This document shows, one piece after another, positions 1 through 34,666 of a stretch of DNA of 34,666 nt. The notes under the pieces were generated by a model. It had not been told where the DNA came from, did not search any database, and saw only the letters and a program-made list of their open reading frames with translations. The translations under genes were made by a program, and so were the position numbers. This DNA is from a virus. Location: positions 1 to 34,666 of the IMG/VR virus record IMGVR_UViG_3300030104_003365; one strand, given 5' to 3'. Numbering within the stretch: position 1 is the first letter of the stretch; each line of letters begins with the position of its first letter.

Positions 1-764
1 TCCGATTTTAAATTATTATCTGTTTTTGCGTATACTGAAAACCTAGCAGTTCCTACAGCACCGGCCGTGCTAACTATTACTTTAAATATATCATATCCCA
101 TTCCCGTATATTCTCCGCTTACCTCTACTAATCTCAGCGACCCGGATATAGTTCCCACTTCTCTTAAAAGACCCATACTGGCAGTCGCTGACGTCGACGT
201 AGGTAATACAATAGCTCCAGAACGATAACCATCTATAATCTCGTCAAACTCTTCGTCAAAAGATTCTATAACCTCGTTTGTTGGGTCGTTTGCTTTCATC
301 AATAATGTTATGGCTTTTAGAGCTGTAGCTCTAATTATAAACTCTGGATAATTACCTTCTCTATCTTTCATTATTTCTCTACTCATCCTACTATCCAGCA
401 TTGACTCTACCATTCTACTGGCTTTCCTTCTATATCTAGTTTTTACTTCAGACCATTCGTCCCCACTTTCTACTAGAGAGTTTTGAGGGTTTGTGGCCGA
501 GAAATAATATAGGACGTCTTCAGCAGAATTATAAAACCATTCACCCTCTACATTTAAATCAGTGTGAGCTGATTGAGCTGGGCCTAAGTCTTCGCCATTT
601 TTAAATAATTGTGTAACTAAGCCAGAATTATGACATGCATATTTATTAGTCGTAACCTCATTCCATCCTAGTAATCTCTTTTTTAAATCAAACTCAGATA
701 TAGATGGATACACATCCGCCATATCTCTATCTGTACAATATTCTATGGTACTAGTCACTGCCAT
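1..764 (-). CDS. Virion structural protein, possible head-tail connector (partial)
   Basis: The reading frame opens at an ATG at 764 preceded by an AGAAGG ribosome binding site and stays open for 254 codons to the left edge of the window, so the C-terminus is missing. The N-terminal part holds an aromatic stretch followed by a helical, charged segment with repeated Met and Arg. It lies in the leftward late operon after the fiber-like genes and, if the map is circular, before the tail-tube gene. That position suits a neck or head-tail connector protein, but I recognise no specific family. Reading frame: seen. Function: inferred from position only. Confidence 0.6.
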   Translation of the reverse strand, partial: MAVTSTIEYCTDRDMADVYPSISEFDLKKRLLGWNEVTTNKYACHNSGLVTQLFKNGEDLGPAQSAHTDLNVEGEWFYNSAEDVLYYFSATNPQNSLVESGDEWSEVKTRYRRKASRMVESMLDSRMSREIMKDREGNYPEFIIRATALKAITLLMKANDPTNEVIESFDEEFDEIIDGYRSGAIVLPTSTSATASMGLLREVGTISGSLRLVEVSGEYTGMGYDIFKVIVSTAGAVGTARFSVYAKTDNNLKS

Positions 765-897
765 CTTTTATTACCTTCTTTCTTATATTTATTCCCGTCT
801 GCGCTTTTATATGTCCTACAATATCTTTACTAGACTTAGATGATAAAAAGCTCAAAATAGGCGTTTTCTCGTACTTTTTACGTTTAAGTATATACAA
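751..897 (-). CDS. Small basic protein, TTG start
   Basis: A 48-residue reading frame fills the gap between its two neighbours. It starts at a TTG (897) inside the end of the 525-residue gene, with CGGAGG about 9 bases upstream, and its TAG (751-753) lies inside the first codons of the next gene, so all three genes are overlapped. The product is rich in Lys and Arg (begins LYILKRKKYEK, ends VIKDGSD) and has no membrane segment. No family is recognised. One copy of the AAAGTACGA motif (869-877) lies in it and encodes its KYE. The SD/TTG pair and the exact gap filling favour a real gene; the short length is the main doubt. Confidence 0.45.
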   Translation of the reverse strand: MYILKRKKYEKTPILSFLSSKSSKDIVGHIKAQTGINIRKKVIKDGSD

Positions 898-2461
898 TTA
901 CCCTAACCTCCGAATCTATTTTAGAATTTATGCTTCTGGCGCTTATAGTTTGAATTATGTTTACATAGTTGCTAGCAGTATTCATTTTTCCAGAGTGTGC
1001 CGAGCTATAGTTTGCAGATATTACAAATTCAGCTCTGTAAGGTCCAGTAAAAGAAATCTCTCCAGAATCATAATTTATAGTGCCATTTCCTACGCCTAGC
1101 AAATTTCCTTTACCATCGTCAAACATGTATATTGTTCTATCTTTATGAGTTTGACCAGTTTCTGCGTCTATAATTGTATCTATTGGCAGTTCTGATACCA
1201 TGGTCGCCTCGTGACTTGCTATAGCTGGTATATTCCCGGCGCCCCATATAGTTGTGCCATCTGCGGGTGCCACCATAGTAACCGAATTTCCTTTGAGGCC
1301 TCTTCTATCTGTTATTGCTATATCGCCGTTTAAAATACTCGCTTGTAAGAAATCTGTAGCTATAGAACCTCTAAAAGCTGTATTCATTTTTTGTATCAAC
1401 CCATTAGCTCCGCCATACCTAGTATTACTAGAGTCTATAGTTACAGCGATGTCGGCAGTTGTACCAGTTATTGTCGTTACTCTAAATTCGTAAGTTGTTC
1501 CAGCTGTCAATCCAGTATCGTCATTTGTGTTAATTGATAGTCCAAATTTTCTATGTACTGGTGGAAAAAATTTAATAGCTACAGAACCCGGCACTAGTCC
1601 TTGCGGTGTTGCATCAGCTGAACGTCCGTATCCAAAAAAGTTTTTACTTGTAAAAGAACCATTAGCATCAGTTCTTATATGAGTAGAGCTGTCATCTTCT
1701 GTTGCTACATCGTACAAGTGATTATGAAAATAAAAATATACATCTGTAGAGCTACTTAAAGACTGCGCTGTAGTGCCAAAATATCCTCTCTCTACGGTGC
1801 AATTAGTTGCACTATCTACTGATACTATTCGTATAAATTCGTCTACTGCTGTGCCACCGCCAGAATCTAAAGCAAGTATATCTCCCGGCCTAAACTTTCC
1901 CGTGCTTTGGAATACTATATCAGTCTCAGTATCGGGCTCACTAGCATTTACATTTACTCCAGTATCTATATAAAATGGTCCAGCGCCCGTACCAGTTAAA
2001 CTAGCCGTAGCTGTGTCCGTGTCGGATGGTAATACATCTGATAAAGTGTTAGCATTAGCCCCAGATGTAGCATTGTCGTACTTTATTGTCCTTCCGGTTG
2101 GCGTATAATAAAAATCTCCGGGATTTATTATCATGGTTTGATAAGCAGTTGAGCCATCATTCTCACTTGCATTCGCCCAAGTCATCATACCAATTTGCAC
2201 CTCTATAGGAACCGGTCCAGTATTATAAAGACATAATGCTTTTGGCGCCTCTAGTACGTTATCGCCTTTTGCTTCTGTTTGAAATTCTGCTATTTTTAAA
2301 AACCCATCTGTATTATCTAAAGCTATTGTCTTGTCAGTTTTATTTGTGATAGGTTTATTGACAGAAAAAAAAGTTCTTTCCGAATCTTCTAAAATTAGCT
2401 GAACTCGAGCCCTATTTTTAGTTGCTGTTGACCTTCTTGTAGATGTGGTATAAGTTGCCAT
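884..2461 (-). CDS. Virion structural protein, fiber or decoration type
   Basis: A 525-residue protein starting at ATG 2461 with an AAAGGAA ribosome binding site. It is rich in Thr, Ser, Asn, Asp and Gly with few Cys or charged clusters, as is usual for beta-rich fiber, tail-sheath-like or decoration proteins. The N-terminal 30 residues are basic; the rest alternates short hydrophobic strands with polar turns. It is the third large gene after the lysis cluster in the leftward operon. No enzymatic motif or signal peptide is visible. Virion role is inferred from composition and operon context; a fiber, an appendage or a capsid decoration protein are all possible. Confidence 0.6.
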   Translation of the reverse strand: MATYTTSTRRSTATKNRARVQLILEDSERTFFSVNKPITNKTDKTIALDNTDGFLKIAEFQTEAKGDNVLEAPKALCLYNTGPVPIEVQIGMMTWANASENDGSTAYQTMIINPGDFYYTPTGRTIKYDNATSGANANTLSDVLPSDTDTATASLTGTGAGPFYIDTGVNVNASEPDTETDIVFQSTGKFRPGDILALDSGGGTAVDEFIRIVSVDSATNCTVERGYFGTTAQSLSSSTDVYFYFHNHLYDVATEDDSSTHIRTDANGSFTSKNFFGYGRSADATPQGLVPGSVAIKFFPPVHRKFGLSINTNDDTGLTAGTTYEFRVTTITGTTADIAVTIDSSNTRYGGANGLIQKMNTAFRGSIATDFLQASILNGDIAITDRRGLKGNSVTMVAPADGTTIWGAGNIPAIASHEATMVSELPIDTIIDAETGQTHKDRTIYMFDDGKGNLLGVGNGTINYDSGEISFTGPYRAEFVISANYSSAHSGKMNTASNYVNIIQTISARSINSKIDSEVRVIVYT

Positions 2462-2473
2462 TTTCCGTTCCTT

Positions 2474-3280
2474 TTATATTAAATGATATTGTACTTGTAA
2501 GTTTGTATAAAAATCTCCAGTAGTAGAATTAACTTTTAAAACTCCTATAATAACTTGCCCAGCTGTAACTTGAGAGCCAGTACCACCAGTAAGAGTTAAT
2601 TCGTCAGATACAATTTGTTGCGAATTTATGGTTAAATTAGAGCTATACGCTAATACTGAGCCATTAGATAAATCTCCTTTACTGCCAGCAGATACACTCA
2701 TGTCGTATTTCATTAAATGAAACTCACATGTATCGTCAGCCACATTATCTGTCATAGCTAGAGCTACACATTTGTCAATCTGCATGTCTCCCATAGCAAC
2801 AAAATAAGTTTGAATTAAATCATATCTAGCTGATGCTGTGACGGTACTTATATCGATAGCAGATGTTGGGTCTGTACTTGTTCCAAAATGTGTTTCGCTT
2901 ACGCTATAATTTCCATCTCTTCCCATAGGAAAATGCCCAGTAGCTGATGGTTCGCAATTACTTGTATAAAAATTCACTAGCTGTGATGTCGCGTGGTGAT
3001 TATTATGACTAATTGTAACTTCGTTAGTAGAGCTATTACATCTTAATACTCTATCTCCATTATTAGCCGTTACTTGAAATATATAACCATCTGTGGTGGT
3101 TGGAGATAATAATAAATTGTTTTTCCCCATAGCCATGCATGATGCATTCCCAGCACCATCGTATATACCATAACTTCCACCACCAAAACCAGACGCCGTT
3201 CCACTGCCAGCAGTTCCTATCTGGAGTAAATCCTTATACGTTTCTCTTGGTGTTTTATTAGTTAAATCTGTTTTTGCCAT
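2474..3280 (-). CDS. Hypothetical structural protein, Gly/Thr/Ser-rich
   Basis: A 268-residue protein with AAGGAG just before ATG 3280. Residues 22-45 are Gly-rich, and the body carries several Cys (near 48, 81, 108) in a Ser/Thr/Asn-rich beta-like sequence. It sits 12 bases from the next gene and 9 bases after the previous one in the leftward late operon, between two other probable fiber or decoration proteins. The C-terminal part alternates hydrophobic and polar residues (beta strands). No family recognised; a virion surface protein is the best guess. Confidence 0.55.
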   Translation of the reverse strand: MAKTDLTNKTPRETYKDLLQIGTAGSGTASGFGGGSYGIYDGAGNASCMAMGKNNLLLSPTTTDGYIFQVTANNGDRVLRCNSSTNEVTISHNNHHATSQLVNFYTSNCEPSATGHFPMGRDGNYSVSETHFGTSTDPTSAIDISTVTASARYDLIQTYFVAMGDMQIDKCVALAMTDNVADDTCEFHLMKYDMSVSAGSKGDLSNGSVLAYSSNLTINSQQIVSDELTLTGGTGSQVTAGQVIIGVLKVNSTTGDFYTNLQVQYHLI

Positions 3281-3289
3281 TAATTCTCC

Positions 3290-4480
3290 TTAATCATATT
3301 CCGCATAATCAGTTGTCGCATGCGGTAACGCAGTCGCTTTCATTATAAAGTCGCAAAATCTACCACTACCAGTTCCTCCCCATTGTAGCCACAAAGTAGT
3401 CCCGCTAGTTTTAGCGCCTAACCAGTACTGATAAGCAGTTCCAGAGGTTAAACCGGTTACGACCCATTTGTCTGTTATTACTATATCATCAGTTTCATCC
3501 GCATAGTTGACTAGATGTTCATAGGAATTTCCAAGCGAGTTATATGTAGCATTATCTGATAATCCAAAATATAACGATTTGTTACTTGTAGATGAGTTCC
3601 TATATATTTGGACCTCTATTTCTACGACACCGGATGGAGGTGCTACAAATTTAACGAAATGCTCTGCATCGGTAACGGCAAAAGATGTTGTCAACGCTTC
3701 AGTAGCATGTCCTCCACTTTCACCTATCATTTTATAACCTAAAATCATCCCAGCAAAAGCACTATTTGCCACGCTAAATTCCGTACCAGCTTTTTTAGCT
3801 ATAAATTTACCACTATTTGAATCTTGTATAATGTCACCCTCTGCACTTAAAGTTATATGAGCAGTATCAGAGCCAGCGGTTGCAGTTGATATTATTAAAT
3901 GACCATCATTTCTAACGCTAAACAAAGAATACTCTGCCTCATATCCTCCTATAGTATTTCCTAGATATAATTGATTTGATGGCCCTAAAGCCTCTACTGC
4001 ATAATTTACATCTGAGCCCGTCGCTTTTGCACGCACACCATAACCCGTAGATGTCCCGGCTGTTGCGCCAGTATTGGTGATAGTTAGCCCCGAGGTTGTA
4101 ATTGTCCCACTATTTGATACGCCCGTTGAATCAATCCCTACAGAAATACCTTGTACTCCACTAGTATCACCAGAGGCTATAGTATAATCTAAATCCATAT
4201 CAATACTGAGACCTTTGTCAGAACCAGTAAAAAGTGTTTGATTTATATCAATTACTAATCCTTTCGTTAGTGGGTCTTCTATATTTAAAAGTCCGGCGTG
4301 TAGAGTTGGGACCACCAAATCTTCAATCCTAACTTGGTCCTTACTTATTGCTATATTGGAGGATTCGTTGCCTATAGTCATTTCTTTGAAGGATGGTCCC
4401 AGCTCCGTCGTGGTGAGCGAATGTTTATTTTTAACGTCATACTCTTTATTAAAACTTAAATATGTGCTTTTTCTTGGCAT
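3290..4480 (-). CDS. Structural protein, probable fiber or surface protein
   Basis: A 396-residue protein whose ATG overlaps the stop of the upstream small gene (TAATG). The centre (about 100-240) has repeated Gly/Thr/Ser turns like those of trimeric fiber shafts and intramolecular-chaperone-free tail fibers. The C-terminal 150 residues look like a compact beta-sandwich with several Trp, Tyr and Phe, which could be a ligand-binding head. Start chosen by the TAATG overlap. Assignment rests on composition and on its position after the lysis genes; no named family is recognised. Confidence 0.55.
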   Translation of the reverse strand: MPRKSTYLSFNKEYDVKNKHSLTTTELGPSFKEMTIGNESSNIAISKDQVRIEDLVVPTLHAGLLNIEDPLTKGLVIDINQTLFTGSDKGLSIDMDLDYTIASGDTSGVQGISVGIDSTGVSNSGTITTSGLTITNTGATAGTSTGYGVRAKATGSDVNYAVEALGPSNQLYLGNTIGGYEAEYSLFSVRNDGHLIISTATAGSDTAHITLSAEGDIIQDSNSGKFIAKKAGTEFSVANSAFAGMILGYKMIGESGGHATEALTTSFAVTDAEHFVKFVAPPSGVVEIEVQIYRNSSTSNKSLYFGLSDNATYNSLGNSYEHLVNYADETDDIVITDKWVVTGLTSGTAYQYWLGAKTSGTTLWLQWGGTGSGRFCDFIMKATALPHATTDYAEYD

Positions 4481-4620
4481 TACTTCTTACTTCTTTTCGT
4501 TGCGTTTTTAATATAATATATACAATAACCAAATATACCAGCACCACCCATCATTAAGCTGGGATGTGGTTCTCCGCAGAAACCCAATAAGTGTTTAAGA
4601 AAATGTACGAGATGTTCCAT
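4480..4620 (-). CDS. Small membrane protein, possible holin component
   Basis: A 46-residue reading frame. Its ATG (4618-4620) lies 3 bases after the upstream stop and its stop overlaps the next gene's start (TAATG), so the frame is fixed by both neighbours. Residues 21-37 form one hydrophobic membrane segment (begins SLMMGGAGIFGY), followed by a basic tail ending KRSKK, so the C-terminus probably faces the cytoplasm. It is part of a run of small membrane proteins next to the endolysin, as expected of lysis accessory proteins. No family recognised. Confidence 0.55.
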   Translation of the reverse strand: MEHLVHFLKHLLGFCGEPHPSLMMGGAGIFGYCIYYIKNATKRSKK

Positions 4621-4623
4621 TGT

Positions 4624-4779
4624 TTACTTTTTACCTTTACCTACTGCTTTTTTAATTCCACCCCAAATAATATCTAACAATATATCATCGTATTTCATGG
4701 GAGTCATTTTTACTATTTTTTCTAGGCCCCAGAATATTGCTAAAGCTGTAGCCCAATTATTTGTAATCCAATCTAACAT
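4624..4779 (-). CDS. Small amphipathic protein, possible pinholin-like lysis protein
   Basis: A 51-residue reading frame with a strong GGAGAAAAT ribosome binding site before ATG 4779. Residues 3-19 are Trp-rich and hydrophobic (DWITNNWATALAIFWG), and residues 31-41 form a second short hydrophobic stretch; the tail is very basic (KKAVGKGKK). It lies between two other membrane proteins in the lysis cluster. Size, hydrophobicity and basic tail are consistent with a holin or antiholin; it could equally be a small virion protein. Confidence 0.55.
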   Translation of the reverse strand: MLDWITNNWATALAIFWGLEKIVKMTPMKYDDILLDIIWGGIKKAVGKGKK

Positions 4780-4791
4780 ATTTTCTCCTTG

Positions 4792-5181
4792 TTATTTTTG
4801 ATAGCCGTTTTTCCTAAAATTAGTTATATCTATTTTTTCCATTGGCCTAGTCATTATAAAATCTTTTATCTTATCATTTTGTATTTCTAAATCTTCTCCA
4901 CCACTTATATACGGCTCTCCATCTTTAAAGTCCACATTGTAGACTATTATCGAACATTTAAAGAGACCTAGCCTTACTATCCTTCCAGCATATTTTTTCC
5001 CTTCTATCCATATATATATACAATCTCCAACGTTTATAGAGTTGCCCCAGAAAACCTTAAAGGACTCTGTTAGTCCTTCTATTGTGCTCCGGAATAATAT
5101 CGCTAAAAAGCCAACCGCAAAAAGCCACCCATAGTTTCCTATGAGGTCCGTACCTATTGTTTTTAATTGGTCTTCCACCAT
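4792..5181 (-). CDS. Membrane protein with an MscS-like beta domain
   Basis: A 129-residue protein. One membrane helix lies at about residues 16-33 (YGWLFAVGFLAILF), followed by an amphipathic stretch and then a region resembling the Sm-like beta domain of MscS channels: NVGDCIYI, GRIVRLGLFKCSIIVY, and a late DLEIQNDKI resembling the MscS 'vPN' strand. It lacks the three-helix MscS membrane region. It lies in the lysis cluster, just after the 82-residue membrane protein, and probably oligomerises in the inner membrane. A holin-like or channel-modifying role is inference. MscS resemblance was judged by eye and needs a profile search. Confidence 0.55.
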   Translation of the reverse strand: MVEDQLKTIGTDLIGNYGWLFAVGFLAILFRSTIEGLTESFKVFWGNSINVGDCIYIWIEGKKYAGRIVRLGLFKCSIIVYNVDFKDGEPYISGGEDLEIQNDKIKDFIMTRPMEKIDITNFRKNGYQK

Positions 5182-5184
5182 TCA

Positions 5185-5433
5185 TCAATTATCGATAATT
5201 AAGTCTTCCAGTCTGTTAAACCGGTCACTTAAAATAATTTTAATTTCTGTAACTTCTATCTGTAAATCTCGTACATTCTTATCGTTTTGTAGTATTTTAT
5301 TACTTTGTTGTTCATTGTCTTTTTCTAAATATTCTATGCGATTTTGCGATGAACCTAGCGCAAAAAATAAAGAAAACGATATAGTCACTATAGTAAGTAC
5401 TTGTCCTAATGATATTTGTTTACTAAACACCAT
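5185..5433 (-). CDS. Membrane protein with periplasmic coiled coil (holin/spanin-like)
   Basis: An 82-residue protein. I place the start at ATG 5433, which overlaps the end of the endolysin gene, instead of a longer frame running back inside the endolysin. Residues 9-26 form a single membrane segment (SLGQVLTIVTISFSLFFALG), followed by a charged heptad-like region (about 30-75, with repeated Leu/Ile and Glu/Lys) predicted to be a coiled coil. This architecture is shared by i-spanins (Rz-like) and by small phage holins such as XhlA-type proteins. Position right after the endolysin supports a lysis role. Confidence 0.6.
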   Translation of the reverse strand: MVFSKQISLGQVLTIVTISFSLFFALGSSQNRIEYLEKDNEQQSNKILQNDKNVRDLQIEVTEIKIILSDRFNRLEDLIIDN

Positions 5434-5833
5434 CAAGCTCGTCCGGATGTAGTTCAAAATGTGGATAGTCTCTAAAGTTTGTGTCTTTAGTTTCAAAGTC
5501 TCTGTCCCAGTCATTACCCCAGATAAGTTTAATTCCCATCTGTTCAGCAGTGCCTAAAACATATCCAGCAAATAATGTTTGTCTTTCTAGGTCTTTCCAG
5601 TCTATAGGATACACCATGCAGTCAAGAGCACGACTAGGCTTACTATTATGACGACCATGAGGGAATTTAACCTTTGAGTTGCCTTTTTCGTATGCCTCGT
5701 TTTGCTCTTTCTCGCCTCTATAGCCTTTGAGTATTGAGCAATCCACGTGTTTAATAACTTCATAAAATACTAGCTGTAGTTTTTTGTGACACGTTAATAA
5801 TTCTGCTTTTGATTTTCTACCAAATCTAGGCAT
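5423..5833 (-). CDS. Endolysin, M15-type L-Ala-D-Glu/D-Ala peptidase
   Basis: A 136-residue peptidoglycan hydrolase of the peptidase M15 (VanY-like) family. Seen: SILKGYRGEKEQNE (substrate-side helix), RHNSKPSRALDC (residues 61-72) supplying His62 and Asp71, IKLIWGNDWD (101-110), and DYPHFEL (122-128) supplying His125. These match the Zn ligands H, D and H of the family; the usual Glu/Asp base is Asp122. It would cleave peptide cross-bridges of murein. No signal peptide, so it needs a holin, and four small membrane-type genes follow. The ATG at 5833 overlaps the upstream stop; a TTG one codon earlier is less likely. Confidence 0.88.
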   Translation of the reverse strand: MPRFGRKSKAELLTCHKKLQLVFYEVIKHVDCSILKGYRGEKEQNEAYEKGNSKVKFPHGRHNSKPSRALDCMVYPIDWKDLERQTLFAGYVLGTAEQMGIKLIWGNDWDRDFETKDTNFRDYPHFELHPDELDGV

Positions 5834-6134
5834 CAATCAAAGCCAAAAGCTGTGCTTTAGTTTTATGAGTTGTATTGTACTCTATACCTTTAGCGTCTAA
5901 GTATTTTTTAATAGCTACAGCGCTAGATTTTTTTGTAGGCTTAGGACCTACACCATCAACATACGCCTCATTCTTTTTTGTTTTTGGGTCATCAGCTTTT
6001 AGTTGACCTTTAGCATTACGAGCTCTTTTAGGCTCTTGTATAACTTCCCAGTCATCTGAATCCATCATCATAAAATGCTCTAATTCCGTACATTCTTTGA
6101 TTTCACTTGTAGCTTTATGCTTAATTGTAATCAT
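5826..6134 (-). CDS. Small protein with C-terminal HeH/LEM-like domain
   Basis: A 102-residue protein with an ACTGGAG ribosome binding site before ATG 6134. The N-terminal half is acidic (MMMDSDDWEV), the middle is basic and Lys/Pro-rich, and the last 33 residues (AIKKYLDAKGIEYNT ... KAQLLALIDA) fit a HeH/LEM/SAP-type helix-extended-loop-helix, common at the ends of small phage head proteins. It directly follows the major capsid gene, so a head-associated or DNA-contacting role is likely. Domain judged by eye. Confidence 0.65.
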   Translation of the reverse strand: MITIKHKATSEIKECTELEHFMMMDSDDWEVIQEPKRARNAKGQLKADDPKTKKNEAYVDGVGPKPTKKSSAVAIKKYLDAKGIEYNTTHKTKAQLLALIDA

Positions 6135-6152
6135 AATTTCTCCAGTTGTAGC

Positions 6153-6174
6153 ATGGGGGCCACAAGACCCCCAT
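6153..6174 (-). promoter_or_regulatory. Hairpin between capsid gene and downstream gene
   Basis: An RNA hairpin with a 9-bp stem: ATGGGGG pairs with CCCCCAT, extended by a U-G and a C-G pair, with a TTGT loop. It sits 19 bases after the major capsid stop and upstream of the next gene's RBS. No U-run follows on either strand, so it is not a classical terminator. An mRNA-stabilising or processing hairpin protecting the abundant capsid message is plausible. Confidence 0.6.
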
Positions 6175-6193
6175 ACTATTTACGATTTATTGA

Positions 6194-7207
6194 TTATTCA
6201 GCACCTAGGATGAATACTCTTCTTTGACCAGTAGTCGCAGAATTTCTAATATTACATCCATATACCATATCCGCTACCATTTTAGTTCCTAGGTAGTCGA
6301 TATCGTAATCAGCTTGCATTCTTACGCCTTGGCTGTATGCGATTTGCATAGCTGTTTTATGAACACAATATCCTATCGGAGTAAAGTTATCAGTTTCACC
6401 GCCAGCATTATCCATGTTGGTTGTAGCTGTAGTAACATTCGCAGACATTACAATCGGCATACCAAATACCGTAGCAATTTGTCCGGTTGTACCAAACCCA
6501 GCACCTAATGGAGCAGATGCTGTTCCATAAGATAGCTGTACAAGAGCAGATAATCCAGCATAGGCTGTTGGACTAACAATTAAAGTCCAATTACTAACGT
6601 CTTGGTCTTGAGATAACACATTATTTAAGATTAACTCAAAATCTGCATTACTTGCTGTTTTAAGGTCAGCACCAGTTACAATACCATTAATTTTACCAGA
6701 TGCGCTTTGGCATGATGCTAATAACTTTGACTCTAAGTACTCATCAATTTTATTAGCTAATGCATATCCCATTTCTTGAGAGTAGATATTCATAAGGTCA
6801 TAATTGGATTGAACTTGTAAAACGTCTTCAATTAGAGTAGCACTATATGTATGCTGGTCTATTGTTAACGTTTCTTCTGTCATAGCAGTAGCATCAGTAC
6901 CATAAGAAATTGCACTTTCTACGGTCTTGTCGCCAGTAGCTATGGTATCAAATGTAGGGATGTGAATTTTATCAGCACCCTCAGATACAAACGCCGAAAG
7001 GTCATTTGCGTAGTTTGCAAAAACTAACTTATCTTTAAATGCAACCTCTACAGCTGGTGCCCATACTTCTGGGACAAAAACATTGTGCGAGGTTGTGCCG
7101 GCTTCATTTAATCCACCAGTGATTACTTTAGCATTTGCGATTTGTAAGTCATTACCCATAGGCCCAGATTGTACCCAGCCTTGGATGTTATTTAATAAAT
7201 TTAACAT
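6194..7207 (-). CDS. Major capsid protein
   Basis: A 337-residue protein with a TTAGGAG ribosome binding site before ATG 7207. It follows the scaffold gene and is preceded by a structured leader, as usual for the most strongly expressed late gene. Sequence features: a hydrophilic N-terminal arm (1-45), PEVWAPAVEVAFKDKLVF (46-63), a central region with TLTIDQHTYSATLIEDVLQV (113-132), helices for the long spine (140-167), and a C-terminal segment rich in hydrophobic beta strands ending RRVFILGAE. These resemble HK97-fold capsid proteins of the P22-coat/SU10-like types. No clear N-terminal propeptide is seen; the separate scaffold protein fits that. Confidence 0.85.
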   Translation of the reverse strand: MLNLLNNIQGWVQSGPMGNDLQIANAKVITGGLNEAGTTSHNVFVPEVWAPAVEVAFKDKLVFANYANDLSAFVSEGADKIHIPTFDTIATGDKTVESAISYGTDATAMTEETLTIDQHTYSATLIEDVLQVQSNYDLMNIYSQEMGYALANKIDEYLESKLLASCQSASGKINGIVTGADLKTASNADFELILNNVLSQDQDVSNWTLIVSPTAYAGLSALVQLSYGTASAPLGAGFGTTGQIATVFGMPIVMSANVTTATTNMDNAGGETDNFTPIGYCVHKTAMQIAYSQGVRMQADYDIDYLGTKMVADMVYGCNIRNSATTGQRRVFILGAE

Positions 7208-7237
7208 TTATTTTCTCCTAATCTGTATTTATGCCCT

Positions 7238-7273
7238 TGTCAGCTTAGGAGCTGAGTCGAGCGTTAGCTACTC
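7238..7273 (-). promoter_or_regulatory. Tandem hairpins in the leader of the capsid gene
   Basis: Two adjacent stem-loops lie between the scaffold gene's stop and the capsid gene's RBS. On the leftward transcript the first is GAGT-AGC, loop TAAC, GCT-CG-ACTC (overlapping the scaffold stop); the second is CAGCT, loop CCTA, AGCTG. There is no U-run. They may stabilise the capsid transcript or mark an RNA-processing point. Confidence 0.45.
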
Positions 7274-7810
7274 AAAGGATTTGCCAATCGCGTTCTTGTG
7301 CCATTCACGTCTTTCAGCATCATTCATTTCATTATATTTTTTATTTGAAATGGGATTCTTTATCGTACTTTTTGGCCTAAGTGGATTGTCAGACCTTTGA
7401 GCTTTCAATTTATTCTGAATCTTTCTTAGTTGTGTAAGATTCAAACTCTCAAAGTCCGCCCTATCTTCTTCTGGAAAAGATTGCAAAATCGTCTCTTTCT
7501 CACTAGAAATAATTAAATTAGCTTCATCGTATTTAGCTTGCATGTTAGCAATCTGCGTTTCTTTTTCCGTTAAAAGCTCTTGGAATTTTCCTTCTTCTTT
7601 TAACTTTTTTTCTTTCGCATTTTTTGTTTTTGCTTCATATTCCGCTATCCTAGATTCAGCTTCTTGCGCTCTTTTGCGCAGTTTTTTTGCATTCTCTACT
7701 TCGTCTGCATAGGACTTTTTATAATCACGCGACTCGTTCTGATTAGGCGTGTCGACCGACTGGTCTGGGGAGTTATTTGTATCTACTGATACGTCATTTT
7801 CTGTAGCCAT
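7268..7810 (-). CDS. Scaffold protein
   Basis: A 180-residue protein directly upstream of the major capsid gene. The N-terminal 30 residues are acidic and polar; residues about 30-125 are a long charged coiled coil (heptads with many Lys, Glu, Ala); the C-terminal part is basic (NPLRPKSTIKNPISNKK and REWHKNAIGKSFE), as in scaffold proteins whose basic tail binds coat protein. No protease motif. Length and position are typical for a phage capsid scaffold. A copy of AAAGTACGA (7363-7371) lies within it, 156 bases upstream of the capsid start. ATG 7810 has AGGAG 12 bases upstream. Confidence 0.82.
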   Translation of the reverse strand: MATENDVSVDTNNSPDQSVDTPNQNESRDYKKSYADEVENAKKLRKRAQEAESRIAEYEAKTKNAKEKKLKEEGKFQELLTEKETQIANMQAKYDEANLIISSEKETILQSFPEEDRADFESLNLTQLRKIQNKLKAQRSDNPLRPKSTIKNPISNKKYNEMNDAERREWHKNAIGKSFE

Positions 7811-7892
7811 CTGCTTAAAATCTCCTAAAATTAGTTATGTTATATTAACTAAAATTTTATTAATATAAAACATTAAATATTGGATTTTTTTA
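7811..7892. promoter_or_regulatory. Divergent intergenic region with inverted repeat
   Basis: The 82-base gap separates the leftward scaffold/capsid operon from the rightward terminase/portal operon. It is about 85% AT and contains the inverted repeat TTAGTTA (7831-7837) and TAACTAA (7846-7852), spaced 8 bases, which could be an operator. TATATT-like boxes occur but no convincing -35 could be assigned. Divergent promoters are expected here from the gene layout only. Confidence 0.4.
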
Positions 7893-9230
7893 ATGAATTT
7901 GAAGGAATATAAAGATAAGTGGTTTAGCTTTATCGAATATACACCTCATTCTGGTCAATATAAAATGCACTATCCGCCTAAAGGGGAATATGACTATAAT
8001 GAAAATCCAGAAGGTACGAGGTTTATGGTCGCTTGCTGTGGTAGACGTTGGGGTAAATCTTTTTCTTCTGCTAGGGAGGCTGAAATAGTACTCTCTCAGC
8101 GTGATAAGCGTGTGTGGGTTGTAGCGCCCAATTATGGGACTAGCGAAAAGATATTTAGAATAATATACGAGGATATGGTTATTAAACAAAATCTAGCTAC
8201 AATTAGAAAATCTAGCAAAGAACAATATATAGAATTTGAGTGGGGTTCCAGTGTGTACGGCAAGTCCGCCGACCATCCAGACTCTCTAATTGGTGAAGGT
8301 TTAGACCTTGTAATATTAGACGAGGCATCCAAAATAAATCCCAAAATTTGGGAATCCTACATACGCCCCACTCTTTCAGATAGAAAAGGTAGAGCTATAT
8401 TTGTATCTACCCCATCTGGTTATAATTATTTTTATGATTTATATTTACGTGGCAAAGATAAAAAAAATTGGTATTCTTTTAATTCTCCTAGCTGGGAAAA
8501 TAATCACGCGTTCCCTAAAGCTGACCAAGACGATGATATTTTAGAGGCCCAATCTAGCGTTGCAAAGGAAATATTCGACCAAGAGTATGGAGCTAAATTT
8601 ACTAGTCTTAGTGGTAGAGTTTACGATTTTGATGAAAATAAGGACGTGGGTGATTTTGGATACAATCCACATTTACCTACTTACTGCTCTATTGACTGGG
8701 GTTATAGAATGCCAGCAGTATTATGGTTTCAGACCTATAAAATAAATGACCAACATCATATAAATATTATTGATGAATTTATCCACGAGACCAACATTAA
8801 GACCGAAAAACTAATAAATATAATTATGAGTAAACCTTATAGGGTGGCTAGATATTATGGCGACCCGGCTGGATATCAAGTTCAAAGCTCTATAGGTATG
8901 GGTGATGCTGAGAGTTTTTATAGAAAATCTGGCCATAGAATGTTTACTATTAGAGATAAAGTTTCTCGGAGCATATCGTCTGGAATATCACACGTGAGAG
9001 GCTTTATTAATAGCGCCGACAATACTAGGCGCATTCATGTACATAAAAAATGTACGGGAATTGTAGAAGACTTCTTAGGTTATAGGTACCCAGAATGGAA
9101 GGATGGGAAGACTTTGCATGACGACCCATTAAAAGATGGTAGATGCGACCATGGTATGGATGCATTGAGGTATTTTTTCGTTAACAGATTCCCAATTAAA
9201 CAATTTAAAATAAGGAAATTAACAGCATGA
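7893..9230 (+). CDS. terL: Terminase large subunit
   Basis: A 445-residue packaging motor ATPase/nuclease that pumps phage DNA into the prohead. Seen: Walker A GRRWGKS (50-56), Walker B VILDEA (140-145), the coupling motif VSTPSG (171-176), and RNase H-like nuclease acidic residues at SIDWG (Asp268), YGDPAG (Asp324), and HGMDALRYF near residue 425. Length is usual. The portal gene's ATG overlaps its stop (ATGA). The RBS is weak, so expression may be modest. It is on the strand opposite to the capsid genes and about 5.4 kb from the small subunit, an uncommon arrangement. Confidence 0.95.
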   Translation: MNLKEYKDKWFSFIEYTPHSGQYKMHYPPKGEYDYNENPEGTRFMVACCGRRWGKSFSSAREAEIVLSQRDKRVWVVAPNYGTSEKIFRIIYEDMVIKQNLATIRKSSKEQYIEFEWGSSVYGKSADHPDSLIGEGLDLVILDEASKINPKIWESYIRPTLSDRKGRAIFVSTPSGYNYFYDLYLRGKDKKNWYSFNSPSWENNHAFPKADQDDDILEAQSSVAKEIFDQEYGAKFTSLSGRVYDFDENKDVGDFGYNPHLPTYCSIDWGYRMPAVLWFQTYKINDQHHINIIDEFIHETNIKTEKLINIIMSKPYRVARYYGDPAGYQVQSSIGMGDAESFYRKSGHRMFTIRDKVSRSISSGISHVRGFINSADNTRRIHVHKKCTGIVEDFLGYRYPEWKDGKTLHDDPLKDGRCDHGMDALRYFFVNRFPIKQFKIRKLTA

Positions 9231-10594
9231 TAGAGACAGCTCAAGAGATTATTAAAAAGAGTGTTTTAGGTTTAAAGCATGAAAATTCTTTACAGCGTCG
9301 TAGAATGATAGAGAAATATATAGATTTTTATGGCGGTGAAAATACAGCTCAATATATAGCGCATAGATTTAATTTAGACGCCTTTAAAGAAATACCGCCA
9401 GCGTGCTTTAATTTTACTAGGAAATTTATAGATAGAATGGCTCGCATATATACTCTTGGAGCTACTCGTAGCGTTAACGATACTTACTCTAATATGACCA
9501 TCAATAAAAATGCTTCATTTAAGCATATAGAAAAGATGACTAGACTGGTTGGCACAATAGCTGTTAAAATTGATATGAACGAAGAAAGTACGGGATTATC
9601 AAATAAATTATCTTATAGTTATGAGCCAGTTTATTATTTTGACCCTATATTTGAAGACGATTTTATGAACCCGGTCGCTGTGGTCTATCCGGTAGTCGGT
9701 AGCTCTGCCGACATGTCTTATGATTCGCCTATTTTATATACCTATTGGGATTCAGAAATTCAAGCTATACTAGACTCTGAGGGTAAAATAATCGAAGAGC
9801 ACGCTCATAATTATGGCTTTTTACCCTTCGTTTTTACTCATAGAGAGCCTCAAGTAGATGACTTTTTTGTATGTGGTGCTTATGATATAGTATCTGCAAA
9901 TGAGCTGGTAAATATACTGCTTACTGAGGCTAATTTAGGTCTTAGATTTTCTATGTTTGGCCAGCATGCTGTTACTGGACTTTACTCTGATGATAATATT
10001 CAGCGTGCTGGTTCTGATGAACTATTAGTATTGCCAGAAGGCGCTAAGTACGAGATATTATCTCCAGAGGCTAATGTTAGGGATGCTATAGACTTAATTA
10101 AAAATATGTTAGATTTATGCGCCCAGAACAATCATCTATCTGTATCGTTTGCAGAGACATCGTCAGATAGACCGACCTCGGGCATCGCACTAAAAATTAA
10201 GGACCTCGAAAGATTTGAGGATTATCAAGATGATATAGAATTGTTTAGAAAGTACGAGAGTGACTTTTTTATAATTGAAAGACAGCTAGCATCTTTATAC
10301 AATATTAATCTGCCAGACAATTTTACTATTAATTTTAATGAGCCCGAATACCCTAAGTCTACTCAAGATGATATTATGATGAAGACTTGGGAGCTAGAAA
10401 ACGACTTAACTACAAAAGCTAAATTATTACAATCTACTAATAAAGATTTATCTCTGGATGAGGCGCAATCTATAATAGATGAAAACGAGGAAATAAATGG
10501 CACTAGAACCGAAGAAACCGAAGAAACTGAAGGACAAGAAACAGCTCCGCGGACAATCTTTGATAGACTACGTCAAGAAACTCCGACAGCTTAA
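9227..10594 (+). CDS. Portal protein
   Basis: A 455-residue dodecameric portal, the channel through which DNA enters and leaves the head. Assignment rests on position (ATG overlaps the terminase stop and a gpG-like and a gp7-like gene follow), length, and features typical of SPP1/HK97-type portals: an N-terminal helical segment (IEKYIDFYGGENTAQY), a clip/stem region with SANELVNILLTEANLGLR (225-242), SFAETSSDRPTSGIALKIKD (about 310-329), a motif characteristic of SPP1-type portals, and an acidic low-complexity C-terminus (EETEETEG). The last 98 bases overlap another gene in a different frame. Confidence 0.85.
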   Translation: MIETAQEIIKKSVLGLKHENSLQRRRMIEKYIDFYGGENTAQYIAHRFNLDAFKEIPPACFNFTRKFIDRMARIYTLGATRSVNDTYSNMTINKNASFKHIEKMTRLVGTIAVKIDMNEESTGLSNKLSYSYEPVYYFDPIFEDDFMNPVAVVYPVVGSSADMSYDSPILYTYWDSEIQAILDSEGKIIEEHAHNYGFLPFVFTHREPQVDDFFVCGAYDIVSANELVNILLTEANLGLRFSMFGQHAVTGLYSDDNIQRAGSDELLVLPEGAKYEILSPEANVRDAIDLIKNMLDLCAQNNHLSVSFAETSSDRPTSGIALKIKDLERFEDYQDDIELFRKYESDFFIIERQLASLYNINLPDNFTINFNEPEYPKSTQDDIMMKTWELENDLTTKAKLLQSTNKDLSLDEAQSIIDENEEINGTRTEETEETEGQETAPRTIFDRLRQETPTA

Positions 10595-10760
10595 TGATAT
10601 AGAAATATTTATTCCGCAAGTGGACCCTAACATTATTGTTGAAGACCCAGTAGAATATGCTAAGACTATGCTAGAATTAAACTTTGCTAAACATTTAAAA
10701 TCTTTTCAAAAAGCATACGATTTAGGTGAAGAGTTTGGTAAAGAACTAATGGAGGATTAA
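10497..10760 (+). CDS. Small protein overlapping the portal gene
   Basis: An 87-residue reading frame whose first 98 bases overlap the portal's C-terminus in another frame. GAGGAAATAA gives a good ribosome binding site before ATG 10497, and its stop overlaps the next gene's ATG (TAATG). The N-terminus is very basic (MALEPKKPKKLKDKKQLRG), the rest is mixed helical (YAKTMLELNFAKHLKSF) with an acidic end (GKELMED). No family recognised; in context a small head-completion or accessory protein is likely. The long overlap makes a programmed shift from the portal another option. Confidence 0.6.
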   Translation: MALEPKKPKKLKDKKQLRGQSLIDYVKKLRQLNDIEIFIPQVDPNIIVEDPVEYAKTMLELNFAKHLKSFQKAYDLGEEFGKELMED

Positions 10761-11260
10761 TGCCCGGACCTTATGACAAGATTATAAAGACATTACACAC
10801 TGCTACGGATAAAGTTTTACGTACTTTCGGAAATAGCGTTAATCTTAAAATCCAGAAAAATATTGAAAGCGGAAAAGACTTAGACGACAAACCCTTTAAG
10901 GAATTGTCGCCAGATTCTACAATCCCAGAGCGTGCTAGAAAAGGTTTTGATAATAGGCCATTGATACGTTCTGGTAAACTAAGAAAAACTCAAGTCAAAA
11001 ATAGTAAATTGAAAGTAACTATTAAAATGACTGGCAAGAAAAAATCCATACATTATGGAGCTTTGCATAATGAGGGTTATGTGACAAGTAGTAAATCAGC
11101 ATTTCCAAATAAACGAGTGCCAGCTAGAAAATGGTTTGGTATACCTAAAGATTTTACGGGTAATGGTAAAGAGGCTAAGAAAATGAAACAGCAAGTACGT
11201 AACATTATAGGTAGCGCGTTTAGAGGTATCACTAGACAAAGGATTCGCGGTGGCAGATAA
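10760..11260 (+). CDS. Virion morphogenesis protein (Mu gpG-like)
   Basis: A 166-residue basic protein matching the phage virion morphogenesis family (Mu gpG type, tail completion). Seen: RPLIRSGKLRKTQ (65-77), the family hallmark where a strand follows 'RSGxLR', HYGALHNEGYVT (95-106), and VPARKWFGIP (117-126), the conserved 'PaR.flg' element. These proteins act at the head-tail joining or tail completion step. Placement between portal and minor head protein suits it. ATG overlaps the upstream stop. Confidence 0.8.
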   Translation: MPGPYDKIIKTLHTATDKVLRTFGNSVNLKIQKNIESGKDLDDKPFKELSPDSTIPERARKGFDNRPLIRSGKLRKTQVKNSKLKVTIKMTGKKKSIHYGALHNEGYVTSSKSAFPNKRVPARKWFGIPKDFTGNGKEAKKMKQQVRNIIGSAFRGITRQRIRGGR

Positions 11261-12416
11261 TTTAGAAAAAGAGTTACTAGCATTTTACGGCGATGACTTA
11301 GCTGGAATATTAGATTCTTTAGCCTCTGGGTCAAATGACGCTGTAGAAGATTTAGTTCAAAATATTTTAAATAGACTAACTATAGATGCTGAGATATTTG
11401 GAGCTAATATTACTAAAGAGGTTGCTAGGTTGCGTTCTGCTGGTGTATCTAGAGAGGTTATAGGTAGCCTAATAGGCGATGATATGGCTACTGGGGGTAG
11501 AATTATAGGTCAATACAGAAACTCTGTAAAAGAGGGTATTGTGGAGCAAATAAACCAATCTGGTAGATTAGGTCAATTAAATAAGTTTCCGCCAGATAGA
11601 GAATTATATCAATGGACTACGGTTGGAGGCCATAAGATATGTCAAGATTGCGATGCCCGTCAAGGCGCTATAAAGACTTGGCTTGAGTGGGAGCGTGAGG
11701 GATTACCGGGTTCTGGTTGGTCTGTATGTAAAGGTCACTGCTATTGCGTTTTAGTTCCGGCTGGAAGATTGCCAGAACGTGTTGATATAGTTGGTACTCA
11801 GACACCTAAAATTGCTCATAAAAATATTACTCGCCAAGAGGCTGATTATCTTAGTAATAAATTTTTATCTATGGCTCAAACCTTAGAACAATCTTTAACG
11901 GCTAGTTGCAAAAAGCTAGCAAGGGAAAATAAAGCTAGCTTGCATGGGTTAGATTATAGATTAAAAGGCAAGAGTTCTGCTATGCGTAAAATATTAACTG
12001 AGTCAGTTGAAGAACAAATTAGCTACCAGCAAATGTTGCGTGATGACTTGGGTGATTTAAATAGATATACTTTTTTATTAGATGAGACGGCATACGTATC
12101 TCAATATGATGAAATTATAAAAGGCTTAACTGCTGATGGTTACGAGGTAAGTAAGGTTAAAAATTACTGGGATGGAGATATGTATCGTGGGCTTAATGTT
12201 AATATGAGAGCGCCAGATGGTAGATATGTAGAGTTTCAGTTTAACACAAAAGCATCACAAAGAGCTAAAGATAACTTTTCCCATAAATGGTATGAAGAGT
12301 ATCGAGAATTAGATACATCGCCAGAACGTAAAAAGGTTTTAAAAGAAAAGCTCATAACTTTATGGGCCAATGAATCTCGGCCTCCGGGATGGAACTCTAT
12401 TTTAAACTATCCTTAG
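11250..12416 (+). CDS. Minor head protein (Mu F/SPP1 gp7-like) with C-terminal RelA/SpoT-like domain
   Basis: A 388-residue protein starting at GTG 11250 (AAGGA 8 bases upstream). Residues 1-170 match the phage minor head family: helical N-terminus, a WTTVGGHKICQDCDARQG segment (122-139), and a likely zinc site of Cys131, Cys134, Cys160 and Cys164/166. Residues about 250-355 are extra: DDLGDLNRYTF (265-275), a central helix, MYRGLNVNMRAPDGR (311-325), VEFQFNT (327-333) and HKWYEEYRE (345-353). The order D..RYT, Y.G.N, E.Q..T, H..YE parallels RelA/SpoT nucleotidyl/pyrophosphoryltransferase folds. Head role: family knowledge. Enzyme domain: inference. Confidence 0.7.
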   Translation: MADNLEKELLAFYGDDLAGILDSLASGSNDAVEDLVQNILNRLTIDAEIFGANITKEVARLRSAGVSREVIGSLIGDDMATGGRIIGQYRNSVKEGIVEQINQSGRLGQLNKFPPDRELYQWTTVGGHKICQDCDARQGAIKTWLEWEREGLPGSGWSVCKGHCYCVLVPAGRLPERVDIVGTQTPKIAHKNITRQEADYLSNKFLSMAQTLEQSLTASCKKLARENKASLHGLDYRLKGKSSAMRKILTESVEEQISYQQMLRDDLGDLNRYTFLLDETAYVSQYDEIIKGLTADGYEVSKVKNYWDGDMYRGLNVNMRAPDGRYVEFQFNTKASQRAKDNFSHKWYEEYRELDTSPERKKVLKEKLITLWANESRPPGWNSILNYP

Positions 12417-12681
12417 TCCAATTTTTAGACCATATGTCAACCCACCCATCTATAAATTTTTGAGGCATAACCTCTCCATCTGGGGGTGACCCATAACCAT
12501 TATCTACTGAACCAAAAAACATACTCGCCTTATCTGGATTCAATATCCATCCATGAGCTGAATTACAATACTCGATATAATTAGTTGTATCTGTAGTTAT
12601 CATCCTAGCTATAGATAACGGCTCTTTGTTTTCTTTAGGATTATATCCAAATTTTACTCTATAGTCGATAGTCGTTGCCAT
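12397..12681 (-). CDS. Hypothetical protein, convergent
   Basis: A 94-residue protein encoded on the opposite strand, its 3' end overlapping the minor head gene by 20 bases. Sequence is normal for a soluble protein with many Trp and Asn (YCNSAHGWILNPD, FIDGWVDIWSKNW). No family recognised. It stands alone between two rightward operons, has only a weak ribosome binding site (AGAGC) and no operon partner. Amino acid composition looks genuine, so it is probably real. Confidence 0.5.
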   Translation of the reverse strand: MATTIDYRVKFGYNPKENKEPLSIARMITTDTTNYIEYCNSAHGWILNPDKASMFFGSVDNGYGSPPDGEVMPQKFIDGWVDIWSKNWTKDSLK

Positions 12682-12787
12682 GCTCTATAATAATAATTAT
12701 TTAAACAAATATCCTACTATTTTTTAATTGATAATAAAGATAATACTTTTTTTCTCGTGTAATATGATATATTTATAATCTTTTTTC

Positions 12788-12817
12788 TTGCATCTAATAT
12801 AGAAAGTACGATAAATT
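12788..12817 (+). promoter_or_regulatory. Promoter for the mom operon, with embedded AAAGTACGA
   Basis: TTGCAT (12788-12793), an 18-base spacer, then TAAATT (12812-12817) is a reasonable sigma-70-type promoter about 36 bases before the first gene's start. The spacer contains AGAAAGTACGA (12801-12811). Two promoters at 21.7-21.9 kb share the TTGCAT box and the 18-base spacing. The surrounding gap 12682-12853 is about 80% AT and holds no other gene. Confidence 0.45.
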
Positions 12818-12853
12818 ACTGCGTAATTAAAAAAAACATAAAGGGAAATAAAA

Positions 12854-12976
12854 ATGGGCTCAAAAAATAAAATAAATATTAATTGTTATTTTCAGATGGT
12901 CAAGATGGTTTCATTATGGATGAGTATAGCGGGATATGTAGTTATAGTATCTAACTTAATTAAGGGAGGGCAATAA
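12854..12976 (+). CDS. Small membrane protein at the head of the mom operon
   Basis: A 40-residue reading frame with AAGGGAAATAAAA before ATG. Residues 19-36 form a single membrane segment (VSLWMSIAGYVVIVSN). It ends in LIKGGQ because the last codons double as the next gene's ribosome binding site (GGGAGGGCAATAAAATG). The following gene ends in the same way, which supports translation of both. Function unknown. Confidence 0.55.
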   Translation: MGSKNKININCYFQMVKMVSLWMSIAGYVVIVSNLIKGGQ

Positions 12977-12977
12977 A

Positions 12978-13211
12978 ATGAAATTCCTAATAGAATATTT
13001 ATTATTAAATAAGCATATTTATAGTACGGCAGAGAAGATATTAGAAGTATTTATCAGTGAGGCAAAAAATAGCCTAGATAATGTCAAAATGCAAGAACAA
13101 TATACCGACAATCAAAGGTCTGGCCACGATTGGACTCCACAAAAACGATATTGGGAAGGACAAATTTCTGGATTAGAATCTGCTTTAAAAGTAATCAAAG
13201 GGGGGCAATAA
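12978..13211 (+). CDS. Hypothetical small protein in the mom operon
   Basis: A 77-residue helical, charged protein (IEYLLLNKHIYSTAEKILEV, then a basic/Trp region and ISGLESALKVIKGG). It starts one base after the previous stop; its last codons supply the RBS of the next gene. No Cys-based zinc finger is visible, so it is not an evident Com homologue (Com is the translational activator of Mu mom). No family recognised. Confidence 0.6.
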   Translation: MKFLIEYLLLNKHIYSTAEKILEVFISEAKNSLDNVKMQEQYTDNQRSGHDWTPQKRYWEGQISGLESALKVIKGGQ

Positions 13212-13212
13212 A

Positions 13213-13407
13213 ATGAATTGGTATCTTATTAACTTTCATGATGGAACTAGACGTACTGCTAGCTCTATAAAAATGAATCCAGTTTATAAATCTTCATATG
13301 GTCCAAGATTTCAAGATGATGATGTCTTAGAATACAATCATGCTGGCTTGCGGATTTGTGTACCAATGCAAGACGTAGAATCAATCCAAACTAAAGGGGG
13401 TGAGTAA
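13213..13407 (+). CDS. Hypothetical small protein in the mom operon
   Basis: A 64-residue protein, beta-rich in appearance (NWYLINFHDGTRRTASS, LRICVPMQDVESI). It starts one base after the upstream stop with GGGGGGCAATAAA as RBS and ends in TKGGE, again using the RBS-encoding codons. No family recognised. Confidence 0.6.
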   Translation: MNWYLINFHDGTRRTASSIKMNPVYKSSYGPRFQDDDVLEYNHAGLRICVPMQDVESIQTKGGE

Positions 13408-13408
13408 A

Positions 13409-13690
13409 ATGATAAATAATCTAACAAGGCTCAAGCCAAATAAGTACAAGTCTAGTGAGGTTTCTACTGGGATGTATATTAAGATACAAGTCGCAGACCA
13501 TGAGAAATTCCCAGCTAAGATTCCTACTGAATCATGGATGAGAGTAGTGGGGACTAGAGATGGGATAAAAGTAAGAAGGTATCCCAACCCTTCAACCAAA
13601 CATCAGATGCCAGACTTAACAATAAATCTAAATAATATTATAGATTTAGCGGATGGAAGAGGTGATATGATTGCCAAGCGAGATTCGTAG
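13409..13690 (+). CDS. Hypothetical small protein in the mom operon
   Basis: A 93-residue basic protein. The start is put at ATG 13409 and not the GTG at 13400, because GGGGGTGAGTAAAATG repeats the spacing of the two preceding gene junctions. The body contains STGMYIKIQVADHEKFPAKI and WMRVVGTRDGIKVRRY, suggesting a small beta-barrel. It lies directly before the Mom-like gene, three bases apart. Function unknown; a regulatory partner of the modification gene is possible but unsupported. Confidence 0.6.
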   Translation: MINNLTRLKPNKYKSSEVSTGMYIKIQVADHEKFPAKIPTESWMRVVGTRDGIKVRRYPNPSTKHQMPDLTINLNNIIDLADGRGDMIAKRDS

Positions 13691-13693
13691 GGA

Positions 13694-14383
13694 ATGAATA
13701 TAAAAGATAAATACAAGGTAGAATCAATAGATTCCAAAGAGACCGATGAGTGGTTGTTGCATAAACATTATTTAAAAAGACTTGTGTCTATCTCTTATTC
13801 TTTTGGATTGTTTAAACATAATGAATTGGTCGGTGTCTGCACTTATGGAAATGCTCTACCATCAACAATGAGGCGAGGTTTTTGTGGATTAAAATATGAG
13901 GATATCGTATACGAGCTAAACAGATTATGTGTAAACGAGGGATTAGATAAAAATGTTTTAAGTCATTTTGTATCGAAAACATTTACACTAATTCCAAAGC
14001 CAAAAATACTAGTTAGCTATGCTGATAAAAACGTAGGCCATGTTGGATATATCTATCAAGCTACTAATTGGCTATTTACTGGAGAATCTCACACTCAATT
14101 AGATTGGAAGGTTAAAGGTAAAGAGCATATTCATAGTAGAACGCTGATGGACGAATTTTCTTACGAGAAAGATAGGATAAAAAAACTTAAGGAAAAATAT
14201 GGCGATGATTTATATCAAGCAGAAAGAATACCAAAAAATAGATATGTATATTTCATTGGAACTAGAAAGCAGAAAAAAGAAATGTTAAAAAGTTTAAAAT
14301 ATGAAATAAAACCTTACCCTAAAGGTAAAAACAAAAGATACGACGCTAGCTATAAACCTCAAGTACAAACAAAATTATTCTAA
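13694..14383 (+). CDS. mom: Mom-like DNA adenine modification protein
   Basis: A 229-residue protein of the Mom family (GNAT fold). Mom converts adenine in phage DNA to N6-carbamoylmethyladenine, giving resistance to many host restriction enzymes. Seen: DEWLLHKHYLKR (18-29), LVGVCTYGNALPS (45-57), a characteristic ELNRLCVNEGLDKNVLSHFV (74-93), and ILVSYADKNVGHVGYIYQAT (105-124) followed by NWLFTG, the conserved GNAT core. The basic C-terminus (PYPKGKNKRYDASYKP) suits DNA binding. It is the last gene of a rightward operon ended by a strong terminator. Mu controls mom by Dam and Com; here no Com is evident. Confidence 0.85.
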   Translation: MNIKDKYKVESIDSKETDEWLLHKHYLKRLVSISYSFGLFKHNELVGVCTYGNALPSTMRRGFCGLKYEDIVYELNRLCVNEGLDKNVLSHFVSKTFTLIPKPKILVSYADKNVGHVGYIYQATNWLFTGESHTQLDWKVKGKEHIHSRTLMDEFSYEKDRIKKLKEKYGDDLYQAERIPKNRYVYFIGTRKQKKEMLKSLKYEIKPYPKGKNKRYDASYKPQVQTKLF

Positions 14384-14387
14384 AACC

Positions 14388-14411
14388 GGCCTTTTTAAGG
14401 CCTTTTTTTTT
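14388..14411 (+). terminator. Rho-independent terminator after mom
   Basis: GGCCTT (14388-14393), a TTT loop, AAGGCC (14397-14402), then nine T. It starts five bases after the mom stop and ends at the 3' end of the convergent leftward gene. On the opposite strand the stem is followed by a much shorter T-run, so it is mainly a rightward terminator. Confidence 0.85.
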
Positions 14412-14670
14412 ATTCTCTTAATCTTATCTTACTATTATCGTAACCTTTCTTAATCCAGTACTTTTTGCGCACGTAAGCCTCAAAATAATTATCATGCATA
14501 TCTCTAGGTCTTAAATACCATGAGCCTTTATAATATTTAAAGTCGTGCTCGTACCACTGGCATATTTCGTACTTTTTTCTAGGAAACGGCCTAGGATTAG
14601 CGCAATTCCAAGCCTCATCTGCGAACGTGGTTATTAAAGTAATCTGGAAATAAGCGAATAGAGTACTCAA
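14410..14670 (-). CDS. Hypothetical protein downstream of small terminase
   Basis: An 86-residue reading frame starting at TTG 14670 that overlaps the small terminase stop (TTGA). The N-terminus has a hydrophobic stretch (FAYFQITLITTFAD) followed by an aromatic, basic body rich in Tyr, Trp and Lys (KKYEICQWYEHDFKYYKG, RKKYWIKKGYDN). It ends at the terminator shared with the mom operon. No family recognised. A copy of AAAGTACGA (14567-14575) encodes its KKYE. The TTG start without a strong SD makes the exact start uncertain. Confidence 0.5.
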   Translation of the reverse strand: MSTLFAYFQITLITTFADEAWNCANPRPFPRKKYEICQWYEHDFKYYKGSWYLRPRDMHDNYFEAYVRKKYWIKKGYDNSKIRLRE

Positions 14671-15332
14671 CGTATATCCATCTTACGCTCCAGCTTTTCT
14701 AGTTTCCGCATCCAGAGCTTTCTTTTGTGTGGGTCTGGTCTTCCGGGAGGTAATGGCTCAAGTCCTACAACCTCAGCTCGCTTACGTAGCGCGTAGCGCT
14801 CGTTCTGGCTAGAGTTACTTTTGGCGCTTGCGCCCGCGCGGGAAATCGCTGTTTTTAGAGCCTTATTCTGCACCGCTACTACCTTGTTAGGGTTGTCGTT
14901 TTTCGGATTCCTAGGTGGTAACTCAACACTACGCTCAATGCTCTGGCCAATCTGCATCGCATCGTCCTCAACAATTTCAGCATCTGCTAACTGCTCGCTT
15001 TTTAAGTATTTCTCAAATGGTGAATCAATCTTAATATTAATCTGAGTATTTAATTTACCATAATGCTCCAGAATCAACCTACCAGCTGGTACACTTCCTT
15101 CCTCAGCCTCGCGAAACATCGCTTCCATCACATTCATAAGCCTCATACCATATAACTCCCGAAATCTATCAAAGCAACTAGCAATAAACTCCGGATTCCT
15201 ACGCCAACTAGATATCGTATTTTCTGATACCTTTAATTGTTTAGCTACTGAGCGATTTGTAGCAGATGGGTCCAAAGCGATTAACTCGATTGCTTGCATC
15301 TGGCCCCTAGTCAAGTTTGTAATCTTATCCAT
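14667..15332 (-). CDS. terS: Terminase small subunit
   Basis: A 221-residue DNA-recognition subunit that selects phage DNA for packaging. Residues 8-43 form a helix-turn-helix (RGQMQAIELIALDPSATNRS, then VAKQLKVSENTISSWRRNPE), followed by a helical oligomerisation region (ASCFDRFRELYGMRLMNVMEAMF) and a low-complexity, basic C-terminal tail ending in LEKLERKMDIR. This matches HTH-type small terminases. Function is inferred from the fold. It lies 5.4 kb from terL and next to an unusual noncoding region that may hold its packaging site. GAGG precedes ATG. Confidence 0.75.
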   Translation of the reverse strand: MDKITNLTRGQMQAIELIALDPSATNRSVAKQLKVSENTISSWRRNPEFIASCFDRFRELYGMRLMNVMEAMFREAEEGSVPAGRLILEHYGKLNTQINIKIDSPFEKYLKSEQLADAEIVEDDAMQIGQSIERSVELPPRNPKNDNPNKVVAVQNKALKTAISRAGASAKSNSSQNERYALRKRAEVVGLEPLPPGRPDPHKRKLWMRKLEKLERKMDIR

Positions 15333-15776
15333 TTATACCTCAAATTTAAACGATATAACTTAACATTAATTGGAGCCATTTTCTAGATTAAACATTTATA
15401 AAGCGTTTTCTGTGTCAGATGTACTGCCCCCAGCCCGCCGAGCAATACCCCCACTGCCCCGTCGATTCTTGTGCGATGCCCCGCCCGCTGAAAATGTACG
15501 ACTATTTTATTGTTGATTGGTTCTATATAGTATATCTTACGCCTCACATCTCCACGTCGGTAGATACTCGTACTTACTAGGCCTATAGTCAACGTTATAT
15601 GAGGGTGTCCGGGAGGGTCGATGCCCGATAATCTCCCGTATCTCTTTGGTTTATTCTTGGTGTGTTGGTATTGTGTATGTGTATGTAGTAGTTGGTCCGC
15701 CTTTGCTATCGCAAACTACACAGATATCATTAACATTCATATACTATTCATACATCATTCATTGAACACTCAGTGA
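15333..15776. other. 444-base noncoding region: G-rich patch, hairpins, phased repeats
   Basis: No convincing gene lies here. 15425-15490 is very GC-rich in an AT-rich genome, and the minus strand carries repeated G-runs (GGGCGGGG, GGGG, GGGGG, GGCGGG). Hairpins occur at 15611-15637 (GGGAG/CTCCC) and 15702-15715 (TTTGC, loop TATC, GCAAA, with flanking CTAC-type pairing). The right end carries a phased repeat array (separate entry). A packaging site, a replication origin or a strong regulatory region is possible; its place beside the small terminase gene favours a packaging/origin role. Confidence 0.6.
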
Positions 15777-15789
15777 TTACTCAGTGCGT
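15726..15789. repeat. Iteron-like array with 11-bp period
   Basis: Six related units: ATCATTAACA (15726), TTCATATACTA (15736), TTCATACATCA (15747), TTCATTGAACA (15758), CTCAGTGATTA (15769), CTCAGTGCGTG (15780). Units 2-6 are spaced exactly 11 bases, close to one helical turn, so a protein bound at each would lie on one face of the DNA. The right part overlaps the end of the NinB-like gene. A related motif, GTTCAGTGAA, recurs at 11-base spacing inside the replisome-organizer gene. Confidence 0.6.
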
Positions 15790-16133
15790 GCATTAGGTAT
15801 ATAGCAATCCAGCTTAGATATACCAAAGCGTTTGACTGCTGATATGTACTCGGAGTACTCTTCTCTTGATAGGTCTCTGGTAGATTCTATACCTACCTCA
15901 TCCATACATACCTTATGCATCTCATCCTTAGTATATCCAGTAAAGTCAGATAGTATCTTTAGTACCACGCCACGATAGTACGCGTCTTGTGCTGTAGTCT
16001 TCTTAGATTGTAGTGGCCTTATGATAATCTCTATCTCTCCATCCAGTAGCGCCACGAACTTATTATACTCATAGGTATCATATAGCTCTATCTTGCCAGC
16101 CTTAGCCTTACCATATATAGTTTTAGATTTCAT
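15777..16133 (-). CDS. NinB-like recombination-associated protein
   Basis: A 118-residue protein resembling the NinB group of single-strand-binding recombination proteins: AQDAYYRGVVLKILSDFTGY (48-67), then KDEMHKVCMDE, STRDLSREEYSEYISAVKRF and a Pro-containing end (IPNARTE). The pattern QxaYYwGvv... GytxxEmHe...sTxxLsxeEyseYi is common in phage NinB-like proteins. ATG 16133 overlaps the upstream HNH gene's stop. Next to an HNH nuclease and a resolvase-like gene, it suits a recombination module. Family assignment by eye. Confidence 0.6.
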   Translation of the reverse strand: MKSKTIYGKAKAGKIELYDTYEYNKFVALLDGEIEIIIRPLQSKKTTAQDAYYRGVVLKILSDFTGYTKDEMHKVCMDEVGIESTRDLSREEYSEYISAVKRFGISKLDCYIPNARTE

Positions 16134-16401
16134 ATTGTATATACCTTCTTAGTAGATTAAACGCCTCACGCCATACATCTATATAGTACTTTTGTCGTAC
16201 TTTCTCATTACCTATAGCGTGACGTTCTTGATGATGCTTACGGCAAAGTGGTATACAAGTTAAGTCTTTCTGCGTACGTTTACGCCTATCTCCTCCCATA
16301 CCTATTGTCTCTAGGTGGTCAGCGTCCACACGTCTCTCTCCACACAGCAGACATGGTTGCTTTCTTATATACTCTAGATACTTGCCGTAAGCTATATTCA
16401 T
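16123..16401 (-). CDS. HNH family nuclease
   Basis: A 92-residue HNH-type protein. Seen: CLLC (17-20) as first zinc pair, VDADHL (25-30) with catalytic His29, C49 and C53, then HH (56-57) and HERH-like H61. The compact layout resembles DUF968/Nin-region nucleases and the small HNH proteins near phage recombination genes. It could help replication-linked recombination. A strong hairpin (16410-16431) separates its ribosome binding site from the ATG. Confidence 0.8.
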   Translation of the reverse strand: MNIAYGKYLEYIRKQPCLLCGERRVDADHLETIGMGGDRRKRTQKDLTCIPLCRKHHQERHAIGNEKVRQKYYIDVWREAFNLLRRYIQYEI

Positions 16402-16409
16402 ATCGGTTA

Positions 16410-16431
16410 GGGACGCACGTTAGTACGCCCC
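16410..16431 (-). promoter_or_regulatory. Hairpin between Shine-Dalgarno and start of the HNH gene
   Basis: On the leftward RNA, GGGGCGUAC, loop UAAC, GUGCGUCCC makes a 9-bp stem (two G-U pairs). AAAGGAAAC lies directly before it and UAACCGAU directly after, then AUG (16401). Linear distance from AGGA to AUG is too long for normal initiation, but the folded hairpin would leave about 10-12 bases. The T4 gene 38 leader is the known example of such bridging. Confidence 0.55.
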
Positions 16432-16444
16432 GTTTCCTTTTCGA

Positions 16445-16612
16445 CTAAACATCAGATAATCCCTTACCTAACGTATTTCTTTTACTATTCGATACCTTTG
16501 ATTGTGCGCTTTGATATTCCGCCCCGATTAAATGAGCTACCGGCCAACCATTCGGAGTACTATTATATTTATCCTTCCAATACTGCACTCTATGCCATAA
16601 TTTACTATTCAT
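16445..16612 (-). CDS. Small hypothetical protein
   Basis: A 55-residue reading frame whose ATG overlaps the stop of the resolvase-like gene. The N-terminal half is aromatic (LWHRVQYWKDKYN, NGWPVAHLIGAEYQ); the C-terminal half is polar and basic. No family recognised. Placement between two nuclease-type genes and the coupled start support its being real. Confidence 0.5.
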   Translation of the reverse strand: MNSKLWHRVQYWKDKYNSTPNGWPVAHLIGAEYQSAQSKVSNSKRNTLGKGLSDV

Positions 16613-16985
16613 CTTCTAACTCATTTAAATCATTTACCGCAAACCTTAAACGCCTCATATCGCTTAAATAGTCTTCATATCTCATAACTATATACGTGTC
16701 GCCCCTATCTTCTTTTATTAAGTGGCAATCTACATCAGATGTCTTTGGAAATATATAGCTAGGTAATCTCTTACGCACCTTACATTGGCACGTCATCTTA
16801 TCATGAAATAATAAATTACCATCCTTGTAGTTTGAACTACCAATAACTATATCTACCTCTGCATGTAATCCTAAACTCCTACCATCTGAACCCCATGCTC
16901 TTTGTGCTGGTATATCGTACTCTTGCGCCTTGTTAACACATTCACGCTCAAATCGATTACCCTTATCTTTACTTTTACTAGCCAT
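16605..16985 (-). CDS. Holliday-junction-resolvase-like nuclease
   Basis: A 126-residue PD-(D/E)XK-type nuclease. Seen: KGNRFERECVNKA (8-20) with Glu14, a Trp-Gly-Ser segment (AWGSDGRSLGLHAEVDIVI) giving Asp45, and CQCK (66-69) as the ExK-like half with Lys69. This order (E...D...QxK) matches archaeal-type resolvases (Hjc) and their phage homologues. It could resolve branched replication or recombination intermediates before packaging. It starts with GAGG before ATG 16985 and overlaps the next small gene. Confidence 0.75.
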   Translation of the reverse strand: MASKSKDKGNRFERECVNKAQEYDIPAQRAWGSDGRSLGLHAEVDIVIGSSNYKDGNLLFHDKMTCQCKVRKRLPSYIFPKTSDVDCHLIKEDRGDTYIVMRYEDYLSDMRRLRFAVNDLNELEDE

Positions 16986-17174
16986 TTATGCCTCCGCATC
17001 TGGTACTATAATTATATCGTTTATATATTGATGGAGCATTAGCCTAGCACCTAAGACATCTATATTGCATATCTCGCAACATCGCCCATCTTCTTCTAAA
17101 GGCCAAGCGTTATGGCCCTCTTTCCAACCATTTTTATCTGGTTTTATCTCTTCTTTACATAAACAACATTTCAT
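16986..17174 (-). CDS. Small zinc-ribbon protein
   Basis: A 62-residue protein with two Cys pairs: CCLC (3-6) and CCEIC (32-36), separated by an acidic linker with HNAWPLEEDGR, a layout common to small phage zinc-binding proteins that sit near replication genes. The C-terminal half is hydrophobic helical (VLGARLMLHQYINDIIIV). ATG 17174 overlaps the upstream stop (TAATG). Role unknown. Confidence 0.65.
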   Translation of the reverse strand: MKCCLCKEEIKPDKNGWKEGHNAWPLEEDGRCCEICNIDVLGARLMLHQYINDIIIVPDAEA

Positions 17175-17485
17175 TAATCTGGATACCTATACCTTGGTTT
17201 AATTCCTAAATCAAAAGACTCTTGTTCTTCCTCTTGCTTAGGCTCTTCAATATCTAAATCCTCTACTTTTTGAGGAATAATTATTTTGTATTCTGCGTAT
17301 CTATCGCCACCAGTTTTATTTAAGTTAACTATGTTTAATCCTTCTTCATGTCTCAAGGTGTGTATTATCGCGCCAAGTCTCATTCCCATCCCGTTCTGCA
17401 TAGCCTCTAGCGGTGTTAAACTCTTACCACTAGTTAACCAGCTATAGACCTTATCTTTTTGACTTACTTTTTTTTTGAAGTCCAT
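17174..17485 (-). CDS. Winged helix-turn-helix protein
   Basis: A 103-residue DNA-binding protein. Residues 7-60 match small phage winged-HTH domains (HTH_39 type): KDKVYSWLTSGKSLTPLEAM, then GMGMRLGAIIHTLRHEEGLN with the wing NKTGGDRYAEYKI. The C-terminus is acidic (EDLDIEEPKQEEEQESFD). Start set at ATG 17485 (AGGAG six bases upstream), not the preceding TTG. The first 35 bases overlap the coiled-coil gene. Likely a DNA-binding regulator or replication accessory. Confidence 0.65.
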   Translation of the reverse strand: MDFKKKVSQKDKVYSWLTSGKSLTPLEAMQNGMGMRLGAIIHTLRHEEGLNIVNLNKTGGDRYAEYKIIIPQKVEDLDIEEPKQEEEQESFDLGIKPRYRYPD

Positions 17486-17612
17486 CAATTTCTCCTTTTA
17501 GTTTTTTGTTTTCTTTTTCTAGCTCATAAATAACATTACACTTTATACGCAAATCTCTTTTTAATTGCTTCATCTGGTATATCATGTCATAAATATATTT
17601 AGTGCTAACCAT
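17451..17612 (-). CDS. Small coiled-coil protein
   Basis: A 53-residue reading frame whose ATG overlaps the stop of the replisome-organizer gene and whose 3' end overlaps the winged-HTH gene in another frame. Residues 10-45 form a heptad-like charged coiled coil (MKQLKRDLRIK, YELEKENKKLKGEI); the tail is Lys-rich. It contains the RBS of the next gene. Function unknown. Confidence 0.5.
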   Translation of the reverse strand: MVSTKYIYDMIYQMKQLKRDLRIKCNVIYELEKENKKLKGEIDGLQKKSKSKR

Positions 17613-18420
17613 AATATTTACTCCGGTTCTTTTTTATAATACTAGCTAAAGATTGAGCTCCGCTTTCTTGCTCTCGCTTCTTTTCGCTATCATACCTCTG
17701 CTCCATTTGTTTATAAGCCTCGAGCCTCTTAAGCTCTTTTTCTGTAGGAACTCTCTTAGGTATCTCACCAGTATTAATTTCATCCTCCCACGAACGACCA
17801 TTTAACCAAGTAGCTGGATGTGGTACAAATTCCTTCTCTACCTTCTTATTATTCCAATACTTAATATAAGCATTTAATCCGTCCATCGCATTAACTTTAT
17901 CGGTCTTGTTTAGTTTCTTCCAAGACTTTTTAGCTCTTTCTTTTTGGACCTTCCTAGGATATAAATTATAGAATTGGTCAAATCCAGAATCATCATCACT
18001 CTTATTGGTTTGACCCTTAGTTTCTTTTATATTATCTTCTATTATATTCTTTTCTATTCTATTAGCCGTGACTGGTTCGTGATTGTTCAGTGAACGTTCA
18101 GTGAATTGCATATTACTAGGCTGAGGACGATTTATTTTTTGGTAGACATTCCAGTTTTTACACCTCAATAAGATATCATCATCTGATATTTCCAGTAAAC
18201 CACATTCTACTAATTCTCGTACAATCTCATCTATTTTAGATATATTTATATCATCGGCCGGAAATATCTCAGCCTTAATAACCTTAGAATTATTCTTATG
18301 AACTCCATTATCATCGCAAAAATTCCAGAGGCCAATAAAACAAAGTCTAGATAAAGGCTTTAGCTCTATTATCTTATCATCGGACCAGAACTTAGGGTCC
18401 ACCATTCTTTTACGTGGCAT
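17605..18420 (-). CDS. Replisome organizer / replication initiator
   Basis: A 271-residue protein. The N-terminus matches the phage replisome-organizer family: MPRKRMVDPKFWSDDKIIEL, LSRLCFIGLWNFCDDNGVH, IKAEIFPADD, then VRELVECGLLEI and a YQKINRPQPSN linker. The C-terminal half (FYNLYPRKVQKERAKKSWKK and KEFVPHPATWLNGRSWED) matches the DnaD/phage-replication-protein C-terminal domain. Such proteins bind origin DNA and recruit the helicase. AAGGAGG precedes ATG. An iteron set lies inside the gene, as in lambda O. Confidence 0.75.
   Translation of the reverse strand: MPRKRMVDPKFWSDDKIIELKPLSRLCFIGLWNFCDDNGVHKNNSKVIKAEIFPADDINISKIDEIVRELVECGLLEISDDDILLRCKNWNVYQKINRPQPSNMQFTERSLNNHEPVTANRIEKNIIEDNIKETKGQTNKSDDDSGFDQFYNLYPRKVQKERAKKSWKKLNKTDKVNAMDGLNAYIKYWNNKKVEKEFVPHPATWLNGRSWEDEINTGEIPKRVPTEKELKRLEAYKQMEQRYDSEKKREQESGAQSLASIIKKNRSKYYG
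18075..18105 (-). repeat. Iterons inside the replisome-organizer gene
   Basis: GTTCGTGAT (18075), GTTCAGTGAA (18085) and GTTCAGTGAA (18096) are spaced 10 and 11 bases. They encode the linker after the N-terminal domain (QFTERSLNNHE). Location within the initiator gene is the layout of the lambda O origin. The motif resembles the units of the array at 15726-15789. Confidence 0.55.
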
Positions 18421-18527
18421 TATTTCCTCCTTAGATATTTACATGAACATGCAATTAAAAAACAATACAATATTATTACTATCATATGCTCCATTATAAA
18501 AATTAAATCAAACATCGCTTCTGACAT
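18420..18527 (-). CDS. Small single-span membrane protein
   Basis: A 35-residue reading frame with AAGGAGAAAAA before ATG 18527 and a stop overlapping the replisome-organizer start (TAATG). Residues 6-26 are strongly hydrophobic (FDLIFIMEHMIVIILYCFLI) and the end is basic (CKYLRRK). It follows RNA element B (18550-18619) by 22 bases. A coupled leader peptide or a small membrane protein; function unknown. Confidence 0.55.
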   Translation of the reverse strand: MSEAMFDLIFIMEHMIVIILYCFLIACSCKYLRRK

Positions 18528-18549
18528 ATTTTTTCTCCTTTATGATTTA

Positions 18550-18619
18550 TACGGCGCAGAACCTATTGAGTGTGCCCCGGCAGAGAGGGTGTGAGTATAG
18601 GGAGTAAATCTGCGCCGTA
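18550..18619 (-). ncRNA. Folded RNA element B
   Basis: The gap between the SSB-like gene and the 35-residue gene folds strongly. TACGGCGCAGA (18550-18560) and TCTGCGCCGTA (18609-18619) give 11 perfect base pairs; inside them CCTAT (18562-18566) pairs with ATAGG (18597-18601); inside that, CCC pairs with GGG. On the leftward transcript the RBS of the small gene follows 10 bases after the closing stem. There is no U-run, so it is not a terminator. It is far more GC-rich than its surroundings. No known riboswitch is recognised. Confidence 0.6.
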
Positions 18620-18626
18620 ATGTTAT

Positions 18627-19103
18627 TTAAAATGGTAAATCGTCTGTAGTAACGTCTTCACCTTTATTAGTTTGCTCTTGGTACCATTCCCATAATGTAT
18701 CTAATCGTCTTTTATCATCCATTGATACATCATGTTGTATATTCTCAATCATTACTGGTTGAGAGCTTGTTGAATTAGTGTTGCCCTCATTGTATGCCGA
18801 ACCACTTATGATTTCATCTTTTGTTTTACCATTTAACGTAAAATATGCAAACGTATCGCCTTGATGCTTTTCTATTACAATCTTATCGCCTTTTTTTAAT
18901 CTTAGACCTTGTATCATAGCATCTAGACTTTCAGTTGCATTGAATCCATTAACATGATTTATTAATTGTTTAACACCATACCAGATGTTAACCTTTCCCG
19001 GAAACTTTGTGCTTTGTGACCTTAGTGGGTTATCAAAAGTCAGTTCTGCCTCAAATTTTTCTCCGACTACAAACTTATGCGGTATGTACTTATTTTCGCT
19101 CAT
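18627..19103 (-). CDS. Putative single-stranded DNA-binding protein
   Basis: A 158-residue protein ending in TTDDLPF, the acidic tail with terminal Phe typical of SSBs, which binds partner proteins. The body (FVVGEKFEAELTFD, FPGKVNIWYGVKQ, KKGDKIVIEKHQGDTFAYFT) alternates strands, consistent with an OB fold, and a Ser/Asn linker precedes the tail. Its position between replication and exonuclease genes fits. It does not match a classic E. coli-type SSB by eye. ATG overlaps the upstream gene's 3' end. Confidence 0.6.
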   Translation of the reverse strand: MSENKYIPHKFVVGEKFEAELTFDNPLRSQSTKFPGKVNIWYGVKQLINHVNGFNATESLDAMIQGLRLKKGDKIVIEKHQGDTFAYFTLNGKTKDEIISGSAYNEGNTNSTSSQPVMIENIQHDVSMDDKRRLDTLWEWYQEQTNKGEDVTTDDLPF

Positions 19104-19380
19104 CTTTTTCTCCTTGTTTTATATCTTCTCTTTTTACTATTAAACCGGCTTCTATTAAATCATCCATGAGGTCTTTATTCTGAGATAATATAGCATTTAT
19201 TGCAATAGCAATATCTCGTAGTTTCTCAGACTCTTTTGTTTTTTTTATGGCTTGAGCCCCCATACTCATATTTTCAGCAACCGCTCTTACTTTAAAAAGC
19301 TCTAGCAGTACATGTCTTTTGCCAAGCTCTAGTCTTTGCTCATCGTCCATTTCATTTTGTTTTGGCGTTGGTTTTGGCAT
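19090..19380 (-). CDS. Small helical protein
   Basis: A 96-residue protein. Start is set at ATG 19380 because AGGAGG lies 9 bases upstream; a longer frame from 19398 would have that SD inside its own coding sequence. The product is helical and charged (QRLELGKRHVLLELFKVRAV, KESEKLRDIAIAINAILSQN). It overlaps the nuclease gene upstream by 29 bases and the SSB-like gene downstream. No family recognised; possibly an accessory to the nuclease or SSB. Confidence 0.6.
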   Translation of the reverse strand: MPKPTPKQNEMDDEQRLELGKRHVLLELFKVRAVAENMSMGAQAIKKTKESEKLRDIAIAINAILSQNKDLMDDLIEAGLIVKREDIKQGEKDERK

Positions 19381-20248
19381 CTTCTTTATCCTCCTCATAT
19401 AGGTCGTTAGTTATTTTAAAATTAGTTTCAAATTCTTTTCTAAATACTGGGGTAGGCATTTTTCCTTTTTTAGAGTTTAACCATATCCAGAGCTCATACG
19501 TATTTAACCACATCTCCGGCTCAAATTTATACTTAACTATTTTGTATGATTTGGTCCTATAGTTTTCTGGTAAATATAACCCCCAAAGCTCATGTATTTT
19601 TTGGTCTGGAAATAACACATCCCAGAGCATTTTATATGCCGTTAATTGTAGGGAGTGAGTTGGATATTCCTTGCCGGTTTTAATGTCTAATAATATACGT
19701 TTGTCATCTATGACTAATACATCATCAGCTTGACCGGCCCAATTAAATACTATATCGCCAGACTTATCTCGTATCGGACAATATAATGATATTTCTGTAG
19801 CCTCAAACATAGGCTTATAATCTTTTATAAAATCCATAAATCCATGCAATCTTTTAGTAACCCTATTATCTAATTTTACTACCGATTCATCATCATTAAC
19901 AAAATTAATCGATGTATCAACCTCGCCACCCAATACCAGCCTCATACATAAAGCATGTACGATAGAACCAATATCAGCCATCTCGTTCGCATAATCCATC
20001 GCATGTTTATATGATAAAGCATTACCAAGCCACATATCATATCCAAGACCCTTGTTTACAGATTGTAATATAGTTGTTACAGATGGTATATAGACTCTTT
20101 CAGATAAGTTTTCATTCGTATCGCTATACCACCTACCATTAGATAAATCGTTTGTTATTGTAGGTATGGGAGATTCAGCCAGCTCAAACTGCATTATCTG
20201 AGCTTGGGACTCTTCTATAATCTCACCTATTTTTTTTGTCTCTGCCAT
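19352..20248 (-). CDS. PD-(D/E)XK nuclease, RecB/Cas4-like exonuclease
   Basis: A 298-residue nuclease. Seen: GSIVHAL (94-100), the 'GxxxH' motif; AGQADDVLVI (171-180) with Asp176; ILLDIKTGK (186-193) as the D-x-K motif with Asp188 and Lys190; and QLTAYKMLW (201-209), the Q-x-x-x-Y motif IV. These are the RecB/Cas4/AddB-like set; no four-Cys iron-sulfur cluster is visible. It would degrade DNA ends for recombination or recycle host DNA. AGGAG precedes ATG; element A lies immediately upstream. Confidence 0.85.
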   Translation of the reverse strand: MAETKKIGEIIEESQAQIMQFELAESPIPTITNDLSNGRWYSDTNENLSERVYIPSVTTILQSVNKGLGYDMWLGNALSYKHAMDYANEMADIGSIVHALCMRLVLGGEVDTSINFVNDDESVVKLDNRVTKRLHGFMDFIKDYKPMFEATEISLYCPIRDKSGDIVFNWAGQADDVLVIDDKRILLDIKTGKEYPTHSLQLTAYKMLWDVLFPDQKIHELWGLYLPENYRTKSYKIVKYKFEPEMWLNTYELWIWLNSKKGKMPTPVFRKEFETNFKITNDLYEEDKEDAKTNAKTK

Positions 20249-20265
20249 TTAATCTCCTAGTAATG

Positions 20266-20358
20266 GAGCGGTGTCAAAACCGAAGGACATAAAGGTCGCA
20301 CATGATGCGAAATGGGAACCTCCGGGGATGCGGTTACCCTAACATCTCTCCACCGCTC
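20266..20358 (-). ncRNA. Folded RNA element A
   Basis: A 93-base element between the RHH-like and nuclease genes. GAGCGGTG (20266-20273) and CACCGCTC (20351-20358) form 8 perfect pairs. On the leftward RNA: GAUG/CAUC with a 12-base loop UUAGGGUAACCG, then UCGCA, loop UCAUG, UGCGA, then the closing strand. GGUUCCC after the first hairpin can pair with GGGUAACC in that loop, making a pseudoknot or an alternative stem. The nuclease RBS follows 9 bases after the element. No tRNA: T- and D-arm consensus fail. No known riboswitch is recognised. Confidence 0.6.
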
Positions 20359-20363
20359 TAAAA

Positions 20364-20522
20364 TTATTTATAATCTTCCATAAACTCTATTAATACTTGT
20401 CTAATAGTCTTGCCCTTCATTTTAACCATACCAGCAAAATGTCTGTATATATTTTTAGGAACGTTCTTTAAAAGATAACTACTCCCACTATCGCTTTTAA
20501 TTTGTTCTATATTGTCTACCAT
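20364..20522 (-). CDS. Small ribbon-helix-helix-like protein
   Basis: A 52-residue reading frame with AGGAG before ATG 20522, overlapping the end of the amidotransferase gene. The pattern SSYLLKNVPKNIYRHF (14-29) then KMKGKTIRQVLIEFMEDYK fits a beta strand followed by two helices as in Arc/MetJ ribbon-helix-helix DNA-binding proteins. It may regulate this cassette or the early operon. Family call is tentative. Confidence 0.55.
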   Translation of the reverse strand: MVDNIEQIKSDSGSSYLLKNVPKNIYRHFAGMVKMKGKTIRQVLIEFMEDYK

Positions 20523-21286
20523 AAAGATAAACTCCTCTCATTGTATGATGGGCCATTAAATCCAATCTCTCTCTGGCTTAAAGTTAGCTCATCGGTGTTA
20601 AATGTATATAGTGTGTTTTCGTTTGTAATGCATTCATGATACGGCATTCTTATCTCCGATAAAATATAAGATAATTTACTAGCATAGTATAGCACATCAT
20701 TTTCTAAACAATATACCATCTCTAGCGGGTTGTTGCCCTTTAAAACGTATATTTTCTTTGGATTGCTTACATCATACCAGACAGATGTAATCTTGCCCAT
20801 AAAATGCGGTAATACATTATCTGCAAAATCATTAACATTAGGTGTCTCGTTTAATAATCTGAACAATACCTCTGAGTCAACATCTGCAAACTTTTCTACG
20901 TCATACTTTTTTACCAACTCTTCATCATTCCATATAGAACCATTATGAGTACCTATAATCTTACCGGCCCTAATAGGATGGTTGTTAGAGTTTACTTTTG
21001 GACTACCTTTAGTAGCATATCTAGTATGGCCCAGAATTGCAGTAGTATTAGAATCTACGTCCGCCATTATAGTTTTATGCATTGATGTCTTAACTAAAGA
21101 ATCTGCTGAGGTTGCACGTTTAAACAAATCATAACTATTATCGCTATTTATCTTAACGTAACCAGTAGCATGTCGCCCTCGCTTTTGAGCATTAACAAGT
21201 ATACGTCCAAACGTACTGGCTATATCTTGCCTCTGCGCGTCAGTTCTTTTTTTATTACTTATAATTACACCAGCCAGACCGCACAT
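20516..21286 (-). CDS. Class-II glutamine amidotransferase
   Basis: A 256-residue N-terminal-nucleophile amidotransferase. The start is put at ATG 21286, giving MCGLAG with Cys2 as nucleophile after Met removal; it overlaps the upstream stop (TAATG) with GGAGG in range. Seen: RGRHATGY (36-43), GHTRYAT (86-92), NHP (102-104), GTHNGSI (112-118), DSEVLF. These bind glutamine and release ammonia. It lacks the synthetase domain of purF, asnB or glmS, so it must supply ammonia or glutamyl groups to a partner, probably the amidoligase encoded divergently. Confidence 0.9.
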   Translation of the reverse strand: MCGLAGVIISNKKRTDAQRQDIASTFGRILVNAQKRGRHATGYVKINSDNSYDLFKRATSADSLVKTSMHKTIMADVDSNTTAILGHTRYATKGSPKVNSNNHPIRAGKIIGTHNGSIWNDEELVKKYDVEKFADVDSEVLFRLLNETPNVNDFADNVLPHFMGKITSVWYDVSNPKKIYVLKGNNPLEMVYCLENDVLYYASKLSYILSEIRMPYHECITNENTLYTFNTDELTLSQREIGFNGPSYNERSLSLW

Positions 21287-21711
21287 TATATCTTCCTCCA
21301 CTTTTGCACATGGTGGAACGTATCGAACCTATCTGTAAGAACGTCAGCAGATTTCTCTAAACATTTCTCTGGGTGATGCTCTATTAACAAATATACCCAA
21401 GCCGTATGGATTACCATAGATGGTTGAGATAAAGTAAAAAAGTCTAACTCGTCTCTATTATAAAACATCCCATTTGACTCCAGCATATCCATATGCCTTA
21501 GAGCTTTATCGTCCACCTCATATAGCTCACCATGAACTCTATTAATAAACTCTGGACGTCTTACTACGCCCGGAAAACCTCCAAACGATATCATCTGGAA
21601 ATCACTATCTTTTGTGACGGCCTCACCAATAAACGTAGAGTTTTCTATAATACGATGATTACCAAAACCCTTTTTAAGTGAACCATAAACAAACACTTTA
21701 TGCTTATTCAT
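21286..21711 (-). CDS. Gamma-glutamylcyclotransferase-like protein
   Basis: A 141-residue GGCT/AIG2-type protein. Seen: VFVYGSLKKG (6-15), the substrate-loop motif YGSL; FGGFPGVVRR (43-52); VHGELYEVDDKALRHMDMLE (59-78) with catalytic-position Glu78, followed by YNRDEL. Members release 5-oxoproline from gamma-glutamyl amines or, like BtrG, trim gamma-glutamyl tags. It is translationally coupled to the amidotransferase and divergent from the amidoligase. AAAGGAG precedes ATG. Confidence 0.85.
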   Translation of the reverse strand: MNKHKVFVYGSLKKGFGNHRIIENSTFIGEAVTKDSDFQMISFGGFPGVVRRPEFINRVHGELYEVDDKALRHMDMLESNGMFYNRDELDFFTLSQPSMVIHTAWVYLLIEHHPEKCLEKSADVLTDRFDTFHHVQKWRKI

Positions 21712-21970
21712 ATATTATCTCCTTTATGTTTACTAGTAGTATAATATGGCTAATTAATATAATGCAAGTATTTTTTTTAAATTAACAAAAAAAGATAAAA
21801 ATACGTACTTTTAGCCTAATTTGTTAGGGTGTGTACGTGGTGTATATTGTGTATTCTCCTCGGTGAGCAAAAAAAAATATAAAAGAAAGTACGATAATGC
21901 TTGCATCGTATTATATTTATTATCTATATTATAATCGTTGGCAAGACAAATAAAATAAAGGGTTAAAAAA
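21712..21970. promoter_or_regulatory. Divergent promoter region between GGCT and amidoligase genes
   Basis: Leftward: TTGCAT (21762-21767 on the minus strand), 18-base spacer, TATACT (21738-21743). Rightward: TTGCAT (21901-21906), 18-base spacer, TATATT (21925-21930). AAAGTACGA (21886-21894) lies just before the rightward -35, and its near-copy AAAGTACGT (21803-21811, minus strand) lies upstream of the leftward promoter. The 259-base gap contains no credible gene. Two equal promoters back to back suit coordinated expression of the cassette. Confidence 0.55.
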
Positions 21971-22981
21971 ATGGGAAGAATAAAAGACACAAGCAAGTTA
22001 AAAAGTTTTAATGAGAGAGCGTTTGGAATAGAAATAGAGTTTGTATCTAAAGAGCACAAGAACGCAGTTGCTACTTTAATAGAATCTAGAGCTAACGCTC
22101 TTCTTCCAGAGGACAACCAAGTAGAGGTTGTTTCTGAAGGTTATAACCACAACACATCATCTTACTGGAAAATAGTTACTGACTCTTCTGTTTATCCTAA
22201 TAGAGCTCAAAGAAATAATGGCTACTTAGATAGAGGCCTTGAGTTAGTTTCTCCAATAATTAAAGGTGAGGCTGGAGTTGCTCAAATAGAGGCTATATTA
22301 ACTGCTATGAATCAAGATAATTTATGTGCAATTAATAAGAGTTGTGGATTTCACGTTCACCATGACATCAGAACTTGGAGGGATGGTGTTCGCTCTAGCA
22401 GTGTTGAAGAGAATGAGGCTAGCATAAACAATCTTACTAACTTAATAACTTTAGTGTCTAAGTTTGAGGATGTTATTTATGGTATGTTACCAGCATCAAG
22501 AAAAAATGGTTCTTGGTGTCAGCCAGTTAATCATCGATTCGATAACGTATTCCAAGCTATGAACGGCAAGTCTTTAGAAAAAAGAGCTAAAAAAGTTAGC
22601 TACCTTAAAAATGGTTTTAAAAATCATTCTAGCGCTACATTCTGGCAGAATAGCAGATATGCTGGTTTGAATACTATGAACTTTTTTAAGTATGGTGCGG
22701 TTGAGTTTCGATATGGCTCTCCTACTCTTAATGCTGAAAAAATGATAAACTGGATTGTTTTCACTCAGTGCTTTGTTAACATGGCTGAGACTTTCAAAAC
22801 TATTAACTCTCATAGTGAGATGAAATTATCTACTAAGAGAGAGGTTGATTTGACTTTTGATAAAATGAGAGATACTCTTGGTTTGTCTAGAAGGTTATGC
22901 AGAGATGACCGCCAGAGAGCTTGCGCTTTGTGGATAAGAAAAAGATTCAACCACTTTAACCCAGACCTATTACTTTTTTAA
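21971..22981 (+). CDS. Amidoligase (COOH-NH2 ligase)
   Basis: A 336-residue protein of the amidoligase family (Amidoligase_2; glutamine-synthetase/ATP-grasp-like COOH-NH2 ligase). Seen: FGIEIEF (18-24), WKIVTDSSV (66-74), ELVSPIIKG (91-99), CGFHVHHD (125-132) and EFRYGSPTLN (245-254), the conserved acidic and His motifs for ATP/Mg and substrate. Such enzymes join a carboxyl and an amine, often on peptides or proteins. Known bacterial and phage gene sets pair them with GGCT-like and class-II amidotransferase genes, as here. Length is typical. Ends in a strong terminator. Confidence 0.9.
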   Translation: MGRIKDTSKLKSFNERAFGIEIEFVSKEHKNAVATLIESRANALLPEDNQVEVVSEGYNHNTSSYWKIVTDSSVYPNRAQRNNGYLDRGLELVSPIIKGEAGVAQIEAILTAMNQDNLCAINKSCGFHVHHDIRTWRDGVRSSSVEENEASINNLTNLITLVSKFEDVIYGMLPASRKNGSWCQPVNHRFDNVFQAMNGKSLEKRAKKVSYLKNGFKNHSSATFWQNSRYAGLNTMNFFKYGAVEFRYGSPTLNAEKMINWIVFTQCFVNMAETFKTINSHSEMKLSTKREVDLTFDKMRDTLGLSRRLCRDDRQRACALWIRKRFNHFNPDLLLF

Positions 22982-22991
22982 CCCAGACCTA
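22955..22991 (+). repeat. 15-bp direct repeat at the end of the amidoligase gene
   Basis: TTTAACCCAGACCTA occurs at 22955-22969 (in the last codons) and at 22977-22991 (across the stop codon), 22 bases apart. A local duplication is the simplest origin. Confidence 0.7.
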
Positions 22992-23016
22992 GTGTAGCCA
23001 ACGACCTAGGTTGATT

Positions 23017-23045
23017 AAAGGCCCCAGTCCCGGGGCCTTTTTTTT
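23017..23045 (+). terminator. Rho-independent terminator after the amidoligase
   Basis: AAAGGCCCC (23017-23025), loop AGTCCC, GGGGCCTTT (23032-23040) with more T. A second, weaker hairpin (CCTAG 22988-22992 with CTAGG 23006-23010) lies before it. On the minus strand the stem is again followed by T-rich sequence from the AAA run, so it may terminate the leftward tail operon as well. Confidence 0.85.
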
Positions 23046-23049
23046 ATCC

Positions 23050-23178
23050 TCATTTTTTCGCGTATCTTCTACCAGTTAAGCCTCTACTAGATTTAACCTT
23101 ATTTCCGCCCTTTTTGGAACGTTTTTTACCTTTCTTTAACTTTACACCTTTTCTTTTATAACCTTTCATTTTAGGCAT
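23050..23178 (-). CDS. Tiny, highly basic protein
   Basis: A 42-residue reading frame with AAGGGG before ATG 23178 and a stop just before the terminator. It is more than one-third Lys/Arg (KGYKRKGVKLKKGKKRSKK, ending TGRRYAKK) and Gly-containing, with no hydrophobic core. Such proteins are expected to bind nucleic acid or to be packaged with DNA. It is the last gene of the leftward tail operon, following another basic protein. Confidence 0.6.
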   Translation of the reverse strand: MPKMKGYKRKGVKLKKGKKRSKKGGNKVKSSRGLTGRRYAKK

Positions 23179-23207
23179 ATTTTACCCCTTATATTTGATT
23201 TTATTAA

Positions 23208-23465
23208 TTACCATGCTTTGCAAGACCAGTATCTGGCCTTAGTTTTTGGTCCGGGATTTGAGCAGTTATGTCTAGCTCTAAATGATTTTCTCCTAGCCGG
23301 ACTTGATTTTTTTATTCGCATATTTGGGTCACCGAATGTCACGCGTTTAACCCTAGAACCAGCTTTTACGTAAACTTGTGATTTTTTTCTACCATATCCC
23401 GGTTGACCTTTTCTTATTCTGGTCGGTTTATTCAGCTTAACCGACTTGCCTTTATATGTAGCCAT
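23208..23465 (-). CDS. Small basic protein with RARHNC/ARYWSCKxW motif
   Basis: An 85-residue protein. The N-terminal part is basic and Gly-rich; the C-terminus has RRKSFRARHNC and KTKARYWSCKAW, a short Cys/His/Trp motif I have seen recur at the ends of small basic proteins in phages and large algal viruses; function is unknown. The two Cys and the His may hold a metal. AAAGGAG precedes ATG 23465, with AAAGTACGA (23479-23487) immediately upstream. Confidence 0.65.
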   Translation of the reverse strand: MATYKGKSVKLNKPTRIRKGQPGYGRKKSQVYVKAGSRVKRVTFGDPNMRIKKSSPARRKSFRARHNCSNPGPKTKARYWSCKAW

Positions 23466-23517
23466 TTAAGCTCCTTTCTCGTACTTTCTAGCTAAAAACA
23501 TTTCCCCCAAGGTAATA

Positions 23518-24807
23518 CTACCAGACTTCTTTAATTGTAAATGATACATTATAAAACCCTAAAGTATCTTGAGTAATTTCAATAGAACTATCTAGTTTAC
23601 ATATAGCAATATTATGAGGGTCTTTAGCGTTTGGCATAAACATAAATCGTACATTAGGTAGTCGTGCAATTAATTTAGAGTACATGTCTGTTGGATAAGA
23701 GTTGTCGGTATCTACGTCTGCAATATGAGATAAAACTTGGAAATGTTCTGGGAACATTGTAGCCTCTGGAATGCCTCCGATATTTATATTCCAAACTCTA
23801 CGGCCTCTAAATTGTTTATATTCTTGGTCTAAAGTCCATGGCTTTATTATTTGAATCTTACCCGTTCCATTAACGCCATCATCTGTATAAGTTGACCAAC
23901 CCGGCGGAGTATTATAATTGGAGTCCCTTGCAACATTATTTCCTAGCGTTCTTTTTTGTCTATATGTACCATCCATATTAAATGATATTTGAGAGTCTAA
24001 ATTAGGGTCTATAGGCAATAAATATGTTTCTCCCATACTTAGTGCCCCCATAACAAAATGCGATTGCTGAGTTTGCATATATTCTGGTGGATGCCCCTTT
24101 CTAAATGATAACAAAATGTCTTTACCTATATAGGTTGACATTGGATTTATCCATGTCCCACTCCATCCATTTTTTAACGAATATTGATACATGCCAGATT
24201 GCTCATGGGCTAAGTTGATTGGAGCAAAACTATTATCGAATGGACCAGATTCATCAGAGATAGTCGTCACCCCATTCCAAGGTTCAGAGTCACCACCAAC
24301 ATCACCTCCATATAATTTAAATCCTATTTCGCAAGACTTTGCATTGTGGCCTAACATCATCATATAATCCATCTCTTTTTGCCTAAATGAATAGCCTATA
24401 ATTTGAGATGGAATGCTCATAATTAATTCTTCTTCAAATACATCTGTCGGTATAGTGGTTTGTATTGTCGGGTCTAAATTGAATAATTGTGACACTTTCG
24501 ATGTTGGGACTAAATCAGATAGTTCGTTATTTAAAGAGCCATCAAAAAACTTTACATGCCCCCAATTTAATAATTGATGACTAAGCGCTCTATCAAAATA
24601 TGGCACACTTTGACCATCTATAATTGGCGAATCTACTAAACGTGCTGGATAACCAACATCAAAATAGGTGCCGTATGTTAAGTTACTATATTGAAAATAA
24701 TCAAAAAAGAACCTACAATTTTCTACTCCTAAATTATTTCCGCCAGCATAATCATAATCTAAGCTAGGCGTTCCATCTACATTGAGTCCATAATTTCTAT
24801 ATGGCAT
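23518..24807 (-). CDS. Tail-tip/minor tail structural protein
   Basis: A 429-residue protein. The start is placed at ATG 24807, overlapping the previous stop (TAATG) with AGGAGG 10 bases before; an upstream ATG in the same frame lies before that SD. The sequence is rich in aromatic residues (NCRFFFDYFQYSNLTYGTYF) and Asn/Gly, with long beta-like stretches and no enzyme motif. It is the last large gene of the tail operon. A tail-tip or receptor-contact role is inferred. Confidence 0.55.
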   Translation of the reverse strand: MPYRNYGLNVDGTPSLDYDYAGGNNLGVENCRFFFDYFQYSNLTYGTYFDVGYPARLVDSPIIDGQSVPYFDRALSHQLLNWGHVKFFDGSLNNELSDLVPTSKVSQLFNLDPTIQTTIPTDVFEEELIMSIPSQIIGYSFRQKEMDYMMMLGHNAKSCEIGFKLYGGDVGGDSEPWNGVTTISDESGPFDNSFAPINLAHEQSGMYQYSLKNGWSGTWINPMSTYIGKDILLSFRKGHPPEYMQTQQSHFVMGALSMGETYLLPIDPNLDSQISFNMDGTYRQKRTLGNNVARDSNYNTPPGWSTYTDDGVNGTGKIQIIKPWTLDQEYKQFRGRRVWNINIGGIPEATMFPEHFQVLSHIADVDTDNSYPTDMYSKLIARLPNVRFMFMPNAKDPHNIAICKLDSSIEITQDTLGFYNVSFTIKEVW

Positions 24808-26099
24808 TATAAAAAAACCTCCTCGCATGCAAACGTGTAAGTAGATATATCGTCATTTATTTTTACAGCGTCGAACGAGGTGGAGTTTAATCTAGAAACG
24901 TAAAAATCATCTTTATCCTCGTGTGGTTGAAAAACAAATAAACCTTTACCTCCCATAGTAGCTCCAAAAACATTTGATAGTATATCTTCTGCTGTGTCAA
25001 CCTCATCGTTTAAATTGCCTTGCCATCTATTATTTAAAGACCAAGGGAATAAACTTTTTGAGTCATGTCTTCCTACCTCATATGTAGTATCCCATCCGCC
25101 AGATGTCGTACTTTTTTGACTTTTATTCCTAGTTTGATTATATGTTAACGCCCAATTTTTTTTCCCAAAGTGGACTGGTGTTCTTTTTTTAATCGTACTA
25201 AAATTATCGTCATATCCGTATGTCTGTCCTTGGACCAGTATTCTATTTTGGTTTCTTCCTTTAGTCATAAATGACTGGCTAGTGCCATTTCTAGAGGATA
25301 AAGACTCGTAATCAGTAGATGATATAAAAGTACTATTTGTATTTGGTTGAGCTAATTGATATTCTCTATATGGAAATACACCAGACACGTTTGACGTTAG
25401 TAGGTCACCAAACGCTGAATAAGACTCGCTTTCAATTATTATTTCTAAATAATTACCGCCTCTTCCGCTCCATGTTATTGGATTAGAAAAAGCTATTTTA
25501 GAAAAGCCGTTTCTTACTGCTATATAGCCATTTTGTTTTTCTGCATTAACAGATATTGACTCATCTACAGCCTCAAACATTTGGTTCTCGTTTGTGACTA
25601 CGCCTTGTAAAGTGTCAAAATCAGATTTATAACTCTTGAAATATACCTTATGGGTCACATCCATTTGAAAAATGCCGAAACCTAAATCTTGTAATTTTTC
25701 TTGTTGAATATTATTTATAATCACCCCATCTATTTTTATATTTATGTTAGAGCCTTCATTCTCTTGAAATAAATCTTCTTCTCTTGCAGTTATTATTGGA
25801 GTATGTATTGACAGCCCCCATTTAAATGTTAATTTGCCATCTGTTGCTGGCGTCCATGATGTATTAACGCTAGATAGTCCGCGACTTTGCTCGTAAAAAG
25901 GATAATACCCTCCGTTTTCGGTTTCTTTTTTAACATATAATGGCGGGTCATAATAGTGTCCAGAATCGGACATATAATTATCATTTATAGTTCCATCCGT
26001 TTTTAATCTTTTGTAGTAAATATTTTTTCTTTCAGCGTCTAATATGCCATTAGATAGATATGATATTGGGTCTAGATATATTGTAGGATTTTTAATCAT
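24807..26099 (-). CDS. Tail-tip/minor tail structural protein
   Basis: A 430-residue protein starting at ATG 26099 (ATGA overlap, AAGGA before). Polar, aromatic, beta-rich, with Asn/Ser/Thr/Tyr turns and a C-terminal GATMGGKGLFVFQPHEDKDDF segment. Its C-terminus reads EVFL before the next gene's start, and the next protein ends KEVW, hinting at related folds. No catalytic motif; no family recognised. Confidence 0.55.
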   Translation of the reverse strand: MIKNPTIYLDPISYLSNGILDAERKNIYYKRLKTDGTINDNYMSDSGHYYDPPLYVKKETENGGYYPFYEQSRGLSSVNTSWTPATDGKLTFKWGLSIHTPIITAREEDLFQENEGSNINIKIDGVIINNIQQEKLQDLGFGIFQMDVTHKVYFKSYKSDFDTLQGVVTNENQMFEAVDESISVNAEKQNGYIAVRNGFSKIAFSNPITWSGRGGNYLEIIIESESYSAFGDLLTSNVSGVFPYREYQLAQPNTNSTFISSTDYESLSSRNGTSQSFMTKGRNQNRILVQGQTYGYDDNFSTIKKRTPVHFGKKNWALTYNQTRNKSQKSTTSGGWDTTYEVGRHDSKSLFPWSLNNRWQGNLNDEVDTAEDILSNVFGATMGGKGLFVFQPHEDKDDFYVSRLNSTSFDAVKINDDISTYTFACEEVFL

Positions 26100-26608
26100 T
26101 TTGATTTCCTTGGGCCTTTCAAAGAAACTCTCTTAATTCCATAATCTGACCACTTAGAGCCCACATCTTTCCATAAAGCTCTTTCATTAGATAGCGACTC
26201 TTCTTCATTAGATAAACCGCCCCAATTCCCCCAGATATAGTTGTTTCTTTTATCAGATGGAACACATGTCAACATCGTATAATTCCAATCCACTACTGCT
26301 AATTTTGTTGGCTTAAAAAGCCCATCGTATTTAAATAATATTGGCGTATACTTTATTTCTTTTCCTAAAGAAACCATTATAATTGTTTTGTTGCCTACAA
26401 AATACTCCATGCCTTGTATCTTATCTTTTAGGCGTAGCGTTCCTTCGTATTCTATTTGAACCCCCGCTGGCATAACTCCGTTTGAATCAATTATAAAGCG
26501 ACCATCTCCATACTCTGCGCTTACTTGGCTTAAATCGCCCATTTTACGCAATCTTTCTAGTTGCCCGGGTGTTGGTTTAATGTTTGGATATTTTTGTCTT
26601 TTTATCAT
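26096..26608 (-). CDS. Small tail operon protein
   Basis: A 170-residue protein with GAGGG before ATG 26608 (TAATG overlap). A basic N-terminus (MIKRQKYPNIKPTPGQLERL) precedes a beta-type domain with many Trp (ILFKYDGLFKPTKLAVVDWN; GNWGGL), and a Lys-rich end (GPRKSK). No family recognised. Its gene lies between the dockerin-bearing protein and the two tip proteins. Confidence 0.55.
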   Translation of the reverse strand: MIKRQKYPNIKPTPGQLERLRKMGDLSQVSAEYGDGRFIIDSNGVMPAGVQIEYEGTLRLKDKIQGMEYFVGNKTIIMVSLGKEIKYTPILFKYDGLFKPTKLAVVDWNYTMLTCVPSDKRNNYIWGNWGGLSNEEESLSNERALWKDVGSKWSDYGIKRVSLKGPRKSK

Positions 26609-29388
26609 TACTGACCCTCTATTACTGCCGATACTAACATAACTACATCCAGTATATTTACAACCCCATCGGAATTAAAATCTGCTAATTCTTTTTCTGG
26701 GTCTGACCAAGTTGCGTTTGTATCTACTATTATACTAACCATGCTAACTATATCTAAGATATTTAAAACACCATCCATGGTTATATCGCCTTTTTCATAC
26801 GTCTGGAAATCTGGATTATATTGAAAATTCCCATCGTTATAGTTTGAGCCCGGGTCTGGATTGGTTCCAGCCCAGCCAAAAGATTCGTCATATGGTAGCT
26901 CATATTCTTGTCCTTGCCATTGTAAATTATTTATATGAGCATGATGTATTTGTCTCGCTACTATTTTTATAGTGGTTCCTATAGCGACTTGATGGATATA
27001 GAATAAAGGTAAAATATATTGACCATTTCTAATTACTAAATCTGTATAGTCTTCTCCGAATATAGTTTCGTTATTAAATGGCCCGTTGGGAAATTGTACG
27101 ATATCGCCTATTTCTAAATAACAAAATCTTAAAGGTAGCTCGAGTTTTATTATATTGTGAGGCTGACATCTATCAAGTAATTTAAATACGGTCCACTCTA
27201 GAGCAGAGGACTCGTCTTTAATTAAATCTAATTTGGCATTTAAATTGTATGGTGTGTAATCATATTCCAAGTCACCATTTATGTAAATTTGCTCCATATT
27301 ATAATAACCGGGGTCGTATGCGGATAAAAGAACTTGGCCAGCCGTTACTGCTGGAAGAGATTTATTAAAGTCTTTTGATATAATATTGTAATCGTAATAA
27401 GTTTTTACTCTTGCTATAATATTATCATTAGGCTCCCTATCAATATTAAAATTTATAATATCTGAGTTGTCAATCATAAATATATTATCTTCATACCCAT
27501 TATATGTTTTTTGTAATATTTTTATTGATAACTTGTTTTGTAGTAAGGTTGGTATGCAATAACTTTGATTGGCAATTTTAGTTATAAGCTGTAGCCCTTT
27601 AGTTTGGTCTTTAATACTAAAAGACATTTTATACATACTATTATCATAATTGACGTGAGCATTTCTGGCTATCTGCATATCAACCTCGTTTAATCCAAAA
27701 TTAACACCCATCTCCCAATCTAATAAATGATATATAATATCGGTCGGTCTTTCTATACTAATATCTTCTTCCGTAGGGTCATAATCTCTATCTGGTAACT
27801 CTTGCCACGAATCATCATCATATACCAATAAATAATCATCGTATTCTGCGTCTGATATACCAATATTAACGTTAATAGTGTGAATTGCGACATGCCCAGT
27901 CATAGATGTCAACATTACGTAAAACTTGTCTGTAGTTCCAGTAGCTCCGGTATGCGTATACTGAACTTGAAACGTATTGTTATAATTAATAATCGGTAAT
28001 GTAATCTCTGTAGATGATGTCGATGTACTTACCTCAGAGAATAATTGGAAATTATCTGTCACATCTATCCCCGTAAAATTTGATGCGAATATAGGTGTCC
28101 CGATACTATCGTAGTAGACATTTAACATATTCCAGCTAACTACAAAGGAATCAGCAGAAACTCCGCTGGCTCCAAAATATTGAAACGCATTTATCCCGGC
28201 TATATAACCCATACCAGATTCTTCGTCTACTACTTCTATCTGCGCAATAGCTATTTCTTGCATTCCTTCCCACGTAAATAAATTATCAGTAGGATTATAA
28301 TTATTGAATGGCTCTAAATCTCCAAAATCTAAACCATATTGAGGGTCTACTAAATTAATTTCGCCATGTTGCGCTACTTGCATATTTTCTTTTATTTCTT
28401 CTATTGTCAAATCTGTTACGGGCGAGCCTTGATTTGATTCAAAGTATTTACCATACCACACACCATTAATAGTAGCATTATACATTCGGTTTTCAAACTC
28501 TGGAGTTTCGCTTGCATATTCTCCCGTTAAAAATTGCTCTTCTAATCCAAATAAAAAATTATTCTCAAACACATTTACTGGCTTTACTATAAATAACGCG
28601 CCAGCTCCACCTAAATCGGCGAACTCGTTAAAGCTATTCACGTCGACATAATTTTCTCCCCTAGGTTTATATAAATCTAAAAAAGTATCTGGATACGTAT
28701 TTAATTCAAAATTTTGACTAATATAATTATTAAACGCTGTAGCTGAGGTCTTTTGAGTTCCTTGTAATCCCCAAACTGCACCCGGGTCAAAAGTTAAATC
28801 TATAGTGGCAGTAGCTCCTTCTTCTATAAATATTTCATTTGGACCATGTATACTCATAGTTTCATTATAAGTAAAAGCAGAGCCCGTATAGAATGGATAC
28901 CACTCAGTATAAACATCGTCTGCGTCACCAGACATGTAGAGTTTAAATTGAAGGTATACCACACCTAAATCTATAAATTCACTTTCGCTCATATCTAGCT
29001 CTTCATGCAAATCATATAATTCAATATGCCAAAGAAATTCTCTTGGCGTATAATCTGGAAGACCTCTTATAAGATTTTGAAATACTTTAGAATAGCCAAA
29101 TGACGAATGGTTTCTATTAAATACGGCACTTGAATTAGAGCCATTAGAATATGGTGATATATTGACACCTATACCAACCGAGCTCCCATAAAATAAATCA
29201 GTTATTAAATTTTCAGAGGTTCCGTCATATTGCCAATTTAAAATAACGCTCATAGGTTTAGCCCCAAAAGCTGGATTATGGTCTATATTTGTTCCATGTC
29301 GAGATATTCTTGGAATTGGACCCAAAGTGTTATGCACAAAAGCGTCTGAGTTTTCAATAGTCGGATAATGTAAATCTAAATCAAACAT
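26608..29388 (-). CDS. Large tail protein with C-terminal dockerin-like module
   Basis: A 926-residue protein. The first ~860 residues are beta-rich, with a region near 560-810 (DNIFMIDNSDIINFNIDREP, LKLLDRCQPHNIIKLELP-type) resembling baseplate-hub or tail-tip proteins that follow the tape measure. The last ~60 residues carry two EF-hand-like repeats, GDITMDGVLNILDIVSMV and ADFNSDGVVNILDVVMLV, i.e. D-x-[TN]-x-D-G-x-x-N-x-x-D with hydrophobic helices: the type I dockerin pattern, which binds Ca and a cohesin. Tail hub role: position and inference. Dockerin: pattern seen directly. Confidence 0.7.
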   Translation of the reverse strand: MFDLDLHYPTIENSDAFVHNTLGPIPRISRHGTNIDHNPAFGAKPMSVILNWQYDGTSENLITDLFYGSSVGIGVNISPYSNGSNSSAVFNRNHSSFGYSKVFQNLIRGLPDYTPREFLWHIELYDLHEELDMSESEFIDLGVVYLQFKLYMSGDADDVYTEWYPFYTGSAFTYNETMSIHGPNEIFIEEGATATIDLTFDPGAVWGLQGTQKTSATAFNNYISQNFELNTYPDTFLDLYKPRGENYVDVNSFNEFADLGGAGALFIVKPVNVFENNFLFGLEEQFLTGEYASETPEFENRMYNATINGVWYGKYFESNQGSPVTDLTIEEIKENMQVAQHGEINLVDPQYGLDFGDLEPFNNYNPTDNLFTWEGMQEIAIAQIEVVDEESGMGYIAGINAFQYFGASGVSADSFVVSWNMLNVYYDSIGTPIFASNFTGIDVTDNFQLFSEVSTSTSSTEITLPIINYNNTFQVQYTHTGATGTTDKFYVMLTSMTGHVAIHTINVNIGISDAEYDDYLLVYDDDSWQELPDRDYDPTEEDISIERPTDIIYHLLDWEMGVNFGLNEVDMQIARNAHVNYDNSMYKMSFSIKDQTKGLQLITKIANQSYCIPTLLQNKLSIKILQKTYNGYEDNIFMIDNSDIINFNIDREPNDNIIARVKTYYDYNIISKDFNKSLPAVTAGQVLLSAYDPGYYNMEQIYINGDLEYDYTPYNLNAKLDLIKDESSALEWTVFKLLDRCQPHNIIKLELPLRFCYLEIGDIVQFPNGPFNNETIFGEDYTDLVIRNGQYILPLFYIHQVAIGTTIKIVARQIHHAHINNLQWQGQEYELPYDESFGWAGTNPDPGSNYNDGNFQYNPDFQTYEKGDITMDGVLNILDIVSMVSIIVDTNATWSDPEKELADFNSDGVVNILDVVMLVSAVIEGQ

Positions 29389-31336
29389 TTTTCTTTTTAC
29401 CTTTATGAGGAACGCTCGCCAAATATTCTATATTTTCTCTGCCTTTAGTGTCTGCAAGTAATTGTATTTGTTTTTTCTTATCTATACTTGCGTCTATTTT
29501 TACTTTTATATCGCCGTATCTTTTTCTTGCAAGTCTTTTAAACAACAGTTCTGTAATTATATTTCTCGTACTTTTTTGGCTTAATCTTCTTTTAAATATT
29601 TTTTTACCACCAGATAAATGCTGTGTTATTTGTGTGTATAATTGTCCAGATTCGCCAATATACGTCTGCATCGTTTCATTTCCAGAGGTATATTTTAAAT
29701 CTATATTATCCAAACGCCCTCCAGTGTCTAAGTAGTATTGTTGCCCTATTGCATCATCAATAAAAAAACCATAGGTCATATATATTGACGCTATTTGCAA
29801 CCACATAGCGCGATTAACTTGATTTAAGTTGGGTGTTCCCGCTACATCAATCCATATTCCACCAGCTGGAGCATCTAATAGTTTTTCAGCATTTGTAAAA
29901 CCCGAGTAATTTGTGGTCCACCCAGTTCCTTGATGTTCAGCACCCGCATAAAATTGTAATGTATCATTAAAATATTGAGGTAGATGTATATCGTCGTCTG
30001 CGTCAGTATTTTCATTATTTCTAAGTCTGATTCTTACTTGCTTTGATTGCCCGCCTTGTTCTGCGTTATTGAAAGTAAAGTTGTCTGGCTCGCCCGGATG
30101 AGACCATCCAGCTGACATTGTTCCTCTTACTTTAGCAGTCATTCCTTGCGTTACACCCTCTTCTACTTTTATTAATGATGTCTTTGGTTGCTCTAAAGAT
30201 ACGCTAAGTCCAATTCTATAATCATTATAAACACCACCATAATATACTCCATAAGCTACGTCATCTACCGCAGTTCCAGTATGCCCTTCATAGGACTCCA
30301 TATACATATAACCACCAGATGGAGTGTATAAAGAGTCTAAACCATCTAGATAAATTGGCCTATATTTTATAGCTTGACCATTCTCATTTAATCCGCCTTC
30401 TCCCCAAGCACCAGAGTTTTCTCCTTGTGGGCAAAATGTATTTGCGCTTACCGGAAACGCATCATATCTTACGAATAATGTATTGCTGTGCCATGGTGAT
30501 AGCGCGCTTCCTTGTAAAGATACCCCATAATTTGTATATACATACTGCAAAGCATTTACAGCACAAAAATTGTTTTGTATATTAGCGTTAGAGTCTACGA
30601 AAGGGGCTATTCTATGAGACAAATTATCTTTTCCACTAGCAACATGAAACTCAGCTACTTCGCTATACCCAGTATCTGGAATACCTCCATTTATATGATA
30701 AGGAATGTTCTGATATTGTTCGTCTGTATCGACTTGACATTTCATGTCACTGCCGTCCGCGTTAGTTATTAATGCATAAGCCAAAGTTGAGCCATACGCC
30801 ATGGGTACTGGTTTTCCGTTGTATTTTTGGTATGTCTGGTCGTCTTGATTTATTAATCTTTGCGGTACATCTATCTTACTTACTACATTTACTCGATTTT
30901 CGACCTCTATTGTAACATATCCCTTACTTTTTCGTACCGACCTAATTCGTCCTTCGTATATTGCTATAGCATCTTTAATATCAGCATTTAATGGCCATAA
31001 TTTATATTCTGCTTTTTGGCCTTGTATTGGATGCTCTCTTAACATTTCTCCAAACTTATACGACTCTATGCTCGAATCTCGTACTTTTACCTTTAATGAG
31101 GTGATTGTAAATTTTTTGCTTTCTACGATATCTACAGATTCTCGTACTCTTGGCATGTCATCTATTAATCCGTAAACGTTGACGATATCTGTCTCAATAT
31201 TTTCGTCTGGAATAATTGTATTGTCTGTACTTAAATGATATATATATCCAGATGACGATTCTATTCTTAAATATGGTGAAATTGCGATGTCTTTATATTG
31301 CAATAAACTTAACGTATGCTCGCTAACTTTTCTCAA
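29381..31336 (-). CDS. Baseplate/distal tail structural protein
   Basis: A 651-residue protein directly after the tape measure. It starts at TTG 31336, overlapping the tape-measure stop (TTGA), with GGAG ten bases before. The N-terminal 220 residues (LRIESSSGYIYHL, VKVRDSSIES, AIYEGRIRSVRK, VTIEVENRVNVVSKI) form a compact beta domain like distal-tail/hub N-termini; the middle is Gly/Asn-rich and the C-terminus is Lys-rich. Position and layout support a tail-tip role. No family recognised with confidence. Confidence 0.6.
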   Translation of the reverse strand: MRKVSEHTLSLLQYKDIAISPYLRIESSSGYIYHLSTDNTIIPDENIETDIVNVYGLIDDMPRVRESVDIVESKKFTITSLKVKVRDSSIESYKFGEMLREHPIQGQKAEYKLWPLNADIKDAIAIYEGRIRSVRKSKGYVTIEVENRVNVVSKIDVPQRLINQDDQTYQKYNGKPVPMAYGSTLAYALITNADGSDMKCQVDTDEQYQNIPYHINGGIPDTGYSEVAEFHVASGKDNLSHRIAPFVDSNANIQNNFCAVNALQYVYTNYGVSLQGSALSPWHSNTLFVRYDAFPVSANTFCPQGENSGAWGEGGLNENGQAIKYRPIYLDGLDSLYTPSGGYMYMESYEGHTGTAVDDVAYGVYYGGVYNDYRIGLSVSLEQPKTSLIKVEEGVTQGMTAKVRGTMSAGWSHPGEPDNFTFNNAEQGGQSKQVRIRLRNNENTDADDDIHLPQYFNDTLQFYAGAEHQGTGWTTNYSGFTNAEKLLDAPAGGIWIDVAGTPNLNQVNRAMWLQIASIYMTYGFFIDDAIGQQYYLDTGGRLDNIDLKYTSGNETMQTYIGESGQLYTQITQHLSGGKKIFKRRLSQKSTRNIITELLFKRLARKRYGDIKVKIDASIDKKKQIQLLADTKGRENIEYLASVPHKGKKKNV

Positions 31337-33858
31337 GAGAGTACATCTCCGATTGCTATAAATCCTCTTAAATTAGGCATATCACCGCGCCTAAATGCAT
31401 CGTCTATGGCTGGTACTACATCATCCTCTATGAAATCATCTGTCATTACCACATTTTCAAACGCTACATTAATATTTACATTTTGAGTCATATTGCCGGC
31501 GTTGCCATTTGATACCATCCCGCCTTCTTGAAATTGATTTAATTGGTCAAAAAATCCTACACCAAATCTATTAACCGCTGAACGTCTTATAATATACTCT
31601 CCACCTTCAGCCTCTATTGGAATACCACCTTGAGCATGAGATGGTCCCTCTAAATATCCACCAAGTTCCGCTCTAGTTGGGGGCGGTGTTGATTCTACTA
31701 TTGCTATTTGACCAGCACCTACAGCCGTAGCTAAACCAGCACCTACAAGATTTCCACTCAATAAATACTGGGCTACTCTTTCCGCGGTTTCTATTGCTAT
31801 AACAGCTATACTTAAAGTCTTTTGTGTTTTATATGCTTTTAATGAGGCCTTGTATTGTTCTTTTTCTAAGTCTTTAATCATCATCTCTTGGTCTTCTTTT
31901 GATGCATTTTTAAACTTATCTGACTCTTTAAGCTCTTGCATTTCTTTTTCATGCCTCTGCGATTGAGCTTGAGCAAAATTGCCATATATCTGACTTAAAG
32001 AACCAATTAGCTCGCTAGCGCCATTTAGTTGAGCCATTAGACGTTCGTCGTCCAGCTCTTTAACTCTAATGTTAAACTCTTCTTGTAAAGCTATTAGCTC
32101 ATCATTAGTCGCACCAGCTATAGCCATTAGAGATTGTTTGTGTTGATATTCTTTAATTAAGGCTTCAGCATTATACTCTCCTTGGTTTGCTCTAAATCTA
32201 TTTAATAAACGTTCACCTTCTTTTAGTCGTTTTTTATCTTCTTTAGATAATTCCTTATCAACCTCCATATTATCTTTTTTAGCCTTCGTATTAACCTCGA
32301 CTTCGGCCGTTAATCTCGCCAGCTCTTCTTGATAGAATGTGATTTCGTTGGTTAAATTTTCTATTAGAGTAGCATAATCTTTTGTAATAAAATGATTATT
32401 TTCTACCGCATGCGCTTGTTCCATATAAAGTGCATTTTCTAACTCCATAGTTTCTGTAAGATGTTCTCTAGTTTTTTGAATTTCAGCTTCTAGATTGACT
32501 CTTTCTTTTTCTAGTTTTATAGTTTCTTCTAGGTTTTCTTTTTGAGCTTCTTCAGCTTCTTGCTTTTCTTCAAATAATCCAAAATATTCAGCTAGTGCGC
32601 CCGATGCTAAACCAATAGACACCGCTACGCCTCCCCATGGAGTTTTAGCTAAAGCTCTGCTAAAACTTATAGTTTGCATTTTTGCTAAAATTACTGCGGT
32701 CTTATATGCAGTAAAAGCTATAGTTGCACCTTTTATAGCTTCTATAAATACCTCTACATCTTTCTCATCAATAGCATTTACAAACTCTGTCATCGTTTCT
32801 ACAGACTCTCTTAACGCTGGAGCTAATTCCATAAAAAACTTTAATGAAAGTTCGGTGGTCGCAGAGCCTAACTTTGTAAAATCTCCTTGTAGATTATCTA
32901 GCTGGTCCTCTGCCATTCTTTCCATCGTACCGCCAACATCTTCCAGAGTTTCGTTAAACATCTCAACGTTATCAGCTTGCTCAACAAGAATAGAGAATGC
33001 AGATACCGCTCTTTTACCTACCAAGTCCTCCATCTCTGCTACTGATAGTCCTTGGTCTCTTAATATTTTAAACCCTTTGACTAAATCTTCCGTACTTTTT
33101 ACCGGGAATCCCATCGCCTTAGCTAGTTTAGAAGATGAATTTCCAGCCTCTAAAAGTATTTGTCTAAGCGATGTACCAGCTATACTACCATCTATCATAT
33201 TATTAGCTAAAACGGCCAGTAATGAGTTCGTACCTTGCAAGTCTACGCCAAGTTGATTTGCTATTGGACCTACGTAAGTTATAGAGTTAGAAAATTTCTC
33301 CATATCCATAGCGGATTTATTAAACGTTGCACCCATAAGGTCAACCACTTGGCCCATCTCCGATACCTCTAAACCAAACATCCTCAAAGTACCACCAGCT
33401 ATAGATGATGCATAGCCCAAGTCTACTTGCATCGCTGATGCTAAACTAAGCGTAGACTTTTGTACACCTTCAATCTCTTCAGCACTAAATCCTAGTTTAG
33501 CAAATTCTACTTGTAGCTCGCCTACTTGTGTCGCTGTGAATACGGTCGAGGCACCTAGCTCTCTAGCTGACTTAGATAGTCCTTCCATTTGGCTTTTTAA
33601 GGCTTGTGAGGATACTTTTCCGTCATTCATTATAGACTTTACTTTACTCATAGCATTAGTAAATTCCATACCTTGTCTTGTGACAGAACTAAACGCCATT
33701 CCTAGGCCAGCAGTACCGCCTAGAACTAAAAGCATATTTTTAAACGAACCAGAGGTATTATTTGTAGTAGTTTGGAGTTTTTTAAGCTCGGCGGTTGTCA
33801 TTTTAACGCCCTTAGCCTCTAAAACTAATTGTAGCTTATGGATATCTATGTTAGCCAT
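31333..33858 (-). CDS. Tail tape measure protein
   Basis: An 841-residue protein that sets tail length and guides DNA ejection. The first 300 residues match the phage tape-measure family: FTNAMSKVKSIM, LGASTVFTATQVGELQVEFA, KSTLSLASAMQVDL, NSITYVGPIANQLGVDL, MIDGSIAGTSLRQILLEAG. Then hydrophobic segments (370-415), long charged coiled coil (430-660), a hydrophobic helix (about 680-725), and a C-terminal GGYLEGPSHAQGGIPIEAEG, EYIIRRSAV domain common in these proteins. AAAAGGGG precedes ATG. Predicted tail length of about 120 nm if 1.5 A per residue holds. Confidence 0.93.
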   Translation of the reverse strand: MANIDIHKLQLVLEAKGVKMTTAELKKLQTTTNNTSGSFKNMLLVLGGTAGLGMAFSSVTRQGMEFTNAMSKVKSIMNDGKVSSQALKSQMEGLSKSARELGASTVFTATQVGELQVEFAKLGFSAEEIEGVQKSTLSLASAMQVDLGYASSIAGGTLRMFGLEVSEMGQVVDLMGATFNKSAMDMEKFSNSITYVGPIANQLGVDLQGTNSLLAVLANNMIDGSIAGTSLRQILLEAGNSSSKLAKAMGFPVKSTEDLVKGFKILRDQGLSVAEMEDLVGKRAVSAFSILVEQADNVEMFNETLEDVGGTMERMAEDQLDNLQGDFTKLGSATTELSLKFFMELAPALRESVETMTEFVNAIDEKDVEVFIEAIKGATIAFTAYKTAVILAKMQTISFSRALAKTPWGGVAVSIGLASGALAEYFGLFEEKQEAEEAQKENLEETIKLEKERVNLEAEIQKTREHLTETMELENALYMEQAHAVENNHFITKDYATLIENLTNEITFYQEELARLTAEVEVNTKAKKDNMEVDKELSKEDKKRLKEGERLLNRFRANQGEYNAEALIKEYQHKQSLMAIAGATNDELIALQEEFNIRVKELDDERLMAQLNGASELIGSLSQIYGNFAQAQSQRHEKEMQELKESDKFKNASKEDQEMMIKDLEKEQYKASLKAYKTQKTLSIAVIAIETAERVAQYLLSGNLVGAGLATAVGAGQIAIVESTPPPTRAELGGYLEGPSHAQGGIPIEAEGGEYIIRRSAVNRFGVGFFDQLNQFQEGGMVSNGNAGNMTQNVNINVAFENVVMTDDFIEDDVVPAIDDAFRRGDMPNLRGFIAIGDVLS

Positions 33859-34399
33859 TTATCCCCTTTTTAGATTTTTGCTCTTGAACTCGTACATTCT
33901 CCGCATGAGCCTCTAAACTTTTAAATAGAAAATATTTTTCTATCCATAACTTAGGCAAGTCACCATAACTGCCCGAAAAAGGTTGTATTCCGGTCCTTTC
34001 GCAGTATATAAATCTAGTTATATCTTGCTGTATTTTGCTATCTATAAATTTATGCGGACAGCAAAAGTGGACCAGTAAATTTTTAATACCATTTATGAGC
34101 CCGGGATATTGGATACTAGGATTACCTCTTTCAAGGTCTTCTTTTATCTTATATATATACGCCCAGACGTCATCTTCATTATTAAAGACTAAATTAGGGT
34201 AATTCTCATTTTCTTTAATGATGCCTCTAGCAGTATATGGAAAAGATGGGAATCTACATCCCTCGCAATTTCCTTCTATTAAATAATTTAAACCTATTGC
34301 GAGGGTTTGCTTTCCCCCAATACTTGAGCCTCTTGGATTTTCATAGCTAACTCTTCTTTTTCGGTGTCTGTTAATTGTTTTATAACATTGTCCGGACAT
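33851..34399 (-). CDS. Tail chaperone extension, probably made by -1 frameshift
   Basis: This frame overlaps the preceding 104-codon gene by 106 bases and is in the -1 frame to it. The first ATG inside (34399) has no ribosome binding site. The conserved-looking part begins after the overlap: CEGCRFPSFPYT, IKNLLVHFCCPHKF, IPDKLWIEKYF-like aromatic and Cys-containing stretches. This two-gene overlap just before the tape measure is the classic gpG/gpGT layout of tail assembly chaperones, so I call it the T-extension, translated as a fusion. As independent protein it would be 182 residues. Confidence 0.65.
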   Translation of the reverse strand: MSGQCYKTINRHRKRRVSYENPRGSSIGGKQTLAIGLNYLIEGNCEGCRFPSFPYTARGIIKENENYPNLVFNNEDDVWAYIYKIKEDLERGNPSIQYPGLINGIKNLLVHFCCPHKFIDSKIQQDITRFIYCERTGIQPFSGSYGDLPKLWIEKYFLFKSLEAHAENVRVQEQKSKKGING

Positions 34400-34608
34400 G
34401 TTTTGCTAGCATTAACGTCCCAGTCTTTAAATTCTCCACCGGCTAATCCAGCTCTAATCCACGCCGTCCTAGCTTGTGCAAGATTTTTAATAGTCTTGGC
34501 ATCGTCTCCAACAAAAACAATCTGAACCATGTCTTTACAAGCATCTATTTGGTCTATAGTCATTTCTTTGATTACGACCTTTCGTCCAGTTGATAATTTT
34601 GTTTCCAT
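34294..34608 (-). CDS. Tail assembly chaperone (G-like)
   Basis: A 104-residue, mostly helical protein with AAGGAG before ATG 34608. Sequence: acidic/basic mix with KEMTIDQIDACKDMVQIVF, KTIKNLAQARTAWIRAGLAGG, KQLTDTEKEELAMKIQEAQV. Size and placement between the tail-tube end and the tape measure match gpG-like chaperones, which coat the tape measure before tube assembly. Its last 35 codons overlap the -1-frame extension. A copy of AAAGTACGA (34628-34636) lies just upstream. Confidence 0.7.
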   Translation of the reverse strand: METKLSTGRKVVIKEMTIDQIDACKDMVQIVFVGDDAKTIKNLAQARTAWIRAGLAGGEFKDWDVNASKTCPDNVIKQLTDTEKEELAMKIQEAQVLGESKPSQ

Positions 34609-34638
34609 TAAGTATTACTCCTTATTCTCGTACTTTTT

Positions 34639-34666
34639 TTATGTCATTTTAATTGTTGCTAGAGTG
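34639..34666 (-). CDS. End of upstream gene, probably tail tube protein (partial)
   Basis: Only the last nine codons are in the window: ...TLATIKMT then TAA at 34641-34639. The reading frame is supported only by the stop and by the known order tail tube, chaperone pair, tape measure. The rest lies beyond the window edge or at the other end if the map is circular. Confidence 0.35.

Follow-up and report, generated by a model that had tools for sequence, protein, structure and literature searches.

A 9-mer, AAAGTACGA, recurs throughout the genome of this AT-rich marine phage, where selection favours it as a nucleotide sequence, whichever the reading frame and beyond what codon constraint explains. 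Because selection acts on the DNA, either orientation is enriched inside genes, there is a site about every 2.6 kb and a sister clade carries a palindromic equivalent, we favour a protein-binding site, and our tentative reading is that the word is a lineage-specific, genome-wide double-stranded DNA site for a sequence-specific protein. There are 13 exact copies in the window, meaning the whole 34,666-nt stretch analyzed, and 14 in the full 36,909-bp IMG/VR virus record of which the window is part (G000), where 0.3–0.6 would be expected. All 13 coordinates given in an initial annotation of the window were exact, and the fourteenth copy, at 36107 on the plus strand, lies beyond it. Each terminus of the record holds a piece of one gene that is intact in the relative G001, and the final 17 bases equal the first 16 except for the last letter, which makes it probable that the record represents a whole genome, circularly permuted.

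The gene content includes terminase, portal, capsid-like and tail genes and genes for a Mom protein of DNA modification, an HNH nuclease, a replication initiator, an exonuclease, and NinB/Orf-like and RusA-like proteins. Among the G000 proteins scanned against Pfam and PHROGs there was no family match to an integrase, repressor or other lysogeny gene, nor to a phage RNA polymerase or sigma factor, in agreement with the earlier observation that no phage RNA polymerase was seen in the window; a T7-type single-subunit enzyme likewise had no family match in G000 or in the sister genome G005. No phage record in INPHARED matched the DNA of window positions 1–25000, and the closest terminase match there was 33%.

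Dinucleotide shuffles contained 0.32 ± 0.57 copies of AAAGTACGA (maximum 3) and an order-3 Markov model predicted 0.53–0.56. In 300 synonymous shuffles that retained each protein and the codon usage of each gene, 1.2 copies were expected on the coding strand, with a maximum of 5, against 9 observed. The dinucleotide and codon-preserving shuffles together rule out chance or codon usage as the source of the count, bearing out the claim that it exceeds chance. AAAGTACGA is also the most over-represented 9-mer of G000 (its log-likelihood is 31.6, where the null reaches at most 14.7), and when 22 family sequences were treated alike it ranked first and exceeded the shuffled maximum in both G000 and G001, where the codon-preserving null was rejected as well. 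Since all three reading frames are used within genes, a protein motif is ruled out, as had been argued from the window. The extended consensus originally proposed, AAAAGTACGAGA, reflects a real flank bias that amounts to a preference only, with A at −2 (20/23), R at −1 (20/23), N at +9 and A at +10 (21/23), so that the preferred form is about AR-AAAGTACGA-N-A. An IMG/VR scan for the motif next to a ribosome site returned at least 120 stretches, none with more than two copies per fetched stretch among the matches listed, and a literature search on the word gave unrelated papers only among the matches listed.

Most copies lie in or against open reading frames. On the minus strand, 869–877 is in the short ORF 754–897 just beyond the stop of gene 884–2461, 2076–2084 is within that gene, 14567–14575 is in ORF 14410–14670, 25106–25114 is within gene 24807–26099, and 31079–31087 is within gene 29381–31336. 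The last gene holds a second minus-strand copy, 29566–29574, 177 nt before gene 26608–29388; similarly, 7363–7371 (minus) is within gene 7268–7810, some 155 nt ahead of the capsid-like gene 6194–7207. The copy at 16195–16203 (minus) is within the HNH gene 16123–16401, with AAAGTACTA 11 bp downstream, and 10249–10257 (plus) is within gene 9227–10594, at the portal position. Four copies are intergenic: 12803–12811 (plus) in a divergent region 42 nt before the rightward gene 12854, 21886–21894 (plus), likewise in a divergent region and 76 nt ahead of the amidoligase gene, 23479–23487 (minus) immediately before the ribosome-binding site of gene 23208–23465, and 34628–34636 (minus) between the tail gene and gene 34294–34608.

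These four of 14 fall in the intergenic few percent of G000 DNA (p = 0.009; G001, p = 0.021), and eight of the 14 have a gene start no more than 200 nt downstream (p = 0.011; not significant in G001), which upholds the suggestion that copies gather just before genes. This excess fits regulation, and also simple relief from coding constraint. A promoter or activator box had been proposed from the window; as a promoter core or activator box resembling middle promoters, the word would make the host RNA polymerase start at many internal points. Beyond the clustering before genes, which is the part of that proposal that stood, it would account for the divergent region 21712–21970, where the copy at 21886 and a near-copy, AAAGTACGT at 21803 on the minus strand, face outward in opposite directions, and for all intergenic copies aiming at the downstream gene. 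Against it, whatever the spacing considered, neither a −10 nor a −35 partner is conserved; sigma-70-like and Bacteroidota-like elements were both sought and rejected, with no conserved column or hexamer peak at a fixed distance, unlike sigma-70-type promoters. The divergent region 7811–7892 before the terminase gene has no copy, and in G001 one copy is separated from a start codon by just 3 nt. The failure to find a phage polymerase or sigma family also counts against it. Compared with phage internal promoters of the T7 type or the T4 middle class, the word is similar in number (about 14 copies) and in that many copies are upstream of genes, but no phage polymerase, known activator or core promoter partner was found. 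We regard this explanation as rather unlikely.

The initial annotation had placed the word always on the coding strand. All 13 window copies are indeed sense to their own or the next gene, but the copy at 36107 is antisense to gene 35868–36335, giving 13 of 14 overall, and within genes the codon-preserving null itself predicts a coding to antisense ratio of 1.2:0.09 (about 93% on the coding strand) compared with the observed 9:1. A degenerate matrix, which was trained on the same sites so that only the comparison between strands is meaningful, found 25 matches against 6.2 expected on the coding strand and 5 against 1.1 on the antisense strand, about fourfold on either. The orientation of intragenic copies is therefore as codon usage predicts and uninformative on transcription, and the argument that orientation follows transcription, and hence marks a promoter, RNA signal or Chi site, fails for them; on these two results, their strand bias cannot prove that the word is a signal for transcription. 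For the same reason we do not count as evidence a test of gene direction against motif strand across G000 and G001 (4/0 against 1/15; hypergeometric p ~0.001). Independent evidence on orientation comes only from the intergenic copies (12803, 21886, 23479 and 34628 in G000; 2376 and 9835 in G001), which all point at the downstream gene and make about five cases, since one pair is homologous, though the leaders that hold these copies look purine-rich. As a caution, codon usage alone can yield a pattern that is always on the coding strand.

A signal read in the sense transcript, such as antitermination, processing or a translational operator, would suit 13 of 14 copies being sense and some standing immediately before ribosome-binding sites. 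The intragenic sense bias is, as above, predicted by codon use, antisense copies are enriched equally, nothing unusual is seen in the folding of the leaders with the 12803 and 21886 copies, no known RNA family matched at the copies, and we consider an RNA-level role improbable.

Returning to the DNA-site reading, the like fold enrichment on both strands within genes is what would be expected if either orientation works, and rejection of the codon null in G000 and G001 and the intergenic excess also support it. Sites in G000 are spaced more evenly than random, with a minimum gap of 1207 bp (p = 0.00045; Greenwood p = 0.017), whereas G001 alone does not reach significance in this respect, which counts against the reading. 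The sites are solitary, with no conserved partner within 60 bp and none at a fixed distance, as the reading would have it. TACGA/TCGTA half-sites within 30 bp showed a marginal excess (p = 0.018) that is sensitive to the choice of test, and paired or clustered half-sites were rejected as not robust.

Two genome fragments are close relatives: G001, with a terminase 84% identical to that of G000 and six copies of AAAGTACGA in 18 kb, and G002, with 81% and three copies in 8.6 kb. The prediction that related phages would share the motif thus held for these two, including some positions, but not for more distant family members, which lack the AAAGTACGA enrichment. Sites common to relatives are those between gene 34294–34608 and the tail gene, a gap that in G001 (2376) also has AAAGTACGA, and in the portal gene, where the site corresponding to 10249–10257 is exact in G002 and reads TAAGTACGA in G001; others have been gained or lost, a pattern that resembles protein-binding sites under turnover. 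The ribbon-helix-helix (RHH)-like, tail and exonuclease proteins of G000, used as queries, found no additional clade members.

In a sister clade of six genomes (G005, G006, G007, G417, G419 and G422), AAAGTACGA is not enriched and the top 8-mer is instead GTTTAAAC, a palindrome, with 13–15 copies in the five near-complete genomes and eight in the 19-kb G422, where about one is expected. Its copies are mainly intragenic, occupy more than one frame and are evenly spaced in G005 and G006 (p ~0.008), and we take this as the same kind of system built on another word. Being palindromic, GTTTAAAC would suit a dimeric protein rather than Chi or an RNA. In most of the remaining family members tested no word stands out in this way; G008, G414, G415 and G420 are exceptions, borderline or stronger. 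Two of these were rejected as dispersed words: GGTATAGG in G008 is mostly repeats inside one gene, and GGGACAA in G414, itself borderline, could simply reflect a codon pair.

The sister clade bears directly on whether AAAGTACGA could be Chi-like, recognized by a host AddAB/RecBCD-type enzyme so that the phage survives degradation after restriction and recombines. Like Chi, the word is short, dispersed evenly and frame-independent, and its strand bias is accounted for by codon use. GATC, CCTG/CAGG and GCAGC have zero occurrences in the lineage, which points to strong restriction-like pressure. Unlike Chi, the sister-clade word is palindromic, so its core is not directional; L315 avoids the same restriction-type words as G419 yet does not have the dense GTTTAAAC sites of that genome; and AAAGTACGA is not enriched in 395 Bacteroidota genomes, a set that may not include the host. 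A host search through genome contigs for relatives of the terminase reached distant ones only (at most 37% identity). We judge a Chi-like function unlikely; if correct, it would reveal a recombination signal of the host.

If a protein of this phage lineage recognizes the dispersed AAAGTACGA sites, as the favoured DNA-site reading proposes, we infer that it is phage-encoded, the candidates being an RHH-like product (52 aa, 20364–20522, minus strand) or, alternatively, a winged-helix protein (104 aa, 17174–17488, minus strand; HTH_39, E 3e-5) for which the other genomes examined, G001 and G002 being fragments, gave no homologue. Compared with 13 other genomes outside the AAAGTACGA group, the six GTTTAAAC genomes share HTH_36 replication-type, 118-aa and SprT-like proteins absent from all 13, a Rad52-family annealing protein found in one other, and a 52–62-aa RHH-like protein found otherwise only in G414. 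The predicted DNA-reading strand of this RHH-like protein, RxQIIGLD, is invariant in the five aligned members. A profile built from the sister-clade RHH-like proteins plus that of G414 was run on 3589 ORFs, and gene 20364–20522 was the top non-seed match, bar a seed duplicate, at E 0.051. Its modelled product is strand-helix-helix (pLDDT 73), and Arc, CopG, MatP, AmrZ and VapB are frequent among its weak Foldseek matches, none significant and with no E below 1. The RHH module shared by the GTTTAAAC genomes and the divergent RHH-like gene of G000 thus weakly suggest a link between protein and word. Against it, besides the marginal profile match and the Foldseek values, the association of RHH with GTTTAAAC is phylogenetically nested, and G414 has RHH with a borderline word. 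L315 has an RHH protein nearly identical to that of G419 yet two GTTTAAAC in 20 kb, several G419 sites being broken by substitutions at homologous L315 positions, so the presence of RHH is insufficient for the word. That the product of 20364–20522 binds AAAGTACGA is accordingly doubtful.

Binding at these sites may control or organize the phage genome, acting as a dispersed operator or stoperator that blocks or modulates transcription, or as a MatP-type architectural site. Stoperators of Cluster A mycobacteriophages (L5, Bxb1, TipsytheTRex) are a short asymmetric word spread genome-wide, with 26 sites in TipsytheTRex and up to 30 elsewhere, mostly in one orientation to transcription and with a lineage-specific consensus that differs between relatives (PMC6550527, PMC9283540). 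AAAGTACGA is likewise short and asymmetric, with 14 copies genome-wide that reject a codon-aware null. Its 13 of 14 sense copies are codon-predicted in genes, leaving about five independent intergenic copies to inform the comparison, and unlike in Cluster A no repressor combining an HTH with a stoperator domain, integrase or lysogeny gene was found in G000 with Pfam and PHROGs. The word is stoperator-like in distribution and we do not class it as a stoperator, because the search gave no cognate repressor or lysogeny genes and codon effects may suffice for its orientation. As with matS and related RHH sites, it is dispersed and possibly served by an RHH protein, given the weak MatP, CopG and Arc fold matches; unlike matS, it is non-palindromic and spans the whole genome, the sister-clade word being palindromic.

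It is conceivable, though we think it rather improbable, that in a marine phage family with no detected lysogeny genes small phage proteins each mark their own genome at about 14 evenly spaced, lineage-specific sites, as an undescribed organizing or transcription-control system. If a phage protein does bind these sites, uncultured marine phages in which no lysogeny genes were detected would have a system of stoperator-like or architectural type. There would then be two or more independent words, each with candidate binders, and specificity would be directly testable with small proteins.

The palindrome GTTTAAAC is the repeated word of a sister clade (G005, G006, G007, G417, G419 and G422), dispersed at 13-15 copies per near-complete genome, with C preferred before it and A or G preferred after it. 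In another family member, G008 (L193, L194), GATC-centred words are strongly in excess, for example CCAGATCA with 12 copies vs. 0.75 expected, and they show no clear bias in orientation.

Within the window, a partly GC-rich noncoding region of 444 bp (15333-15776) contains two near-copies of the dispersed 9-mer, AATGTACGA at 15493 on the plus strand and TAAGTACGA at 15568 on the minus strand, and is a possible origin or packaging region. Strong stem structures were found in two minus-strand intergenic segments, 18541-18612 (z of -4.1 over 18535-18625) and 20249-20363 (z of -1.7 over 20240-20375), the latter lying between the exonuclease gene and the ribbon-helix-helix-like gene; neither segment had a match in Rfam. 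The adjoining class II glutamine amidotransferase, gamma-glutamylcyclotransferase-like and amidoligase genes (20516-22981) suggest peptide or surface modification. A large tail-region protein (26608-29388, minus strand) ends in a Dockerin type I-like repeat (Pfam Dockerin_1, E = 3.6e-5), and as dockerin-like C-termini are common in Marinimicrobia, this hints weakly at a host in that group.

Short words are missing from the whole record (G000) and from two relatives, the fragmentary G001 (L183) and G002 (L184). GATC is absent from all three, where 111, 59 and 28 copies were expected, respectively, as is CCTG/CAGG counted on both strands (119, 74 and 27 expected). The record also lacks GCAGC (45 expected), GCCGC (21 expected) and any EcoRI, HindIII or MfeI site, and has a single ACAGT against an expectation of 34. 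These absences look like extreme restriction avoidance. The asymmetry of CCTG is unusual. A Mom-family DNA modification protein encoded at 13694-14383 on the plus strand (Pfam Mom, E = 4.5e-40) fits restriction pressure on the phage.

Sister lineages (e.g., L017, L041, L044, L234, L271 and L282) wholly lack other 4-mers, namely GGCC, CCGG, CTAG, CATG, GTAC, GCGC and the likewise asymmetric ACGC. The set of missing 4-mers is a lineage-specific avoidance fingerprint in family genomes, one that may aid host assignment.

Follow-up and report, generated by a model that had tools for sequence, protein, structure and literature searches.

Analysis of a 34,666-nucleotide stretch of viral DNA (the window) revealed a set of three amide-bond enzyme genes, coding for an amidoligase, a glutamine amidotransferase (GATase) and a gamma-glutamyl cyclotransferase (GGCT), which is a real conserved phage module and no chance meeting of genes. 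We consider it probable (about 0.6) that this cassette acts as a three-gene amide-bond module through a glutamine/glutamate chemistry, and the genes found beside it in relatives hint at phage DNA as a possible target. The window covers most of a 36,909-base (36.9 kb) IMG/VR record of an uncultivated virus, which is a tailed phage as judged by its genes for the major head protein, large terminase and tape measure. As claimed in an earlier note on this DNA, three intact genes for a class-II GATase, a GGACT-type GGCT and an Amidoligase_2 protein lie within 20516-22981; all three open reading frames are in place and their profile matches exceed the cut-offs. The features of the region are as follows.

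13694..14383, plus strand: Mom-family DNA modification gene, outside the operon and given for context (PF25680, 4.5e-40)
20364..20522, minus strand: 52-aa ORF (ORF list and Shine-Dalgarno (SD) site; ribbon-helix-helix look judged by eye)
20516..21286, minus strand: stand-alone class-II glutamine amidotransferase (GATase_6, 256 aa, N-terminal Cys after Met; PF13522, residues, AF2 model)
21286..21711, minus strand: GGACT/GGCT-type gamma-glutamyl(amine) cyclotransferase (141 aa; PF06094, YGSL motif, Glu78, sequence relatives)
21738..21767, minus strand: promoter-like site TTGCAT-N18-TATACT for GGCT-GATase
21901..21930, plus strand: promoter-like site TTGCAT-N18-TATATT for the amidoligase
21971..22981, plus strand: Amidoligase_2 (336 aa), GCS/GS-fold ATP-dependent ligase (PF12224, residues, AF2 model)
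23017..23040, plus strand: intrinsic terminator, 9-bp stem and T run, 3' of the amidoligase

The amidoligase diverges from the GGCT-GATase pair and is followed by the strong terminator at 23017-23040, and the minus-strand block runs in the order GGCT, GATase, 52-aa ORF, exonuclease and replication genes. The GGCT stop and the GATase ATG share one base (TAATG), and because of this overlap the two genes are translationally coupled. The GATase most likely starts at this ATG at 21286 (MCGLAG..., SD GGAGG) and not at the listed upstream GTG at 21301. The 52-aa ORF overlaps the 3' end of the GATase gene by 7 nt and thereby extends the operon; it matched no Pfam or NCBIfam family and, by eye only, looks like a small ribbon-helix-helix protein. 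Rfam and ARAGORN gave no match anywhere in the window, and PADLOC recognized no defence family among the four operon-region proteins. A non-coding element of 100 nt (20262-20360, minus strand) separates the exonuclease gene from the 52-aa ORF; it folds with -38.2 kcal/mol (z -3.0 versus shuffles) and an 8-bp closing stem, and corresponds to neither a tRNA nor an Rfam family. Two small Lys/Arg-rich proteins of 42 and 85 aa are encoded at 23050-23465 on the minus strand, the larger of which matches PHROG 7595 (function unknown). As possible substrates they were discarded, since the amidoligase-free locus L260 also encodes a small basic protein that resembles them by eye.

Inside the 259-bp intergenic region, two exact TTGCAT-N18-TATANT sites point apart. 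Matched promoters had been proposed here previously, and both sites are indeed real and rare: the exact motif occurs three times in the whole window versus 0.14 expected under a Markov model, a ratio to be read with the motif having been chosen after the sites were seen. Their likeness to sigma-70 promoters is weak, with TTGCAT agreeing with the -35 box in three of six positions, and a generic promoter consensus scan of the window listed neither site. Hence, they possibly represent a phage promoter type, as candidates only.

The family assignments of the three proteins are supported by profiles, residues and, for two of them, structural models. The amidoligase matched PF12224 with 118 bits (E=6e-34; cut-off 22), and its residues E21, E23, W66, K67, D71, E91, H128, H130, R177, R229, N234, E245 and R247 are kept in 82-91 of 91 homologues; E21, E23, E91, H128, H130, R177, N234, E245 and R247, all present in the window, are near-invariant over the 91 amidoligases. 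Its AF2 model (pLDDT 89.4) adopts the GCS/GS fold, with YbdK and gamma-glutamylcysteine synthetase as best matches and PafA close (Z 11.5-12.6, rmsd 4.3-4.6, 232-261 residues aligned). The fold is common to these enzymes and the modelled amidoligase, but sequence identity is only 8-16%, and a profile search of the amidoligase against sequences of solved structures returned no match. The GATase matched PF13522 with 64.7 bits (E=1.1e-17; cut-off 27) and conserves Cys2, Arg89, Asn115-Gly116 and Asp137 in 38-40 of 40 homologues. Its AF2 model (pLDDT 88.6) is nearest to the glutaminase domains of PurF and GlmS (Z 25, rmsd 2.8-3.3); EgtC was also among the structural matches, less near (Z 20.6), and the match to the EgtC profile TIGR03442 stays far below its cut-off (24.5 bits against 218.65; 1.5e-5). 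For the GGCT, the match to PF06094 reached 77.5 bits (E=1.6e-21; cut-off 22.8), the YGSL motif is kept, and Tyr9-Gly10 and Glu78 occur in 60 of 61 homologues. Its nearest solved relatives by sequence are YtfP (1xhs, 2e-9) and GGACT/A2LD1 (1vkb, 3jub). Since its closest relative is the GGCT of L013, a phage of another kind, the window GGCT may have an origin distinct from that of the amidoligase and GATase. Catalytic residues, whose loss in homologues the earlier note had named as evidence against its proposal, are thus kept in all three families, and the structure modelling suggested there gave confident amidoligase and GATase models.

No close relative emerged from single-protein scans of viral contigs with the amidoligase and GATase of the window. 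A codon pattern built on a conserved motif, CGxHVHHD, collected 101 IMG/VR stretches, 90 of which encode an amidoligase. GGCT was located nearby in 50 of these 90 loci and GATase in 36, versus 0 and 1, respectively, of 120 control IMG/VR loci that were picked by a DNA-polymerase motif unrelated to the module. At a stricter cut-off, the strand of the amidoligase was shared in 35/35 GATase and 47/47 GGCT loci. The same triple, sought in related phages as had been suggested, was found 25 times; 18 of these triples are contiguous on a single strand in one order, amidoligase>GATase>GGCT. GATase and GGCT are moreover fused in one reading frame in three loci (L005:6735-7631, L056:880-1617 and L118:1551-2288) and in phage C75C1. 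Some loci lack GGCT and others hold the amidoligase alone, partly because loci were cut short. The window itself departs from this layout in that its amidoligase is opposite in strand to its partners, unlike the 47 co-directional relatives. Among bacterial genomes, the CGxHVHHD pattern gave 116 matches, 11 of them with an amidoligase and none with all three genes; therefore, the set is regarded as mainly a phage module and is not treated as a host pathway.

The earlier note referred to comparative studies that describe such amide-bond gene sets, and the phage literature does describe them (PMC5498523, PMC11945000, PMC3890496, PMC10580990). For LUZ24/phiEco32-type phages, a cassette with a putative role in 'peptidoglycan modification' has already been published (PMC5498523, PMC11945000), which lowers the novelty that the earlier note implied. 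OM43 phages carry an amidoligase with a GATase (PMC10580990), and Arthrobacter phages an amidoligase with an AIG2-like protein (PMC5513430). In our analysis, the Arthrobacter phages Shrooms, Ottawa and relatives encode all three genes in a row, with GGCT directly upstream of the amidoligase-GATase pair; the families are those of the window, but the order is GGCT>amidoligase>GATase on one strand and the amidoligase is about 32% identical. Phage C75C1 has the same three activities, but the GATase domain in its fusion belongs to another subfamily (weak GATase_4 match). The module of LUZ24/phiEco32/RIO-1/HP1-type phages comprises GGCT, GATase, a COOH-NH2 ligase, Amidoligase_2 and an ATP-grasp protein, of which it has in common with the window GGCT, the class-II GATase with N-terminal Cys and Amidoligase_2, near replication genes. 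Contrary to this longer form, the window yielded no COOH-NH2 ligase (PF14395-type) with a local profile from five phage proteins and no ATP-grasp ligase with one from four; its GATase is free of the long C-terminal extension, and its amidoligase shares only 14-19% identity with the LUZ24/phiEco32/RIO-1/HP1-type proteins and branches elsewhere in the tree. The window cassette is likely a shorter, three-gene form of the known module, on which our literature search found no enzyme assay of any member.

The chemistry that we infer for the cassette, including the order of reactions, would start with the GATase hydrolysing glutamine to glutamate and ammonia. The amidoligase would use ATP to activate a carboxylate and join it to ammonia or to an acceptor amine; by analogy with other ligases of the GCS/GS fold, this carboxylate is most likely the gamma group of glutamate. 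The GGCT may then remove or edit a gamma-glutamyl group as 5-oxoproline, which would render glutamyl transfer transient, proof-read or trimmed. The step from fold to chemistry draws on what is well established for the GS/GCS, class-II GATase and GGCT families. The earlier note had the GATase feeding ammonia or glutamyl groups; the modelled PurF/GlmS-like glutaminase fold (Z 25) fits the release of ammonia. The opposite strand of the window amidoligase and the absence of GGCT from some loci speak against the three proteins acting as one unit. The module is probably expressed early, GGCT and GATase being the first genes of the replication/recombination block.

As for the acceptor, the leading candidate, although a tentative one, is phage DNA with a modified base or sugar. 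The module might add or amidate an amino-acid-like group on 5-hydroxymethyl or glycosylated cytosine, or work beside Mom, and so serve in counter-restriction. Such a role is conceivable and compatible with the proposed glutamine/glutamate chemistry. Phage DNA was missing from the earlier list of targets, and the genomic context of relatives is the only new hint on the target. L053 and a clade of related phages (24 rows) group with the window, and the terminase, portal and head genes that they have in common are 28-37% identical. Within this clade the neighbour of the operon is swapped, with several swaps on the tree, between TAGT (10 rows), a thymidylate-synthase-like protein (5 rows) and a C5-methyltransferase (4 rows), three non-homologous pyrimidine-modification genes. 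The thymidylate-synthase-like enzyme carries the motif FTYDAPW, in which an Asp takes the place of the Asn of thymidylate synthase; we take this Asp to be the dCMP-type residue found in dCMP hydroxymethylases. In a second, distant clade (L067, L023, L079 and phage Ottawa, whose TET match is below cut-off), the amidoligase occurs together with TET and a P-loop nucleotide kinase (PF18751). The operon thus stands beside swapped DNA-modification genes in the lineage of the window and beside TET and a P-loop kinase in the second clade, an association that is new. Records with an amidoligase contained TAGT in 11/50, TET in 4/~97 and the kinase in 4/50 cases versus none above cut-off in 50 controls, the counts being phylogenetically non-independent. 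The window also carries a Mom gene, 62% identical to Mom of its lineage relatives L247 and L248. Phage DNA decorated with amides, and thereby able to evade restriction, is a possible, if tentative, outcome, in which the modified cytosine could derive from TET and kinase, from a dCMP-hydroxymethylase-like enzyme, or from C5-methyltransferase and TAGT in the relatives, and would in the window phage stand beside Mom-modified adenine.

Two further observations were made in these loci. In L067:2311-5206, P-loop nucleotide kinase3, TET_JBP and the amidoligase directly follow one another and make up a candidate operon for DNA hypermodification. In the closest relative, a peptide deformylase with a C-terminal SEC-C motif (L053:12526-13071) lies near the amidoligase-GATase pair.

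Several points weigh against DNA as the target. Mom lies 6 kb from the operon in the window and is the sole such gene of its record, in which TAGT, TET_JBP, P-loop kinase3, the thymidylate-synthase-like gene and C5-methyltransferase were looked for and not found; the close relative L053 likewise has no TAGT, TET, kinase, thymidylate-synthase-like gene or C5-methyltransferase. At the same spot before TerS, terminase relatives that lack the operon likewise encode TAGT, Mom, ParB-methylase, C5-methyltransferase or aGPT-Pplase3. Across L239-L263, which represent one phage lineage, TAGT, Mom, ParB-N6 methylase, C5-methyltransferase and aGPT-Pplase3 with a kinase replace each other there. The spot is a DNA-modification hotspot, and therefore co-location need not mean co-function with the operon. 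A Fisher test on TAGT, thymidylate-synthase-like and C5-methyltransferase genes (operon-bearing 20/24 versus operon-less 1/12, p=2e-5) was set aside as misleading, as Pfam shows TAGT, Mom, ParB-methylase and aGPT-Pplase3 in operon-less loci. To our knowledge, no DNA modification has been described in LUZ24-type phages, the bearers of the longer module. Hence, the coupling between the operon and DNA-modification genes is suggestive, and we place a DNA target, still as a tentative option, at or a little above the rank of the published assignment to the wall.

According to that assignment, the enzymes introduce unusual peptide links into peptidoglycan or another surface polymer, with a predicted block of superinfection. 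It has been put forward for phiEco32/LUZ24-type phages (PMC5498523; PMC11945000; PMC10580990). Among the recurrent neighbours, none was recognizable as an envelope enzyme, a transporter or a secreted partner, and the module genes sit with replication genes. The module is moreover present in phages of both Gram-positive and Gram-negative hosts, whose walls differ, and the COOH-NH2 ligase and ATP-grasp protein of the longer form are missing in the window. In the part of the literature available to us, the envelope proposal is said to go back to Iyer et al. 2009 and Hardies et al. 2013. Modification of the cell envelope is somewhat doubtful, as is an envelope component as the acceptor.

Known enzymes of all three folds act on gamma-glutamyl groups, so that the cassette might instead make or drain a gamma-glutamyl metabolite during infection, for instance glutathione-like thiols or gamma-glutamyl amines. 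This is consistent with the match of the amidoligase fold to YbdK and GCS and with the presence of EgtC, a gamma-glutamyl amidase, in the structural list of the GATase, together with the weak EgtC profile match far below cut-off. The GATase is nevertheless nearer to PurF/GlmS than to EgtC, and no genes of thiol or amine metabolism were recognized beside the set in relatives. We therefore regard small-metabolite chemistry as rather unlikely, and a small metabolite as an improbable acceptor; a protein acceptor is judged unlikely to the same degree. That the three genes are unlinked accessories gathered in a hotspot, as loci with one or two of them and the divergent layout of the window might suggest, is highly improbable in view of the near-zero control rates, constant order, overlapping starts and stops and GATase-GGCT fusions.

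Phage amidoligase modules are widespread, and their guessed role in the cell wall and against superinfection has stood for more than 10 years with no test found in the literature available to us. The neighbours in the closest relatives of the window phage hint that the three-gene amide-bond module may act on bases of the phage genome itself and not on the host cell wall. If DNA is the target, amide ligation would join the known base hypermodifications and a long-open annotation would become directly testable. If the wall hypothesis is true, the minimal three-gene form described here would be the simplest set to assay.
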